Positions 1 through 63,001 of a stretch of DNA of 63,001 bases are shown piece after piece. The DNA comes from an uncultured Eubacteriales bacterium (GTDB lineage: Bacteria > Bacillota > Clostridia > Christensenellales > Borkfalkiaceae). A program made the position numbers and the translations under genes. The notes beneath the pieces are model-generated. The model did not search any database. It was not told the DNA's origin and saw only the letters and a program-made list of their open reading frames with translations. The stretch covers positions 1 through 63,001 of the forward strand of contig CATKEF010000039.1 of assembly GCA_949747905.1 (NCBI GenBank). The letters run 5' to 3'. Position 1 is the first letter of the stretch; each line of letters opens with the position of its first letter.

Positions 1-33
1 AAAAGCGGCGGAGTCATAGTAAAGAAAGTTTAA
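1..33 (+). CDS. 3' end of an upstream gene (partial)
   Basis: Frame 1 is open from the first base and ends at TAA 31-33, leaving about ten codons that read KSGGVIVKKV. In many Bacillota the gene just upstream of glmM is cdaR (ybbR), so this could be its tail, but ten residues cannot establish that. The only support is the open frame and the expected gene order. Confidence 0.35.
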   Translation, partial: KSGGVIVKKV

Positions 34-37
34 GCGG

Positions 38-60
38 ACTTTCGGTTTTGAAAGTTTTTT
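38..60 (+). terminator. Weak hairpin with T run before glmM
   Basis: ACTTTC (38-43) pairs with GAAAGT (50-55) across a six-base loop and is followed by a run of T. The stem is short, so it is either a leaky terminator behind the upstream gene or an attenuator ahead of glmM. Confidence 0.3.
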
Positions 61-75
61 AACAAAAGGTGAATT

Positions 76-1464
76 ATGGGCAGATATTTCGGGACCGACG
101 GTTTCCGCGGCGAAGCAAACGTCACTCTGACCGCCGAACACGCATATAAAGCGGGGCGTTTTCTGGGTTGGTATTTCGGAGAGCTCAAAAGACGCGAGGG
201 CGATTATTCCGCGCCTAAAATCGTAATAGGAAAGGATCCCCGCCGTTCGAGCTATATGTTCGAATATACTCTGGTGGCGGGACTTACGGCGTCGGGTGCG
301 GACGCGTATATGCTTCATGTAACGACGACCCCATCCGTTGCTTATGTGACGAGGACGGACGGTTTTGACTGCGGAATAATGATATCCGCGAGTCATAACC
401 CGTATTACGACAACGGAATCAAACTGTTAAACGGACAGGGTGAAAAAATGGACGACGGTACTGTCGCCCTTATTGAGGACTTTTTCGACGGCAAACTCGT
501 CGTTTTCGGACAGAGTTACAAAGAACTTCCCTATGCTACCCGCGGGAATATCGGTAAAACGTTCGACTACGCATCGGGTAGAAATCGCTACGTCGGTTAC
601 CTCATTTCGCTGGGTTTATATTCGTTCAGGGGCAAGAGGATAGGTTTGGACTGCGCCAACGGATGTTCCTGGAATATCGCAAAGTCGGTTTTCGAGGCTC
701 TCGGCGCTACGACGTACGTAATCAACGCCGAACCGAACGGCGAGAATATAAACGAAAATTCGGGCTCGACGCATATCGAAGGACTTGTTTCCCTCGTAAA
801 AGAAAAGAAACTTGACGCGGGGTTTGCATACGACGGCGATGCCGACAGATGCATTTGCGTGGATGAAAACGGAAACATCGTTACGGGCGACCATATTCTT
901 TACATTTACGGGCTGTATATGAAGGAACGCGGCAAACTCGTAAACAATACGGTAGTTACCACGGTAATGTCTAATTTCGGACTTTACAAAGCTTTCGAGA
1001 AAGCGGGAATCGACTACGTAAAGACGGCGGTCGGAGATAGATTCGTATACGAATATATGGCGGCCAACGGTCATAAGCTGGGCGGAGAACAGTCCGGTCA
1101 TATAATATTTTCAAAGTATGCGACGACGGGCGACGGTATACTCACGAGCCTGAAGATTATGGAAGTTATGTGTGCAAAGAAAAAACCGTTGTCCGAACTT
1201 GCGGCTCCCGTGAAAATTTATCCGCAGATACTTTTGAATATTAACGTTTGCGATAAGAACGCGGCTTTGAGCGATGAAGATTTGAAAAAGGCGATAAAGG
1301 ATACGGAGGACAAGCTGGGCTACGGCGGAAGGATACTCGTGAGAGGGTCGGGAACCGAGCCGCTTATAAGAATAATGGTGGAAGCCGAGAGCGAAAGCCT
1401 TTGTCGCGAATACGCGGACGGCGTCGCCGCCGTGCTGCGCGGAAAAGGTTACGAACGGAATTAA
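76..1464 (+). CDS. glmM: Phosphoglucosamine mutase GlmM
   Basis: Converts glucosamine-6-phosphate to glucosamine-1-phosphate in the cytoplasm, the step after GlmS on the way to UDP-GlcNAc for peptidoglycan and other glycans. The 462 residues are a normal length. All four family loops are visible: the phosphoserine loop ISASHNP (Ser106), the metal loop DGDADR (Asp253, 255 and 257), the sugar-binding GGEQSGH, and the phosphate-binding RGSGTEP starting at Arg423. The ATG at 76 follows AAAGGTGA at a good distance. The stop lies five bases before glmS, so the two enzymes of one pathway are co-transcribed and probably translationally linked. Assignment is secure. Confidence 0.97.
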   Translation: MGRYFGTDGFRGEANVTLTAEHAYKAGRFLGWYFGELKRREGDYSAPKIVIGKDPRRSSYMFEYTLVAGLTASGADAYMLHVTTTPSVAYVTRTDGFDCGIMISASHNPYYDNGIKLLNGQGEKMDDGTVALIEDFFDGKLVVFGQSYKELPYATRGNIGKTFDYASGRNRYVGYLISLGLYSFRGKRIGLDCANGCSWNIAKSVFEALGATTYVINAEPNGENINENSGSTHIEGLVSLVKEKKLDAGFAYDGDADRCICVDENGNIVTGDHILYIYGLYMKERGKLVNNTVVTTVMSNFGLYKAFEKAGIDYVKTAVGDRFVYEYMAANGHKLGGEQSGHIIFSKYATTGDGILTSLKIMEVMCAKKKPLSELAAPVKIYPQILLNINVCDKNAALSDEDLKKAIKDTEDKLGYGGRILVRGSGTEPLIRIMVEAESESLCREYADGVAAVLRGKGYERN

Positions 1465-1469
1465 AATTT

Positions 1470-3305
1470 ATGTGTGGAATAGTCGGATATATCGGCGACA
1501 GACAAGCCGCCCCCGTGCTTTTGGACGGGCTTGAAAAACTCGAATACCGCGGTTACGATTCCGCTGGCGTTGCGGTTGCTGACGGCAACGGCAATATAAC
1601 AATTGTCAGGGCTAAGGGAAGGCTCTCATCTCTTTCCGAAAAAACGGATGGAGGGAAAGCGCTTAAAGGTTGTTGCGGAATAGGTCATACCCGTTGGGCG
1701 ACGCACGGCGAACCCTCGGAATGCAACGCGCATCCTCATTTCAACGACGAACAGACGCTCGCCGCCGTGCATAACGGGATAATAGAAAACTACACCGAAC
1801 TCAAACAGAAACTTTTGCGCCGCGGTTATAATTTTTACTCTCAGACGGATACGGAAGTCGCGACGAAACTCGTCGATTATTATTATAAAAAACACAAAGA
1901 CCCCGTAAAGGCTATTGCGAATTTCATACTCAGGGTAAAAGGGTCGTACGCGCTTGCCGTGCTGTTCAAGGAGCTGCCCGGCAGAATTTATGCCGTGCGC
2001 AAGGACAGTCCGATGATTGTGGGCGTATGCGGCAACGACGCGTTTATCGCTTCGGACGTGCCTGCGATTTTGAAATATACGAAATCGGTCTATTATACGG
2101 GAAACGCGGAAATTGTCTGCCTTTCCGTTGGAACGGCGTGTTTTTTTAATCTGGACGGGGAAACTATAGATAAGAGCCCTGTTGAAATAAAGTGGAGTGC
2201 GGAAGCTGCGGAAAAGGGCGGGTACGAGCATTTTATGCTCAAAGAGATGCACGAACAGCCCGAAGTCGTCAAAGATACGCTCGCCGCTTATCTTTTCGGT
2301 AGCGAAATAAAGTTTCCGAACACTTCTCTCGACGAAGAAATGCTCGGCAAAATCGGCAGTATAGTCGTAGTCGCCTGCGGTTCGGCGTATCACGCGGGAC
2401 TTGCGGCGCAATATGTAATAGAAAATTTCGCGCGTTTGCCCGTCAGGGTGGAGCTCGCGTCGGAGTTCAGATACAGAGCGCCCGTGGCATATAAAAACTG
2501 TCTTGTAGTCGCAATAAGTCAATCGGGAGAAACGGCTGATACTCTGGCGGCGCTCAGAGAGGCGAAAAGGTTGGGAATGAGGACGCTTGCGATAGTCAAC
2601 GTCGTCGGCTCTTCCATTGCGAGGGAAGCGGACGACGTGCTTTATACTCGCGCCGGTCCCGAAATAGCGGTCGCAACCACTAAAGCGTACAGTGCGCAGC
2701 TCATTGTGGGATATTTATTGGCGATAAAACTCGCCGCCGTCCGCGGAACAATGACGAAAGAAAGAAAGGACGAACTCGTAGCGGAGCTTTTGCTTATCCC
2801 GGATAAGATACGGAGCATCCTTTTAAACAAGGAGAATATTCAGCGCTTTGCTTCGGAAGCGGCAAATAAAAAGAATGTATTCTTTATAGGACGCGGCGTG
2901 GATTACGCCGTGAGCGTGGAGGGCAGCCTCAAACTTAAAGAGATAAGTTATATCCATTCGGAGGCTTATGCCGCAGGCGAGTTAAAGCACGGTACGATAA
3001 GCCTTATAGAGGACGGAACGCTTGTTCTCGGAATTATGATGCAGCGGCGCTTGCTTGAAAAAACGTTGAGCAACCTTGTGGAAACGAAAAGCCGCGGCGC
3101 GTTCGTAGCGGCGCTGACTTACGAGGGAAACGATAAGGCAGACCCGGACGCGGACGTGAAACTTGTCGTCCCGCCTACCGATGATATGTTCGCGGCAAGT
3201 CTCGCAGTCATTCCGTTACAGCTTTTCGCTTACTATTTGAGCGTTTTGAAGGGTAACGACGTCGATAAACCGCGCAATCTCGCAAAAAGCGTTACGGTGG
3301 AATAA
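1470..3305 (+). CDS. glmS: Glutamine-fructose-6-phosphate aminotransferase GlmS
   Basis: Makes glucosamine-6-phosphate from fructose-6-phosphate and glutamine, the committed step of amino-sugar synthesis. I start it at ATG 1470 because MCGIVG puts the catalytic Cys directly after the initiator Met, as the family requires. The frame is open further upstream but those codons lie inside glmM. The result is 611 residues, close to the usual 609. An N-terminal glutaminase domain (GHTRWATHG and HNGIIENY motifs) is followed by two SIS sugar-isomerase domains (CGSAYHAG, SQSGETADT) and the conserved end AKSVTVE. Only five bases separate it from glmM, which leaves no room for a glmS ribozyme in this gap. 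The next gene begins on the base after the stop. Confidence 0.97.
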   Translation: MCGIVGYIGDRQAAPVLLDGLEKLEYRGYDSAGVAVADGNGNITIVRAKGRLSSLSEKTDGGKALKGCCGIGHTRWATHGEPSECNAHPHFNDEQTLAAVHNGIIENYTELKQKLLRRGYNFYSQTDTEVATKLVDYYYKKHKDPVKAIANFILRVKGSYALAVLFKELPGRIYAVRKDSPMIVGVCGNDAFIASDVPAILKYTKSVYYTGNAEIVCLSVGTACFFNLDGETIDKSPVEIKWSAEAAEKGGYEHFMLKEMHEQPEVVKDTLAAYLFGSEIKFPNTSLDEEMLGKIGSIVVVACGSAYHAGLAAQYVIENFARLPVRVELASEFRYRAPVAYKNCLVVAISQSGETADTLAALREAKRLGMRTLAIVNVVGSSIAREADDVLYTRAGPEIAVATTKAYSAQLIVGYLLAIKLAAVRGTMTKERKDELVAELLLIPDKIRSILLNKENIQRFASEAANKKNVFFIGRGVDYAVSVEGSLKLKEISYIHSEAYAAGELKHGTISLIEDGTLVLGIMMQRRLLEKTLSNLVETKSRGAFVAALTYEGNDKADPDADVKLVVPPTDDMFAASLAVIPLQLFAYYLSVLKGNDVDKPRNLAKSVTVE

Positions 3306-5150
3306 ATGAACTGTTCTAAAAAGAAAAACTACGCAAAATTCAAAGATATAGTTGTGGTAGCCGCGTGCGATTTCGCCGCGATTACCGTTTCTATGTTACT
3401 TTCGGTATTGGTGGTGCGGGGAACGGAATTTCCGGGAATCGAGCTTCTGTACTGGTACCTTGCGAATATAGCCACGGTATACGTGCTTTTCATCGTATTC
3501 AGGCTGTATTTCTTCGTGTTTACTTCCGTCGGAATAATGGACGCGTTGAAACTCGTCGCCGCCTGTATTCTGGTGTTGTGCGTGAATATCGCATACATCT
3601 TCTTGTTTGACGACGTTGCCGACCTGAGAACATGCGTTCTGTTCAGTGTGTTTCTCGGAGTGTTCGCTCTGTTTATCCGTTTTTCGAAGAGACTCTATTA
3701 CGCATTGAAGTACTCGCTTTCGCGCAAAACGAAAGACAAAGTGAGAACGCTTATTGTTGGCGCGGGAAACGCGGGAACCGCTTTAATCAGAGAAATTCAG
3801 ACTACCGATAAAATCGATTATCTTCCCCTTTGCATAATAGATGACGATGAAAATAAATTGGGGAAACGTATTCATAACGTAAAGATAGTGGGAACTACGG
3901 AAGAAATTCCGAAATATGCGGGCAAATACGCCATAGACGAAATTCTGATTACTATGCCGTCGGCGCCCAAAGCGCAGATTAACCGTATTTACGATATATG
4001 CAAGAAAACTGACTGCAAAGTAAAAATTCTGCCCGGAATATATCAATTTGTGAGCGGTGAAGCCAATGTTTCGGCGCTCCGAGAAGTGCGCATTACCGAC
4101 CTTCTCGGCAGAGACCAGATTAACGTCAATTTAGACGAAATAATGGGATATATCGAGAACAAAGTTATCCTTGTAACGGGTGGCGGCGGTTCCATAGGCA
4201 GCGAACTCTGCCGTCAGATTGCTACGCATAATCCGCGCCAACTCATTATTTTGGATATATACGAAAACAATGCTTACGATATAGAGCAGGAGTTGAAGAG
4301 AAATTATCCCCGGCTCAATCTGCTGACTCTTATTGCCAGTATAAGGGACGAGGGGAAACTCGAGGACGTATTCAAAAAATATAAACCTGCAATCGTATTT
4401 AATGCGGCGGCCCATAAACATGTGCCTTTAATGGAAACAAGCCCCAACGAAGCCGTTAAAAACAATGTTTTCGGTACTCTGAATATGGCTAAATGCGCGG
4501 ACAAGTACGGTGCGGAGACCTTTGTGCAGATTTCCACCGACAAAGCCGTAAACCCTACCAATATAATGGGTGCGACAAAGCGTATCTGCGAGATGATTAT
4601 TCAGACCGTCGGAAAGCACAGCAAAAACACGAATTTCGTGGCGGTGCGATTCGGGAACGTTCTCGGCTCAAACGGTTCGGTTATTCCTCTGTTCGAAAAA
4701 CAGATTGCCGAGGGTGGCCCGGTGACGGTTACGCATAAGGATATTATTCGTTATTTTATGACCATACCCGAAGCTGTTTCGCTCGTTTTGCAGGCTGGCG
4801 CTTACGCCAGGGGCGGTCAGATTTTCGTTCTCGATATGGGCGAGCCGGTAAAAATTTACGATTTGGCTTACAATCTTATAAAACTTTCGGGTTTAAAGCC
4901 CAATGAGGATATACAGATTGTCTGCACGGGCTTGCGACCTGGAGAAAAGTTGTACGAAGAACGCCTTATGGACGAAGAGGGAATGCAGAAGACTCCGAAC
5001 GGACTTATTAATATAGCTAACCCGATTGAACTGGACGAGGCATATCTTTGGGATACTCTTGAAAAACTCCGCGAAGCGGCTAAGTCCGAAACTTTGGATA
5101 TGAAGAATCTCGTTGCCGGTCTTGTTACGACTTATAAACCTCAGAACTGA
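3306..5150 (+). CDS. Membrane UDP-HexNAc 4,6-dehydratase (PglF/CapD type)
   Basis: Predicted to convert UDP-GlcNAc to the 4-keto-6-deoxy sugar, the first step towards diamino-trideoxy or related sugars for surface glycans. Four hydrophobic helices occupy about residues 15-125. A first nucleotide-binding-like domain follows (LIVGAGNAG, about 150), then the catalytic extended-SDR domain with TGGGGSIGSE near residue 290. The active site reads STDKA (410-414) and IMGATK with Met421 where soluble homologues have Tyr. That Met is characteristic of the membrane PglF-type dehydratases. At 614 residues it has family length. Its ATG directly abuts the glmS stop, linking UDP-GlcNAc supply to its consumption. 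The exact product sugar cannot be read from sequence. Confidence 0.85.
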   Translation: MNCSKKKNYAKFKDIVVVAACDFAAITVSMLLSVLVVRGTEFPGIELLYWYLANIATVYVLFIVFRLYFFVFTSVGIMDALKLVAACILVLCVNIAYIFLFDDVADLRTCVLFSVFLGVFALFIRFSKRLYYALKYSLSRKTKDKVRTLIVGAGNAGTALIREIQTTDKIDYLPLCIIDDDENKLGKRIHNVKIVGTTEEIPKYAGKYAIDEILITMPSAPKAQINRIYDICKKTDCKVKILPGIYQFVSGEANVSALREVRITDLLGRDQINVNLDEIMGYIENKVILVTGGGGSIGSELCRQIATHNPRQLIILDIYENNAYDIEQELKRNYPRLNLLTLIASIRDEGKLEDVFKKYKPAIVFNAAAHKHVPLMETSPNEAVKNNVFGTLNMAKCADKYGAETFVQISTDKAVNPTNIMGATKRICEMIIQTVGKHSKNTNFVAVRFGNVLGSNGSVIPLFEKQIAEGGPVTVTHKDIIRYFMTIPEAVSLVLQAGAYARGGQIFVLDMGEPVKIYDLAYNLIKLSGLKPNEDIQIVCTGLRPGEKLYEERLMDEEGMQKTPNGLINIANPIELDEAYLWDTLEKLREAAKSETLDMKNLVAGLVTTYKPQN

Positions 5151-5154
5151 ACGA

Positions 5155-5186
5155 AGCTGCGGCATTATGCCGCGGCTTTTTATTTT
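5155..5186 (+). terminator. Terminator of the glmM-glmS-dehydratase operon
   Basis: GC-rich hairpin (AGCTGCGGCAT / ATGCCGCGGCT with one mismatch) followed by TTTTTATTTT, five bases after the dehydratase stop. Confidence 0.85.
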
Positions 5187-5190
5187 GAAT

Positions 5191-5434
5191 AAGATTCCTC
5201 GGCAAACCTCGGAATGACCTAAGCGGTTTATAACAACATAAAATCTCTGAATGACAAAGGAGGCGCACGCCGCGCCTCCTTTGTCATTCAGTGCGCCTTT
5301 CGCCCATAAGCGAAGGGTCCTCGCGTTGCTCGGTACGACAAAAGAGGTCGTGATGACATTTGTTCGGAATAATGACTGTTTGTCGTCCTGTTGCGTATTC
5401 TTTCCTGTCATCCTGAACGTAAGAGAGGGGGGGG
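5191..5434. repeat. Dispersed GTCAT/CGAGG repeat cluster and G8 run
   Basis: This gap holds several members of the intergenic repeat family: TTCCTC...CTCGGAATGAC at 5195-5218, CCTCGCGTTGCTCGG around 5319-5334 and GTCATCCTGAACG around 5407-5419. It ends in eight consecutive G at 5427-5434. I see no gene in it. Confidence 0.7.
5247..5291. repeat. Perfect 20-bp inverted repeat with 5-bp loop
   Basis: CTGAATGACAAAGGAGGCGC (5247-5266) is exactly repeated in reverse complement at 5272-5291 around ACGCC. The outer part (TGAATGAC/GTCATTCA) resembles the ends of the dispersed repeat family, so this may be a pair of such elements head to head. No T run follows directly. Confidence 0.85.
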
Positions 5435-5446
5435 TAAATTATGCAA

Positions 5447-5476
5447 TAAAAAAAGCGGTTATAACCGCTTTTTTTA
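5447..5476 (-). terminator. Bidirectional terminator, O-antigen ligase side
   Basis: AGCGGTTATAACCGCT is a perfect hairpin flanked by A7 on the left and T7 on the right. It would work on either strand and overlaps the minus-strand stop codon of the ligase-like gene. Confidence 0.8.
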
Positions 5477-6868
5477 TTTTATGTTTTCCGATTTGACGAG
5501 CATTGCAATCATCGAGCTGTACATTATCGTGGGGAAGATGTAGAACAGGTGATTGTCGAGAAGGTTTATAAGCAAAAGAGCCGATACGGTAATTGCAATA
5601 AATACCCTTTCCCGCGTGATGTTTTTGAAAAACGATACTATCGTCTGTATTCGGTGAATTACGTAAGCTATAAGACCTAATATGCCGCAGGAGGCAAGAA
5701 GCTGCAAAACGGTATCGTGGTACATGAGAGGTATGATATCGAGTCCCACCGTGTTGAGGCTCGGAGGAAGTTTTGCATAGAATCCCGTGCCGAAAAGCGG
5801 CGCAGATTCGAAATTGTTCCAGGCTTTAACCCAAAGACCTGTTCTGCCGCTTCCCGTTTTGAGGCTTATTAAAAGGGAATGGAAGAAATTGAACAGTTCC
5901 CTGTAATAAATTCCGACGAACACTATTCCTATAACAAGCGCTATGCCGCCTATAATTCTGTTTATAAGTTTATTTCTTCCTCTTATAAGCAAAATCGCAA
6001 AGCACAGAGGATAGACTATGACGGAGCATAACATAGCCTGACGGCTCATCGTGAAAATCGCTCCCGCGCCGACGACCATGGAATAGAGTAAAAAGAGGTA
6101 TCCGAACTTGTGTTTGTGCGCCACATAGAATACGGCGGGGATGCACAACACCATAAAACAGCCAATCTGATTGTACGTTCCCCAACCGAATGTTATCTTG
6201 TTTCTTATAACGCAGCCGTCCTGAATAATTCCTTCAGTCGTGCAGTATACGACGAGAAGTTCCAAAAGAAGAGCCGCGCTGAACGCAACGAACGCATAGG
6301 CGACTTTTTCGAAACTTTCCTTGGTGCAGGAAACGTTGTCCTTCATAAGAGTGAAAATTCCGAGAAAACTGCCCGCCATAAACAGTCCGTAGACGATGTT
6401 CATCGGGTTGTAATCGGAACTGAAAAGACCGTTTGCGAGGAATGTAACCGAAAGTCCGCACAGACCGAAGAATACCGGCGACAGCCTGAATTCTTTTCGC
6501 ATTGCCGCGCGGACTATCCTGTAAATCGCCGCCGCCGCAAAAATAACTATGAGTATTATCAGTTGGGCGAGTACCGCGGGACGGAAATAAAAGTCCGAGC
6601 CCATTGCGTTGGGCGACGGCGAATTTATTTTCGAGACGGCAATCGACATGAAAAGGAAATTCGAAAATATAGGAGTGGCGTCGTCGAGTAACAGCAAAAC
6701 GGCTACTCCCGATATGACGATGTAATAATAAGTCAGTAAATCGAGCCCGAGATAGTAACAACCGACTGTTATTGCCGCGGTTACAAACGGTAAATATTTC
6801 GACGAAAGGATATTTCTCAGAATTTCCGCCGCTTTTCCAAAATTAAGTTTTTTCGTTGCAGATTTCAT
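5474..6868 (-). CDS. O-antigen ligase/polymerase-like membrane protein (Wzy_C)
   Basis: A 464-residue integral membrane protein with 10 or more hydrophobic helices. Near residues 325-400 lies the family signature: GRTGLW..AW, then FGTGF, a large outer loop, and YHDTVLQLLASCGILGL, which matches the His-containing loop plus following helix of the WaaL/Wzy_C family. Such proteins transfer or polymerise lipid-linked glycans on the outer face of the membrane. In a monoderm the acceptor would be a wall glycan or protein, and its identity cannot be inferred. It converges with the dehydratase gene, which could supply one of its sugars. A near-consensus promoter lies just upstream. The family call is firm and the precise activity open. 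Confidence 0.8.
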   Translation of the reverse strand: MKSATKKLNFGKAAEILRNILSSKYLPFVTAAITVGCYYLGLDLLTYYYIVISGVAVLLLLDDATPIFSNFLFMSIAVSKINSPSPNAMGSDFYFRPAVLAQLIILIVIFAAAAIYRIVRAAMRKEFRLSPVFFGLCGLSVTFLANGLFSSDYNPMNIVYGLFMAGSFLGIFTLMKDNVSCTKESFEKVAYAFVAFSAALLLELLVVYCTTEGIIQDGCVIRNKITFGWGTYNQIGCFMVLCIPAVFYVAHKHKFGYLFLLYSMVVGAGAIFTMSRQAMLCSVIVYPLCFAILLIRGRNKLINRIIGGIALVIGIVFVGIYYRELFNFFHSLLISLKTGSGRTGLWVKAWNNFESAPLFGTGFYAKLPPSLNTVGLDIIPLMYHDTVLQLLASCGILGLIAYVIHRIQTIVSFFKNITRERVFIAITVSALLLINLLDNHLFYIFPTIMYSSMIAMLVKSENIK

Positions 6869-6917
6869 CAGGGCATCTTTCCGAAATGTACTTGTAAGAA
6901 TACTTTAATACCGTTTA

Positions 6918-6946
6918 ATTATAGACCTTTATACTTCAATTGTCAA
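6918..6946 (-). promoter_or_regulatory. Promoter of the O-antigen ligase-like gene
   Basis: On the minus strand TTGACA (6946-6941), a 17-bp spacer and TATAAT (6923-6918). Both boxes match the sigma-A consensus exactly. Confidence 0.85.
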
Positions 6947-7038
6947 TATCAATTTTCCAAAAAATTCCGTATCGGAAAAGCAACTTTTGTCAATTGCGGT
7001 TAAAAAATAAATTTTTATCATATAATTTTATTACATAC

Positions 7039-7067
7039 TTGACATTTTGTCATATACGTATTATACT
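7039..7067 (+). promoter_or_regulatory. Promoter of the 2325-residue surface protein
   Basis: TTGACA (7039-7044), a 17-bp spacer and TATACT (7062-7067). The predicted transcript start is about 60 bases before the ATG at 7135, giving a short leader with GAGG at 7124-7127. Confidence 0.85.
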
Positions 7068-7134
7068 GATACGGTAGACATTATATATAATGTGGAAAGT
7101 GCGGGCAAAAAAACCGTTCTTTTGAGGAATATAG

Positions 7135-10100
7135 ATGATAAACAGGCAGAAAGCCGTAAAGGACGGACTTCGCGCGGAAGAAGGTCTTACGGTAGTGAAA
7201 GATGCGGGTTACACCGCTAAAAATCGCGATAAGAACGACGGCGGCATAAATAAGCGCGCCGGTCTTAACGATAAAAAAACCAGGATTGGCGAGGGGGAAA
7301 AGCGTATATATCGCCGCAAGCCTCTTGCGCTCAAACACAAACGCCGTCTGCGTAAAACAGCATTGGCGTTTTCCGTCATGTTCGCGCTTGCTCTCGCTTC
7401 GGTGGGATTCGGCTTTTTGATGGTGCCCGAAGTGCCCGACATCGTGGACTACGGATACAAAACGGTTTATTACGAACTGCCCTCGGGCGGCGAGCCCACC
7501 GACCATACGGCGCTTGAAGCCGTAGGTTATATGCACTACCGCTTCAAACAGCGCCGGTATTGGTATTCCGAATTCGAATCGACGGTTAACGCCGTTGCGC
7601 TCGGTATACCGGCGCAACAGAAAGTTTATACGTATAAACAGTACAAAGACGACGTGCTCGTATCCGCCGATATCACTACCGGTCTGGAAATCGTTTGCAG
7701 CGCAAGACAGTTCTGCACTGCGGCGGGCAGGGTTCTCTGGAGAAGCGCTGCGGGAAATTCGAGCACTTACAACGGAATGGATACCGAGTGGAAAAACTCT
7801 CTCGACGGAAATCTTCCCATAGAGGGCGAGGGTGGTTTCAAGGAAAAGCGCGGTTATCCTCCCACGGAGTTTTCCGTCTACGTAATAAACGAAAAAACGG
7901 TGCTCCCCGACGGTACGTCCGAAAAAGTCGTCGATAACGGCGACGGCACTTATTCGGTGGAATTGCATCTGAACGGCGATTACGATACGGAAAACCTCGG
8001 CGCCAACTCCGCGGTTTATTATTACGGCAAGCAAATGGCGACGACGGGCGGGCTTTCAGGGCTGCCCAAGTTCGACGATATAAAAGTGAAATATACTTTC
8101 GACGCCGACTGGACGGTACTCAGATGCGAGATACAAGACGCATATTTCGCCAAAGTCGCGGGACTCGATTCCAATTGTTCCTCCACAAGCGTTACCGTAT
8201 ATTCCTACGAAAAGGAAAAGTGCGACAACACTTATTACGAAGACTTTTTCAAACCTCTTCTCGGCGAGCAGGTTTCTCCCGAGGAAGAGAATAAAATAAA
8301 CGCTTTCAATTGTATAATGAACGCATTCGGCGGAGTTATGGTAGACGGCGCGGTATTCAAGCTGAATGCCTCTCTCGGCGCAATGCCGTTAAACGGCGTG
8401 GTCGACCTGAAAATGAACAACGGAGCTTTGAGCGGACTGAGCTTCAAGTTGGGCGACATAACGGCGCATCTGGACAAAGAGAACGGCAAACAATACGTTT
8501 ATTTGTCTCTCGGCGGCGCAAAATATAAACTCTGTACGGACGATTTGAATTTCGGCGGCGGTGCGGGGATGTCCGCGGCCGAAGGGACGGGACTTGACAT
8601 AAACGCTCTTTTGTCTCAGCTTGCGGACGACAATGCCTTTTCTCTGAGCGAGGACGGGAAGTCTGCCGTTCTCAGCCCGGTACTCGATTTGTTCGGGTTG
8701 AAAATACCTTTGGAGTTCAATTTCCTGATTGACGGGGACAAAGTTACTCTCGGCGACGTAAACACGGCGCTCTCTTTGGGTGAAACGCCCTTGAAGGCAA
8801 AAATAGAATTCGGTACTCAGGCGGATGCTCCCGCGCTCCTTACGGAAGCGGATAAAGCGGCGTATTCCGATATGATGAACGAAGGGCTTGCTCTTAACGT
8901 CGCTCTCGGAATAGACGGATTCGGCATGGACGGTACCGTTTACATAGGACTCGAAGGAGGAAGTTTCGGCGGAATACGCGCAGGTTTCGGCGGTTTGAAC
9001 GTCGTATACGACGGGGACGCGTTATATCTCGATTTGGGCAAAAACGCAAGATACAAAGTCGCAACGGGCAAAGTAAGCCTGCCCGGATTTGATTTCGGCG
9101 CGATTGATTCGGAAGATATTAAATCGCTCCTCGGAAAACTCGTCGGCGGAATAAAGACGGACGAAAACGGAATAACCGTTTCAACCGACCTCAACGTATT
9201 CGAGACTGTGTTGAATCTTGCGGTCACTTTGAAATTAAACGACGGTTTCGGACTGAATGTCAATCTGAACGCTTTCGATAAGGAAATATCCGTCGCCGTC
9301 GGTTTCGGAAACAAAGCCGACGCCCCCGCGGAGCTTACCGCGGAGGACAAGAGACAGTATGCCGACCTGATGAACGACGGCGTAACCTTAGCGGTAGGTC
9401 TCAATATAGACGGCGTCGAGTTCGACGGAAACGTACATATAGCTCTTGAGGGCGGAAAGTTCGTCGGGGTACGCGCAAATATTGCGGGAATCGACTTTAT
9501 ATTCTCGGGTAAAGAACTTTATCTCGATTGCGGCGGAAATGCAAAGTATATGCTTAGTCTGCCTTCCTCGGCGGCGTTTGCAGACGGCAACGCGGAAACG
9601 AGCATTGCGGAACTTATCGGTAAACTTCTCGACATTACGGACTTTACGGAGAACGGAATAACCGTAGAAACGCAGTTCGAAGTGCTGGGCGCTCTTGTTA
9701 ATCTTGCCGCAAACGTAAATATTAACGGCGGTATCGGTATTGATGCCGAACTTGCGCTGTTCGGTAAACATATTTCCGCCTCGGTGGCTTTCGGGGACAA
9801 ATCGCAAATTCCCGCGGCGCCGACCGAAGAGGACAAAAAAGATTATATATACCTGAACGAAGGTTTTTCGCTTTCGGGCACGATTAATCTTAATATCGAC
9901 GACACGGAAATCAAAGCCGACGTGAAAAATCTTGCGTTGTCTTTCGTAAACGGCATAGAGTTCGCTCTTGACGCAACGCTTACGATTGGAGATACATATA
10001 ACGATTTCTACGTTTCGTATGCGGGCGGAACTCTCGTAATCGCATACGGAGACGTAGGCTTTACCGTGGATACTATGGAAGGACTTCAAACCATAGGCGA

Positions 10101-13100
10101 GGCGTTCGTCGAAACGTATAACAGAATTGCCGCGGTAGTAAACGAAATAGCCGGCGAAAACAAACTTGTTCAGGCGGAGAGTTTCGATGATATTCTGAAA
10201 CTGCTCAAAACGGGCGGTACGGCGTCTTTCGATTTGGCGGAAATTCTTAAAATTCTGAATATTACGACCGATGGCGACGGAAATATAGATATTGCCGAGC
10301 TTATAAAATCGGTTCAAATTTCTGCCGAAAACGGCAAATTGAACATAGCTTTGGGAAATAATTTTGCATTTTCCATTGGTTCCGACCTCACTGCGGGCGG
10401 TTCGCTTAATCTCGAAATAGGTAGCGCCGCCGTAGGTATAAAATTGGAAAACGCGAGAATTTCGCATTACGTTCTTCCCGTTTGTCCCGTAGAGGAAGGT
10501 AAACTCGTGAACTCCGCACAGATTGCCGAAATGCTCGGTTATCTCGGTTCGGCGGCTGAAATGCTCGTAGAACAGAGCGTGACCGCACGCGTTTCCGGTC
10601 AGCTTTCGGACGGCAGTTCGAAATATGCGCAAAACGGTTTCGTCAAATACGATTTCGAGGCTCTCCTCGAATATGACAGAGGCGAAAACGGTTTCCCCAT
10701 ACATTTCAACGGCGGCGAAGATTTGAATTTCTATATAGACAGTACCGCTTATGTGCATTTCAATCTGCAACTTACGGCAAGGAATTCCGCGGACGAAAGC
10801 CTGTATCTCGATTTCTATCTTCTCGACGCTACGCCGAACAGAACGGAAAACGGTCTGACGGCGGGAGGATATCATACCGACGGTATTCTGGACGTATATC
10901 TTTCGGTGTCCAAATTGTTGCCCTCTCAGGCGGGTTACGAACCGCTTTACGTCTATGCGCCCGCCGACGAGCTGATGACGCTTGTGTCTATGGCGGTTGC
11001 AATGCTCAATCTCGACGACGTGACCGTAGGTTCCGACGGTATAGATAAGGAGCTTTCCGATAAAGTAAACGGAGTGATTGCGGAAATTGCGGCGGGGCTT
11101 AACACGCTGTTGGTGGATAAGTATATTCCTTTCACCAAAGACCAGTTTGCGTCTCTCGGAGACAGTTTTATACCTCAGCTTTTGGGAGGGAACAGCATTT
11201 CGTCGATTCTGAATTCCCTTTTGGAAAACGCTATGCATATGTTCGACGGCGAAACTGATTCCGACGGAGAAGTGGTTGTAACCGAGGGCAATTTCATAAA
11301 GGATATTACCGTTTTGGAGAACAGCTTCTCCGTTACGCTCGATTCCGCCGCTATGAACGGAACAAACGAAAATGCCGACGATTTGACATTCACGGTCTCT
11401 AAGACTGTTTCGGACGGCAGAACGCGAATTTCCGGTATAAGTTTCGAAAATATAGTGTTCGGCGACAATACCGAAAACAAACTTAACCTTGCGCTCGGGC
11501 TCGATTATCAAAAAGTTTCCAAGCCAGCCGCAGAGCTTGGTTTGCAGGGATATAGAAATTTCGACGATTTGGATACGCTTTTGAAGACGTTCGTGAATTC
11601 CGCTACTCACAAGGCAACTGAGGAGGAAATTGCGGCGGGAGCTACTGCGGAATATCTTCTGAACCGAGAATACTTCATTGACGGCAGCGTAAAACTCAAA
11701 TTGCATCTCGGGTCTCTCAAACTTATGGAGCCCGTCATCAACGTTGCGCTCGGAATTAACATTGCGGACGACAACAGCGTCGCCGTAAACGTAAAACTCA
11801 ATTACGATAAGGTTTCTCTCGTAATTACCGAAGCCGCTCAGGTGGATATGACAATAGTCGGCGATATGATTTATATGAGAAAGACGTCGGGCGGGAAAGT
11901 TACATACCGTGTGATGACGCTTTCGGATTTCTCGGCAGACATATTCAAGCAGCTGGAATACATGTTCAATTTCTCGTCGCTCGTAATGAGTTTTATGAAA
12001 TCGGACGGCAACGCTTCCATGCCCGAGGCGAAAGATTACGGCGCAATGCTATCCAACTATATTTCGCTTTACGAATACGACTCTTCTGCCGACGTGTGGA
12101 CGGTAAAAATAAACGGCAAGACGGTCGGCGGGCTTATAGGCGTTAGTATGGACGACATTACCGTCAGACTCAATGCCGAACACAGGAACGACGGTACTTA
12201 TATTCTCAAATCGCTTTCAATCGACGGCGAAATGATGGGAATTATAAATTTAAGCGGAACGCTTGTTTACGAGAATCCTCAGAATATCTGGGCTGACGGA
12301 AAGAGCAATACGACAATCAACGTTGCGACGACAGCCCTCGGCGAACTCGGCGGAAGGAGCTGGGAAGAGGTTCTCGGCGGATTCACGTACGATGAAATCT
12401 GCGCCCGTACGCATTACGAACAGCTTCTCCGCGACGCAAATACAAGATATATTGCGTTCGGTAACGGTTCCGATTTGAAAGTCGGCACGCTTGCTTTCGA
12501 ATATGCGGCGGACGGCTACAATTCGGTGTTCGAAGAACACGGGACGAGACAGACCGTTATATATAATTCCGCGGCGCGCAGAATTTATACGGTTGTCGAA
12601 GCACCCGAACCCTCTTCGGTTATGTCGCCTATAGACGGACGTACAGCTGTTTGGCAGCCCGAATACATAGCCGACGAAAACGGAAATCTGATTTATCGCG
12701 CAATTTACGACAACACGTATTCGGTCACTATATTCAGCGATTACCGCACGGACGACAATTACGTATGGGATGAAAACAGCGGCTTGTGGCTGAGAACGGT
12801 GGAAAACGCGTATAAGCAAGTGCTTGTAAGAAAAGATTTGGTCGTTGCTGCCGAGGAGAACGGAGAAACGGTATATTACGGGCTTAAAGGTTATACGTAT
12901 GCCGACGGAGGCGCTTGCGAATTCACCGATTCTGACGTCAATGCGGACGGCGTCGAGTGCTTTGTTCTCCACGTAAATTCAGATACCGAACTCAGGGCTG
13001 TATGGGAACGCGTGTACAAAGTAACTTTCGGCGATATCGAGAAATTTTATTATGCCGATACAGTGCTTACCGCCGACAATATGCCCGCAGTGCCCGAAAA

Positions 13101-14112
13101 AACGGGACATACGGGGACGTGGTATACTCCGTACGGAGAAATTGCCGAAAATACGGTTATTTCCGCCGACGGCGAATATGCATTCGTTGCAGTGTACACT
13201 ATAAATACTTATACGGTAACTGTAGTCAGTTCTCAGAACGTTGTCGGGTCTGAGTGGAGCGACGCGTACAACGGGTATGTTACCGTTAAAGAATACGAAT
13301 ACTTTACGAACGTCGATTTGAACGACGTTTCGGGCGCAATCATATCCACTGCATATAATTTCGGCGGATATTACGAAAATGCGGAATTTTCCGGCGAGCC
13401 CGTCGCGGATACGGTAGTAAGAGGCGACGTTGTCTATTACGCGCAGTGGGTCGGCAAAATTATAGAAGTCGATTACCGCAGCGACGTGGCTTACGAGAAT
13501 TGTAAAATAGTTTCCGACGGTTTATACGGCGATTCGGTACGCCTTCGTTTCGGACAGGAGGAAGAGCTTGCGAAGTTTGCTTCGTCGGACGGTCTGTTCC
13601 TCGGTTGGTTTATTCAGGAAGGTGAGGGATACCGTTTTGTGGAAAGCGGCGCAGCGCTTAAAGAGATGCTCGAAAACTACGGCATAGAGGGTGAAAGCAC
13701 AACCGCCACGTTGTGGGCGGCGTGGGCTAAGGACCTGGTAACGATAAATCTCGACAGAGTTTCCGGAACGCAGTGGAAATACGAGGGAAGTTATTCGCTC
13801 GGATTTGCGGAGGGAATAAGTGAAACCCTTGCCGTTTCCGCGGGTGTAAGTGCGAACGTAAGCGTGACATATTATGCTCACGGCAAAGCCGGTCTTTTCG
13901 GGGGCTACAAAGAGTTCTCATACGACAATCTGGGCAACGCAATGTTTAGCGGGCTTTCCGGTTCCTTGTCAAAGGGCGGAATGAACTGCGGTAACGGTAC
14001 CGCAGGCGCGAAAAATCTCAGAGGTTCGGTTACCGTTTCGGCGGTGTTTACGTTCGGCGGCGCCGAACTTGCGAGGACTTCGGAATTCGAGCAGTTCTGC
14101 AATTACGGTTGA
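7135..14112 (+). CDS. Giant repeat-containing surface protein
   Basis: A 2325-residue protein that I do not recognise as a whole. About 75 strongly basic residues precede one hydrophobic helix (about 75-97), either a long signal peptide or a signal anchor leaving the N-terminus inside. The outer part is rich in short beta strands. Three consecutive copies of a ~163-residue unit start near residues 559, 724 and 886; each opens with FG-x3 and an acidic E-[DA]-K stretch and continues LEGG..GGIRA.. and LYLDLG.NA.Y-like strands. Between about 1820 and 2210 are several WQPEY..I..A.Y and TVTV..YY..AQW units resembling Listeria-Bacteroides (InlB-type) repeats. No LPXTG motif, terminal helix or catalytic motif was found. 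It has its own strong promoter and terminator, so it is a single-gene unit. An adhesive or structural role is inference. Confidence 0.8.
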   Translation: MINRQKAVKDGLRAEEGLTVVKDAGYTAKNRDKNDGGINKRAGLNDKKTRIGEGEKRIYRRKPLALKHKRRLRKTALAFSVMFALALASVGFGFLMVPEVPDIVDYGYKTVYYELPSGGEPTDHTALEAVGYMHYRFKQRRYWYSEFESTVNAVALGIPAQQKVYTYKQYKDDVLVSADITTGLEIVCSARQFCTAAGRVLWRSAAGNSSTYNGMDTEWKNSLDGNLPIEGEGGFKEKRGYPPTEFSVYVINEKTVLPDGTSEKVVDNGDGTYSVELHLNGDYDTENLGANSAVYYYGKQMATTGGLSGLPKFDDIKVKYTFDADWTVLRCEIQDAYFAKVAGLDSNCSSTSVTVYSYEKEKCDNTYYEDFFKPLLGEQVSPEEENKINAFNCIMNAFGGVMVDGAVFKLNASLGAMPLNGVVDLKMNNGALSGLSFKLGDITAHLDKENGKQYVYLSLGGAKYKLCTDDLNFGGGAGMSAAEGTGLDINALLSQLADDNAFSLSEDGKSAVLSPVLDLFGLKIPLEFNFLIDGDKVTLGDVNTALSLGETPLKAKIEFGTQADAPALLTEADKAAYSDMMNEGLALNVALGIDGFGMDGTVYIGLEGGSFGGIRAGFGGLNVVYDGDALYLDLGKNARYKVATGKVSLPGFDFGAIDSEDIKSLLGKLVGGIKTDENGITVSTDLNVFETVLNLAVTLKLNDGFGLNVNLNAFDKEISVAVGFGNKADAPAELTAEDKRQYADLMNDGVTLAVGLNIDGVEFDGNVHIALEGGKFVGVRANIAGIDFIFSGKELYLDCGGNAKYMLSLPSSAAFADGNAETSIAELIGKLLDITDFTENGITVETQFEVLGALVNLAANVNINGGIGIDAELALFGKHISASVAFGDKSQIPAAPTEEDKKDYIYLNEGFSLSGTINLNIDDTEIKADVKNLALSFVNGIEFALDATLTIGDTYNDFYVSYAGGTLVIAYGDVGFTVDTMEGLQTIGEAFVETYNRIAAVVNEIAGENKLVQAESFDDILKLLKTGGTASFDLAEILKILNITTDGDGNIDIAELIKSVQISAENGKLNIALGNNFAFSIGSDLTAGGSLNLEIGSAAVGIKLENARISHYVLPVCPVEEGKLVNSAQIAEMLGYLGSAAEMLVEQSVTARVSGQLSDGSSKYAQNGFVKYDFEALLEYDRGENGFPIHFNGGEDLNFYIDSTAYVHFNLQLTARNSADESLYLDFYLLDATPNRTENGLTAGGYHTDGILDVYLSVSKLLPSQAGYEPLYVYAPADELMTLVSMAVAMLNLDDVTVGSDGIDKELSDKVNGVIAEIAAGLNTLLVDKYIPFTKDQFASLGDSFIPQLLGGNSISSILNSLLENAMHMFDGETDSDGEVVVTEGNFIKDITVLENSFSVTLDSAAMNGTNENADDLTFTVSKTVSDGRTRISGISFENIVFGDNTENKLNLALGLDYQKVSKPAAELGLQGYRNFDDLDTLLKTFVNSATHKATEEEIAAGATAEYLLNREYFIDGSVKLKLHLGSLKLMEPVINVALGINIADDNSVAVNVKLNYDKVSLVITEAAQVDMTIVGDMIYMRKTSGGKVTYRVMTLSDFSADIFKQLEYMFNFSSLVMSFMKSDGNASMPEAKDYGAMLSNYISLYEYDSSADVWTVKINGKTVGGLIGVSMDDITVRLNAEHRNDGTYILKSLSIDGEMMGIINLSGTLVYENPQNIWADGKSNTTINVATTALGELGGRSWEEVLGGFTYDEICARTHYEQLLRDANTRYIAFGNGSDLKVGTLAFEYAADGYNSVFEEHGTRQTVIYNSAARRIYTVVEAPEPSSVMSPIDGRTAVWQPEYIADENGNLIYRAIYDNTYSVTIFSDYRTDDNYVWDENSGLWLRTVENAYKQVLVRKDLVVAAEENGETVYYGLKGYTYADGGACEFTDSDVNADGVECFVLHVNSDTELRAVWERVYKVTFGDIEKFYYADTVLTADNMPAVPEKTGHTGTWYTPYGEIAENTVISADGEYAFVAVYTINTYTVTVVSSQNVVGSEWSDAYNGYVTVKEYEYFTNVDLNDVSGAIISTAYNFGGYYENAEFSGEPVADTVVRGDVVYYAQWVGKIIEVDYRSDVAYENCKIVSDGLYGDSVRLRFGQEEELAKFASSDGLFLGWFIQEGEGYRFVESGAALKEMLENYGIEGESTTATLWAAWAKDLVTINLDRVSGTQWKYEGSYSLGFAEGISETLAVSAGVSANVSVTYYAHGKAGLFGGYKEFSYDNLGNAMFSGLSGSLSKGGMNCGNGTAGAKNLRGSVTVSAVFTFGGAELARTSEFEQFCNYG
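8809..10270 (+). repeat. Three tandem ~163-codon internal repeats
   Basis: Copies begin at FGTQADAP (8809), FGNKADAP (9304) and FGDKSQIP (9790), so the periods are 165 and 162 codons. Copies 1 and 2 are clearly alike over their full length. Copy 3 diverges after the first 40 residues. The copies differ enough at DNA level that the duplication looks old. Confidence 0.75.
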
Positions 14113-14146
14113 TAACAGGTTATCGGTGTTTTCGTTTTGACTGAAA

Positions 14147-14204
14147 GATTCCTCGCTGTCGCTCGGAATGACGTACATAGTCACCCTGAGGCTTGCCGAA
14201 GGGT
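14147..14204. repeat. Dispersed repeat pair (two subtypes)
   Basis: GATTCCTCGCTGTCGCTCGG-AATGAC is followed by GTCACCCTGAGGCTTGCCGA-AGGGT. These are two of the recurring intergenic subtypes, placed back to back after the surface-protein stop. Confidence 0.75.
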
Positions 14205-14229
14205 TTGAAAACCTTAAATCAAATAAAAA

Positions 14230-14269
14230 AAGCGGGCGGCAACATTAGTTGCCGCCCGCTTGATTTTTT
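14230..14269. terminator. Bidirectional terminator between surface protein and radA
   Basis: A 13-bp perfect stem (AGCGGGCGGCAAC / GTTGCCGCCCGCT) with loop ATTA, flanked by an A run on the left and TTTTTT on the right. It serves two convergent genes. Confidence 0.9.
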
Positions 14270-15636
14270 CAGTCCTTGAAAAGAGCTTTTATCATCGTGT
14301 TCACGTAAAGAACGGGAATCACGGTTATTTTATCCGTATACTTTGTCACCGATTTCATGTTTTTTGCGGGCACGAGAACTTTTCTGAAACCCATTTTCAC
14401 GCATTCCGCAACCCGTTTTTCGCAATATGATACGGCGCGAACTTCGCCGGTAAGTCCCACTTCCCCGAAAACAGCGGTATATTTATCAATCGGCTTCGAA
14501 TAGTAAGCGGAAGCAAGTGCGGCGCATACCGCAAGGTCGCAGGCAGGCTCATTCAATTTGATGCCGCCCATTGCGTTTACGTAGACGTCGCTGCCGCCGA
14601 GCGAAAGCCCGCAACGCTTTTCGAGCACGGCAATCAAAAGCACCAGTTTGTTGTAATCTATACCGAGCGGCATTCTTCGCGGAAGTCCGAATGACGTCTT
14701 GCTGACGAGCGTTTGAATTTCAACGTTCATACAGCGTGCTCCCGTTTGTGCGGGCGTTACCGCGGACCCGGGTTCTTCTCCGCGGCTTTCCGAAAGAAAT
14801 ACGCCCGAGTAATCGGTTACCGCGACGATTCCCTCGCCAGTCATTTCGAACACGCCTACTTCGGCTACGTTACCGAATCTGTTTTTTACGGCGCGCAGTA
14901 TGCGGAAGTTTTCCTGGTTTTCCCCCTCGAAATAAAGTACGGTATCCATGATGTGTTCAAGAACTTTCGGACCGGCGAGTGCGCCCTCTTTGGTTACGTG
15001 ACCTATAATGAAAAAGGTTATTCCGCGACTCTTGGCTATCCGCATGATTTTTGCGGCGCACTCTCTGACTTGTCCGACGGAGCCTGCCGAAGAGGACAGG
15101 TCGTCCGTGTATACCGCCTGTATGGAGTCGATTACGCAAAATTCCACGCCTTCGAGTTCGCTGTCAAGGCAGTCTATACAGGTTTCGTTAATAATAAGCA
15201 GATTTTCCGACCTGAGGTTGAGACGCTGTGCGCGCATTTTTACCTGCGAACAACTCTCTTCGGCGGAAAAATACAACACCTTTTTATTCTCGGAAAGATG
15301 TGCGGCAATTTGCGTGAGCAAAGTCGACTTACCTATACCCGGGTCGCCTCCCAGAAGGACGAGGGACCCCGATACGATGCCGCCGCCAAGCACATTGTCG
15401 AATTCTGAAATTCCTGACGGAGTGCGGTTGTGGCGTTCGTATGTAATTTCGGAAAGGGGTTTTGCTCTGCCTGCATATACGGCTTTTTTCTGAGATTGCG
15501 ATGTTCTCTGTTCGGAAGATTTTATTATCTCCTCGGTCATCGTGTTGAATTTTCCGCAAGACGGGCAGCGCCCCAGCCATCTCGGACTGGAAGCCCCGCA
15601 TTCACTGCATATAAATTCCGTGATTGTCTTTGCCAT
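14269..15636 (-). CDS. radA: DNA repair protein RadA
   Basis: A RecA-like ATPase that promotes branch migration during recombinational repair. The 455-residue protein starts at MAKTITEF, preceded by GGAG on the minus strand; an upstream in-frame ATG lies inside ispDF and is rejected. Domains in order are a CxxC...CxxC zinc finger (CSECG ... CPSC, residues 11-28), Walker A GGDPGIGKST, the RadA-specific KNRFG motif, and a Lon-protease-like C-terminal domain. It is the last gene of rqcP-ispDF-radA with only 13 bases between it and ispDF. Length and motifs are all standard. Confidence 0.96.
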   Translation of the reverse strand: MAKTITEFICSECGASSPRWLGRCPSCGKFNTMTEEIIKSSEQRTSQSQKKAVYAGRAKPLSEITYERHNRTPSGISEFDNVLGGGIVSGSLVLLGGDPGIGKSTLLTQIAAHLSENKKVLYFSAEESCSQVKMRAQRLNLRSENLLIINETCIDCLDSELEGVEFCVIDSIQAVYTDDLSSSAGSVGQVRECAAKIMRIAKSRGITFFIIGHVTKEGALAGPKVLEHIMDTVLYFEGENQENFRILRAVKNRFGNVAEVGVFEMTGEGIVAVTDYSGVFLSESRGEEPGSAVTPAQTGARCMNVEIQTLVSKTSFGLPRRMPLGIDYNKLVLLIAVLEKRCGLSLGGSDVYVNAMGGIKLNEPACDLAVCAALASAYYSKPIDKYTAVFGEVGLTGEVRAVSYCEKRVAECVKMGFRKVLVPAKNMKSVTKYTDKITVIPVLYVNTMIKALFKD

Positions 15637-15649
15637 ATGTACTCCGTTA

Positions 15650-16789
15650 TTAAATTTCTTTGAGAAGAACCGTACAGTATGCGGCGATTCCCAGACGTTC
15701 GCCGACGAAACCGAGTCCTTCGCAAGTGCCCGCAGCCACTGCAATATCCGTTAATTTCAAGCCCGTGCGGCGGGCGATATTTGCTTTCATATCGTCTATG
15801 TAAGGTGCAAGGCGTGGGGATTCCGCCTGAACGCTGACGGATATATTGAGCGGTACATATGCCTCGTTTTCAAGCATTTTTACCACTTTTTCAAGCATTT
15901 CTCCGCTGTCCGCGCCTTTAAGAGCGGGGTTGCTGTCGGGAAAGTAAGTTCCTATATCTTTAAGCCCCGCCGCGGATAGCAGGGCGTCGCAGACTGCGTG
16001 GAGCACGACGTCGCCGTCGCTGTGTGCGATTAACCCCATAGTATGCGGTATTTTAACGCCCGCGAGGGTGACCGAGTTTCCCTTTCCGAATGCGTGAACG
16101 TCCACGCCGAATCCCGTTCTGTTTTTTTCAGAGCTATTTTGCGGCGCAGTTTCGCGCATGAAATCTTCTCTGTAAGTCAGTTTTGTATTCGTCGGTTCCC
16201 CGTCGATTATATGCGGTTGAGCGATAAATTTTCCGTAAACCGCGCTGTCGTCTGTGTATAGGCGCTTGTCTGCGAGTTCGTACGCTTTCTTTATGTCTTC
16301 CGTCAGAAAGCCCTGCGGAGTCTGCACGCAGTAAAGCCTGTCGCGGTCGAGGCGCTCGGTTATAAGTCCGTAATCGCAGAAAACCGCGGTGTCGGTGAAT
16401 TTTACCGCGCAGACCGCGCTTCCGAATTTCTCCGTTTCCGCTATGCATTTTTCTATTAATGCCGTAGAGAGGAAGGGACGCGCGCCGTCGTGAATCAGCA
16501 CGATATCCCCGTTGACTTTTTTAAGAGCTTTTTTTACGCTTTCCGTACGCGACGCCCCTCCCAATACCGCAACGTATCCGAAAGGCGCGCAGAGCGCGGA
16601 TATTTCTTTTAAATCTTCGGGGGAAGAGGTAACTATTACTTCGTCAATAAGAGGCGATTGAAATTTTTTCAGCGTGTGATAAAGCGCGGGCGCACCGAAA
16701 AGCGGAGTCAGAAGTTTGTTTTTTCCGAATCCCGCGCGTTCGCCTTTGCCTGCCGCGCAGATAACCGCGCTTACTTTGATTTCATTCAT
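15650..16789 (-). CDS. ispDF: Bifunctional IspDF of the MEP isoprenoid pathway
   Basis: Fusion of MEP cytidylyltransferase (IspD) and MEcPP synthase (IspF), two non-consecutive steps of isoprenoid precursor synthesis. IspD occupies about residues 1-220, with the CTP-binding ICAAGKGERAGFGKNK and the LIHDGARPF loop. IspF occupies about 228-379, with the metal site DVHAF and HSDGDVVLHA. I start at ATG 16789 (MNEIKV), which overlaps the rqcP stop by eight bases and has GGGAG upstream. A start ten codons earlier would lie deeper inside rqcP. The 379-residue length fits known fusions. Overlap suggests translational coupling to rqcP. The function is secure. Confidence 0.95.
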   Translation of the reverse strand: MNEIKVSAVICAAGKGERAGFGKNKLLTPLFGAPALYHTLKKFQSPLIDEVIVTSSPEDLKEISALCAPFGYVAVLGGASRTESVKKALKKVNGDIVLIHDGARPFLSTALIEKCIAETEKFGSAVCAVKFTDTAVFCDYGLITERLDRDRLYCVQTPQGFLTEDIKKAYELADKRLYTDDSAVYGKFIAQPHIIDGEPTNTKLTYREDFMRETAPQNSSEKNRTGFGVDVHAFGKGNSVTLAGVKIPHTMGLIAHSDGDVVLHAVCDALLSAAGLKDIGTYFPDSNPALKGADSGEMLEKVVKMLENEAYVPLNISVSVQAESPRLAPYIDDMKANIARRTGLKLTDIAVAAGTCEGLGFVGERLGIAAYCTVLLKEI

Positions 16790-17045
16790 TGTCGCCGTCT
16801 CCCTCGGAAATGATTTCATAGAGCTTTGCCGCTTCGTCTTTTTTTACGGTTTCTCTCACTTCGTTTATTCTGAATTTTACCGCCCCGCCCGTAAATTTCA
16901 GCTCGACGATATCGCCCGCTTTAATCTGATGGGCGGGTTTTACTTCTCTGCCGTTTACCGAAACTTTGCCTTTTTCGCAGGCTTGTTTGGACAGTGTGCG
17001 CCTTTTTAGTACGCGCGATACTTTTAAAAATTTATCTATTCTCAT
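16782..17045 (-). CDS. rqcP: S4-domain ribosome quality-control factor RqcP
   Basis: An 87-residue protein consisting almost entirely of an S4 RNA-binding fold (MRIDKFLKVSRVLKRR..., VNGREVKPAHQIKAGD). Length and sequence fit RqcP (YabO), which works with RqcH and tRNA-Ala on stalled 50S subunits to add C-terminal alanine tails. Hsp15-type heat-shock proteins share the domain but are usually longer. It is the first gene of the ispDF-radA group. The leader contains a GCGCAT/ATGCGC hairpin (17081-17096) and a nine-G run at 17110-17118. The nearest GGAG is rather far from the ATG, so translation may be modest. Confidence 0.85.
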   Translation of the reverse strand: MRIDKFLKVSRVLKRRTLSKQACEKGKVSVNGREVKPAHQIKAGDIVELKFTGGAVKFRINEVRETVKKDEAAKLYEIISEGDGDNE

Positions 17046-17109
17046 GATGATTTAACGACTCCGGATAGTGTTTTTCTGTCGCGCATTTTGATGCGCCGCG
17101 TTAAACGTT

Positions 17110-17450
17110 GGGGGGGGGTAAAGATTTCTCCCTACGCTCGGAATGACAGGGGGCGCTCGGAATGACAGGGGGAGCGCAGTATGGCAGTGAAGCTCAAAAT
17201 GCGAAAACGCGGTGTAGCGAAAGAATTTTTAATGACAAATATCGCTCGAAGTGACAGTGTGGTGGTATGACGAATGTTGTGAGGAAGAATGTTTCCGTCA
17301 TGTTGAGCGGCATTGTCATGTTGAGCGAAGCGAAATATCCGATTCCTCGCTATCGCTCGGAATGACAGGGGGCGCTCGGAATGACATAATAATGCCGAAT
17401 GATAAAAAAAGTCGGAATGACGGTAAAATACAATATGACAAAAAATCAAA
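17110..17450. repeat. Dispersed repeat cluster in the rqcP-rpoB spacer
   Basis: The 744-base spacer 17046-17789 has no credible gene. Its left part starts with nine G (17110-17118) and holds many partial repeats. CTCGGAATGACAGGGGGCG occurs near 17138 and again near 17356. ATGTTGAGC elements lie around 17302 and 17320, and TTCCTCGCTATCGCTCGG-AATGAC at about 17341-17364. The right part holds the rpoB promoter and leader. Confidence 0.75.
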
Positions 17451-17496
17451 TAAATTTGTATTTTTTTAAAATATTCCTTTAAAGCGAATAAAACGC

Positions 17497-17525
17497 TTGA
17501 CTTTATTTTTTCTCTTCCATATAAT
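17497..17525 (+). promoter_or_regulatory. Promoter of rpoB-rpoC
   Basis: TTGACT (17497-17502), a 17-bp spacer and TATAAT (17520-17525). The predicted start near 17532 gives an unusually long leader of about 258 bases before rpoB. Confidence 0.85.
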
Positions 17526-17671
17526 AATACACTGAACTAAAATGCGATTTTCTGCGCTCATTGTAAATTTGAGACGTAAAATTCGTGCAAAATGCGACAA
17601 AAAACCTCTCAAAACGTTTACTTTTCGTCGTTAATTATACATTAAGAAAACGTGTTTGTAAAGAGTGTGTG

Positions 17672-17701
17672 AAAAAATTTTCGGATAATCGAAAATTTTT
17701 T
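17672..17701 (+). promoter_or_regulatory. Hairpin in the rpoB leader
   Basis: Twelve-base perfect arms (AAAAAATTTTCG / CGAAAATTTTTT) around GATAAT, about 90 bases before the rpoB ATG. The stem ends in T6, so it could act as a weak attenuator. It is AT-rich and may simply be structural. Confidence 0.45.
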
Positions 17702-17789
17702 AAGTCAATATCGATTTTTTCCGGTGAAAAGATATATACGGATAATCGCCTAAATATCAGGGCGAAAGCCAAAAAGGAGTTCTTCTTCA

Positions 17790-20700
17790 ATGAATTTACC
17801 TGTTCAAAAGTATGGCAAAACCGAAAGGAGGAAGTTCGGAAAAATAAACGAAGTTATCGACATTCCCGACCTTGTCGAGATTCAGAAGTCGAGTTACAAT
17901 TCGTTTATCAAAGACGGCATTACCGAAGTTTTCGAGGACTTTATGCCGATAACCGACTATTCCGACCATTACGAGCTCTATTTTCTCAATCACTGGTTTG
18001 ACGAAAAACCCAAGTATGACGAGAAAGAGTGCCGTAACCGCGACGCGACGTACGCGTTGCCTATGCACGTTACCGTAAGGCTCGTCAATAAAGTCAAGGG
18101 CGAAATTCTCGACCAGACGGTATTTATGGGCGAGTTCCCGCTTATGACGGATTCGGGTTCGTTTATCATTAACGGCGCCGAGCGAGTTATAGTCTCTCAG
18201 CTCGTCCGTTCTCCCGGAGTTTACAACGCTTCTTCGCGTGACAAGACGGGCAAGGAGATTTTCGGCACCACCGTTATTCCCAACCGCGGCGCATGGTTGG
18301 AGCTCGAACAGAACGTGGACAATACCGGAAACGTTACATTGTGGGTTCACGTCGACAGAAAACGTAAAATCGCGGCGACAGTGCTTTTGCGTGCGCTCGG
18401 TTTCGGTTCGGACAGAGCGCTGACCGATTTGTTCGCCGGCGAAAAAATAATCGAAAATACCATTGCCAAGGATACGACCAAGTCGGAGTCGGCCGGGCTT
18501 ATAGAGTTGTATCGCAGACTTCGTCCCGGCGAAGTTCCCACCGAGGCGTCCGTTAAACAGCATCTCAACAACCTGTTCTTCGACCCCCGCCGTTACGACG
18601 TCGTAAAAGTCGGACGTTATAAATTCAATAAAAAGCTCAATCTTGCGTACAGACTTCCCGGCTGCAAACTTGCCGAGGATGTATTTAATCCCGAAACGGG
18701 CGAAGTTCTCGGACACAAGGGCGACATCGTCTCCGAAGCTCAGGCAGTCGAAATGCAGGACTGCGGCGTCAACGAAGTTTTCGTGCTTGTATCCGACCCC
18801 GAACAGGGAGAAATCAAACACAAAATCATCGCGAACAACACCGTCAATTTCAGCGCCGTCAGCAATAAAAACCGCAAGGCGTTCGGACTGTTGCCCGCCA
18901 TATATTACCCGAATTTCAAGTTTATGAAACAGCTTGCCGCGGAATGCGCGGAAGCTAAGATAGAGGAAGTGGCGGAAAAATATGCGGAAGAAATAAACGC
19001 GATTTATTACGCTGCGGAAGTTCCCGAAAGCGAGGACGAAAAGCCCGAGGACAAGCGTAACAGAGAAAAGCGTCGCGAGCAGCGCATCAAATTCGTCAAC
19101 GCCTGCAAACTCTTCAACGAGCTCCTCGAAAGCGACAGAGAAGTGTTCGAAGAGGACGAAAAGAAGGCAATCAAGCCCGTCATCGAAAAGCTCAATCACA
19201 AACATATAACGGTAGACGATATCGTCGCCGCCATATCCACCAATATCGATTTACAGTACGGCATCGGCACGATAGACAATATCGACCACCTCGGCAACCG
19301 CCGCGTGCGTTCTGTCGGCGAACTCTTGCAGAATCAGCTCAGAATAGGTATTGCAAGACTGGAAAAACTCATAAAAGAGCGTATGGCTACGCAGGACGCC
19401 ATGGACGTGACTCCTTCGGCTCTCGTAAACGTGCGCCCCGTATCCGCGGTAATACGCGAATTCTTCGGTTCTTCGCAGCTCTCTCAGTTCATGGACCAGA
19501 CCAACCCCGCCGCGGAGCTTACACATAAGAGAAAACTTTCCGCTCTAGGTCCCGGAGGACTTAACCGCGACAGAGCCACTTTCGAAGTGCGCGACGTTCA
19601 CCATTCGCATTACGGTAGATTGTGCCCCATAGAGACGCCCGAAGGTCAGAACATCGGTCTTATTTCCTCGCTCGCGACTTTCTCCAAAGTCAACGAGTTC
19701 GGCTTCATCATGAGCCCGTACAGAAAGGTGGAACATACTTTCGACGAAGAGGGCAGAGTTACCGATACTTTCGTTACTGAAAAAGTCGATTATCTCACAG
19801 CGGACGAAGAGGACAGATATATCGTTGCTCAGGCGAATGAACCGCTTGACGAGAACAACAGATTCGTCAACGCGCACATAGGTTGCCGTCACCGCGATTT
19901 GATTACCCAGTATACGCCCGACAAGATGGATTATATGGACGTTTCGCCCAAGCAGCTTGTTTCGGTTGCGACTGCGCTTATTCCTTTCCTCGAAAACGAC
20001 GATACCAACCGTGCTTTGATGGGCTCCAACATGCAGCGACAGGCAGTTCCTCTCATGAAGACGGAATCCGCGATAGTCGCGACGGGTATAGAGGATGCTA
20101 TAGCGCGCGACAGCGGAGTGCTTGTACGTGCAAAAAATGCGGGCGTTGCAGTGGGCGTAAGTTCGGACTGTATAAAAATTCAGGAAGAAAACGGACTTAT
20201 TTCCGAATATCCGTTGAAGAAGTTCGAACGTTCCAACCAGGGCACATGTCTAAATCAGCGTCCCATAATAAATACGGGAGACAAAGTTGCGGCAGGCGAG
20301 ATTATAGCCGACGGTCCCGCGACTAACAACGGCGAGCTTGCGCTCGGTAAAAACATACTCATTGCATATATGGAATGGGAAGGCTACAATTACGAAGACG
20401 CCATTCTCATTTCCGAAAAACTCGTACAGGACGACGTGTTCACATCCATTCATATCGAGGAACACGAAACCGAGGCGAGGGATACAAAACTCGGCGCGGA
20501 AGAAATTACGCGCGACATACCCAACGTATCCGAAGACGCGCTCAAAGATTTGGACGCGGACGGAATTATCAGAGTGGGTGCCGAAGTTCAGCCCGGCGAC
20601 ATACTGGTCGGTAAAGTTACCCCCAAGGGCGAGACCGAGCTTACTCCCGAAGAGAGACTTCTTCGTGCGATATTCGGCGAAAAGGCGAGAGAAGTGCGCG

Positions 20701-21875
20701 ACACCTCCCTTAAAGTCCCTCACGGCGAAGGTGGTATAGTAGTCGACGTCAAAGTATTCACGCGCGAGAACAAGGACGAACTTTCGCCGGGCGTAAGCAA
20801 ATTGGTTCGCGTATATATAGCGCAGAAACGTAAAATTCAGGTCGGCGACAAGATGGCGGGACGTCACGGAAACAAGGGCGTTATCTCTCGTGTGCTTCCT
20901 CAGGCGGATATGCCTTTCCTTGCGGACGGAACTCCTTTACAGATAGTTCTTAACCCTCTCGGCGTTCCTTCGCGTATGAACATCGGACAGGTGCTCGAAG
21001 TTCACCTCGGTCTTGTGTGTAAACAGCTCGGCTGGAAGATAGCGACGCCCGTTTTCGACGGCGCTACCGAGCAGGACATCAAGCATTTGTTCCAGGAAAA
21101 CAACATACTCAATCCCGAGGGCAAAGTTGACGGCAAAATACAGGTTTACGACGGCAGAACGGGCGAGCCTTTCGAAAACAGGGTCACGGTGGGCGTGCAG
21201 TATATGATTAAGCTCATTCACCTTGTTGACGACAAGATTCACGCGCGTTCAATCGGACCTTACAGTCTCGTCACGCAGCAGCCGCTCGGCGGTAAAGCGC
21301 AGTTCGGCGGTCAGCGTTTCGGCGAAATGGAAGTCTGGGCGCTCGAAGCCTACGGCGCGGCGCATATTTTGCAGGAAATTCTTACAGTAAAATCGGACGA
21401 CATCGTCGGAAGAGTAAAAACATACGAAAGTATCGTTAAAGGCAACAACATATCCGAGCCCGGAATTCCCGAAGCGTTCAAAGTGCTTTTAAAAGAGTTG
21501 CAGTCGCTTGCGCTCGACGTAAAGGTTCTCACGGAGAGCGGGGAAGAACTCATCATCCGCGAACTCGACGACGAGGACGACCAGATTCCTTCCGCACGCC
21601 AGCGCGAAGAACGTGAACGCGAGGATAAAATACCCGAAGAGGAGCTCGATATCGTCGGACAGGAAGACGAAGAAGACGACATCGACATCGGGTCGATTTC
21701 CATTTTCGACAACGACGAGGACGACTTTGCGAGCAAGGAACTCTTCACCGACGACGATATGGACGACCTCGAGGACGAGGATTTGGACAAATTCACTCTC
21801 TTTGACGAAGACGAGGACGACGATACGTCCAATCTTTTCGACGAAGACGAAAAAGACGGCGGCGACGAAGAGTAA
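17790..21875 (+). CDS. rpoB: RNA polymerase beta subunit RpoB
   Basis: Forms the catalytic core of RNA polymerase with RpoC and two alpha subunits. The 1361 residues carry the expected landmarks: [16 protein letters not shown] in the rifampicin region, [21 protein letters not shown], and [10 protein letters not shown] near the C-terminal third. It is longer than typical for Bacillota for two reasons. A charged insert sits at about residues 385-455, and an acidic tail of about 90 residues runs from about 1270 to the end, dominated by Asp and Glu. In E. coli numbering, Arg529 of the rifampicin pocket is Lys here. AAGGAG precedes the ATG. rplJ-rplL are not upstream, so rpoBC has its own promoter. 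Confidence 0.98.
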
Positions 21876-21887
21876 GGGAGGTATATA

Positions 21888-24800
21888 ATGTTCGAATTAA
21901 ACGATTTCAATTCAATTAAAATCAGCGTGGCGTCTCCCGAAAAAATAAGGGAACTTTCCAAGGGTGAGGTGACAAAACCCGAAACGATAAATTACAGAAC
22001 GCAGAAGCCCGAAAAGGACGGACTTTTCTGCGAACGCATTTTCGGACCGATGAAGGACTGGGAATGCCACTGCGGAAAATACAAGCGTATACGCTATAAG
22101 GGTATAACCTGCGAAAAGTGCGGAGTTGAAGTAACCCGCGCGAAAGTCAGACGCGAGAGAATGGGACACATAGAGCTTGCCGCTCCCGTATCCCATATCT
22201 GGTATTTCCGCGGCGTACCTTCAAGAATAGGTCTCATGCTCGATATGAGCCCCAAAGCGCTCGAACAGGTAATATATTTCGCGGCGTACGTGGTAATCGA
22301 CCCGGGCAATATCCCCATTCTCGAATACAAACAGGTAATAAACGATAAAGAACTCCGTGAAATTGAGGAAAAATACGGCGACAGCGAGCATACGGGACTT
22401 AAAGTCGGTATGGGCGCGGAAGCCATAAGAGAGCTTCTTATGGCGGTGGACCTCGACAAGGAGTGCGAAGAGACCAAACAGATTATAGAGACCGGCACGG
22501 CGGCGCAGAAGCGCGTCAAGGCGGTTAAGAGAATAGAGATTCTCGAATCTTTCAGAAAGAGCGGCAACCGCCCCGAATGGATGATTCTGACCGTGCTTCC
22601 CGTACTTCCTCCCGACCTCCGTCCCATGGTTCAGCTCGACGGCGGAAGATTTGCTTCCTCCGACCTGAACGACCTGTACAGAAGAGTAATAAACCGCAAC
22701 AACCGTCTTAAACGTATGATAGAACTCGGCGCGCCCGATATGATTGTCAAGAACGAAAAGAGAATGTTGCAGGAAGCTGTAGATGCACTCATTGACAACG
22801 GCAGACGCGGCAAGGCGCTTTCCGGACCTTCGAACAGAGAATTAAAATCTCTTTCCGGGATGCTTCGCGGTAAACAGGGACGTTTCCGTCAAAACCTTCT
22901 CGGTAAACGTGTCGACTATTCCGGTCGTTCGGTTATCGTCGTAGGACCCGAATTAAAACTCTATCAGTGCGGACTTCCCAAGGAAATGGCGATTGAGCTT
23001 TTCAAGCCGTTCGTAATGAAGAAGCTCGTGGAAAGCGGTCAGTGCCACAATATCAAGAGCGCAAAGCGCACGGTGGAAAAGGCAAAACCGCTCGTATGGG
23101 ACGTACTAGAAGATGTTATAAAGGAACATCCCGTTCTTTTGAACCGTGCTCCCACGTTGCACAGACTTTCCATACAGGCTTTCGAACCCGTGCTCATCGA
23201 GGGCAGAGCAATCAAAATTCACCCGCTTGTCTGTACGGCGTTCAATGCCGACTTCGACGGCGACCAGATGGCGGTACACGTACCCCTCTCCGTAGAAGCG
23301 CAGGCGGAAGCAAGATTTTTGATGCTTTCATCCAACAATATATTGAAACTTTCGGACGGTAAACCGGTAATGCAGCCGGCGCAGGATATGGTTCTCGGCG
23401 CTTATTATCTCACGATTATAAGACGCGAAGAGGGCAAGTATTACCGTTGGGGCGGAGACAGATATTACGAGTGCGAGGAAGGCGAGGACGGAGCGGAGAT
23501 TTACACTCCCAACGCCTACATTTCCGAGGATGAAGCGATGGTTGCGTACCAGCTCAAACTCGTGCATATGCAGGACGAAATCAAAGTTCGCAGAACAGTC
23601 GTTATCGACGACCCGAAATCTCCTTACGACGGCGAGACGGTGACGGGTATCGTCAAGACGACGGTCGGCAGAATAATATTCAACAACGAAATGCCGCAGG
23701 ATTTGGGCTTTGTAAAACGTGCGGATAAGGACGATTATCTTAAATTCGAAATCTCCTACGAGTTCCTCGGCAAGTCCGTAGCCGTCGGCAAGAAACAGCT
23801 CGGTAGAATAGTAGAGCGCTGTTTCCACACGGGCGGCGCTGCGAGAGCTGCCGACGTGCTCGATAAAATCAAATCGCTCGGATATAAATATTCGACTATC
23901 GGCGCCGTTACCACTTCGGTTTTCGATATGCATATTCCCGACGCGAAGAAGCAGATTGTCGAAGAAACGGAAAACAAAGTTTTAAGTATAGAGAAAAAGT
24001 TCCAGAGAGGACTTTTGAGAGAGGAAGAGCGTTACAACGCGGTAATCAACGCCTGGGACGAAGCGACGGACAAAGTTACCGACGCGCTCAAAGGCTCGCT
24101 CGATAAGTTCAATCCAATATGGATGATGGCGGATTCGGGCGCCCGCGGTTCCATCGACCAGATGAAACAGCTTTCCGGTATGCGCGGACTGATGGTTAAC
24201 CCTCAGGGTAAGAAAATAGAAGTACCCGTTAAGTCGTGTTTCAGACAGGGACTTTCCGTTTTGGAATACTTCATTTCATCGCACGGCGGACGTAAAGGTC
24301 TCGCCGATACGGCGCTTAAAACGGCGGACTCCGGTTACCTTACCAGACGTCTTGTAGACGTTTCCCAGGACGTAATCGTCCGTGAGGACGACTGTATGGC
24401 GGGAAGCAAAAAGCCCCGCGGAATGATTGTCAAAGCGATTATCGGTTCCAACGGAGAAATAATTGAGGGACTCGAGGACAGAATTCAGGGAAGATTTGTT
24501 GCCGAGGACGTAAAGGACAAAGAGGGCAACCTTATTGTCGCTCAGAACTGTTTCGTTGACGATGCGATTGCAAAGAAAATAATTGCAGCAGGCATAGAAC
24601 AGGTTGCTATCCGTTCGGTATTCACCTGTAATTCGCGTTACGGCGTATGTGCAAAGTGCTACGGCAAGAACATGGCGACCAACACCCCCGTTCAGGCGGG
24701 CGAAGCGGTCGGCGTTATTGCCGCTCAGTCTATCGGCGAACCCGGTACGCAGCTTACCATGCGTACGTTCCATACGGGCGGTATCGCTGCGACGGGAGAC

Positions 24801-25568
24801 ATTACTCAGGGTCTTCCCCGTGTAGAAGAGCTTTTCGAAGCGCGTAAACCCAAGGGTTGTTCCACCCTCTGCGAAGTTTCGGGCGTCGTTACGGTGGACG
24901 ACAAGGATAATCTCAAACACGTAATTGTTCGCGACCCTTCCACTAACGAAATCAAAAAGGAATATTCCCTTCCTTTCAATGCGGAATTGCATGTAAAGAC
25001 GGGCGACAACGTAGAGCCCGGCACCGTATTGAACACCGGTTCGGTTTACCCTCAGGATATTCTGAGAATTTCGGGCGTAAAGGGAGTTCAGGACTATATT
25101 CTCGAACAGGTTCAGTCCGTTTACCGTTCGCAGGGCGTTGACATTAACGATAAACACATCGAAATAATCGTACGTCAGATGCTCAGAAAAGTAAGAATAG
25201 AGAGCGCCGGTTCAACCGACCTTCTCCCGGGAGAAACCGTCGATATGTTCGGCGTGGAAGAGGAGAACAGAAAGGCAATCGAAAACGGCGGTACACCCGC
25301 TCTTCAAAAGCGCGTATTGCTCGGAATTACCAAAGCAGCGCTTTCAACCGATTCCTTCCTTTCCGCAGCTTCGTTCCAGGAAACGGCGAGAGTGCTTACC
25401 GACGCCGCAATCAAGAACAAGGTCGACCCGCTTATCGGTCTCAAAGAGAACGTTATAATCGGTAAACTTATTCCCGCGGGCACGGGCGTGAAAGAGTATA
25501 AGAGCATGTCTCCCGTAATAAATTCTTCTTTTAACAGCATTGTGGCTTTGGAAGCGGAGACAGAGTAA
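21888..25568 (+). CDS. rpoC: RNA polymerase beta' subunit RpoC
   Basis: The clamp and catalytic subunit of RNA polymerase. At 1226 residues it has Bacillota length and lacks the large proteobacterial insertion. Visible landmarks are the N-terminal zinc ribbon (CHCGKYK...CEKCG, about residues 60-80), the magnesium-binding [12 protein letters not shown] near residue 453, and the second zinc site with C..CAKCYG near 920. The trigger-loop region MRTFHTGG lies near 965. It begins 12 bases after rpoB with GGGAGG upstream, so the subunits are made from one message. A perfect terminator hairpin follows at 25642. Confidence 0.98.
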
Positions 25569-25572
25569 TTTT

Positions 25573-25632
25573 CAGACCCTTCGGCAAGCCTCAGAGTGAC
25601 AGAAACGTCATTCCGAGCAAGGCGAGGAATCC
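25573..25632. repeat. Dispersed repeat pair after rpoC
   Basis: ACCCTTCGGCAAGCCTCAGA-GTGAC is followed by CGTCATTCCGAGCAAGGCGA-GGAATCC. These are the same two subtypes as at 14147-14204 but in inverse orientation. Confidence 0.75.
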
Positions 25633-25641
25633 AATAGTTTA

Positions 25642-25671
25642 AAAACGGCGCGGTTAATACCGCGCCGTTTT
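25642..25671 (+). terminator. Terminator of rpoB-rpoC
   Basis: Perfect 13-bp stem AAAACGGCGCGGT / ACCGCGCCGTTTT with loop TAAT. It lies downstream of a repeat pair rather than right after the stop. Confidence 0.85.
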
Positions 25672-25696
25672 AATTTATGTTAAGTTGCTTTATATC

Positions 25697-25735
25697 ATAA
25701 ATCCGCGGTGCAGCTTTGATGCACCGCGGATTTAT
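25697..25735 (-). terminator. Terminator of the DUF368 gene
   Basis: Perfect 16-bp stem (ATAAATCCGCGGTGCA and its complement) with a seven-base loop, a few bases beyond the minus-strand stop at 25741. On the minus strand the stem's last bases are followed by a short T-rich stretch. Confidence 0.7.
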
Positions 25736-25740
25736 TAAAA

Positions 25741-26661
25741 TTATTCCGATTTATCCGTATCTGTTTCCAAAGGCATATGTTCCGTCTTTGATTTGCGCGA
25801 TTCGGCATACGAAGTAAGCGCAAAAGTCGCAATGGCTCCCGCAACGCAGAGGAGGACGCCTATACCTATGTGCAAGGGGGTGCATGTTTCATAGGGAGGG
25901 AAGTTCGAGGGATACGTTATAAATATTGCCGGTATCGACCCTATAACAAAACCTATAATCGCCCAGTACGTCGCCCTCGGGAATTTCATAAAAAAGAATT
26001 TCATTAATCTTGCGATACTGAAGAATCCCGCAATAAGTCCTGCGGCAAACAGAAACAGAACCAAAAACGAATGTCCGAACGCCGATGTAAAAAGCGCCTT
26101 AATTGTGTTTAAAACGGGTTGATAGTAGCCGCAAATCAGAAGGAGCATCGACCCGCTTATTCCGGGCACTACCAATGCGCACGAGGCGAGCGCGCCCATA
26201 ACGATAAGCAAGAAATAACCGTAAACAGGCATATCGTTGCCGAGGTTGACGTCGCCGAGAGAGGGTATGAAACATATCCCTATTACGACCGCAAGCGGTA
26301 TAACTACCGAGATAACGTCGGTTTTTTTAAAACCCTGTTTAATTCCGTCTTTGAAGAGTTTGGGGAACGACCCGAGCATCAGTCCCGCAAAAAGCAGGAC
26401 GGTGGGGAGAGGCGCGGCTTCTAAAAGTATGGTAAGCGGAATATAGATTGCCGCGAATGCCAGTACTGCGCCTAAAAGAATGGGTAGCAGAAATGAAATA
26501 CTGTTTTTAAAGTCTCGCCGCAAACCGCTAATCGAAGAAATGAGGCGGTCGTATTTATTAAAAAGTACGGCTACGGTGCCGCCGCTGACGCCCGGTATAA
26601 TCATTGCAACGCCTATCGCCGCGCCGCAACCGAGATTTATAAAAAAATTTTTAATGTTCAT
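25741..26661 (-). CDS. DUF368 (PopT-type) polyprenyl-phosphate transporter
   Basis: A 306-residue membrane protein with about eight hydrophobic helices. Two similar halves each carry a PGVSGG/PGISGS loop: GVAMIIPGVSGGT near residue 20 and ALVVPGISGSMLLL near residue 165. This inverted-repeat pattern is the DUF368 signature. Members have been shown to return undecaprenyl phosphate across the membrane so it can be re-used for wall and glycan synthesis. That role would serve the lipid-linked glycan genes elsewhere in the window. It is a single-gene unit with a consensus promoter and a strong terminator. The family is clear; the substrate follows from characterised members. Confidence 0.85.
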   Translation of the reverse strand: MNIKNFFINLGCGAAIGVAMIIPGVSGGTVAVLFNKYDRLISSISGLRRDFKNSISFLLPILLGAVLAFAAIYIPLTILLEAAPLPTVLLFAGLMLGSFPKLFKDGIKQGFKKTDVISVVIPLAVVIGICFIPSLGDVNLGNDMPVYGYFLLIVMGALASCALVVPGISGSMLLLICGYYQPVLNTIKALFTSAFGHSFLVLFLFAAGLIAGFFSIARLMKFFFMKFPRATYWAIIGFVIGSIPAIFITYPSNFPPYETCTPLHIGIGVLLCVAGAIATFALTSYAESRKSKTEHMPLETDTDKSE

Positions 26662-26692
26662 ATAGCTCTTGAAGTATTGAAATGACTATATT

Positions 26693-26721
26693 ATTATAAT
26701 ATAGTTATACGTTTAAGTCAA
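26693..26721 (-). promoter_or_regulatory. Promoter of the DUF368 gene
   Basis: On the minus strand TTGACT (26721-26716), a 17-bp spacer and TATAAT (26698-26693), about 32 bases before the start codon. Confidence 0.85.
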
Positions 26722-26739
26722 TTCGATAATTCTTAAAAA

Positions 26740-26769
26740 ACGGCATAGGCTTTATAAAACCTATGCCGT
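26740..26769 (-). terminator. Terminator downstream of the EFR1 gene
   Basis: ACGGCATAGG / CCTATGCCGT stem with a ten-base loop. On the minus strand it is followed by TTTTTTAAG, so it would stop transcription of the epimerase-EFR1 operon after the repeat cluster 26805-26934. Confidence 0.7.
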
Positions 26770-26804
26770 AATTCTTATTTCGATTGTTTTTTGGAGTTTA
26801 CATA

Positions 26805-26934
26805 TTCTTCACTGCGTTCAGAATGACGTGTGACATTAGAATGACTGTGATGTTCGGAATGACGAAACTAGTCACTATGACGAACCTGGTCACTATAACG
26901 CTGTCACCCTGAGCGAAGCGATGGGGTCTTATAA
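26805..26934. repeat. Dispersed repeat cluster
   Basis: TTCTTCACTGCGTTCAGAAT-GAC, short iterations of the type ACTATGACGAACCTGGTCAC, and GTCACCCTGAGCGAAGCGAT-GGGGTC. No gene is visible. It lies in the 3' untranslated part of the EFR1 message. Confidence 0.65.
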
Positions 26935-27834
26935 ATAATCTTTCACGTCGATTCCCGCTTCCGCAAGTCTTTTGTCGCATTCGTTATAGTATTTTTTATA
27001 TAGCTTGTAAATTCCTTTTGCATGTATCGGAACGTAAGGGAAAAGCAGACTGTCGTCGGCTTTCAGCTCGTTGAGTCTGTAACTTCCGTTTACTTTCCAG
27101 AACTTGAAAACTCCAACGTTGATTGCGTCCTTAGGACAGCCGAACGAACAGCCCATGCACAGGACGCAGTCGTGTCCGAATTTATATTTTCCGTCTTCGA
27201 TTTTTATGTTGTTCTGAGGGCACACGTTGACGCATTTACCGCAGTTGATGCATTTTTTCGGGTTCACCTTAAATGCGGGACCGTGCAGATGAGCGAAATG
27301 CTGCTCTATCCAGCGGATGGGAGGGCAGTAGAAAGTCTTTATGAACGGTTGACGTACTTTTTCGCGCTTTCCGTCCAGAATTTCGCGGCAATGCAAATCG
27401 GCGAGCGCGTGCGCGTATATCCACATCTGTTTCGCCATTTCGTCATTGTGTCGGTAAATCATATTGTACGGCATAACAATATGCCGCTCGGTCTCCACGT
27501 TGTAGCCTTTTTTTGTCAGGATATTTATGCATTCCTGGGAAGAGCAGTCGTTGACGTGTAAACCTTCTCCCGAAGTTTTGAATATGAACGTGCGCTTATT
27601 TTCGACGACGGGCAAGCCTTTACAGAATTTTAATGTCGGCTCGGGCGCGCTGAAAGCGTGAATGGGGTAACCTATTCCCACCAAGTCATATTCGTCGGGA
27701 GAGGGCGCTTCGCCGCTTTTTTCGGAAATGCGGTATATGTCAACCGAGTTTTCACCGCCTAAATATTGTTTATACAGATTCGCTACGGCAAGGGTGTTTC
27801 CCGTGCCGGAAAATACGTATAATATTACTTTCAT
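26929..27834 (-). CDS. EFR1-type flavodoxin-ferredoxin fusion protein
   Basis: A 301-residue cytoplasmic redox protein. The N-terminal half has a flavodoxin-like FMN loop (FSGTGNTLAVA, residues 8-18). The C-terminal part has two 4Fe-4S motifs, CINCGKCVNVCP and CVLCMGCSFGCP, around residues 195-240. This combination defines the EFR1 group common in anaerobic Bacillota, where it probably shuttles low-potential electrons; no member's substrate can be deduced here. Its ATG overlaps the stop of the epimerase gene by four bases (ATGA), so the two are translationally coupled and may act together. Both are transcribed from 29429. Confidence 0.8.
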   Translation of the reverse strand: MKVILYVFSGTGNTLAVANLYKQYLGGENSVDIYRISEKSGEAPSPDEYDLVGIGYPIHAFSAPEPTLKFCKGLPVVENKRTFIFKTSGEGLHVNDCSSQECINILTKKGYNVETERHIVMPYNMIYRHNDEMAKQMWIYAHALADLHCREILDGKREKVRQPFIKTFYCPPIRWIEQHFAHLHGPAFKVNPKKCINCGKCVNVCPQNNIKIEDGKYKFGHDCVLCMGCSFGCPKDAINVGVFKFWKVNGSYRLNELKADDSLLFPYVPIHAKGIYKLYKKYYNECDKRLAEAGIDVKDYL

Positions 27835-29393
27835 CTTTTAATAAAATCGTCCTCGTGCTCGGAAAGCGGATAGACGTCGTAAACTTCGTTTTTATCGTGT
27901 GAATTGAAATATACTTGACCGAAATACGGGATATCGGCAAGCGAGCCGTATTTCCACGGTTTCGGCTCGCTGCAATGAGGGCACCAGTATCCGCCTTTCA
28001 AAACAGTGTAGGGAGTAAGTGCGAATTCGTGTCCTTCGCGACATTTCCAGAGCGCTTTTTCGTGCAAAGCGCCATCGAAAGTTTTTTGCAAGCATTTTCC
28101 CCCGCGGAATTCGGCGGCGCTTTGAAGGTCGTCGAGGGTGATTTCTGCGAGGGGTTTTTTGTCGTCGTATCCGTGGTTCAGTAGAACGGGTGCGGCGTTT
28201 TCCTTCTTTTTCAGCGATTCGTAGTCGACTTCGTCGCCGTTTTCGAGTTTGCCTTCGCAAAGAAGAGGATAATTTTCCCATTTGTCGGGTATTTTAGAAT
28301 ATTGTTCTTTACCGCCGAAAAAGGCTTTGATTCTTCCGTTTTTACCGTGTTTCAGCCAGTATGCGGGCGAATTCGTGTTTTTGAAAAGCCGCTTTATCGC
28401 AAAAGCGGAAATAAGCCCGGACGGAACGATTTTAGCGAGTTTGAAATATCCGTATTTTTTGCCCAACCTTTTCCAGAAATCTTCGCATGTTTCAGTGCGG
28501 AATTCCAGAAAATCGTTTAATTCATCGCTGTCGTAAAACCATACGCCGTGGAAGTTTCGCGATATATTCCAGTTGGGTCTGAAATATTTTTTTACGCCCC
28601 GTCCCGTCAGGCGGAAGCAGTCTTCGAATGTTTCGAAACCCGTTACGCGGCAGGCTTCGCCGCCGCCGATATTGTAAACTCTGTTCCAGAAATTTTCGAG
28701 TTTTCCTTCGTTGTCGCGTTCGACGAGGTGTCTTATAAGTATTCCGCTGTCGACGTCGGTCACCCATTCCAAAGCTCCGTTCCAGACGGTGTGGAACATA
28801 AGTCCGTCGGACAGATTGTTTTTCAGCATATACTTATGGAGAACGGCGGTCTGACGAAGGGATACGAAGCGTTTGAGCCCGCTTTCCAGCACGTATTTTT
28901 CGGCTTTTAGCTTATAAAGCGAATAACAGTCGTATTCGCTTGAAATCATCGGGTCGCCCACGCGTCCCCAGATAAGGGGCATCGCGCGATGCCCGTACAT
29001 TGCGACCGTCGCAATGTGGACGTAAGCAATGCTATCCGCTCTGCTGCTTGCCATAATGGCGTCAACAATATTTTTTGTGCCCAGAAAGTTACTATGATAA
29101 GTCCCGTCGGGGTCGTGGTCTGATTTGGGAGGAATCAGCGAAGCGCAGTTTACAACGTAGTCCGCGCCTTCTATTAGATGTTCGCAGTCCTCGTAGCGAG
29201 CTATATCGCCTTTGAAAGCGTATACGCGTCCGCTATGTTTTTTTATTGTTTTTTTAAAAAAAGCCGGCAGACGTTTTTCTTTTTCGAACAGAATGCATCT
29301 GACTTCTATATCGAGACCGGACTGCAAAAGCGAAGAAAGAACTTCTCCTCCCATAGCGCCGGACGCGCCTGTAAGAGCAACGGTTATTTTCAT
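27831..29393 (-). CDS. NAD-dependent epimerase-like protein with zinc ribbon
   Basis: A 520-residue protein. Residues 1-320 form an extended short-chain dehydrogenase: TGASGAMGGEV nucleotide loop at the start and a YSLYK active-site pair near residue 165. The C-terminal 120 residues contain KCREGHEF (Cys451, His455) and WCPHC (about 474-478), which looks like a treble-clef zinc ribbon of the DUF4379 kind. I start at MKITVALTG because the Rossmann strand then begins at residue 2. The 15 earlier in-frame codons overlap the promoter. The product is probably an oxidoreductase acting on a nucleotide sugar or related substrate, coupled with the EFR1 redox protein. The zinc ribbon is atypical for this family. 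Confidence 0.75.
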   Translation of the reverse strand: MKITVALTGASGAMGGEVLSSLLQSGLDIEVRCILFEKEKRLPAFFKKTIKKHSGRVYAFKGDIARYEDCEHLIEGADYVVNCASLIPPKSDHDPDGTYHSNFLGTKNIVDAIMASSRADSIAYVHIATVAMYGHRAMPLIWGRVGDPMISSEYDCYSLYKLKAEKYVLESGLKRFVSLRQTAVLHKYMLKNNLSDGLMFHTVWNGALEWVTDVDSGILIRHLVERDNEGKLENFWNRVYNIGGGEACRVTGFETFEDCFRLTGRGVKKYFRPNWNISRNFHGVWFYDSDELNDFLEFRTETCEDFWKRLGKKYGYFKLAKIVPSGLISAFAIKRLFKNTNSPAYWLKHGKNGRIKAFFGGKEQYSKIPDKWENYPLLCEGKLENGDEVDYESLKKKENAAPVLLNHGYDDKKPLAEITLDDLQSAAEFRGGKCLQKTFDGALHEKALWKCREGHEFALTPYTVLKGGYWCPHCSEPKPWKYGSLADIPYFGQVYFNSHDKNEVYDVYPLSEHEDDFIKR

Positions 29394-29428
29394 GGTTTTC
29401 TCTCGAAATGTAATAGTTTCTATATACA

Positions 29429-29458
29429 ATTCTAACATATATATGACAATTCTGTCAA
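29429..29458 (-). promoter_or_regulatory. Promoter of the epimerase-EFR1 operon
   Basis: On the minus strand TTGACA (29458-29453), an 18-bp spacer and TAGAAT (29434-29429), about 35 bases before the start codon. Confidence 0.75.
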
Positions 29459-29530
29459 TTATATTGACAATTAAATCTTAACGGCAGTTCAATGACATAT
29501 GTTCGGCGGAAATTATTTTCTGTTTAAATG

Positions 29531-29559
29531 TTGCCAAAATGTAAATGATTTGTTATACT
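29531..29559 (+). promoter_or_regulatory. Promoter of a short plus-strand transcript
   Basis: TTGCCA (29531-29536), a 17-bp spacer and TATACT (29554-29559). It points away from the epimerase gene into a stretch with only a tiny reading frame and a hairpin. Confidence 0.5.
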
Positions 29560-29588
29560 TACGTTATCCCTATACACGAAGGTAAAAA

Positions 29589-29741
29589 ATGGATATTGAG
29601 AATACGAAAAATTTTAAATACTCCTTTATGATTATTCCTTATCGCATAAAATTTTTATTTTTTGAATTTTTTGAAAGGAACAAATCGCCGCAGGCTGAAA
29701 GCCTGCGGCGATTTGTGGATTTCAGATATCTTTTCCGTTAA
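29589..29741 (+). CDS. Possible 50-residue peptide, doubtful
   Basis: ATG at 29589 follows GAAGG at a suitable distance and lies about 25 bases after the promoter-predicted start. The frame encodes 50 residues with a Phe/Ile/Tyr-rich middle (IIPYRIKFLFFEFF). It runs through the 29681-29715 hairpin and ends inside the 3' end of the convergent dehydrogenase gene, which argues against a real protein. The unit could equally be a short untranslated RNA. This is the only content seen in the 328-base gap 29394-29721. Confidence 0.25.
   Translation: MDIENTKNFKYSFMIIPYRIKFLFFEFFERNKSPQAESLRRFVDFRYLFR
29681..29715 (-). terminator. Terminator of the short-chain dehydrogenase gene
   Basis: Perfect 16-bp stem CAAATCGCCGCAGGCT and its complement around a three-base loop, just past the minus-strand stop. 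The minus strand continues into a T-rich stretch. On the plus strand it may also end the short transcript from 29531. Confidence 0.75.
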
Positions 29742-30501
29742 TGAATTTGGCAAACTTTCTGCCGACGCGGCGGGATAAAAGGCGGGACGCGATATTACCC
29801 AGTTTGGTTACATAGGAGTGGTAGACCAGAGGTTTGCCCTTTTGCATTGCGCGGTAACTTCGTTTTGCGACGGATTTCGCGCTTGCAGGGCGGAAAAACG
29901 TGAACATTCTGGAATTTTTCATTTCCGCTCTTTTTTCGAAGTCGGTCACGGTCGGCCCCGGGCATACGCAAGTTACCGTCACGCCCGTTTTAAGGAGTTC
30001 CTCGTGGACGGCCTGGGAGAAAGAAACCACGAAACTTTTTGACGCGTAATAAAGCGACATATACGGACCCGCGCAGAACGCAGCGACAGACGCAATGTTG
30101 AGGATGCGACCCGTTCCCGCCGCTTTCATAGCCCTGCCGTAAAGGTATGTAAGACGAACGAGATTTTCCGAGTTCAGAGTCATAAGTTTCTGCTGTTTGT
30201 CCCAGTCGGAGCTCAGAAAGGCTCCCCAGTTTGCAAAGCCCGCATTGTTTACGAGATTGTCTATCTTGAAACCGCTTTCTTCCGTCAGTTTGAAGAGCTC
30301 GTCGGCTGCTCCCTTTTCGGATAAATCCATTACTGCCGTTTGTGCGCTGATGCCATAAGTCCTTTCGAGTTCGTCTTTTATGCGCGCGAGTTTGTCGCCG
30401 CTTCGCGCAACTAAAATAAGGTTGTGACCGTCTTTTGCGAATAGATAGGCTAATTCCAGACCTATGCCGCCGGATGCGCCCGTAATAAGAGTATAGTTCA
30501 T
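29722..30501 (-). CDS. Short-chain dehydrogenase/reductase
   Basis: A 259-residue classical SDR of the DltE/YqjQ-like kind. It has TGASGGIG at residues 8-15 for NAD(P), NNAG near 86, the catalytic Ser in NIASVAAF near 140, and YYASK (Tyr-x3-Lys) near 155. The C-terminal part ends in a basic stretch. I begin at MNYTLITG, where the first strand starts; the longer in-frame extension would run through the tRNA terminator and into the tRNA. Substrate cannot be predicted. It is monocistronic between the tRNA terminator and its own hairpin. Confidence 0.85.
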   Translation of the reverse strand: MNYTLITGASGGIGLELAYLFAKDGHNLILVARSGDKLARIKDELERTYGISAQTAVMDLSEKGAADELFKLTEESGFKIDNLVNNAGFANWGAFLSSDWDKQQKLMTLNSENLVRLTYLYGRAMKAAGTGRILNIASVAAFCAGPYMSLYYASKSFVVSFSQAVHEELLKTGVTVTCVCPGPTVTDFEKRAEMKNSRMFTFFRPASAKSVAKRSYRAMQKGKPLVYHSYVTKLGNIASRLLSRRVGRKFAKFINGKDI

Positions 30502-30628
30502 TTTTTTACCGTATTTATATGAATTTGATTTAAAACCGATAATATTATATAAAATTTTGCGTGCTTTTGCAATAAAAAAGCCGGTAAAATAATAATCGCG
30601 GTTTATTTCGTAAGCTAAAAAGCAGTAT

Positions 30629-30664
30629 TTAAAAAAATATAAGCCGAAGGTTATTTTCGGCTTA
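30629..30664 (-). terminator. Terminator of tRNA-Leu
   Basis: On the minus strand TAAGCCGAA / TTCGGCTTA hairpin followed by ATATTTTTTT, nine bases beyond the tRNA 3' end. Confidence 0.85.
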
Positions 30665-30672
30665 CGTTTTAC

Positions 30673-30755
30673 TGGTGCTGACAACAGGACTTGAACCTGC
30701 ACCCTTGCGGACGGGATTCTAAGTCCCGCGCGTCTGCCAATTCCGCCATGTCAGC
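30673..30755 (-). tRNA. tRNA-Leu (anticodon UAG)
   Basis: Reading the minus strand: acceptor GCTGACA pairs with TGTCAGC, followed by A and an encoded CCA. The anticodon stem CGGGA/TCCCG encloses CTTAGAA, giving anticodon UAG for CUN leucine codons. A variable arm (TCCGCAAGGGT) and the T arm GCAGG-TTCAAGT-CCTGT complete the cloverleaf. Length is 83 bases. It has its own promoter and terminator. Confidence 0.97.
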
Positions 30756-30787
30756 AAAAGAAATTAGGTTTTTTGTTTATAAGGATA

Positions 30788-30816
30788 ATTTTAATTCAAA
30801 AGCTGTAATTTGTCAA
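30788..30816 (-). promoter_or_regulatory. Promoter of tRNA-Leu
   Basis: On the minus strand TTGACA (30816-30811), a 17-bp spacer and TAAAAT (30793-30788), 32 bases from the tRNA 5' end. Confidence 0.85.
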
Positions 30817-30891
30817 CTTTGTTTCAAGAAAAATACGCCAAAGTATATACAAATGTTGAAATCTGTGTTAAAATATGAGCGGGAGGAGAAT

Positions 30892-31503
30892 ATGGTTACG
30901 GAGAAGGGGACTATAAAAATAAGGACGGTATATGACGAGGAGTTTTTTCGCCGTACGACAAGGTTTACGGTTATTACGTTCGGTATTTTACTGGCGGTAT
31001 CGGTTATCGGGTTGATAATCGAAATCGTAAGCATATCTTTGGAAAAAGACGCCGTAGATATAGCTTTATTGTGCGGTGAAGTTCTGATAATCGCCGGGTC
31101 TGTGATTATGCTTTGCGTTTTGCGCTCCGGTGCGAAAAAGGTGATAAAACTGAAAAAAGTTCTCGAATTCGAACTATTTTCCGACGCCGTCTGCGTTACC
31201 GAATACCAGAACGGGGAAAAGTGCGGCGCGGTGCTTATGTTTTACGGCGATTTTATAAAGAAGCTCGAAAATAAATATTATTTTCAGTTTTACAGAAATT
31301 CCGCTGAAATGTTTGCATTATCCAAAGAGGGCTTGTCTCTTGCGGAAGCGGATACCGTAAAGTCGCTTTTGCAGTTGCCGCTGAAAAGAGGAGAAGTAAG
31401 GCAAACATTGCCTTTGCCCGCATATGGCGGTAACCCTGTCACTTGCGATACGAACACGTCGGACGTATTCGGTGAACTGACGGAAAGAGAGGGGGAGCAA
31501 TAA
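30892..31503 (+). CDS. Small membrane protein, YcxB-like (copy 1)
   Basis: A 203-residue protein with two hydrophobic helices (about residues 25-48 and 55-78) and a cytoplasmic C-terminal domain. The segment from about 100 to 160 (strand-rich, then FYGDFIKKLENKYYF and ALSKEGLSLAEAD) resembles the YcxB-like domain, whose function is unknown. GGGAGGAG sits before ATG 30892; codons further upstream in frame overlap tRNA-Leu and are rejected. The next gene encodes a paralogue one base after the stop. Together with the following ABC genes they may form one functional group, but a hairpin separates them. Confidence 0.6.
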   Translation: MVTEKGTIKIRTVYDEEFFRRTTRFTVITFGILLAVSVIGLIIEIVSISLEKDAVDIALLCGEVLIIAGSVIMLCVLRSGAKKVIKLKKVLEFELFSDAVCVTEYQNGEKCGAVLMFYGDFIKKLENKYYFQFYRNSAEMFALSKEGLSLAEADTVKSLLQLPLKRGEVRQTLPLPAYGGNPVTCDTNTSDVFGELTEREGEQ

Positions 31504-31504
31504 A

Positions 31505-32077
31505 ATGGTATCGGAAAAGGGTTGCATTGTTAGCGAATGCGTGATGAGCGAGGAAATACAAAAGAAGTTTTCGCATAAGCTGTATATAGCTTCGGTTATT
31601 TCTCTTGTTATAGGGTCCGTAGGGCTTGCCGCCTATCTTGTGACGAGCGTAAGCTATGATTTTATTTACGATTTTATACCTGAATGGTGCAATGCTTTTC
31701 TTGTGTTTGCCGTTCCTTTCGGTTTCGGACTCGTTTTTTTGCTTACGTTAAAAAGTCAGATAAAGAATTCCCGGAAACTGGAAGGAATAAAAAACGTTTA
31801 CGAATTTTATTCCGACTGTATACTCGCGCGTGAGTTTCGCGGAGGTTTGCAGACGGGCGTAGTACGGTTTGCGTACGATAATATAGTCAAGACGAAAGAC
31901 GACGAAGATATGTTATATTTTTATTATCAGGTTAAAACCTTGGCGTATCCTTTGGAAAAAAACTCGTTGACTCCCGCTGAATTGAATACAGTAAAAAAAC
32001 TGCTGGGAATGCCTGTCGGCGCGGATGCGGAATTGTTGGAGCTTGCGCCCTGCAAAGAGTGGAACGGCGGAGCATAA
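31505..32077 (+). CDS. Small membrane protein, YcxB-like (copy 2)
   Basis: A 190-residue paralogue of the preceding protein. Both begin MV-[TS]-EKG, have two helices (about 27-48 and 58-80) and end in a similar domain (here FAYDNIVKTKDDEDMLYFYY, then LEKNSLTPAEL and LLGMP, matching LLQLP in copy 1). GAGGGGGAG overlaps the end of copy 1, so translation is coupled. Function is unknown. The duplication suggests the two may pair in the membrane. Confidence 0.6.
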   Translation: MVSEKGCIVSECVMSEEIQKKFSHKLYIASVISLVIGSVGLAAYLVTSVSYDFIYDFIPEWCNAFLVFAVPFGFGLVFLLTLKSQIKNSRKLEGIKNVYEFYSDCILAREFRGGLQTGVVRFAYDNIVKTKDDEDMLYFYYQVKTLAYPLEKNSLTPAELNTVKKLLGMPVGADAELLELAPCKEWNGGA

Positions 32078-32117
32078 TTTGCGGTTACCCCTCTGATATG
32101 CTTGAAATAACGCGAAA

Positions 32118-32149
32118 AAAACGGCAGTTTTATCATTTAACGCCGTTTT
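32118..32149 (+). terminator. Possible terminator after the YcxB-like pair
   Basis: AAAACGGC / GCCGTTTT stem with a 16-base loop and a T run inside the stem end. It is modest, so read-through into the ABC genes is possible. Confidence 0.5.
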
Positions 32150-32206
32150 CACATTGATTTTATTTATAATACACTTGATTTTGATATGGTTATGTCGGAG
32201 GCGGAT

Positions 32207-32908
32207 ATGAGTTATCTTTCATTGAACGGAGTGGGAAAAGAATACAAAACGGGCGCCGTAAGCGTAAACGCTCTTTCCGACGTTACATTCGGGCTCGAGG
32301 ACGGCGAGTTTGCCGTCGTGCTCGGCAGTTCCGGCGCGGGAAAAACCACGCTTTTGAATCTGCTCGGCGGCATGGATAACGCCACGAGCGGAGAAATCGT
32401 ACTTGACGGTAAAACCGTTACCGCGCTCGATAAACGCGGACTCACGGAATACCGCAGAAACGACGTGGGGTTTATATTTCAGTTCTATAATCTGATGCCA
32501 AATCTCACCGCGCTCGAGAATGTTGAAATTGCCGTGGAAATTTGTAAAGACCATCTCGACCCCAAAGAAATTCTTACGGAAGTAGGATTGGAAGAGAGAT
32601 TGAATAATTTCCCCGCACAACTTTCAGGCGGGGAGCAGCAGCGTGTATCGATAGCGCGGGCAATGGCGAAGAATCCCAAACTTCTTCTTTGCGACGAGCC
32701 TACGGGCGCGCTCGATTACAACACGGGCAAAAAAATTCTCAAACTTTTATACGAAGTTTCAAAACAGCGCAATCGCCTTGTCATAGTCGTGACGCACAAT
32801 TCGGCGCTCAAGGATATGGCGGACAAAGTAATTTACATAAAGAGCGGGAAAATAGAGAAGATAGTCGAAAACGAGCATCCTCTGCCGATAGACGAAATAG
32901 AGTGGTGA
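32207..32908 (+). CDS. ABC transporter ATPase (LolD/MacB type)
   Basis: A 233-residue ATPase that powers the FtsX-type permease next to it. It shows Walker [10 protein letters not shown], a Q loop in FQFYNLMP, signature LSGGEQQR, Walker [13 protein letters not shown] and the switch His in THNS. The YNLMP sequence after the Q loop is typical of the LolD/MacB/FtsE class. I choose ATG 32207 because GGAGG ends five bases before it; two upstream in-frame ATG codons have no such site. The substrate is unknown; in Bacillota such pairs often export or sense antimicrobial peptides or lipoproteins. Confidence 0.92.
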
Positions 32909-32909
32909 A

Positions 32910-34910
32910 ATGAAGACTTATTTAAAAACTATTCCGCGGATGTTGAAAAAACACGTTACGCGCTTTTTATCGATAATATTCATGGTTCTTATATCCGTCG
33001 GGTTCATCTCGGGTATAGGTTCTTCCACGGACAAAATAAATTACTCTATGTCCGACTATTACCGTGCGCAGAACGTGGGTGATTTTATTCTGAAAAGTAA
33101 AAAATCGGACGGCTTCACCGAAGAGGAAATTGCAGCCGTACGCGAAATTTACGGTGAGGACAACGTTGCGACCGGTATGTCGTTTGACGTAAAACTGAAT
33201 GTCGGCGGCGGCGAGCAACTGACAAGACTGTATTTTCTCGACGGATATTCAAAGGAAGAGTGGACCGTCAACGTGCCCGAATTACGGGAGGGCGAGTACC
33301 CTGCCGATTTCGGCACGCAGGCGCTTTGCGAGATGGCGGACAACAATCTGAAAGGATACGCCGTCGGTACGGAAATCGAGCTTGATTTTAAGAATATTTT
33401 AGAACAGCTTGCCGAACAGGGCGGACAGGAAATGCCTTCCGGCTCTCAGATGCTCGACAGGCTCGAAAAAGTCAAACTTACGGTAAGCGGTGTTTTAAAG
33501 TCCCCTCTTTTGTTTGCAAACGACGGCGAACCGAGTTACACCAATCCCGAGGACTTCGAAATGCCGAGCGATATCACGTCGGTAAACAATCTTATCACGC
33601 TCGATAACGTATTGTATCTGTCCTCGGATATAATTCCTACATACAAAGATATAATGTCTTTTCTGCCCGATACTCCGCTTTTGGGAATGGGGGATATATT
33701 CATCGCCGTAAAGCATGAAGACAGGGATATTTTCAATGCTTTCGACAAGAGATACGAAACTTTCATAGAAGAACAGAAAACGCTAATCAAGAAGGCGCTT
33801 GACGGCGCCGCGACGAGCGAAGAAACGGACAAAAATGACGTGCGCATATTGACGCTTTACGACAATTACAGCTTTGTTTCTTTAAATGCTTACGGCGAGA
33901 AGGTTAAGGGAATCGGAATAATTCTGATGGTGGCGTTCCTGTTCGTTACGGCGCTTGTCGTTCTGTCCAATATGACGAGATTGATGGAAGAGGAGCGCGG
34001 ACAGACGGCATGTCTCAGAACGCTGGGCTATTCTTCGTTTAAAATCATTTTCAAATACATACTTTTTGCTATGGTTGCGACGGGTATTGGCGGAGGCGGT
34101 GCATATTTCGTCGGATTGGGGCTTGCGCACCTTATATATTACGTGTTCAATTACAGTTTCACTATGCCCGCGGTATCGTCGCACGTTGCCCTTGTGTTTT
34201 TCCTTATCACGTTTACCGTCATAGTCGTCACAACGCTTTCGGCTACGCTTATAGCGGGCGGGAAAATGATGCGGGAGGCGCCCGCAAATCTTTTGAGACC
34301 AAAACCTCCCAAGGCGGGCAAGAAAGTATTTCTGGAAAAAATTCCGCTTATATGGAACAGATTGTCCTTCAAATACAAATCGACGATGCGTAACGTTCTC
34401 AGGTATTTGAACAGGTTTGTAATGACGGTGGTGGCGGTTGCCGTCTCCACGGCGCTTGTGCTTGCAGGGTTTGCGCTTTTGGATGTCTGTCTGTTCGGCG
34501 GCATAAATTCACCGTCTGTAATGGGGGTAGCCGTTATCGTTGTGGTGTTTGCGGGGCTTTTGACCACTGTCGTTATATATACGCTTACCAATATAAACGT
34601 CAGCGAAAGAAACCGCGAGCTTGCAACTCTTATGGTTCTGGGCTATCACGGTAAGGAAGTTTCGGGATACATTTTCAGGGAAGTTTATATAGACACTATT
34701 GTCGGAATTATTTTCGGCTATCCATTGTCGCTCGGTATTATGTATATTCTCTTCGATATTATGGCTGTCGGAAGTATCGCCGCCGTTTCATGGTTCTGGT
34801 GGCTTGCCGCGCCTTTCGTAGTATTATTGTTTACTTTTATAGTTACGCTTGCTTTGAGAAGAAAAATAGTAAAAATCGATATGAACGAAAGTCTGAAGGC
34901 CATAGAATAA
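32910..34910 (+). CDS. FtsX-type ABC transporter permease
   Basis: A 666-residue permease starting one base after the ATPase stop. One helix near residues 17-38 is followed by an outer domain of about 290 residues. Three helices follow (about 330-450), then a cytoplasmic link with a second basic stretch, and a final group of four helices (about 500-655). The two FtsX cores are recognisable by the pattern RTLGYS and TLMVLGYHGKEV, the coupling helices that touch the ATPase. This is the single-chain, two-core permease form common in Clostridia. No solute-binding protein or regulator is adjacent, so the cargo cannot be guessed. Confidence 0.88.
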   Translation: MKTYLKTIPRMLKKHVTRFLSIIFMVLISVGFISGIGSSTDKINYSMSDYYRAQNVGDFILKSKKSDGFTEEEIAAVREIYGEDNVATGMSFDVKLNVGGGEQLTRLYFLDGYSKEEWTVNVPELREGEYPADFGTQALCEMADNNLKGYAVGTEIELDFKNILEQLAEQGGQEMPSGSQMLDRLEKVKLTVSGVLKSPLLFANDGEPSYTNPEDFEMPSDITSVNNLITLDNVLYLSSDIIPTYKDIMSFLPDTPLLGMGDIFIAVKHEDRDIFNAFDKRYETFIEEQKTLIKKALDGAATSEETDKNDVRILTLYDNYSFVSLNAYGEKVKGIGIILMVAFLFVTALVVLSNMTRLMEEERGQTACLRTLGYSSFKIIFKYILFAMVATGIGGGGAYFVGLGLAHLIYYVFNYSFTMPAVSSHVALVFFLITFTVIVVTTLSATLIAGGKMMREAPANLLRPKPPKAGKKVFLEKIPLIWNRLSFKYKSTMRNVLRYLNRFVMTVVAVAVSTALVLAGFALLDVCLFGGINSPSVMGVAVIVVVFAGLLTTVVIYTLTNINVSERNRELATLMVLGYHGKEVSGYIFREVYIDTIVGIIFGYPLSLGIMYILFDIMAVGSIAAVSWFWWLAAPFVVLLFTFIVTLALRRKIVKIDMNESLKAIE

Positions 34911-35117
34911 ATTTGCATACACTTTCTCCTTTGTGGTGTGGTAATGGTTCCGCGCGGATATTTAAATCCGTGTCGAACTCCTTATTTTTTGTAAAATTTA
35001 TAGGCACGTTTTTTTCTTCCGTTTTTACCGTAAAATTTACCTCGCCTCCGTTTTGTTTTCCGTATGCGGGTTATATTGAAATAAACATATGTTTTATTTT
35101 AAACAAGGAGGTGTGAA

Positions 35118-35555
35118 ATGGAAGAATTTGTCGGTCTTATCGCCAAATACGGACTGGATACTGTTGTTATTGCGCTTATAACGGTAGTGTTGACGGGCGT
35201 TGCCAAAATACCAGTGAAAGCGCTTGCGGCAAGATTGAAACGCGGCGTCATTTTGAGGAAAATCATTGTGTTTATGCCGTTGGCGTTCAGTTTTGCGGCG
35301 ACTGCGGTTTATTCTCTTGCTACGTGCGGCGGAGTGTGCTTTGAAAAGCCGTTCTTTACGCTCTGGCTTTCGGCGGCGAGTGCAAGTCTCGCTTTGTATG
35401 CTGTCTGGGAAAAGCTCTTTCCGTCAAAAAAGAAACCGATTTCCGAGAAAGCCGTTGCGGAAAATCTGAACGCTATAGAAAAACTCGGAGAAGCGTTCGG
35501 CGTAGACGTCTCGGACTTGAACGGTTCCGCAGAAGACGAAAACGTACGTAAATAA
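35118..35555 (+). CDS. Unknown three-helix membrane protein
   Basis: A 145-residue protein I do not recognise. Hydrophobic segments lie near residues 15-33, 48-67 and 77-97, followed by a Lys-rich hinge (PSKKKP) and a charged cytoplasmic-looking tail. Size and topology are holin-like, but no phage genes are near. AAGGAGGTG precedes the ATG. It stands alone behind the ABC permease, with 207 bases between them, and ends at a strong terminator. Confidence 0.7.
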   Translation: MEEFVGLIAKYGLDTVVIALITVVLTGVAKIPVKALAARLKRGVILRKIIVFMPLAFSFAATAVYSLATCGGVCFEKPFFTLWLSAASASLALYAVWEKLFPSKKKPISEKAVAENLNAIEKLGEAFGVDVSDLNGSAEDENVRK

Positions 35556-35559
35556 AGAA

Positions 35560-35597
35560 GCGGCGGACGCTTATGCGTCCGCCGCCTGTTTTTATTT
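35560..35597 (+). terminator. Terminator of the three-helix protein gene
   Basis: Perfect 11-bp stem GCGGCGGACGC / GCGTCCGCCGC with loop TTAT, then CTGTTTTTATTT. Confidence 0.9.
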
Positions 35598-35600
35598 GTG

Positions 35601-35954
35601 TTACGTCTGTTTTTCGTTTTCCGCTGTTTCGGCGGCGGGAGCGGGTGTTTCAGAGGATAACCCCACAACGTCGTCTACGGCAACGGAAAAAGCAATGCCT
35701 TGACCAGCGGTCTTAAGTCCGGCGGATTTATATACGGCGTGCAGTATGGCGTCTTTTATGTCCGTCGGTGCGAGAATCACGACGATTTCTTTATCCGGCT
35801 GTATTGTTATATGAAAAAACTTTTCGGCTTCCTTGTTGGCTGTGCCTCTTGCGTGTATAACCGTACCTCCGCGCGCGCCGACTTCTTTGGCGGCGTCCAT
35901 AACAGTGTCGGAAAACCCCGTGTTTACTATGCAGAAAATCATTTCGTAATTCAT
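35601..35954 (-). CDS. PII-like protein (DUF1538-associated), second copy
   Basis: A 117-residue protein with the PII-type beta-alpha-beta plan: EMIFCIVNTGFSDTVMDAAKEVGARGGTV-like start, IVVILAPTD, and GIAFSVAVDDVVGL closing strand. A Pro/Ala/Glu-rich tail of about 17 residues follows. Such proteins occur next to DUF1538 membrane proteins and are thought to control them by binding a nucleotide or other ligand. The canonical T-loop Tyr of GlnB cannot be assigned. Its start overlaps the upstream copy by four bases (ATGA). Confidence 0.75.
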   Translation of the reverse strand: MNYEMIFCIVNTGFSDTVMDAAKEVGARGGTVIHARGTANKEAEKFFHITIQPDKEIVVILAPTDIKDAILHAVYKSAGLKTAGQGIAFSVAVDDVVGLSSETPAPAAETAENEKQT

Positions 35955-36418
35955 GTTCGGTTCTCCTTTACCGCCATTTTGTTGTTGCTTAAAAATCCGT
36001 AGATTAGCGTGCCGATTACGCTTGACAGGGCAACGGTGCAGGCAACGCCTTTGCCGCCTTTTATAGATTTGAATTTTTCTTCCAGAGCGCTGAGCGCGTC
36101 GGGTATTTTTCTTTCCTGAATAACACTGAAAATTACCGATTTTTCAGTGTCCGCAATACCGAGGATATCGAGCATTTTCGCGTTTGCCGTTCCGTTGGCG
36201 AGCGCTACGAATTGAGTATTCACCTCAAAGGACTGAATCAAATCGAGGAAATATTCGGTTTTGTTTCTGTTGACTATGGTAATAAGAAGTTTCAGCTTGT
36301 TTTCCGTAACGGTGTTGGGTGCGGGTTTGAGTTTTTGTACCGCTCGCTGTTTTATTTCTTTTGCCACGGCGTTCAGTTTTTCTTTACGGACTTTCCGCGC
36401 GGATGACTTTTCTGTCAT
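35951..36418 (-). CDS. PII-like protein (DUF1538-associated), first copy
   Basis: A 155-residue divergent paralogue. About 40 basic residues precede the PII-like core, which runs from LKLLITIVNRNKTEYFLDLI to KGVACTVALSSVIG. The last strand continues into TLIYGFLSN, so the C-terminus is hydrophobic and could touch the membrane. It overlaps the following copy by four bases. GGAG precedes the ATG. The pair lies on the same strand as the DUF1538 gene, separated from it by a 250-base repeat cluster, so co-regulation is likely but read-through is unproven. Confidence 0.7.
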   Translation of the reverse strand: MTEKSSARKVRKEKLNAVAKEIKQRAVQKLKPAPNTVTENKLKLLITIVNRNKTEYFLDLIQSFEVNTQFVALANGTANAKMLDILGIADTEKSVIFSVIQERKIPDALSALEEKFKSIKGGKGVACTVALSSVIGTLIYGFLSNNKMAVKENRT

Positions 36419-36477
36419 ATTTTACTCCGTTATTTTAATTCGAAAGATTCTTTGATTTTTTAGTACGTCTTTATATT

Positions 36478-36656
36478 TGTCGGGTTCCTCGCTATGCTCG
36501 GAATGACGTAAACCGGCTCGGAATTACATGGTGGTTTGTAATGATTAGATAGCTTGGATTGCGCTCATTGTCATGTTGGGCGCCGGCGAAACATCGGTTC
36601 CCTCGCGTTGCTCGGGATGACAAGGGGGGGACGGGATGACAAGAGCGAAGGGGACG
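36478..36656. repeat. Dispersed repeat cluster and G7 run
   Basis: GGTTCCTCGCTATGCTCGGA-ATGAC, an ATGTTGGGCGCCGGCGAAACATC element, and CCTCGCGTTGCTCGGGATGA-C, followed by seven G (36624-36630) and two further CGGGATGAC/GACGAC remnants. It fills the space between the DUF1538 gene and the PII-like pair. Confidence 0.7.
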
Positions 36657-36668
36657 ACAAAGAAAATT

Positions 36669-38195
36669 TTATTTGAAATAAATAATCTGTTCGTCGTCCG
36701 CGGACAAAATGCGCTTCATGGTAATATTATTGCGCACTTTTGCGGACGTCACGGCTTTGAAACCGAGTGCCTGTATTGTTATAAGCGGTGTCATTGCGAC
36801 CATTGCGACAACTCCGAATGCGTTTGTGAGTATGCTTTCAACGCCCCCGGGAAGCGCCACGCAGGCGCCTATCGCAAGTGGCAGAATAAAACTGGAAGTA
36901 AGCGGACCGCTGGCGACTCCGCCCGAGTCGAATGCGATAGCGGTATAAATTCTTGGTACAAAAAACGACAGCCCGAGAGATATTGCGTATCCGGGAATAA
37001 GATAGTATAAAAGGGAGAAGCCGTAAATCATCCTTATAAGAGAAAGACATATTGAAACACCCACCGCAAGAGACAGCGCAATCAGCATCTCCGTTTTCTT
37101 TACGCCGCCGCCCGTAATCTCTTCAACTTGTTTGTTAAGAACGTGAACCGCGGGCTCGGCAAGAACGACGACCATACCGAGCGCAAAGCCGAACGCCGCG
37201 AGCAGCGCGGGATGATGCTCGGCAAATTGTTGACCCAGTTTAAAGCCTATCGGCATAAAACCGACGACGACGGCGACGAGAAATATAACAAGTCCTAAAA
37301 ACGTATAGATAAGACCTATCCCGATTTGCAACAATTTCTTTTTTGGGAGTTTCAAAACCGTGAACTGTAAAATTGCAAAGAAAAGAACAATAAGACCGAG
37401 CGCTTTGAGAACGTCCAGGGAATGTTCCAGAACTATATGCCCGAAATTGGCGAGACCGGATTCGACCGAATAGTCCGCAAGCTTGTATACGATTTCCCCT
37501 TCTGACGTCATTGCAAGCGCCATTACGGCAAGCATAGGACCGATGGAACAGAGCGCGATAAGACCGAAACTGTTTTCGTTTGAATTCTTGCCGCCTATAG
37601 TCGTTGCGATGCCAACGCCGAGCGCCATAATGAACGGAACGGTGATGGGACCCGTGGTTACTCCGCCCGAATCGAACGCAAGCGCGAGAAAGCCGCCTTT
37701 GCCGCATTCTATAAGTATTGCGCAAAGTGCAAAAAGCAGCATATAGAAGAACATTAAAAGCAGAGAAAGGTCTTTACGGAACACTATTTTCAAAATGGCT
37801 ATTACAAGGAAGAGCCCCACACCCGCGCCGACGGTAATTATGAGAACGGTTCCGTCGATTACCGCGCTTACCTGGCTTGCAAGCACCGATAAATCGGGTT
37901 CGGCGACGGTAATCAATACGCCCATTACAAAACAGACGGAAATAAGTATTATAAGTTTTTTCGATTTTGTAAGTCCCGCGCCGACATGCCCGCCCATAGG
38001 CGTCATCGCAAGGTCGGCGCCAAGATTGAAGAGCCCTATACCAAAAATAAGAAAAACGGCGGATACGGCAAATGCCGCCGTCTCCGTCGACGTCAGATTT
38101 ACGAGGGGCGTGAAAGACAATGTCAGTACTATAACCGTTACGGGCAATACCGATATTAACGCTTCTTTAAGTTTGAACAGTAAAGATTTGAGCAT
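36669..38195 (-). CDS. DUF1538 membrane transporter
   Basis: A 508-residue membrane protein with about 12 helices in two repeated halves. Each half carries the family motif AFDSGGV-[TA]-[TS]-GP: AFDSGGVTTGPITVPFIMALG near residue 175 and AFDSGGVASGPLTSSFILPLA near 425. A second repeated pair, ADLAMTPMGGHVG and AEPAVHVLNKQVEEITGGG, also fits. DUF1538 proteins are putative transporters of unknown substrate, often encoded with PII-like proteins. Here two PII-like genes follow on the same strand, implying ligand-controlled transport. The family call is firm and the function unknown. Confidence 0.85.
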   Translation of the reverse strand: MLKSLLFKLKEALISVLPVTVIVLTLSFTPLVNLTSTETAAFAVSAVFLIFGIGLFNLGADLAMTPMGGHVGAGLTKSKKLIILISVCFVMGVLITVAEPDLSVLASQVSAVIDGTVLIITVGAGVGLFLVIAILKIVFRKDLSLLLMFFYMLLFALCAILIECGKGGFLALAFDSGGVTTGPITVPFIMALGVGIATTIGGKNSNENSFGLIALCSIGPMLAVMALAMTSEGEIVYKLADYSVESGLANFGHIVLEHSLDVLKALGLIVLFFAILQFTVLKLPKKKLLQIGIGLIYTFLGLVIFLVAVVVGFMPIGFKLGQQFAEHHPALLAAFGFALGMVVVLAEPAVHVLNKQVEEITGGGVKKTEMLIALSLAVGVSICLSLIRMIYGFSLLYYLIPGYAISLGLSFFVPRIYTAIAFDSGGVASGPLTSSFILPLAIGACVALPGGVESILTNAFGVVAMVAMTPLITIQALGFKAVTSAKVRNNITMKRILSADDEQIIYFK

Positions 38196-38225
38196 TGTTA
38201 CTATTATCCGTATAATTACGAATAT

Positions 38226-38254
38226 ATATTATCATATAATCGACCGTATTGCAA
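38226..38254 (-). promoter_or_regulatory. Promoter of the DUF1538 gene
   Basis: On the minus strand TTGCAA (38254-38249), a 17-bp spacer and TAATAT (38231-38226), about 30 bases before the start codon. The boxes are weaker than elsewhere. Confidence 0.55.
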
Positions 38255-38293
38255 CGGTAACAAACGGAAGAATTGAAAAATCGGGTCTTTTAT

Positions 38294-38322
38294 TTGACTT
38301 TTCAAAATAGTTTTTATATTAT
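38294..38322 (+). promoter_or_regulatory. Promoter of the M60 peptidase gene
   Basis: TTGACT (38294-38299), a 17-bp spacer and TATTAT (38317-38322), about 47 bases before the start codon. Confidence 0.75.
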
Positions 38323-38369
38323 ATATTCAGTCCGACTATATTAATACACGTTTTTTAAGGAGATATGTT

Positions 38370-41300
38370 TTGAATAAATCGGTAAGCGAGACGATTAAAA
38401 AGAAATTGAACAAAAAAATTATCGCGGCAGTTTCAGCCGTGGCCGCCGTTCTGATTGTTCTGGCAATAGTTTTGCCTATTGTGCTGGGAGCAAACCCCGA
38501 AAAACCTTTTGCGGTTCCCGAAAACAGGCTTCCCACTGAAGAAAAGTATGCGTTGAAAAAATATGACTATGATGATTTGGACGAGGTGCAGACTACTTTG
38601 CGTGCGGACGTTCTCAACGTTACGAAACGCGACCTGCCCCGTCAGACGCCGCAGATACTCGAAGACATTTTTACGCTTGTCTACAATACGGACACTAAAA
38701 CTCTCGGCGCGGCTTACGGTCAGTATAACGCTTCGTCAGTCGAACGTGTTTCGCAGATTACGTTCACCCAATATCCCGCGCCGAATCATACGATTAGTTC
38801 GGCTATGTTTCAGAATGAAGCCGCAGCTGCGTCCGTGACCGAGGCACAGTATTTTACATATTACAAGTATATGCTTATGACCCAGGGTCAGCATCTTGCT
38901 CACGAATCTGCGCGCAGGTCCAGGAGTTCTTACCGCGCGTTCGGGGATTCCACGCCCAGAACGGCAGAAGATTCTCTTACGGGTTGGCTTAAAAAACACC
39001 CCGCCGCGGACGCGCAGTACGGCGCGGTCAAGGGTGAAAACAACGCGGTTGAAAAAGTGATTACGTTAGACCCGTTGTACCGTGGTTATCACGCCGCCGG
39101 GCTTTATCTTCCCGCGGGCGAGGTTGTGACCGTGAAGGTGGAAGGGCTTGCCGCGGGCGAAAGAATCTCAATCAATATCGGAGAACAGAATACTTTGGCT
39201 TGGAGAGGGTCTGTTCCCGGCGCGGCCCTGACCGAGGTAAACAACGAGACGGGCGGCATCAACACGGTGACGTTCAAGGACAGTACTTCGGATAATTTCT
39301 TCAAGCAGGCGGATATGGTTACCGTGCTCGGGAAATTTTACGATTATAACTCGACGTCTACCCCGTTTTTACAGAGTCAATGGAATAGACAGAACAGTCG
39401 TACGCCATGGCTTTCCGCGTCGTTTACTTTTGATAAAAACGGAGAATACGAGATAGGTTTTCCTTTCGGCGGGGTAATGCACATTGCTCCCAATAACTGC
39501 TATTCGGCAGTCAAAACGACTATAACGGGCGCGGTGGAAACTCCGCATTACATACTCGGCGTTACGACTCCTGAATACTTTGACGAGTATCTCAAAGACG
39601 CTCCCGGCGTTGTCGCCGTGCTCGATACGGAAAACGGACAGCTTATTGGCCCTACCGGCGAAATGGGAACAAAAGGCTATATGCGCGGGGTAAAGAAAGA
39701 TGAAATAGATAAACTTGCTATGCTATGGCATTCTTTCTTTTCCGTAAACGAATCTTTCACGGGCGGAGTATATAACCGCTATAATAAAGTTATGTTCGAC
39801 TGGCACGTTCCTGCGGGCGCGGCGGTTGCCCTCGGCGGTCATACGTACGCCTGTCCCACCAGTTGGTTCGGTAACGCTATGAGTTACCGCGGACTTCTTT
39901 CTTACGGACAATGGGGTATTCTGCACGAAGTGGGACACAATCACGGCAGCGTATACGGCTCTATTTGGGGTTTTGCCACGGGAAGAGAGGGCGAGGTCAG
40001 AAATAATGCTCTTACGTTATTGTCGTACATAATGTTCTGCGACGTGGGTACTACAATTAGAATGGGAGGTACAGCCGAACACGGCGGTTATGCCAACCCT
40101 TACAGCGTTTTGACGGAAACCTTGAAATTCAAAGATAAGGGCGAGGATTTCAACGACGGTACTTACGGATATTTTCAATGTCTCGGTATGTATGCGAACA
40201 TAATGCATTCTTTCGGGGCGGAAAAATACTACGAGTTGTTATATACATATAAATCGGTTCCCTCTTATGCTTCCAATAAGCGTGCCGATTTCGCATATCG
40301 TTGCTCGCTTATTTACGGAATGAATTTTATTAAATATTTCAATACGTTTTATTCGGCGAATATTACCGAAACAATGTTTACCGAAGAACAGCTTGCGATG
40401 ATGAACGGATTGCCCGATTATCAGCCCGTGACGAATTTCTATGCGGGTACTATTGACGGCGTAAAGACTTCGGGCGACTATATCGTAACTTTCGGCGATG
40501 ATTTGATTTTCGATTTGAAGGGAAAAACAATCAGTACGCTCGACGACGGAGACAATAAAGGTTTTGAGATAATATCGGTGGAAAAACCTGCGCACGGAAA
40601 TATCGAAAAGCAGGAAGACGGTACATGGAAATATTCGTTCGATAAGACATATATAGGGGTCTTCGACGAATTTTCGTTCAGCGTTAAACTCAAAGACGGC
40701 GTGATTCACAGATTTACGGTGACTCTCAGAATAAACTATAACGGCGGAGAACTCGGTTTTTACGACGAGCTCCCGTCGACCGCCTGGGACGCCGCGGAAG
40801 AGCATATAAAGACTGCGGAACCGCAGGTTTCGTCTCTTGCTCATTCCTATATTCCCTCTTATAATTCCGGAAGAATAAAACAGGCTCGCGTACTGAAATA
40901 TTACTGGAAAGCTCCCGTGAGCGGAGAGGTTTCGCTTTCTGCGCAGAGCGACGACGGCATAAGGCTTTATTTCGGTAAAGATTTCGAAGATATGGAGTTG
41001 CTTTTGCAGTTGGATACGTATAACACGGGATACAGCGACGAAAAAAGCGCCAAGGTTACCGTCGAAAAAGACAAGATGTACGCGGTGAAAATATTAAACG
41101 TGAACGCCGGCGGACCGGGGTCTGCTTCGGTGGCGTATAAAAACGAAGACGGAACATACGTCATTATTCCGGACAGTCAGGTATTCAATCCGTCGCTCCC
41201 GCTCGACAGGGAACTGCCGGTGTATGTGTTCGAACCGCAGTTTATGGTATCCAAGAAGGATAATATCAAAATATCCAATTCGGGTACCGATAAAAGCGAG

Positions 41301-42722
41301 TGGTCGGTTGTGGAAGCTCCCGACGGCAACCGCGTAAGCGACGGAAGATTTATAATCGAACATATGACGGACGAAGAGACGGGCGAAGTCACCGAGTTTA
41401 AAACGGACAAATGGGATTGGCTGGTTGACGGTCAGACAAACACGATTTTCCACACCGCATGGAAGGGTGCCGGCGTGAAGGCTCCCACTCCCGAATCGCC
41501 CGATGTGTTTATTTTCGATACGGCGAGGGAGCAGACTTTCAACTATTTCACGATTACGACGCGACTCACCCATAACGACGATGCAAGAATAACCAAATAC
41601 AGGCTTTCGATATCCTCGGACGGCGTGAATTATAAGACCGTTTCGGCGGCGTTGCCGGAAAATACGGACGATATACTGTCCTATGTAAACACCAACGGTA
41701 CAAAAGTCGCGCAACTTAAGTTCAACGGTGTTCAGGGAAGGTACTGGAAACTGGAAGTTATGGCTACGTCGGGCAGAAATTTCACGATAATTTCCGAGTT
41801 GGATGCGGGTATAATTTCAAATACTCAGAGAGTTGTGCCTTCCACTACCAAACAGTTCTTTACAACGGGTGGCTGGAAGAATTCTTCGGAGTTAGAGGAC
41901 GAGCCGAGCGGTTATATGATTGCCGATAAGGCAAACGAAAAAATGGTTGTAAGATTCCGCGGCGAAAGTTTTGCGATGTATGCCGCGGTGGGCTCGGGAT
42001 ACGGCTCTGCGGACGTTTATCTCGACGGCAGGAAATACGAAACTTTCAGTACGGCGAGCGAACACCCCGAACTGAGAAAACTCGTTCTTAATATTGAAAA
42101 TCTCGAAGATAAGGAGCACACTGTGGAAATCATCACCAATTCGGCAGCTAAACTGATGGTTAATGTTATCGGCATACCCTATACGGCAAGTCTTGTCAAC
42201 GCGCCCAATATTTATCTGGAACGCGCGCTTACGATTTCTCTGGTTGTATTCGTGCTGTTGTTTGTCGCGGTTGCGGCGTTTATTGCCGTTCTCGTATTCG
42301 TACCCAAATTCCGTACAATGGTTTTCGGTAACAAGTTAATGCAAAAGCTCGATAACCGCGAGAAAAAACCTAAACGGGAAAAACCCTCAAAACCCGCCGC
42401 TAAAAAGTCAGCGGAGTCCGAGTCGAGAACGGACAGAGTGAATGCGGCTCTCGCCGAATTGCGGACGTCGAAAAAAACCGAGAATAAAGCGGCGGAGCCT
42501 GCGGCTGCGCCCGTTAAACAGAAAACGGCGGAAAAAACTGTTGTGAAAGCGACGGTCAAGACGCCCGAAACAAAGACAACAGCTGCAAAAAGCACCGTAA
42601 AACAGGCGGAAAAGAAGGAAGCGAAGCCTGCGGCAAAATCAGTTAATAAAGAATCCGAGGCAAAAGCGGCTAAAACACCCGCCAAGCCTGCGGACGGAAA
42701 AACAAATTCCGGTAAAAAATAA
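38370..42722 (+). CDS. Membrane-anchored M60 (enhancin-like) metallopeptidase
   Basis: A 1450-residue protein predicted to cleave O-glycosylated or mucin-like proteins at the cell surface, the known activity of M60 peptidases. The zinc motif HEVGH lies at 519-523, with Glu542 in EVRNN as the likely third ligand. A helix at 17-40 anchors the N-terminus. After the catalytic domain come a PA14-like domain (about 792-935), an F5/8-type discoidin domain (about 965-1140) and another beta-sandwich (about 1155-1277). A second helix (about 1285-1310) follows, then a cytoplasmic tail of about 135 residues rich in Lys, Ala, Pro and Glu. The start is TTG at 38370, seven bases after AAGGAG; the nearby ATG at 38364 meets a stop after two codons. 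It opens the surface-degradation locus. Confidence 0.88.
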   Translation: MNKSVSETIKKKLNKKIIAAVSAVAAVLIVLAIVLPIVLGANPEKPFAVPENRLPTEEKYALKKYDYDDLDEVQTTLRADVLNVTKRDLPRQTPQILEDIFTLVYNTDTKTLGAAYGQYNASSVERVSQITFTQYPAPNHTISSAMFQNEAAAASVTEAQYFTYYKYMLMTQGQHLAHESARRSRSSYRAFGDSTPRTAEDSLTGWLKKHPAADAQYGAVKGENNAVEKVITLDPLYRGYHAAGLYLPAGEVVTVKVEGLAAGERISINIGEQNTLAWRGSVPGAALTEVNNETGGINTVTFKDSTSDNFFKQADMVTVLGKFYDYNSTSTPFLQSQWNRQNSRTPWLSASFTFDKNGEYEIGFPFGGVMHIAPNNCYSAVKTTITGAVETPHYILGVTTPEYFDEYLKDAPGVVAVLDTENGQLIGPTGEMGTKGYMRGVKKDEIDKLAMLWHSFFSVNESFTGGVYNRYNKVMFDWHVPAGAAVALGGHTYACPTSWFGNAMSYRGLLSYGQWGILHEVGHNHGSVYGSIWGFATGREGEVRNNALTLLSYIMFCDVGTTIRMGGTAEHGGYANPYSVLTETLKFKDKGEDFNDGTYGYFQCLGMYANIMHSFGAEKYYELLYTYKSVPSYASNKRADFAYRCSLIYGMNFIKYFNTFYSANITETMFTEEQLAMMNGLPDYQPVTNFYAGTIDGVKTSGDYIVTFGDDLIFDLKGKTISTLDDGDNKGFEIISVEKPAHGNIEKQEDGTWKYSFDKTYIGVFDEFSFSVKLKDGVIHRFTVTLRINYNGGELGFYDELPSTAWDAAEEHIKTAEPQVSSLAHSYIPSYNSGRIKQARVLKYYWKAPVSGEVSLSAQSDDGIRLYFGKDFEDMELLLQLDTYNTGYSDEKSAKVTVEKDKMYAVKILNVNAGGPGSASVAYKNEDGTYVIIPDSQVFNPSLPLDRELPVYVFEPQFMVSKKDNIKISNSGTDKSEWSVVEAPDGNRVSDGRFIIEHMTDEETGEVTEFKTDKWDWLVDGQTNTIFHTAWKGAGVKAPTPESPDVFIFDTAREQTFNYFTITTRLTHNDDARITKYRLSISSDGVNYKTVSAALPENTDDILSYVNTNGTKVAQLKFNGVQGRYWKLEVMATSGRNFTIISELDAGIISNTQRVVPSTTKQFFTTGGWKNSSELEDEPSGYMIADKANEKMVVRFRGESFAMYAAVGSGYGSADVYLDGRKYETFSTASEHPELRKLVLNIENLEDKEHTVEIITNSAAKLMVNVIGIPYTASLVNAPNIYLERALTISLVVFVLLFVAVAAFIAVLVFVPKFRTMVFGNKLMQKLDNREKKPKREKPSKPAAKKSAESESRTDRVNAALAELRTSKKTENKAAEPAAAPVKQKTAEKTVVKATVKTPETKTTAAKSTVKQAEKKEAKPAAKSVNKESEAKAAKTPAKPADGKTNSGKK

Positions 42723-42737
42723 TAAACTTTAAAAAAG

Positions 42738-42761
42738 CTCTCCCTATGGGAGAGTTTTTTT
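42738..42761 (+). terminator. Terminator of the M60 gene
   Basis: CTCTCCC / GGGAGAG stem with loop TAT and seven T. Confidence 0.9.
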
Positions 42762-42796
42762 ATGCCAATGAGATTTGAAAAAACAAAAATCGGCTA

Positions 42797-42825
42797 TTGA
42801 CAAACCGAAATTTCGGTGCGATAAT
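42797..42825 (+). promoter_or_regulatory. Promoter with embedded operator ahead of the two-component system
   Basis: TTGACA (42797-42802), a 17-bp spacer and GATAAT (42820-42825). The spacer contains the perfect 14-bp palindrome ACCGAAATTTCGGT (42804-42817), an ideal place for a repressor or activator dimer to control initiation. Confidence 0.8.
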
Positions 42826-42832
42826 TGAATTA

Positions 42833-42872
42833 ATTAAGGGGTACCCCTTAATCCTTTGCCTCGGCAAAGGAT
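42833..42872 (+). promoter_or_regulatory. Two overlapping palindromes in the regulator leader
   Basis: ATTAAGGGGTACCCCTTAAT (42833-42852) is a perfect 20-bp palindrome. ATCCTTTGCC-TC-GGCAAAGGAT (42851-42872) is a perfect hairpin sharing its first two bases. They lie at and just after the predicted transcript start, so they may be operators or an RNA structure that controls read-through. No T run follows. Confidence 0.6.
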
Positions 42873-42908
42873 TAATAAATTTAACGGCATTCCCGTTACG
42901 GAGGGGAA

Positions 42909-43619
42909 ATGAAATTCAGAGTATGCGTTGTGGAGGACAATGACGAAGCAAGCAAACTGCTTTGCGGGTATATCGGAGAATACGGAAAGAGCAAGAATAT
43001 AGATTTCGGCGTCACCCGTTATGCCGACGCGCTTGATTTTCTTGAAGAATTCCGCGGAAATTTCGATATGATTTTTATGGACATAGAGCTGCCGCATATG
43101 GACGGAATGGAGGCCGTGCGCCGCATACGCGAGACGGATAAACACGTTATTGTGATTTTCGTTACCAATATGGCGCAATATGCCGTTAAGGGCTACGAGG
43201 TCAGCGCTCTGGATTTCATAGTAAAACCCGTTTCTTATTCGGCTTTCGCAATAAAGATGGACAGGGCTATCGAGCGCTTCAAATCCGTTCAGGACAGGGA
43301 AATATGGATAACCGAGAGGAACAACAAGCGCAGATTGAGAACTTCCGAGATAAAATACGTGGAGGTCGTGCATCATAGCGTGGTTTTTCATACGACGGGC
43401 GGAGATTATACGACTTACGGTCAGTTGAACGTCGTTTGCGAGGAACTTGCGGACGCTCCTTTCGCGCTTTGCAATCGCTGTTTTCTTGTCAACCTGCATT
43501 ACGTCACCGCGATTGACGATTTTTCGGTGACGGTAGCCGGGGAGAAATTACAGATTTCCCGAAACAGGAAAAAAAGTTTTCTTAAAAGTCTAAACGAGTA
43601 TCTCGGAGGCAAATGGTAG
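42909..43619 (+). CDS. LytTR-family response regulator (AgrA-like)
   Basis: A 236-residue regulator. The receiver domain (1-120) has acidic residues VEDND, the phosphorylation site Asp58 in IFMDIELP, and Lys in FIVKP. The LytTR DNA-binding domain (about 135-236) shows KRRLRTSEIKYVEVVHHSVVF-type strands and FALCNRCFLVNLHYV. It would act as a dimer on direct repeats upstream of target promoters. GGAGGGG precedes the ATG. The kinase begins one base after its stop. Being followed by a GH3 gene and preceded by the M60 gene, its targets are probably these surface enzymes, which is inference. Confidence 0.92.
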   Translation: MKFRVCVVEDNDEASKLLCGYIGEYGKSKNIDFGVTRYADALDFLEEFRGNFDMIFMDIELPHMDGMEAVRRIRETDKHVIVIFVTNMAQYAVKGYEVSALDFIVKPVSYSAFAIKMDRAIERFKSVQDREIWITERNNKRRLRTSEIKYVEVVHHSVVFHTTGGDYTTYGQLNVVCEELADAPFALCNRCFLVNLHYVTAIDDFSVTVAGEKLQISRNRKKSFLKSLNEYLGGKW

Positions 43620-43620
43620 A

Positions 43621-44949
43621 ATGCCCACGCTCAACCTTTACCGCCTTCTGTTTATGGCGGAAATCTTTACCGCTGAATTTCTGTTTATGTTCCGTATGGA
43701 AAAGCGCAAGCTGTTCGTTTTGCGGTTTTTGGGCTGTATACTCGTCGGATGCGCGTTCACATTTGCGCTTCCTTTGCATTACAACGCTTTTTACACTTCG
43801 TTTACTTTTTTGTTGTTCTTTTCGGTTACCGTCCCGATGATGAAATTCTGTTGCGACATATCCTGGAGCAATGCTTTCTTCTGCGGAATTGCCGCTTATA
43901 CCATACAGCATTTCGCTTACGGGCTTGCGAACCTGCTGATGACTCTGATAAGTTGGGGAACAAGTCCTATTCTTGGAGTTTATTTCGAGGGTATATTCAG
44001 TTTTTCCTCTTTCGACTGGGGTTCGCTTTTTATCGCGCTCGTTTATGTGCTTGCTTATTACGTCACGTATTCGCTGATGTATATGATATTCCTGCGCAAA
44101 ATAAAGCGCGGCGAGAATTTCAAAATACGCAGTACTTCCATAATGGCGCTTGTCGGAGTGGGACTTGTCGTCGATATTTTCTTCAATGCCGTGGTGGTCT
44201 ATTATGGCGATAACGACAACGTCGTGACCTCCGTTCTGAATATACTCTATGAAAACACTTGCTGTTTCTTTCTTTTGTACGTTCAGTTCGGACTTATCAG
44301 AGCGGGGGAACTCAAAAGCGAACTTACAACCGCGCAAATTCTTTTGCGCGAAAAGGAGAGACAGTATAACCTGTCTAAAGAGAGTATCGAACTCATAAAT
44401 CTCAAATGCCACGATTTGAAGCATCAGATTCGCGCCATAGGCGAGGGCAACAGGCTGCCCGCAAAGACGGTGCGCGAAATCGAGAGCGCAATTTCCATTT
44501 ACGACGCGGAAGTGCGAACGGATAATGAGGTCCTGGACATTATTCTGACGGAAAAAAGCCTGAAATGCGCGGCGGAGGGGATAGCGCTTACTTGCGTCGC
44601 GGACGGAAAATCTTTGGAATTTATGGACAAGACGGACGTCTACTCGCTTTTCGGTAACGCTTTGGATAATGCTATCGAGGCGGTTTTGCGATTGGAGGAG
44701 AAAAAACGAAACGTCGGCGTGGTTGTGCGAAGCAAGGGAGATATGGTCTCTGTCAACGTGCACAATTCGTACGACGGACAAGCGGTGATTGGCGCCGACG
44801 GTTTTCCCGTCACTACAAAGGAGAATAAGAATTTTCACGGTATAGGACTGAAATCGATACGTCAGATTGCCGAAAAATATCACGGAATATGTACAGTGTC
44901 TACGAACGAGGATACTTTTATTCTGAACGTACTTTTGGCGAGAAAATGA
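43621..44949 (+). CDS. GHKL sensor histidine kinase (AgrC-like)
   Basis: A 442-residue membrane kinase, partner of the preceding regulator. Six or seven hydrophobic helices fill residues 1-225. The phospho-acceptor is His264 in KCHDLKHQIR, followed by the N box LFGNALDNAIEAV and the G box FHGIGLKSIRQIAEKYHG of the GHKL ATPase fold. This layout is that of AgrC/ComD kinases, many of which sense peptides within the membrane. No AgrB- or AgrD-like gene is in the window, so the signal is unknown. A 96-residue membrane protein 150 bases downstream could be an accessory partner. Confidence 0.92.
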   Translation: MPTLNLYRLLFMAEIFTAEFLFMFRMEKRKLFVLRFLGCILVGCAFTFALPLHYNAFYTSFTFLLFFSVTVPMMKFCCDISWSNAFFCGIAAYTIQHFAYGLANLLMTLISWGTSPILGVYFEGIFSFSSFDWGSLFIALVYVLAYYVTYSLMYMIFLRKIKRGENFKIRSTSIMALVGVGLVVDIFFNAVVVYYGDNDNVVTSVLNILYENTCCFFLLYVQFGLIRAGELKSELTTAQILLREKERQYNLSKESIELINLKCHDLKHQIRAIGEGNRLPAKTVREIESAISIYDAEVRTDNEVLDIILTEKSLKCAAEGIALTCVADGKSLEFMDKTDVYSLFGNALDNAIEAVLRLEEKKRNVGVVVRSKGDMVSVNVHNSYDGQAVIGADGFPVTTKENKNFHGIGLKSIRQIAEKYHGICTVSTNEDTFILNVLLARK

Positions 44950-45099
44950 CAGAAAAGGACGAAATTCCGCTCGTTCGGGCTGAATGCGTTGAAAAAACAA
45001 ACAATTCATTATAGAATTCGCTTGGGAGCGGGAAGTGCGCAGTCCCGAACCTTAATCCGCGCCGAAAGCTGCGCGGAGGAAATTTTAAGGAGGAATTCT

Positions 45100-45390
45100 A
45101 TGATGGATTCAATGAAGAAATTACCATGGGGTATATTCGCGGGGATATGCGGAATAGTCGTTTTCTTTTCGACTGTCGGCGTAATCGCCGCTTTTATTAT
45201 CCTGAGTGCAATCGCGGGTGCGACTTCGGACGGTACGACTCTCTTTGCTACCTGGTATCAGAAAACTTTGTTTGCCGCGGACATAATTTTCGGGGTCGGC
45301 TTGATTCTGTCCGTAAGTATGTTCGTTATAAAGAAGCTCGACAAGAAAAGAGAGAGGGAGGAACTGACAAATGAAGTCCAAAGTGTTTAA
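45100..45390 (+). CDS. Small two-helix membrane protein before GH3
   Basis: A 96-residue protein starting at ATG 45100, seven bases after AAGGAGG; the frame is open further upstream but without a ribosome site. Helices lie near residues 9-32 and 50-72, followed by a Lys/Arg/Glu-rich cytoplasmic tail. Its end overlaps the start of the GH3 gene by 20 bases, so the two are translationally coupled. I do not recognise a family. Coupling suggests it helps place or regulate the membrane-bound glycosidase, or is a small partner of the kinase just upstream. Confidence 0.7.
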   Translation: MMDSMKKLPWGIFAGICGIVVFFSTVGVIAAFIILSAIAGATSDGTTLFATWYQKTLFAADIIFGVGLILSVSMFVIKKLDKKREREELTNEVQSV

Positions 45391-48300
45391 AACAATATTC
45401 ATGCGTTCGGTATGGGCGCTTATTACGGTGTTTTTTGCAATTGTTTTCGTTATTCTCGCTGTGGCGAAGGAAGCTGTCAAACCGCACGAAAGATGGATTG
45501 ACCGTTATTTCGGAGTAAGGCGTACCTTCCTTGTGGACGACGAACCGGAAGAGGGCGAGGAACCCGTGGATACCAACTATTATCCGTCGGTATACGATAT
45601 TTTTACGGGCGAATATGACGGAGACGACCCCGTCAGAAATCTTGATGAATTAATCAAAATGCAGAAGGACGCTCTGGATATTTCCAAAAAAGTCAACGAC
45701 GAAGGTATGACTCTTCTCTGGAACAATAATAACGCCCTTCCCCTCAGCAAGACGGCGGAAAAGAACGTAAGCACTTTTGGAGTGCATTCTCTTGCGCATT
45801 TTGACGGAAAAAACTGGGTTGACAACTGGATTTATCACGGCACGGGCAGCGCGAATATCGACCTGCGTAAAAACGTCGGAATGGTTGAGGAAAACGGGTT
45901 GAATATCGGACCGAGACTTCCGTTGTCCCTTGAAAACCGCAACATCGATTACAATCAGAAACTCTTGGATTCCACGTGGAAATTCCTCGAAAACAAAGAG
46001 ACTCCCAACGGTTACGACGCCGTTCAGTCGGGACAGAAGAAAGACAGAAAGGAAGTTACCTGGGAACAGCTTTCTGGCGATACCGAAAACGACCCTATCG
46101 GAACGATGAAAAGTTCTTATAACGACGCGGCAATCTATACGATAGGCAGATACGAGGGCGAAGGCAAGGACGTCAAGGATAAACTCAGTCTTACAGCCGA
46201 AGAGAAATCGGTTCTTGCGGGACTCAGCGAGCTCAGAGCAAGCAATCAGGTTAAAAAACTCATCGTCGTACTGATTTTTCCCAACCCCATGAATATGAAG
46301 GAGTTCGAGGGATACAATATAGACGCGTGCCTCTGGGCGGGTTACGGCGGCAACACCGCGACCGAAGCCGTATGCGACGTGCTCTGGGGCGACGTTAACC
46401 CCTCGGGTCATCTTGTGGATACATGGGCGTACGATTCCTCTTCCGCTCCCGCGAGCGTGAACTACGGCGACAAGGCGTATGCGAACAATTCTCAGATTGA
46501 CACTAACTACGACGAGGGCGAACATAACGACGCATACGTGGTTTATCAGGAAGGAATATACGTCGGATATCGTTACTACGAGACCCGCTATGAAGATAAG
46601 GTGCTCAATCGCGGCAACGCGGACGCGGAGAAAGGCGTTGTCGCGGGTAGCGGCAAATGGAATTACGGTTCGGAAGTTGCTTATCCTTTCGGCTACGGCA
46701 ACGGCTATACCTCGTTCGAATACAGCAATTATCAGGTTAACAGAACAAGCGACGAAGACGGCAAGACCGTCTACGAAGTTTCAATGACCATAACGAATAA
46801 GGGAAGCGTTGCGGGCAAGGACGTAATGCAGGTTTATCTGCAAAAGCCCTATACCGAATACGACAAAAAGAACGGCATAGAGAAAGCCGCGGTCGAGCTT
46901 GTGGGCTATGCCAAGACCGAAGTGCTTGCTCCGTCCGGTCAGGAGGGCAGCAGCCAGAGACTGACCGTAACCGTTCCCGAATACGAATTCAAGACTTACG
47001 ATATGTACGGAAATAAGACGTACATTCTCGAAAAGGGCGATTATTATCTTGCGGCGGGCTCTGACGCGCATTCCGCTTTGAACAACATACTTGCAATGAA
47101 AGGCAAGACCGTTGCGGACGGTATGGATGCGGCGGGCAGCGCGTCGCTCGTTTACAAAACACATTACGGCAGCGACGACATTCACACATATTCAAAAGCG
47201 ATTGCCGATGACGACGTTAAAGTTACCAATCAGTTTGACGACGCGGACCTCAATCTTTACGAGGGAACTTCCAATCAGAAGATAAAATATCTGTCTCGAA
47301 ACAACTGGAACGAAACCTACCCTGCGGCAATGGTTGAACTCACGGCAACCGAGAAAATTATAAACGACCTCAAATACGAACAGACGGTTCCCAATAACCC
47401 GAACGACAAAATGCCCAAAGAAGGCACGGGCAAACTCGAAGACGTAAAAATCAAACTCATACAGATGAGGGGAGTTCCTTTCGACGACCCGCTCTGGGAC
47501 GACTTCCTTGACCAGTTCTCGTATGCAAACCTTGTGGAACTTCTGAGAACGTGCGCAAGACCTCTTGAAAACTTTGCGATACCCGAGGGTGACGTATACG
47601 ACGGTCCCTGCGGACTTAGAGACGGTTTTATCGACCACGGCGCACGCGTCGCATATCCCTGCGCTCCCATAGTCGCGGCAACTTTCAACGATAAGCTGAT
47701 AGAGGAAATGGCTGAAAACTACGGCGAAGTATTGCGCGCGCACGGCACGCAGGGCGTATGGGGAATAAGCACAAATATTCACCGTCTTCCTTATAACGGA
47801 AGAAACTGGGAATATTTTGCGGAAGACGGTTTCCTTGCGGGCAAAATGAACGCCGCGGAAACGAGAGGACTCACCGCCAAGGGAATTATCGTTTACACCA
47901 AGCATTTTGCAGTAAACAATATTGAAATCAACCGTAACGGCATAAACACGTGGGCTAACGAGCAGACTATTCGTGAAATTTACCTGAAAGCGTTCGAAGC
48001 GGGCGTTACCGAAGCTCCCGCAAACGGTATGATGACCTCTTATAATCGTCTCGGCTGCGAATGGACGGGAACTCACAAAGGGCTTATCACAAACGTTCTC
48101 AAAAACGAATGGGGATTTATCGGCGTAATAGCGACCGACTATCCCGAACGCCAGTATATGGGTCAGGGTCATCCCAGTATCGTTGCCCGCTCGGTAATTG
48201 CCGGTCAGGATGAATGGCTTAAAGACGTTGTAGGCAACGGTCTCGACGGCGACGAGTACAAGAATAACGCTACGTTGCGCATCGCGCTCCGCGATTCGGC

Positions 48301-48508
48301 AAGAAGAAATCTTTATACCCGCGTAAACAGCTGCATAGTGAACGGCGTAAGCTCTTCGACGCGCGTCGTGATAGTGACTCCCGCTTGGCAACAGGCGATT
48401 TCCACGGCGGAAATAGTGTTCGGCGTCATTATGGGCGTGTGCGCGCTTATGACGGCGGCGTGCTGGGTGTTCTGGTATCTCGGTAAACGCGAAGCGGCGA
48501 ACGAGTAA
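45371..48508 (+). CDS. Membrane-anchored GH3 glycosidase, permuted domains (GH3-1)
   Basis: A 1045-residue glycoside hydrolase. A helix (12-32) puts the bulk outside. The alpha/beta domain that is usually C-terminal comes first, marked by CDVLWGDVNPSGHLVDTW and VAYPFGYGNGYTSFEYS. A fibronectin-like domain follows, then the TIM-barrel domain with DGPCGLRDG, substrate-binding KHFAVNN and the nucleophile motif IATDY (Asp923). A second helix (about 1012-1035) ends the chain. This permuted order is known from rumen and gut beta-glucosidases. The residue after the nucleophile is Tyr rather than the usual Trp. GGAGG lies before the ATG inside the preceding gene. Sugar specificity cannot be told; beta-glucosidase is only the commonest option. 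Confidence 0.9.
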   Translation: MKSKVFKTIFMRSVWALITVFFAIVFVILAVAKEAVKPHERWIDRYFGVRRTFLVDDEPEEGEEPVDTNYYPSVYDIFTGEYDGDDPVRNLDELIKMQKDALDISKKVNDEGMTLLWNNNNALPLSKTAEKNVSTFGVHSLAHFDGKNWVDNWIYHGTGSANIDLRKNVGMVEENGLNIGPRLPLSLENRNIDYNQKLLDSTWKFLENKETPNGYDAVQSGQKKDRKEVTWEQLSGDTENDPIGTMKSSYNDAAIYTIGRYEGEGKDVKDKLSLTAEEKSVLAGLSELRASNQVKKLIVVLIFPNPMNMKEFEGYNIDACLWAGYGGNTATEAVCDVLWGDVNPSGHLVDTWAYDSSSAPASVNYGDKAYANNSQIDTNYDEGEHNDAYVVYQEGIYVGYRYYETRYEDKVLNRGNADAEKGVVAGSGKWNYGSEVAYPFGYGNGYTSFEYSNYQVNRTSDEDGKTVYEVSMTITNKGSVAGKDVMQVYLQKPYTEYDKKNGIEKAAVELVGYAKTEVLAPSGQEGSSQRLTVTVPEYEFKTYDMYGNKTYILEKGDYYLAAGSDAHSALNNILAMKGKTVADGMDAAGSASLVYKTHYGSDDIHTYSKAIADDDVKVTNQFDDADLNLYEGTSNQKIKYLSRNNWNETYPAAMVELTATEKIINDLKYEQTVPNNPNDKMPKEGTGKLEDVKIKLIQMRGVPFDDPLWDDFLDQFSYANLVELLRTCARPLENFAIPEGDVYDGPCGLRDGFIDHGARVAYPCAPIVAATFNDKLIEEMAENYGEVLRAHGTQGVWGISTNIHRLPYNGRNWEYFAEDGFLAGKMNAAETRGLTAKGIIVYTKHFAVNNIEINRNGINTWANEQTIREIYLKAFEAGVTEAPANGMMTSYNRLGCEWTGTHKGLITNVLKNEWGFIGVIATDYPERQYMGQGHPSIVARSVIAGQDEWLKDVVGNGLDGDEYKNNATLRIALRDSARRNLYTRVNSCIVNGVSSSTRVVIVTPAWQQAISTAEIVFGVIMGVCALMTAACWVFWYLGKREAANE

Positions 48509-48547
48509 GTTATAACGAAAAACACATTTCATTTTTCTCCATTATTT

Positions 48548-48576
48548 TAAGCCCGCAGGCGTGGCCTGCGGGCTTA
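48548..48576 (+). terminator. Terminator of the regulator-kinase-GH3 operon
   Basis: Perfect 13-bp stem TAAGCCCGCAGGC / GCCTGCGGGCTTA with loop GTG, then TATATTATAAT. Confidence 0.85.
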
Positions 48577-48602
48577 TATTATAATATGGAAAATAATGGT
48601 TG

Positions 48603-48990
48603 TCGTCCCGCGCCGTCATTGTCATCCCGAGCGGCTTCCTTTTATCATACTGAGTAGTTTCTTGTCATTCCTCGCGTTTTTGTCATCCCGAGCAACGCGA
48701 GGGACCTTTCGCTTCGCTCAGGGTGACAGGAAATGTGTCATCCAGAGCAGATTCCCTTTGTCACCCCGAGCAACGCGAGGGGAGCGGATGTTTCGCTACG
48801 CTCAACATGACTGTAGGGAGAGCGCTCAACATGACAAAAATAATGTCATCATGAGCGAAGCGAGGAACCCTTCGGCTAGCCTCAGGGTGACGCTCCTGTC
48901 TGTCATTCCGAACGAAGTGAAGAAGCAGACCCTTCGGCGAGCCTCAGGGTGACATAGGGTACTCAGGGTGACAAAGGGACAGGGTGACAC
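48603..48990. repeat. Dense dispersed-repeat array
   Basis: About 390 bases made almost wholly of the repeat family in mixed orientation. GTCATCCCGAGCAACGCGAG-GG is at about 48691, a variant GTCACCCCGAGCAACGCGAG-G at about 48760, and CTTTCGCTTCGCTCAGGGTG-AC at about 48708. GATGTTTCGCTACGCTCAAC-ATGAC is near 48787, and CCCTTCGG-CTAGCC/CGAGCC-TCAGGGTGAC occurs twice near 48878 and 48930. Ten or more partial units are recognisable. No gene is visible in the 1135-base gap 48509-49643 except the doubtful unit below. Confidence 0.8.
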
Positions 48991-49081
48991 ATCGGGCTTT
49001 GTGAAAAGTTATTTGATAATTCGGTAGCTATTTGTAAGAGAATAACAATTTTGATAAATTTTGTAATTTTTTGTGGGATAC

Positions 49082-49110
49082 TTGCATATTATGTCGAATG
49101 GTGTTAATAT
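49082..49110 (+). promoter_or_regulatory. Possible promoter of a short transcript
   Basis: TTGCAT (49082-49087), a 17-bp spacer and TAATAT (49105-49110). A tiny frame (ATG 49121 to TAA 49195, 24 codons, no ribosome site) and a C5/G5 hairpin with a later T run (49229-49267) follow, so the unit would be about 150 bases and may be untranslated. Confidence 0.4.
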
Positions 49111-49228
49111 AGATTAGTAAATGACAAAAGATATCAACATTTTGCCGTTAAATTTGACTGATTTACGCAAAAAAATGATTGCAGATAAAACTTAATATGG
49201 CCTGAAAATAATATGCTCAATAGCCCCT

Positions 49229-49267
49229 CCCCCGATGTTTGTCGGGGGGGGGGGTATTGTTTTTTTG
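49229..49267 (+). terminator. Possible terminator with G11 run
   Basis: CCCCCGA (49229-49235) pairs with TCGGGGG (49242-49248). The G run continues to eleven (49244-49254), followed by TATTGTTTTTTTG. Confidence 0.5.
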
Positions 49268-49336
49268 TTTGAGAAAAGGTAAAAAAGTCCGCAAGGCGGA
49301 CGTGGGGGACATTACGTGACATAGTCACGTTTCAGC

Positions 49337-49530
49337 TTTGGATGACAGATTCCTCGCTACCGCTCGGAATGACAACGGGCGGAATGACAAAGGGAATCTG
49401 CTCTGGATGACACATTTCCTGTCACCCTGAGCGAAGCGAAAGGTCCCTCGCGTTGCTCGGGATGACAAAAACGCCCGGGATGACAAAAACGCTCGGGATG
49501 ACAAGAGTGCTGGACGATAAGGGTAATCGT
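49337..49530. repeat. Dispersed repeat cluster upstream of the Ig-like lipoprotein
   Basis: GATTCCTCGCTACCGCTCGG-AATGAC near 49348, GTCACCCTGAGCGAAGCGAA-AGGTCCCTCGCGTTGCTCGG-GATGAC at about 49421-49467, and several shortened CTCGGGATGACAA units after it. The array ends about 110 bases before the start codon. Confidence 0.75.
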
Positions 49531-49643
49531 TCGGGACGAGAAAAAGGGTGTCTGAACGACAAAAATTAAAAAGTAACGCTTTTGTGTATGGCGTCACTAT
49601 AAGTCCGTACGGTGAACGGACGAAAATAAAATCAGGAGGAAAA

Positions 49644-52600
49644 ATGCACATGAGTAAAAAGAACAGGTTAAAACCGGCGTTGCTTGTATTGCTTTCGGTT
49701 GCTTTTGCGGTTTCTTTGTGCCTTTTCGGCGGTTGCGTTAACAACGACCCGAAGGAACCCGAACTTACTTCGATAGCAATTACCAAACAGCCCGATAAAA
49801 CCGAGTATGTTGCCGGAGAATCGTTCGATAAGACGGGAATGGTGGTGGAAGCCACGTATGACAACGATGAAAAAGAAACGGTTACGGACTATACCGTCGC
49901 TCCGGGCGGAGCGCTTAAACTTACGGATACGTTCGTTACCGTTACTTATAAAGGCAAGACCGCGCGGCAGGATATAACCGTTTCGGAAGCTCCCAAAGCG
50001 GTGAGCATCGCCGTGACGAAGATGCCGGATAAAATAAATTATTTTACGGGAGACACGTTCGATAAAACCGGAATGGAGGTTACGGCTACATACGACGACG
50101 GCAGCTCCGCCGCGGTTACCGATTTTGCGGTCAACGTTAAAAAATTCGACAGCGCCGGCGATGTCAAGGTCATCATTATTTACGATGGACTTACAGCGCA
50201 GTTTGCCGTGACGGTAACGGACCCCGCCCTTACGGCTCTCGAGATAACTAAAGAGCCCGATTGTACGTTATATGACATAGGCGAGAATTTCGATGCGACG
50301 GGCATAATGCTCATTGCGCGCTATGCAAACGGAGTCACGAAACCCGTATCGGTTGACGATTGCCTGATTTCGCACGCGGGCGAAGCGCTCGAAGAGAGTA
50401 TAACCGAGATAGAGTTCTCCTTCACCGACGGAGAGGTGACAAAGACGGTTGCTCAGCCTATACGCGTAATAAGACTCACTTTAACTGGTATTATTGTATC
50501 GGAAGGCACTGTATGCACCGAATACGGGGTCGGAGATAAATTCGATAAGAGCGGTATGGTTGTCCTCGGTATATATAACAACGACGACGGAATAACCAGA
50601 ATTATTACCGAATGGGAAGTTCTCGATGCAGACAAAACGCTCACGGTCGGGGACGAGGCAATGACGGTTCGGCACGGCGACTTCGAATACTCGTTGAAAA
50701 TAACAGTGTTACCTAAATATATATTCGAGGCGGAAGCACTCGGTTATGAGGTGAAAGAGGGTACGGACGCAAAACTGCGCCGAGGCTTCGAATACGGCAG
50801 CGTCGGTTCGGGAGGAACACCCGAAAACGTTGACTGGAACTTTGTGAGCGGTACCGGTATTCTCATAAATATGCATACGGTAAACGCGCTTACGCTCGAC
50901 GTTACCGCCGCGGACGCTGCGGAAGTAACGCTGATTATGAACTTCACAAGCCACGCCGCCAATGCGGGCGACAAACAGTATATCAGCGGAATATTAAGCA
51001 CGATAGAAGTCAACGGAACGGAATATGCGCCCCTTCCCGACGCGGCTACGGTGAGAAGCGAAAATTCGCTGAGATACAACGATTATCAGGAAGTCATCGT
51101 ACTTAAAAAACTTCCGCTTATTAAGGGCGCAAACACATTGAAATTCATATTTACGGCGTCATATAACTTCGACTACGTTGCTATACGTTCCGATAAAGTG
51201 ATTACTTTGACCGCGGAAAAAGAGAGCGGGCACGGTTGGACGGATTGGCAGGTCGTAAAGGCTCCCACAGCGACCGAAGCGGGCGAAATGGGAAGATATT
51301 GCCCCGTATGCGCGGCGAAAGAGATAGTTGTTCTTCCCGCAAATCTTGCGGACGGTTCCGTTTATACTCTAGTAAGCACCGAGGAGGCGACTTACGCAGA
51401 GGCGGGATATAAAACATATACTTACGACGGCAAAACGTTTAAAGTAAAAACGGCGGAAGCGCTCGGAGAAGCGACGGAAGTTCTTTACGATTTCGAGGAC
51501 GCGCGATTGGATACGTCTTTCAACGAGGCGTACGGTATATTCGATTCCGGTCTAGATACGACTGCTAACCGCGGAAGTCACGGCAAGGGCGCACAGAAAT
51601 TCAATGACGGCGGCGGAAGATTTATCTGGACGGTATATGCCAATACGGACGCAACCGTAAAAATGCAGGTGCGCCTCGGCAGAAACGCTACGAGATACTG
51701 CAACCCCACGTTCAATATGCGCCTCAACGTTAACGGAAAATACATTCTTACCGATTACACGAAATATGCGGGACTCAACGGTATGAGTACTACAAGCTAC
51801 TTCGACTGGGTATACGTCGATTTCGCGGAATTCGAAGTGAAAGCGGGTGAAAACGTCATTTATGTGGACGCGCTTGCTTCGTCTTTTACCAACGTGGACG
51901 ACGTGAAGTTCATTTCCGTTTCGGATATAGCGAATTCGGCGGACAAGATGATTGACAAAGTGGAAATTACAAAAGCTCCCGACAAGACAGAATATTTCAC
52001 GACCGAAAGATTCGATGCGACGGGTATGATTGTTACCGCTACATACAAGGACGGCACCTCTGCACCCGTCACCGATTACTATGTGGATTCTATCGGTCTG
52101 CTTTCGGCGGATACCGAAGTAATCGCAATATATTATCAGGGCAAAGTAGTAAATCAGCCTGTAACGGTCACGATTCACACGGCTACTCTCCTTTCCATAG
52201 AAGTGACCAAAGCTCCCGATAAAACAGAATACGTTGCGGGAGAAAGTTTCGACGCTACCGGTATGATTGTCACTGCGATTTACGACGACGAAAGCACGGC
52301 GACCGTAAGCTATGAGGACCTTAAAGTAACCGTTGCCGACCCTCTTACCGGTGCAACGACCGTCGTTACTCTGGAATACGAGGGCAAGACTGCCGTAGTC
52401 GATATTACCGTTCTGTACAAATCGAGACTGGAAGCTGAAGGCGGCGACTGGAGCGAGACGGGCGCGACCGTTAAGATGTTCAACGAAAACGGAACTCAGT
52501 CGGGTATCGCGCGCGTTTCCGGTTGGAATAACGCGGCAAACAAAGTCAGCTTCGACGTTTATGCCGAAGAAGAGACGACAGTTAAAATTTATGCGGCTGT

Positions 52601-55256
52601 TCAGGCGACTCCTGCGGCTACGATTACCGGCGCTTATGCCTTCGGTAAACTGGAAATCAACGGAGTTGCGGCAACAATCAAGAGCGACGGCGGAGTAAAA
52701 GCCGAGCAGTGGGCGTTGTGGCACGTTATAGAAGTTGCTACGGTGAAACTTGAAAAGGGCGCGAATACCATAAGTTTATGGGCTTCGACCAACAATACCA
52801 ACTTCGACTTTATAGAGATAGTTTCCGACGCGGTCGTTCGCTGGGCAGACGAGACGAACGGCAAAATGTGGAGCGACTGGACGATTGATGTTGTTCCCGC
52901 CGCGGCTGCGGAAGGCAGCATGCATCGCGTGAGCAGTCACGGCGACGTCGAGACCGTAACGCTTCCCGCAAATCTCGAAGGCGGGGCGTATTCGGTCGTA
53001 CGTACGGTGGAAAGTACGGCATATCTGGCGGGCTACACCGAGTATTCCTACAACGGATATACCTTTAAAGTCACCACAGCGGCGGTCGGCGAAGCAAAAG
53101 ACAACGTTTTCGAATACGAGTATGCCAAGCATTCGCAAGTTCTCGGCGGAACCGTATATACCGCGGAGAACCGCGGTGAAGCGGTTTCCTTGGGTGCGAG
53201 CAGTAAAAATCTTTCTTCCGTATTTAAAATCCGTTCGGGCGCGGCGGCAACCGTAAAACTTTATATAAACGGCGGCGCTTGCGGTTCGGCGATAAATTAC
53301 TCTCAAAGACTCATGATTACGATAAACGGCAAGCCGTTTGCGATAAGAACGGACGCTATACTTGCGCCGAGAGCTTCGTCTGCGGTCAACGCAAATTATT
53401 TCGACTGGCACTATACTTTCATCGGCGAATTCGAAGTAAGCGAGGGAATAAACGAAATAGTCATAACGAATTACGGCGGCACTTTGACTAATCTTGATAA
53501 TATAAAACTCGTTTCGGCGGCGGACATAGCGTGGGAAACTACGGAAATCGCGCTTAAAACGGCTCCCGATAAAACCGAATATTCCGTCGGGGAAATGTTT
53601 GACTCAAACGGTATGGTTGTAGAGGCGCGGTATGTCGTCAACGACAAGGTGTTCGGCTATGTCAACGAGATAGCTTATTCATTCGTTGCGGAAGGATGGA
53701 CCGTAGACGACGGCGATACGCCTTTCGAACTCGGCACGACTTTCGTAACCGTTCGCTACGGAACGTTTACGCTCGAAGTACCCGTTATCGTTAAAACCGA
53801 CGATATCGTAAGCATCGTTATAAAAAACAAACCCGAAATTCTTCATTACATGCCCGAACAGCAGTTTTCGGCGCAGGGCATGGACATTTACGGCATAGGT
53901 TCCGACTCTTCGGAATTCGAACTTTCTGCCGAACAGTACGAAGTTACCTTGTCCGAATGGGTTGAAGGCGCTGTCACCGTGACGGTGACTTATAAGGATA
54001 AAACCGACCTTACAGCCGAATTTACGATTGTCGTCGCGAGCAATACCGTAAGACTTGAAGCTGAGGGCGCTGAATTTGCCGAAGTTTACAGTGATTTTCA
54101 GGTGGCAAGCGAAAACGGCAACCAGTCGGGATTTGCGCGTATTGCGAACTGGAACAACGTTAAAAACAAGATTGTGTTCGGCGTGTATTCCGATGAAGCG
54201 GTAAATGCCGATATTTACGCCGCTGCCCAGGCGACGCCTGCGGCGAACCTCACCGCCTCTTACTTCATAAGCAAACTGGAAGTCAACGGGAAAATTTATA
54301 CCGTCAATTCGCAGAACGGTGTGACTGCGGGCGCATGGACTACCTGGCATGAATTGTTTGTGGCGACGGTTGCTCTTCGAAAGGGCGAAAATACAATCGC
54401 TATTTACGGTATGTCGAACAAAGCGAATTTCGACTATCTCGATTTGCGTTCGGCTACCGACGTTCGTTGGACGGATGAAACCGACGGTAAAATGTGGGGA
54501 GAATGGATACTCTCTGCGGCTCCCGAGAAAGAGACGGACGGCAAACTTTACCGTGTAAGCAGCCACGGCGACGTGGAGACTTTGATACTTCCCGCCGACC
54601 TTGAAAGCGGAGCTTATACATTAGTCGAAACCGTTGAAGCTACGGCATATGTGGCGGGGTACAAGGTTTATTCGGTTACTCTTGACGACAAAACTTACTC
54701 TTTCAAAGCAGAGAACGGTTCCGCTTCCGGAGAGGTTGCCGACCATATATTCAGTGCGAGAATTGCGGACGGCGAGGGTACTGTAAGCGGGTACAAAAAC
54801 GCAACCAACCCTCCCAAAGCGGACGGAACGGGTGACAATCTCGGACTTGCGGTTTCCAAATTCGGAACGCTGAGCTACAACCTTACGGTTTCTGCGGACG
54901 CTACCGTGGATTTATCGTTCAACCTTGCGCCCACTAAAGGAGCCAACTGTTACATTTCCGGTTCGGTGTTTATTTTCATTGACGGTGAACTTTACCTCTA
55001 TTCAGATAACGTTTACACGAACAGCAATACTCCGAATTACTTCACTTATTCCGATTATGCGGTTACGTCTTTTGACTTAACAGGTGGAGAGCACACCGTA
55101 ACGTTTATGTTCGGCGGCTGCAATGTCGGAGTACTAAAAAGCGTCAACTTCAAATCCGTAGCGGATATTTCTCTCACATCTTCCGAACCGTATGTTCCTG
55201 AAGCGACTTTTGCGGAAACGGCTGTTGCCGATGAAAAGCGTTTATACGCGGCGTAA
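49644..55256 (+). CDS. Giant Ig-like / carbohydrate-binding-like lipoprotein
   Basis: A 1870-residue surface protein without a catalytic motif. A hydrophobic signal ends in LFGGC (Cys near residue 31), a lipobox-like site that would tether it to the membrane. About eight Ig-like (Big_3-type) domains share the pattern I-[TA]-K-x-PDKTEY..GE.FD.TGM. They alternate with six beta-sandwich domains resembling carbohydrate-binding modules (for example RLEAEG...GWNN..NK). The order is four Ig, sandwich, linker, sandwich, then twice two Ig, sandwich, linker, sandwich. The linker has the form W-x2-W; the first copy also has a CPVC pair (GHGWTDW...RYCPVC), which the later two lack. ATG 49644 lies four bases after AGGAGG; ATG 49650, ten bases after, is equally possible. 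It looks like a glycan-binding scaffold. Confidence 0.8.
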   Translation: MHMSKKNRLKPALLVLLSVAFAVSLCLFGGCVNNDPKEPELTSIAITKQPDKTEYVAGESFDKTGMVVEATYDNDEKETVTDYTVAPGGALKLTDTFVTVTYKGKTARQDITVSEAPKAVSIAVTKMPDKINYFTGDTFDKTGMEVTATYDDGSSAAVTDFAVNVKKFDSAGDVKVIIIYDGLTAQFAVTVTDPALTALEITKEPDCTLYDIGENFDATGIMLIARYANGVTKPVSVDDCLISHAGEALEESITEIEFSFTDGEVTKTVAQPIRVIRLTLTGIIVSEGTVCTEYGVGDKFDKSGMVVLGIYNNDDGITRIITEWEVLDADKTLTVGDEAMTVRHGDFEYSLKITVLPKYIFEAEALGYEVKEGTDAKLRRGFEYGSVGSGGTPENVDWNFVSGTGILINMHTVNALTLDVTAADAAEVTLIMNFTSHAANAGDKQYISGILSTIEVNGTEYAPLPDAATVRSENSLRYNDYQEVIVLKKLPLIKGANTLKFIFTASYNFDYVAIRSDKVITLTAEKESGHGWTDWQVVKAPTATEAGEMGRYCPVCAAKEIVVLPANLADGSVYTLVSTEEATYAEAGYKTYTYDGKTFKVKTAEALGEATEVLYDFEDARLDTSFNEAYGIFDSGLDTTANRGSHGKGAQKFNDGGGRFIWTVYANTDATVKMQVRLGRNATRYCNPTFNMRLNVNGKYILTDYTKYAGLNGMSTTSYFDWVYVDFAEFEVKAGENVIYVDALASSFTNVDDVKFISVSDIANSADKMIDKVEITKAPDKTEYFTTERFDATGMIVTATYKDGTSAPVTDYYVDSIGLLSADTEVIAIYYQGKVVNQPVTVTIHTATLLSIEVTKAPDKTEYVAGESFDATGMIVTAIYDDESTATVSYEDLKVTVADPLTGATTVVTLEYEGKTAVVDITVLYKSRLEAEGGDWSETGATVKMFNENGTQSGIARVSGWNNAANKVSFDVYAEEETTVKIYAAVQATPAATITGAYAFGKLEINGVAATIKSDGGVKAEQWALWHVIEVATVKLEKGANTISLWASTNNTNFDFIEIVSDAVVRWADETNGKMWSDWTIDVVPAAAAEGSMHRVSSHGDVETVTLPANLEGGAYSVVRTVESTAYLAGYTEYSYNGYTFKVTTAAVGEAKDNVFEYEYAKHSQVLGGTVYTAENRGEAVSLGASSKNLSSVFKIRSGAAATVKLYINGGACGSAINYSQRLMITINGKPFAIRTDAILAPRASSAVNANYFDWHYTFIGEFEVSEGINEIVITNYGGTLTNLDNIKLVSAADIAWETTEIALKTAPDKTEYSVGEMFDSNGMVVEARYVVNDKVFGYVNEIAYSFVAEGWTVDDGDTPFELGTTFVTVRYGTFTLEVPVIVKTDDIVSIVIKNKPEILHYMPEQQFSAQGMDIYGIGSDSSEFELSAEQYEVTLSEWVEGAVTVTVTYKDKTDLTAEFTIVVASNTVRLEAEGAEFAEVYSDFQVASENGNQSGFARIANWNNVKNKIVFGVYSDEAVNADIYAAAQATPAANLTASYFISKLEVNGKIYTVNSQNGVTAGAWTTWHELFVATVALRKGENTIAIYGMSNKANFDYLDLRSATDVRWTDETDGKMWGEWILSAAPEKETDGKLYRVSSHGDVETLILPADLESGAYTLVETVEATAYVAGYKVYSVTLDDKTYSFKAENGSASGEVADHIFSARIADGEGTVSGYKNATNPPKADGTGDNLGLAVSKFGTLSYNLTVSADATVDLSFNLAPTKGANCYISGSVFIFIDGELYLYSDNVYTNSNTPNYFTYSDYAVTSFDLTGGEHTVTFMFGGCNVGVLKSVNFKSVADISLTSSEPYVPEATFAETAVADEKRLYAA
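52425..54590 (+). repeat. Duplicated ~1600-base unit inside the lipoprotein gene
   Basis: The segment from RLEAEGGDWSE (about 52428) to the linker KMWSDW and SSHGDVETVTLP reappears from RLEAEGAEFAE (about 54051) with KMWGEW and SSHGDVETLILP. The two protein copies match in most positions, with a period of about 1620 bases, so the Ig-Ig-sandwich-linker-sandwich unit was duplicated as a block. Confidence 0.75.
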
Positions 55257-55374
55257 TTAAAAATAACTTTTTCTGCGGCGGACGGGACGCCTGTCCGCCG
55301 TACGGAAAAATATGACCGTTGCTGCGTACCCGGATGCATTTTGTGCTTGAGCGGGTGTCGTTATGAGTGTTTTA

Positions 55375-55580
55375 TTTTGTCGCCCTGAGCGAAGCGAAGG
55401 GTCCCTAGCTTTGCTCGGGATGACAAGGTGTGACGTTCGAAATTGTAAAGTACTCTCTGAATGACGTTTTCTCCGTTATGTTGAACACTCAAATTTTTTG
55501 TCATGTTGAACGACACCTTTGCGTCTTGTTGAGCGTAGCGAAACATCCGATTTCTCGGCAAGCCTTGAAATGACAAGGTA
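55375..55580. repeat. Dispersed repeat cluster upstream of GH3-2
   Basis: TCGCCCTGAGCGAAGCGAAG-GGTCCCTAGCTTTGCTCGGG-ATGAC at about 55379-55423, a TGTTGAGCGTAGCGAAACAT-CCGATT element near 55528, and TTTCTCGGCAAGCCTTGAAA-TGAC near 55552. The 388-base gap 55257-55644 contains nothing else except a weak GGCGGAC/GTCCGCC hairpin at about 55276-55298. Confidence 0.7.
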
Positions 55581-55644
55581 TGCACGGTGAAGTAAATACA
55601 AATTACCGAAAAAATAAAATTATAAATTCATAAGGAATTAATCG

Positions 55645-58600
55645 ATGAACATTTTTTATAAAACTCTGAAAAGGGGACTGTGGACAGCGCTCACGTCGAT
55701 ATTTGCCGTACTTATGGTCGGCTTTATTGTGGGCGGTGTTATTGCGGACGGTTTTAAAAGAACCATAAACGACTATTTCGGTCTGGAAAATTACCGTACC
55801 GAAGTTGACGAAAACGCCGAAAAAGTGCATTACGAGTCGGAATTTCAGAAAGCCGACGGCACTTACGACGACGCGGCTCTCTGGAACGAGGGCGTCAAGG
55901 TTTCCGACCGGATTCAACGCGAGGGAACTACCATTTTGTGGAATAAGGATAAGAACGGAAACGTCGGTCTGCCGCTCGGCGAGGGGACGAAAGTCAGTTT
56001 GTTTTCGCATTCGGTGGTTGACTTCGTGTATTCGGGCGTAGGTTCGGGAGGCGTGCTTACGAGAAATGTCGCAAACCTCAAAACGGCGTTTGAAAACGCG
56101 GGGCTGAAAGTTAACGATACGCTCTGGAATTTTTACAAGAGCGGTCCCGGCAGCGACGATAAGTATAAGAGGGCTACATACAGTAAAGTCAGCGAAGTGC
56201 CCTGGTCGCTTGTGAACGATAACTGCAAATCGAGTTTCAACGGAACGGCGGGCGTGTTCGTTATTTCGCGTCAGGCGGGAGAGAGCGGAGAAACCGACGC
56301 AAGCATGTCTACCGCGGATACCATTACCAAGGACTATTTTTCCCTTCACAAGAATGAAAAAGAATCGATAGAGGGGATGATTCAATCAAAGAAGAACGGC
56401 GCTTTAAGTAAAGTAATTATAATGCTTAATACAGCCGCAGGCATCAATTTCGACCTTTTGGCGGAATACAAAGACGACATTGACTGCTGTATCTGGGTTT
56501 GTCAGCCAGGGTGGGAAGGCATCAACGAGATAGGCAGGATTTTTTCCGGCAAGTCTGTTCCTTCGGGGCATATCGTCGATACGTTTTTATACAATAACTT
56601 TTCCGCTCCCGCTTCCGTAAACGCGGAATTTATGTCCTATTCCAACGCTCATACCGCTGGTCTCAAAGATATGCAGTTTCAGGCAAACTACATAATTTAT
56701 GCGGAAAACATCTACGTCGGATATAAATATTTCGAAACGCGTTACGAAGACGCGGTAATGAATCAGGGCAACGCTTCTTCTAAAACGGGTGCGAAAAATT
56801 CTTCGGGAAACTGGAAATACGGCGAGGAAGTCGCGTTCCCGTTCGGTTACGGCGTGACTTATACCGATTTTGACTATTCGGGTTTTTCCGTGACCAAAAA
56901 CGATAACGGCGATTACGACGTATCTTTGACAGTTACGAATACGGGTTCGGCGGCAGGAATGGACGCGGTTCAGATTTACATTCAGAAACCGTACACGGCT
57001 TACGATAAGCAGCACGGACTGGAACAGTCTGCGGTCAATCTCTGCGGCTATAAAAAGACCGGGCTTATAGCGGCGGGCGGCAGCGAAGAAGTTACGGTTA
57101 CAGTATCCAAAGACGCGTTCAAGACTTATGATGACGACGGTTATAAAACTTACATAATGGAGGACGGCGTTTATTATATAACCGCCGCCAAGGACGCGCA
57201 CGACGCGACGAACAATATTCTCTCCAAGAAAGGATACACACCGACGAACACTTCGGGCGTGATGGACGCGGAGGGCAAATCTTCGCTCGTGTGGGAGTGG
57301 GAGAATAAAAAACTCGATACCTCGACTTTTGCCAAATCTTCCACGAACTACGATATCACAAACCGTTTCGAGGATACGGACTGGAATAAGTACGAACATA
57401 AGACGGACGGCGAAGTGACATATCTTTCGCGAAGTGATTGGAGCGGAACGTGGCCCAGACCGCTCAGCCTGTCGCTGAATGCGGAAATGGTGAAAGACCT
57501 TGACTGGGATAAAGAAATACTCGCAAATCCCAACGACAAATTCCCCAAGTACGAGCAAGAGCATCTTTTCGATATCGTCGATATGAGAGGCTTGGAGTAC
57601 AGGGCCGCGGCGTGGGATACTCTGCTCGACCAGACAAGTCTGGAAGAACAAATTACTTTCCTCGGTAAAGCGTATCACGGTTGCCCCGCGATACTGTCCA
57701 TAAATTTCGTGGGCGAAAAGACTGCGGACGGTCCTATGGGACTGAGACAGCGGTACAAGACCGACGCAAATGCAGGCGGAGCGGGCGGATACTGTATGTC
57801 TTTCCCTTGCGAACCTCTGCTTGCGGCGAGCTTTAACGACGAACTCGCTTATCGTGCGGGACAGTTGAAAGGCGAGGATATGCTGCACGTAGGATATACC
57901 GGAATATACGGCACAGCGCCCAACTTACATAGAACAATCTGGGGCGGACGCGCATACGAATATTATTCCGAAGACGGTTTCATTTCGGGAATTATGGCGA
58001 AATGGGAGACCATGGGGATTCAGGAGAGGGGCAACTATGTCAACCTCAAACATTTCGCGCTGAACGACCAGGAGAGCAACCGCCACGGGGTAAATATTTG
58101 GAGCAACGAACAGGCGATACGCGAAATATATCTGCTCGCTTTCCAGCCTTCCGTGGAGGAGGCGAAAGCCAAGGGTATAATGTCTTCGTTTACGCGTTTC
58201 GGTACTCTCTGGAGCGGCGCTCACCGCGGTCTTTGCACCGAAGTGTTGCGCAACGAATGGGGATTTGACGGCTTTGTGATTTCCGACTGCGCATGGCGTA
58301 AGTATATGGGCGTTGTGGACGGACTTGCTGCCGGCAACGACAATATTCTTTACGAAAGCACCGATTTGACTGCATACTATGATGCGAGAACAAATCCTAC
58401 GGTTGCCAAATTAATAAGAGAATCGACGCATAGAGTTCTGTACGTTCTTGCAAACAGCAACGCGATGGAAGGCTATGCTCCGGGGATGAAGATAATACCC
58501 GTCACCAACTGGTGGCAGGGGGCGCTCATCGCGGCTCAGGCGGTGTTCGGCGTTCTTACCGTTGCGAGCGCGGCGTTTATGGTTATGAGCTATGTGTTCG

Positions 58601-60132
58601 TAAACAGAAGAAAAGAAGTGCTTATAGCCGAAGGAAAGATGAACTCCGAAGGCAGGTATCTCGATAAAAACGGCGGAATAAAGAGTTTCAAGGTGCGCAA
58701 TATCGCGCTCATCACTTCCGCGACTGCCGTGTTGCTTGCCATAGTGCTCGTCGTTTCGCTTGTAATCGTTCCGATGATACAGAGCATCTTTGCCGGCGAA
58801 GATTACGAGGCGAATATAGGCGGCGGAGGCGGCGCCGTGCATGTTTGCGCGCACGTATGCGCTGTCTGCGGCAAGTGTAAGGACGAAACGTGCGAAAACG
58901 CCGTATGCTCGTCTAAGTGCGGAGGGCATCTTGTGGAAACGCTGCCCGAGGGATACACAACTTATACGTTCGAAGCCGAGTGCAGCAAGCTGGTGACAAG
59001 CGACCCCGCGTCCTGTAAGGCGGGCAACGAGGGCAAACAGACAAACAACCCCGGCGGCGGACAATATATAATGAATATGTCCAAAGTTTCTCAGGCTTCG
59101 TGTACGTTCAACATAACTTCCGACAAAGCGGAGAAAGCCGTGTTGTTCCTCAGAATGGGGCACCGCGAAGCGGAATATGCTTGGAATAAAATGTTCACGA
59201 TGACGGTGAACGGCGCGACAGTTTCCTCCGATTACGTGTTTCCCGTTATGCGGTCGGGAGGAAGACAGTATTTCGACTGGCAGGACAACGAAATCGCGAT
59301 AATCGACCTGAAAGAGGGCAATAACGTAATAGTATTGAATAAAGTTACGAACGGACTTAACTTCGATTCGCTTAAACTTGCCACGGTTGCGGAATTGGAA
59401 TGGACTTCGGAAGCGGGCAAGGGTCATACTTACGGAGACTGGGAACTCGTTACCGCTCCCACCGAAACGGAAAGAGGGCTTGTGGGAAGCTATTGCGTAA
59501 CCTGCCGCGACTACAAGGAAGCCAAACTCCCTGCAATTTCCGAAGATAACGGATATACCAAGAAGGTTATCAAAGAAGCGGGACCCGATACGTTCGGCGA
59601 AGCGGAATGGAGTTATATGTTCGAAGGTTGCAAGTTCGGTTTCCGTTCTCTTTTGTATCCTACTTCGGGCGAAACGAGTTTGAAGAGATTTGAGTGCGAA
59701 GATATGAGAATGACCGGAACGGCAAAAGTAAACAGAGAGGGTGGTTCCAATAACCCCAGCGGAGGTTACTATGTCGCGGGCTTCTCTTCCAACGACGCAA
59801 GCATAATTTTCGAGTTCGAATCGGATAAGGAGACGGACGTAGTGTTCTACATAGGTTTCGGTTGCCGCAACGACAGAACAATTAATTTCAACAACGCGTT
59901 CATCCTTTCGTTGAACGGTTCTCGCGTTACGGTCGGAAAAGACGTCGAATTCACGGGCGCTGACAGTACGTTCAACTACTTCAACTGGCAGAGATTCATG
60001 ATAGTTACTTTGCACGTGACCGAAGGTGTGAACAGGCTTGTTCTCGAGGACAACAACAAAGCGGTCAGCAGTAACCTGGACTACTTCGAGTTCCTGGGTA
60101 CGGCGACGCTTACCGCAATAAAAGACGAATAA
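55645..60132 (+). CDS. Membrane GH3 glycosidase with extracellular binding tail (GH3-2)
   Basis: A 1495-residue relative of GH3-1 with the same permuted order. A helix (11-35) is followed by the alpha/beta domain (VAFPFGYGVTYTDFDYS), a fibronectin-like domain, and the barrel with GPMGLRQR, KHFALND and nucleophile motif VISDC (Asp881). It then differs. Helix two (about 955-985), a basic loop (986-1018) and helix three (about 1019-1045) return the chain outside. There a Gly-rich, Cys-rich knot (VCAHVCAVCGKC) leads to two beta-sandwich domains joined by GHTYGDW...YCVTC. That tail is the same composite module as in the Ig-like lipoprotein. The site AAGGAA before ATG 55645 is moderate. Enzyme class is sure; substrate is unknown. 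Confidence 0.9.
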   Translation: MNIFYKTLKRGLWTALTSIFAVLMVGFIVGGVIADGFKRTINDYFGLENYRTEVDENAEKVHYESEFQKADGTYDDAALWNEGVKVSDRIQREGTTILWNKDKNGNVGLPLGEGTKVSLFSHSVVDFVYSGVGSGGVLTRNVANLKTAFENAGLKVNDTLWNFYKSGPGSDDKYKRATYSKVSEVPWSLVNDNCKSSFNGTAGVFVISRQAGESGETDASMSTADTITKDYFSLHKNEKESIEGMIQSKKNGALSKVIIMLNTAAGINFDLLAEYKDDIDCCIWVCQPGWEGINEIGRIFSGKSVPSGHIVDTFLYNNFSAPASVNAEFMSYSNAHTAGLKDMQFQANYIIYAENIYVGYKYFETRYEDAVMNQGNASSKTGAKNSSGNWKYGEEVAFPFGYGVTYTDFDYSGFSVTKNDNGDYDVSLTVTNTGSAAGMDAVQIYIQKPYTAYDKQHGLEQSAVNLCGYKKTGLIAAGGSEEVTVTVSKDAFKTYDDDGYKTYIMEDGVYYITAAKDAHDATNNILSKKGYTPTNTSGVMDAEGKSSLVWEWENKKLDTSTFAKSSTNYDITNRFEDTDWNKYEHKTDGEVTYLSRSDWSGTWPRPLSLSLNAEMVKDLDWDKEILANPNDKFPKYEQEHLFDIVDMRGLEYRAAAWDTLLDQTSLEEQITFLGKAYHGCPAILSINFVGEKTADGPMGLRQRYKTDANAGGAGGYCMSFPCEPLLAASFNDELAYRAGQLKGEDMLHVGYTGIYGTAPNLHRTIWGGRAYEYYSEDGFISGIMAKWETMGIQERGNYVNLKHFALNDQESNRHGVNIWSNEQAIREIYLLAFQPSVEEAKAKGIMSSFTRFGTLWSGAHRGLCTEVLRNEWGFDGFVISDCAWRKYMGVVDGLAAGNDNILYESTDLTAYYDARTNPTVAKLIRESTHRVLYVLANSNAMEGYAPGMKIIPVTNWWQGALIAAQAVFGVLTVASAAFMVMSYVFVNRRKEVLIAEGKMNSEGRYLDKNGGIKSFKVRNIALITSATAVLLAIVLVVSLVIVPMIQSIFAGEDYEANIGGGGGAVHVCAHVCAVCGKCKDETCENAVCSSKCGGHLVETLPEGYTTYTFEAECSKLVTSDPASCKAGNEGKQTNNPGGGQYIMNMSKVSQASCTFNITSDKAEKAVLFLRMGHREAEYAWNKMFTMTVNGATVSSDYVFPVMRSGGRQYFDWQDNEIAIIDLKEGNNVIVLNKVTNGLNFDSLKLATVAELEWTSEAGKGHTYGDWELVTAPTETERGLVGSYCVTCRDYKEAKLPAISEDNGYTKKVIKEAGPDTFGEAEWSYMFEGCKFGFRSLLYPTSGETSLKRFECEDMRMTGTAKVNREGGSNNPSGGYYVAGFSSNDASIIFEFESDKETDVVFYIGFGCRNDRTINFNNAFILSLNGSRVTVGKDVEFTGADSTFNYFNWQRFMIVTLHVTEGVNRLVLEDNNKAVSSNLDYFEFLGTATLTAIKDE

Positions 60133-60153
60133 TCGCCTGTACCTAAACATATA

Positions 60154-60187
60154 CCCGCAAAAGCCGCAAGGCTTTTGCGGGCTTTTT
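60154..60187 (+). terminator. Terminator of GH3-2
   Basis: Perfect 12-bp stem CCCGCAAAAGCC / GGCTTTTGCGGG with loop GCAA, then CTTTTTG. Confidence 0.95.
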
Positions 60188-60209
60188 GTCCCCGACAAGA
60201 ACGAGGGGG

Positions 60210-60238
60210 TTGACATATCGTGCTCTTTGAAGTAAAAT
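60210..60238 (+). promoter_or_regulatory. Promoter of the glycosyltransferase-HEPN operon
   Basis: TTGACA (60210-60215), a 17-bp spacer and TAAAAT (60233-60238). Confidence 0.8.
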
Positions 60239-60325
60239 TAAAAAGTACAGAAATATATTTTTAAGGATATGCCGAATGCGTTTTTATGCAAACGCACGGG
60301 GTTTAACTTGAAAGGGGAGAATATT

Positions 60326-61453
60326 TTGAAAATAGCTGTTTTTACCGACAGTTTCCTGCCCGGCGTAGGAGGAACGGAAAACGCGCTCATCAATCTCTGC
60401 CGTGAACTTATTTCATTGGGGCATGAGATAATTCTGTTTGCACCCGATTATCATAGGGAACAAAAGTTCGACGAATTCATGGTTTACAGGGTGAAGAGCA
60501 TAAAAATCACGCCGAACGATATGGCGGCTCTGGCGACGCTCGAATATAAAAGAGTGCTTAAAATAACAAAGGCTTTCGCGCCCGATATCATCTATTACTG
60601 TACTGCAATGGGTATGCCGAAACTTGCTCTTAAAGTAGGAAAAAAATTAGGCGTGCCCGTCGTTGCGACGATACACACTAAATTCAAAGATGCGTATTAT
60701 TCGTCTACGAAAAGCAGATTTATAACATTTTGCGTTATAAAATCGCTCGTTTCCAAGCTCAACCGCTCGGCCGCCGTGACAACGGTTTCCGAAGATATGA
60801 AGAGAGAGCTTTTCAATTACGGGTACAGAGGGGAAGTCAGAGTAATAAAAAACGGCACGCCCGCTCGCAAAATCGGGAAAATCGAGGCTAAAAAAATAGG
60901 CGGCGTTCCGAAATTTATTTTCTGCGGCAGATTGGAACAAGTAAAAAATATTCAGTTTTCCTTGAAATGTCTGGGAAGACTGAAAAGAGAGAAAAAACTC
61001 GGCGATTTCGTTTTTACCGTAATAGGAAGCGGCAGCTACCGCGGAAAACTCGAAAAAATCGTTAAAAAAGAGGGGCTTGCGGAAAACGTAATATTTACCG
61101 GTCTAGTTTCCGACAGAAGCAAGCTGAACGAATATTATTCGGACGCCAATTTGCTGCTTTTCCCGTCTACTTTCGATAACGACGGACTTGTGGCGTTGGA
61201 GGCGGCGGCAAACGGCGTGCCCGCTTTGGCTTTCGGAGACTGCGGCGCGGGAGAGAGATTGACGGACGGAGAAAACGGTTTCCTTTCAGTAAGAAGCGAA
61301 AGCGCTTTCTGTGATAAAATTCTCGAAATTATCGGCAACGAAGAGCTTTACGCGCACGTCTGCGAGAACATGCACACAATACCTACCCAAACATGGCGGG
61401 AGATTGCGGAAATATATGCCGATTTGTTTGCGGAAGTCGCAAACGTAAAGTGA
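60326..61453 (+). CDS. GT4 family glycosyltransferase
   Basis: A 375-residue GT-B fold enzyme that transfers a sugar from a nucleotide donor. The start has the glycine-rich FLPGVGGTENAL acceptor loop; the second domain has FCGRLEQVKN and the donor-binding ALEAAANGVPALAFGDCGAGE with the family E-x7-E spacing altered. I choose TTG 60326 because MKIAVFTDSF then begins at the first strand and AAAGGGGAG is well placed. An ATG at 60269 in the same frame has AAGGA too close to it and would add 19 unusual residues. No signal peptide. Neighbouring genes do not tell whether it glycosylates lipid, polymer or protein. Confidence 0.85.
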   Translation: MKIAVFTDSFLPGVGGTENALINLCRELISLGHEIILFAPDYHREQKFDEFMVYRVKSIKITPNDMAALATLEYKRVLKITKAFAPDIIYYCTAMGMPKLALKVGKKLGVPVVATIHTKFKDAYYSSTKSRFITFCVIKSLVSKLNRSAAVTTVSEDMKRELFNYGYRGEVRVIKNGTPARKIGKIEAKKIGGVPKFIFCGRLEQVKNIQFSLKCLGRLKREKKLGDFVFTVIGSGSYRGKLEKIVKKEGLAENVIFTGLVSDRSKLNEYYSDANLLLFPSTFDNDGLVALEAAANGVPALAFGDCGAGERLTDGENGFLSVRSESAFCDKILEIIGNEELYAHVCENMHTIPTQTWREIAEIYADLFAEVANVK

Positions 61454-61508
61454 TTTATTATAAATGACATTGCCGATTTTACGGCGGTTAAGAAAAACGG
61501 GGACACAA

Positions 61509-62672
61509 ATGGAAAATTTAAGGAACAGAGTTGCAGAAAAAATAAACAAATGTTTAAATTTTTGTTTGAAATATGAGGGGGAATACAAATATTCCGTTCT
61601 CGGAACGACGTTCGATTTGCCGGAGAGTATAGACAAAATGGAGCTCGATTCGTTGCTTTCGGATTATATAAATATAGATTACGGTTATAAAATCGAGTTT
61701 CTCATAAGAACGGACGGCGAATCATTCTTTCATGAGAGGGAATTCAGCGACGAAAGATGCGCAGTTTCGATAAGTGAGATATCGGACGATATGTGTATTA
61801 AAATATTATTGTTATTGCCCGATAAACAGCTCAGAATTCCTATTCCGACAAGGATGTTGGTGTCCCGTCTGGAAAAAAAGAGCTTTTTTGATTTGCTGAG
61901 GATGTTTTACAGACATCTGTATTCGGTTACGGTGGAAGAAAAGGGAAAGTGCGGCTTTGTATTTAATAACGTTATGCAGATTGCAAAAGCGTCTCTGTTT
62001 AACGTCTCGATGCTGTGCGGGGAAAATTACAGTCTTGTTAAAGACATCGAAGAGGGGGAAAGAATAAGTCGTAATATCAGACTGAACCGAAGAGGTTCAC
62101 CCGACGTTCCGCATCGTGTATATAATGACGAAATGGTGCAGTACTATATGGCGGGAAGTTCTGCGCGAATTCCGAAAGTACAATTTTTATCGTACTATAA
62201 CGTTTTGGAATTCTGGTTCGATAAGACGTACAACGACGAAAAGTGCGCGGCAATTCAGAAGATTATAACAAGTCCCAAATTCAATCACAATAATCTGAAC
62301 CATTATAAAAAGATAACGGAGATTTTTCGTTTTGGTAAAAATAAGGCTTCCGAGAACGAACTTTTGCAATCTTTGCTTGAAAAATATCTGGATATTAACG
62401 ATTTTAAAAATTTTCTCGGACAGAACGATTATTACTTGAATAACAACGCACATAAAATTTCCGATACGAAATTCAGCTTGACGGACTCAGACGCTTTGTT
62501 GATAAGAAAACTTGCAAAGAGAATATACAGGGTCAGAAACGCAATTGTCCACAGCAAAGAGAGCGAAGAAGAGAGGTATTTTCCTCAGGACGAAAAGTTT
62601 ATTTCGCAGGAAGTCAATCTTGTTAAATATGTGTCTGAACAGGTAATTATAGAATCGGCGAAAGTTATATAA
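61509..62672 (+). CDS. Unknown protein with C-terminal HEPN-like Rx4H motif
   Basis: A 387-residue soluble protein of no family I can name. Near the C-terminus RNAIVHSK gives Arg343-x4-His348, the catalytic pattern of HEPN ribonucleases, in a predicted all-helical stretch (about 250-387) preceded by LAKRIYRV. The N-terminal 200 residues mix strands and helices, with no known motif. ATG 61509 is chosen over 61464, which has no ribosome site; GGGGAC lies before it, though weakly. It follows the glycosyltransferase by 55 bases on the same transcript. HEPN proteins often serve in anti-phage or stress RNA cleavage, but the motif alone is also found in inactive or housekeeping relatives. Confidence 0.65.
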   Translation: MENLRNRVAEKINKCLNFCLKYEGEYKYSVLGTTFDLPESIDKMELDSLLSDYINIDYGYKIEFLIRTDGESFFHEREFSDERCAVSISEISDDMCIKILLLLPDKQLRIPIPTRMLVSRLEKKSFFDLLRMFYRHLYSVTVEEKGKCGFVFNNVMQIAKASLFNVSMLCGENYSLVKDIEEGERISRNIRLNRRGSPDVPHRVYNDEMVQYYMAGSSARIPKVQFLSYYNVLEFWFDKTYNDEKCAAIQKIITSPKFNHNNLNHYKKITEIFRFGKNKASENELLQSLLEKYLDINDFKNFLGQNDYYLNNNAHKISDTKFSLTDSDALLIRKLAKRIYRVRNAIVHSKESEEERYFPQDEKFISQEVNLVKYVSEQVIIESAKVI

Positions 62673-62719
62673 AATTTTATTCGTATGTCGAATTCATCAG
62701 TTTATCTGAGTACAATTCA

Positions 62720-62755
62720 AAGACGGCAGAGCATACGGCTCTGTCGTCTTTTTAT
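62720..62755 (+). terminator. Terminator of the glycosyltransferase-HEPN operon
   Basis: AAGACGGCAGAGC pairs with GCTCTGTCGTCTT (one G-T pair) and TTTTTATC follows, about 50 bases after the stop. Confidence 0.85.
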
Positions 62756-63001
62756 CTGTATTATATTGAAATATACCAACGCGAAGTTTGAAAAGTGTGC
62801 CTATACGGTAATAAAGACGCAACAAACAGAGCGTTTGGGTAATGCAAAAGAAAAAGAAACCGAAAATTCGGTTTCTTTCTCGGGTGTACGTATGCGCCCG
62901 TAGTGGTGCACCATTTAAAACCTAAGTCGAACACCTATTGTTCGGGTTAGGTTTTTTATTATACTTTGCAATCTTTCAAACGGCTACTTTATGCCGCAAA
63001 A
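62756..63001 (+). other. Gene-free end of window with two more hairpins
   Basis: No credible gene is visible. AAAGAAACCGAA / TTCGGTTTCTTT (62853-62878) is a perfect 12-bp stem. TGGTGCACCA (about 62904-62913) is a small palindrome. AAAACCTAA...CGAACA / TGTTCG..TTAGGTTTT (62917-62955) is a long interrupted stem followed by a T run, and looks like a terminator. The structures may belong to a gene or RNA ending here or beyond the window. Confidence 0.5.

Follow-up and report, generated by a model that had tools for sequence, protein, structure and literature searches.

Permuted, membrane-anchored GH3 enzymes beside LytTR-GHKL pairs in a Borkfalkiaceae genome: probable surface beta-glycosidase modules under local sensors

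Response regulators having a LytTR DNA-binding domain are known mainly for their roles in peptide signalling and in the control of virulence, and most GH3 enzymes are exo-enzymes that act on short substrates. The permuted GH3 subfamily reportedly also includes BrGH3A (PMC11233000). Its type enzyme is GlyA1 (PDB 5K6L), for which Asp-709 and Glu-143 are described (PMC5104943). A link between LytTR regulators and GH3 enzymes was found in one paper only, in a literature search that was thin on subscription journals: in Butyrivibrio proteoclasticus B316, the loci PUL7, PUL21 and PUL33 have LytTR regulators near secreted GH3 enzymes with a C-terminal TM helix, and the authors suggested in 2010 a common function for these loci (PMC2914790). 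This description consists of one sentence concerning three loci of one genome, and in the accessible part of that paper neither the permutation nor an N-terminal anchor is mentioned. Gram-positive PULs (gpPULs) are defined by a polysaccharide-degrading enzyme, a carbohydrate transport system, and a transcriptional regulator, and one arabinoxylan gpPUL lists a LytTR regulator (PMC5320581).

The DNA analysed here, referred to as the window, is a stretch of 63,001 nucleotides of an uncultured Eubacteriales gut bacterium of the Borkfalkiaceae (contig CATKEF010000039.1). Its features are listed in Table 1. A sequence-only reading of this DNA had described a 22-kb surface locus, and its account of the gene content agrees with the Pfam scan, which identifies Peptidase_M60 (at 2.9e-30), Response_reg plus LytTR followed by HATPase_c_5/GHKL, two GH3 enzymes with the permuted order GH3_C, Fn3-like, GH3_N, having hydrophobic segments on both sides of the enzyme parts, and the 1870-residue protein with four Big_3 stretches, whose lipobox is recognized by eye and whose best start is the ATG at 49644. 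All of these genes are indeed on the same strand. Their contiguity is loose between GH3a and the lipoprotein, because a 1.1-kb gap is present there, with a 110-nt inverted repeat whose arms are 95% complementary and 611 nt apart. The small membrane protein, absent from the earlier description, overlaps the start of GH3a by ~20 nt; its ORF was called from TTG 44989, and an ATG near 45100 is probably the best start.

Table 1. Features of the locus in the window
Feature	Position	Strand	Basis
M60 (enhancin-like) metallopeptidase	38370..42722	+	Pfam; hydrophobicity; synteny
Response regulator, receiver and LytTR DNA-binding domain	42909..43619	+	Pfam
GHKL sensor kinase, ~6 hydrophobic segments, then HATPase_c_5	43621..44949	+	Pfam; hydrophobicity
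Small membrane protein with 2 or 3 hydrophobic segments	~45100..45390	+	ORF and hydrophobicity
GH3a, permuted GH3 anchored at both ends	45371..48508	+	Pfam; hydrophobicity; alignment
Repeat-rich gap with inverted repeat	48659..49489	.	sequence
Lipoprotein, 1870 aa, Big_3 domains and probable binding modules	49644..55256	+	Pfam; lipobox by eye
GH3b, permuted GH3 with three hydrophobic segments and a long C-terminal part	55645..60132	+	Pfam; hydrophobicity

The absence of an importer, as stated before, is also in agreement with the Pfam scan, which covered eight of the larger sense-strand ORFs of the interval: the six ORFs with a Pfam family include no SusC/D, PTS or ABC importer. Among the scanned ORFs of 38370-62672 there is no carbohydrate transporter, no SusC/SusD pair as in the PULs of that type, and no glycosidase family other than GH3. 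When compared with the gpPUL definition (PMC5320581), the locus shares a local transcriptional regulator, here of the LytTR type, and it differs in that the required transporter is absent from the scanned ORFs; its GH3 enzymes might take the part of the polysaccharide-degrading enzyme, but members of this family mostly cleave short substrates from the end. The B316 loci (PMC2914790) resemble it in having a LytTR regulator near a GH3 enzyme that is secreted and membrane-anchored; what the present analysis adds is a copy number of ~20 in a 1.6-Mb genome, the kinase subfamily, the occurrence in many taxa, and the comparison with unanchored enzymes.

GH3a is composed of a sandwich domain, an FnIII domain, and a TIM barrel, and this order, as well as the positions of the nucleophile and the acid/base, is shared with GlyA1. 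The nucleophile in the barrel (D923, GH3a numbering) is kept in 48 of 48 aligned GH3 proteins and the glutamate of the sandwich domain (E264) in 47; the latter is the putative acid/base, by its position when compared with Glu-143 of GlyA1. For the two window proteins, the domain order is from Pfam, and for the other 46 from full-length alignment. Unlike GlyA1, the window enzymes are anchored at both ends and are beside a two-component system; the word 'transmembrane' occurs zero times in PMC5104943. Residues and family scores fit relatives of beta-glucosidases and xylosidases rather than a mucin-specific enzyme. GH3b has a likeness to the lipoprotein (71 bits, 26% identity). A motif of the C-terminal 95 residues, W-[WYFQ]-x7-[DEN], is found in only 10 of the 48 proteins of the genus, 9 of 80 others, and 2 of the 12 with low scores, and was dropped.

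The 1.6-Mb genome of the window has 23 GH3 matches, two of them in the window, which is striking in itself, as 16 genomes from other families of this order have zero to six; a first genome scan, with GH3b as sole query, confirmed no relative among 13 candidates. Of the 23 matches, 20 are long frames (open frames of at least 900 aa, used as a proxy for permuted enzymes), and 17 of these 20 proteins pass as anchored on both sides, as estimated from Kyte-Doolittle hydrophobicity, the other three being on contig C52. In the tree, these paralogues are interspersed among sequences from other taxa. Ten permuted GH3 proteins with low scores against the anchored set, nine of them unanchored, form a clade of their own with support 1.0, in a tree that did not include GlyA1, and three further unanchored permuted enzymes are outside this low-scoring group.

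The regulators are closely linked to these enzymes. Genome-wide, all 10 LytTR domains of the window's genome are within 10 kb of a GH3. In seven GH3-rich genomes, taken from the 26 genus genomes with at least six GH3 enzymes, 57 of 62 LytTR domains have a long-frame GH3 at a distance of at most 10 kb, 56 of them on the same strand, with ~7.5 expected (computed without clipping contig ends). When considering the enzymes, a LytTR domain within 10 kb is found for 79/103 long-frame GH3s versus 3/13 GH3s of 600 to 899 aa; by hand count, seven of the 20 long-frame GH3s of the window's genome, including GH3b, have none at this distance. GH3 and LytTR counts correlate over 81 genus genomes (Spearman 0.82): all 26 genomes with at least six GH3s carry 2 to 11 LytTR domains and 42 of the 55 others carry none. 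The GH3 copy number ranges from 0 to 27 in the genus, the highest being that of a 2.8-Mb assembly with 6% contamination (G061); the genus samples, of 61 and 81 genomes, were drawn from a larger group. A count of 21/21 from regions of relatives is biased and is no proof, because these regions were picked for holding GH3 or M60.

The conserved unit is smaller than the 22-kb locus and is repeated; it consists of the LytTR-GHKL pair, a permuted GH3 anchored at both ends, and a lipoprotein of the binding type, often with the small membrane protein as well. We consider it probable that the window contains one copy among many of a module in which a surface beta-glycosidase is governed by a local sensor. 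From these features we infer the surface topology, the substrate, the ligand, and the control of the adjacent GH3: the kinase and the regulator would control the neighbouring GH3 and lipoprotein, and the GH3 would act on the outer face of the membrane, freeing a terminal sugar of the glucose or xylose type from plant-derived glycosides or oligosaccharides captured by the lipoprotein. A related small ligand may be sensed by the divergent membrane domain of the kinase, on which the regulator would switch on its own module. The paralogues would be old and diverse, such that ~10 sensor pairs and ~20 enzymes per cell could serve different glycosides. The many anchored copies beside a sensor-regulator pair suggest surface enzymes that are switched on by several signals, in loci that lack an importer such as utilisation loci usually have.

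The same link is observed outside the genus. Among the best 80 of 591 loci of named records, chosen by likeness to the anchored GH3, at least one of them belonging to the genus of the window, a kinase-regulator pair within 6 kb is found for 31 of 60 doubly anchored permuted GH3s (29 have none), for 3 of 14 anchored on one side, and for 0 of 14 unanchored ones, one of which has a pair 14 kb away. This count excludes seven proteins truncated at a locus end and one locus lacking a usable GH3. When searching with the kinase subfamily to which the window kinase belongs, nine of nine strong matches have an anchored permuted-type GH3 within ~6 kb, and none of the seven weaker matches has one nearby, two of the latter being in regions of 11 to 12 kb with the match near a contig end; in both searches, the permuted type is assigned by the score against a full-length model. 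The strong matches are at most 46% identical to the training kinases and come from at least six of 244 other genomes of the class, these numbers being lower bounds because only some of the candidates in each genome were scored. The nine represent seven lineages, since three of them are 85 to 97% alike. The kinase subfamily predicts an anchored, surface sugar-cutting enzyme in other genera and families, and if the link is causal, it provides a code from which to read the glycosides that are sensed and cleaved by uncultured bacteria of the gut.

Kinase and nearest-GH3 distances are uncorrelated, in the genus (r 0.05, p 0.34), in the window's own genome (r 0.27, p 0.08), and in the other loci (r -0.01, p 0.56); strict co-divergence is significant in none of six sets, and fixed kinase-enzyme pairs are not supported. 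This would agree with clustering that results only from variable, horizontally moving surface islands, having enzymes and regulators without a regulatory link, as would the range of GH3 copy numbers and the intermixed paralogues. Such islands are a very unlikely explanation, given the 57 of 62 regulators near a GH3, mostly on its strand, the absence of pairs within 6 kb of unanchored permuted enzymes among the best 80 loci, and the prediction of the enzyme by the kinase across genera and families.

LytTR regulators would use direct repeats spaced by 21 bp. Such repeats are enriched near modules (25 of 182 regions, with a mean of 8.2 at other spacings), and since the enrichment is also seen far from modules (38 of 432, with a mean of 18; p 0.07), it is not module-specific. 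No clear repeat of this kind is found in the window by de novo search, and no pair of LytTR-consensus boxes was found where 0.53 were expected.

The M60 protein, of a mucinase-type family, has an F5/8 type C module, a PA14 match just below the cut-off, the HExxH motif as HEVGH, and a hydrophobic segment on each side. With these properties, and with all genes on one strand, the locus could be a single apparatus, as proposed in the sequence-only reading, in which M60 cuts mucin-type glycoproteins, the GH3s trim the glycans, the scaffold binds, and one regulator controls all. One relative (G021, contig C158) has the same succession of M60, regulator, kinase, lipoprotein, GH3, and GH3. Close M60 homologues (57 to 62% identity) are found in five genus genomes besides that of the window, and some M60 match is found in 29 of the 61 sampled, but in the stretches fetched round the close homologues, M60 adjoins the LytTR-GHKL-GH3 block in this one relative only, the other four (three of them being whole contigs of 5 to 14 kb) showing no GH3 module beside it. 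Close homologues also occur in genomes with only one to three GH3s (G008, G018, G052), and the scanned ORFs of the locus have no further glycosidase family. The single apparatus is thus unlikely, and M60 seems to be a peripheral neighbour rather than the core of the module. Of the earlier proposal, the regulated, membrane-bound surface enzyme system with no importer in the interval is supported, and the regulator-GH3 link is strongly conserved; a single glycoprotein-stripping apparatus around a mucinase is not supported. PADLOC gave no match for the two proteins tested, M60 and GH3a, and an anti-phage function was rejected.

The kinase and the regulator had also been labelled AgrAC-like. Their domain types, a GHKL kinase with a polytopic sensor and a LytTR regulator (Pfam), are those of AgrC and AgrA, and in this respect only is the label appropriate. 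If the pair were an Agr-like system for peptide quorum sensing, a pheromone would be sensed by the kinase, with the GH3s merely among the targets. This is hardly probable, and agr quorum sensing was rejected, as the AgrB processing protease is above the cut-off in none of seven genomes (one weak match is below it) and the pairs are linked to the anchored enzymes. In the seven kinases compared from the window's genome, the sensor half is the divergent part, with a mean identity of 27% versus 46% for the ATPase. Besides the favoured modules under local sensors, it is conceivable, at a very low probability, that the doubly anchored GH3 is itself part of the sensor, forming a complex with the small membrane protein and the kinase and reporting surface turnover directly to the latter; this would be a catalytic receptor, of which a single small genome would hold nine or ten.

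Proteins weakly like the lipoprotein (41 to 67 bits) recur at other GH3 modules, and counterparts of the small membrane protein precede relatives of GH3a on contigs C43 and G015:C9 and in a locus from rabbit gut (L110), in which the whole order of regulator, kinase, small protein, GH3a, and lipoprotein is found again.

The genes assigned to this locus by the sequence-only reading are confirmed, namely an M60 peptidase, a LytTR regulator, a GHKL kinase, the permuted enzyme GH3a (domain order GH3_C, FnIII, GH3_N), a Big_3 lipoprotein of 1870 aa and a second permuted enzyme, GH3b, all six being encoded on the + strand. The contig that carries them (C39, 63 kb) belongs to a genome of 1.62 Mb that is 97% complete. 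The gene of a small membrane protein lies between the kinase and GH3a genes, overlapping the GH3a start by ~20 nt, and a 1.1-kb gap, rich in repeats, separates GH3a from the lipoprotein. In this gap there is an inverted repeat (arms of 110 nt, 95% complementary, spaced by 611 nt) built from 'GTCATCCCGAGC'-like units, and one 21-base unit from it has no exact match across 167 fetched loci. The same reading had also suggested that these genes form a regulated, membrane-bound apparatus for stripping glycoproteins, and here the peptidase and the core part ways. The M60 gene is scattered independently: close homologues (57-62%) are found in 5 of the 60 other genus genomes examined, including genomes with just 1-3 GH3 genes, and within the fetched stretches only that of genome G021 adjoins a regulator-kinase-GH3 block. 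The regulator-enzyme core is not scattered.

The GH3 enzyme and the LytTR regulator belong together. Their numbers per genome rise together across the 81 genomes of the genus sample (Spearman 0.82, Pearson 0.95). When genome-wide positions are considered in seven GH3-rich genomes, a long-frame GH3 (open frame of at least 900 aa, a proxy for the permuted type) is located within 10 kb of 57 of the 62 LytTR domains, with ~7.5 expected, and on the same strand for 56 of these; the five other domains belong to G014 (three), G042 (one) and G069 (one). From the enzyme side, a LytTR domain is present within 10 kb of 79 of 103 long-frame GH3 genes, versus 3 of 13 GH3 genes of 600-899 aa. In the genome of the window all ten LytTR domains, one of them decayed, have a long-frame GH3 within this distance, and 13 of its 20 long-frame GH3 genes have a LytTR domain so placed (hand count); GH3b is one of the other seven, its nearest LytTR being ~14 kb away. 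In a decayed pair on contig C52 the LytTR match holds a stop and the kinase is in two frames, and downstream of it there is an open GH3 frame of 1219 aa.

The gene order of the window (regulator, kinase, small protein, GH3a, lipoprotein) is repeated in L110, a locus from rabbit gut, and is preserved as far as the GH3 in contig C9 of G015; on contig C43 of the window's genome these four genes are present in a different order. In several modules a small protein with two to four hydrophobic segments abuts the GH3 start, and a Pfam scan of two of four members of a small multi-span family (L027, L033) gave no match. Single-linkage clustering of neighbour proteins groups 16 loosely related, mostly lipoprotein-like members from 13 fetched loci in 6 genomes; the four scanned members have a CBM-like domain, a Big_3 domain, an esterase-type domain with repeats, and no domain, respectively. 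Next to one permuted GH3 there are MBOAT and AMP-binding genes, which resemble the first two genes of a D-alanylation operon.

Coordinates of features in the window and in fetched loci (L numbers)
Feature	Sequence	Coordinates
Inverted repeat, GH3a-lipoprotein gap	window	48659-49489
ORF of 2325 aa	window	7135-14112
ABC ATPase and FtsX-type permease	window	32186-34910
ABC ATPase and FtsX-type permease (second locus)	L047	3881-7472
Decayed pair	L027 (G000:C52)	868-2465
Split GH3	L034 (G000:C76)	9760-11438
MBOAT and AMP-binding genes immediately downstream of permuted GH3	L025 (G000:C58)	3927-7175
Small multi-span membrane protein adjoining permuted GH3	L027	12907-13449
Same family	L028	1478-1900
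Same family	L033	12657-13148
Same family	L054	13715-14128

The linkage extends to other taxa, where it follows the predicted membrane anchoring of the enzyme. Among 80 named loci (the best 80 of 591 by likeness to the anchored GH3), a LytTR-GHKL pair lies within 6 kb of 31 of 60 GH3 anchored on both sides (27 same-strand), of 3 of 14 with one-sided anchoring and of none of 14 unanchored ones. Ten low-scoring permuted GH3, nine without anchors, form a single clade (support 1.0) in a tree of 138 proteins; the unanchored GH3 of L067, L076 and L100 have scores like those of the anchored set. Carriers with a pair include Lachnospiraceae, Oscillospiraceae, Olsenella, Bifidobacterium asteroides and Cellulomonas. 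A model built from 30 kinases and run on 244 other genomes of the class gives, among the candidates scored, nine strong matches in six genomes; these fall into seven lineages, and none shares more than 46% identity with the kinases used for training. In all nine regions a permuted-type GH3 with an anchor lies no more than about 6 kb from the kinase, on the opposite strand in two cases, in one of which the anchor is on the N-side only; none of seven regions with weaker matches has such an enzyme. The passages of PMC2914790 on Butyrivibrio proteoclasticus put a LytTR-GH3 link in print in 2010, for three loci, and those of PMC5104943 describe the permuted topology (2016). Our literature search found no report of anchoring as the dividing line between pair-linked and unlinked GH3, of a kinase subfamily predicting the GH3, of the spread of the link over taxa or of GH3 expansion in small genomes.

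The genome of the window has 23 PF00933 matches, including GH3a and GH3b. Twenty are long frames alignable to GH3a end to end; the remainder are one conventional GH3 (801 aa) and two short frames, one at a contig end and one split into two abutting ORFs, the latter likely a pseudogene or an assembly error. Of the 48 aligned GH3 (these 20 and 28 from relatives), every one retains both the nucleophile, an Asp, and the KH pair, and 47 retain the acid/base Glu. In the 138-protein tree just two of the 20 copies are mutual sisters, nine fall within the genus and nine with copies including other taxa, several supports being low; the set thus looks old and diversified, not recently amplified. GH3 numbers per genome range from 0 to 27 in the genus sample (at least six in 26 of 81 genomes) and from 0 to 6 in 16 genomes of the order's other families.

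Of the three parts of seven kinases of this genome, the sensor half is the least conserved (mean identity 27%, with 42% and 46% in the others), which would fit a different ligand for each kinase. Distance matrices of the kinases and their nearest GH3 show no correlation, in a comparison where the nearest GH3 may be the wrong partner if modules are tightly packed. Given this, modules probably swap sensors and enzymes among themselves, and such exchange would speak for pairing at the level of the ligand rather than strict protein-protein pairing. The family scores of the GH3 enzymes, all far under the curated cut-offs, suggest kinship with beta-glucosidases, xylosidases or arabinopyranosidases. 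Direct repeats with 21-bp spacing occur upstream of some GH3 genes and are not specific; across the fetched loci (614 intergenic regions), direct repeats spaced by exactly 21 bp are over-represented generally, also beyond GH3 modules. Elsewhere in the window, the 2325-aa ORF, which has no Pfam match and is overlain by an antisense ORF of 772 aa, has polysaccharide-synthesis-type genes as neighbours, and a G002 relative of the ABC ATPase (60% identical) adjoins a permuted GH3.
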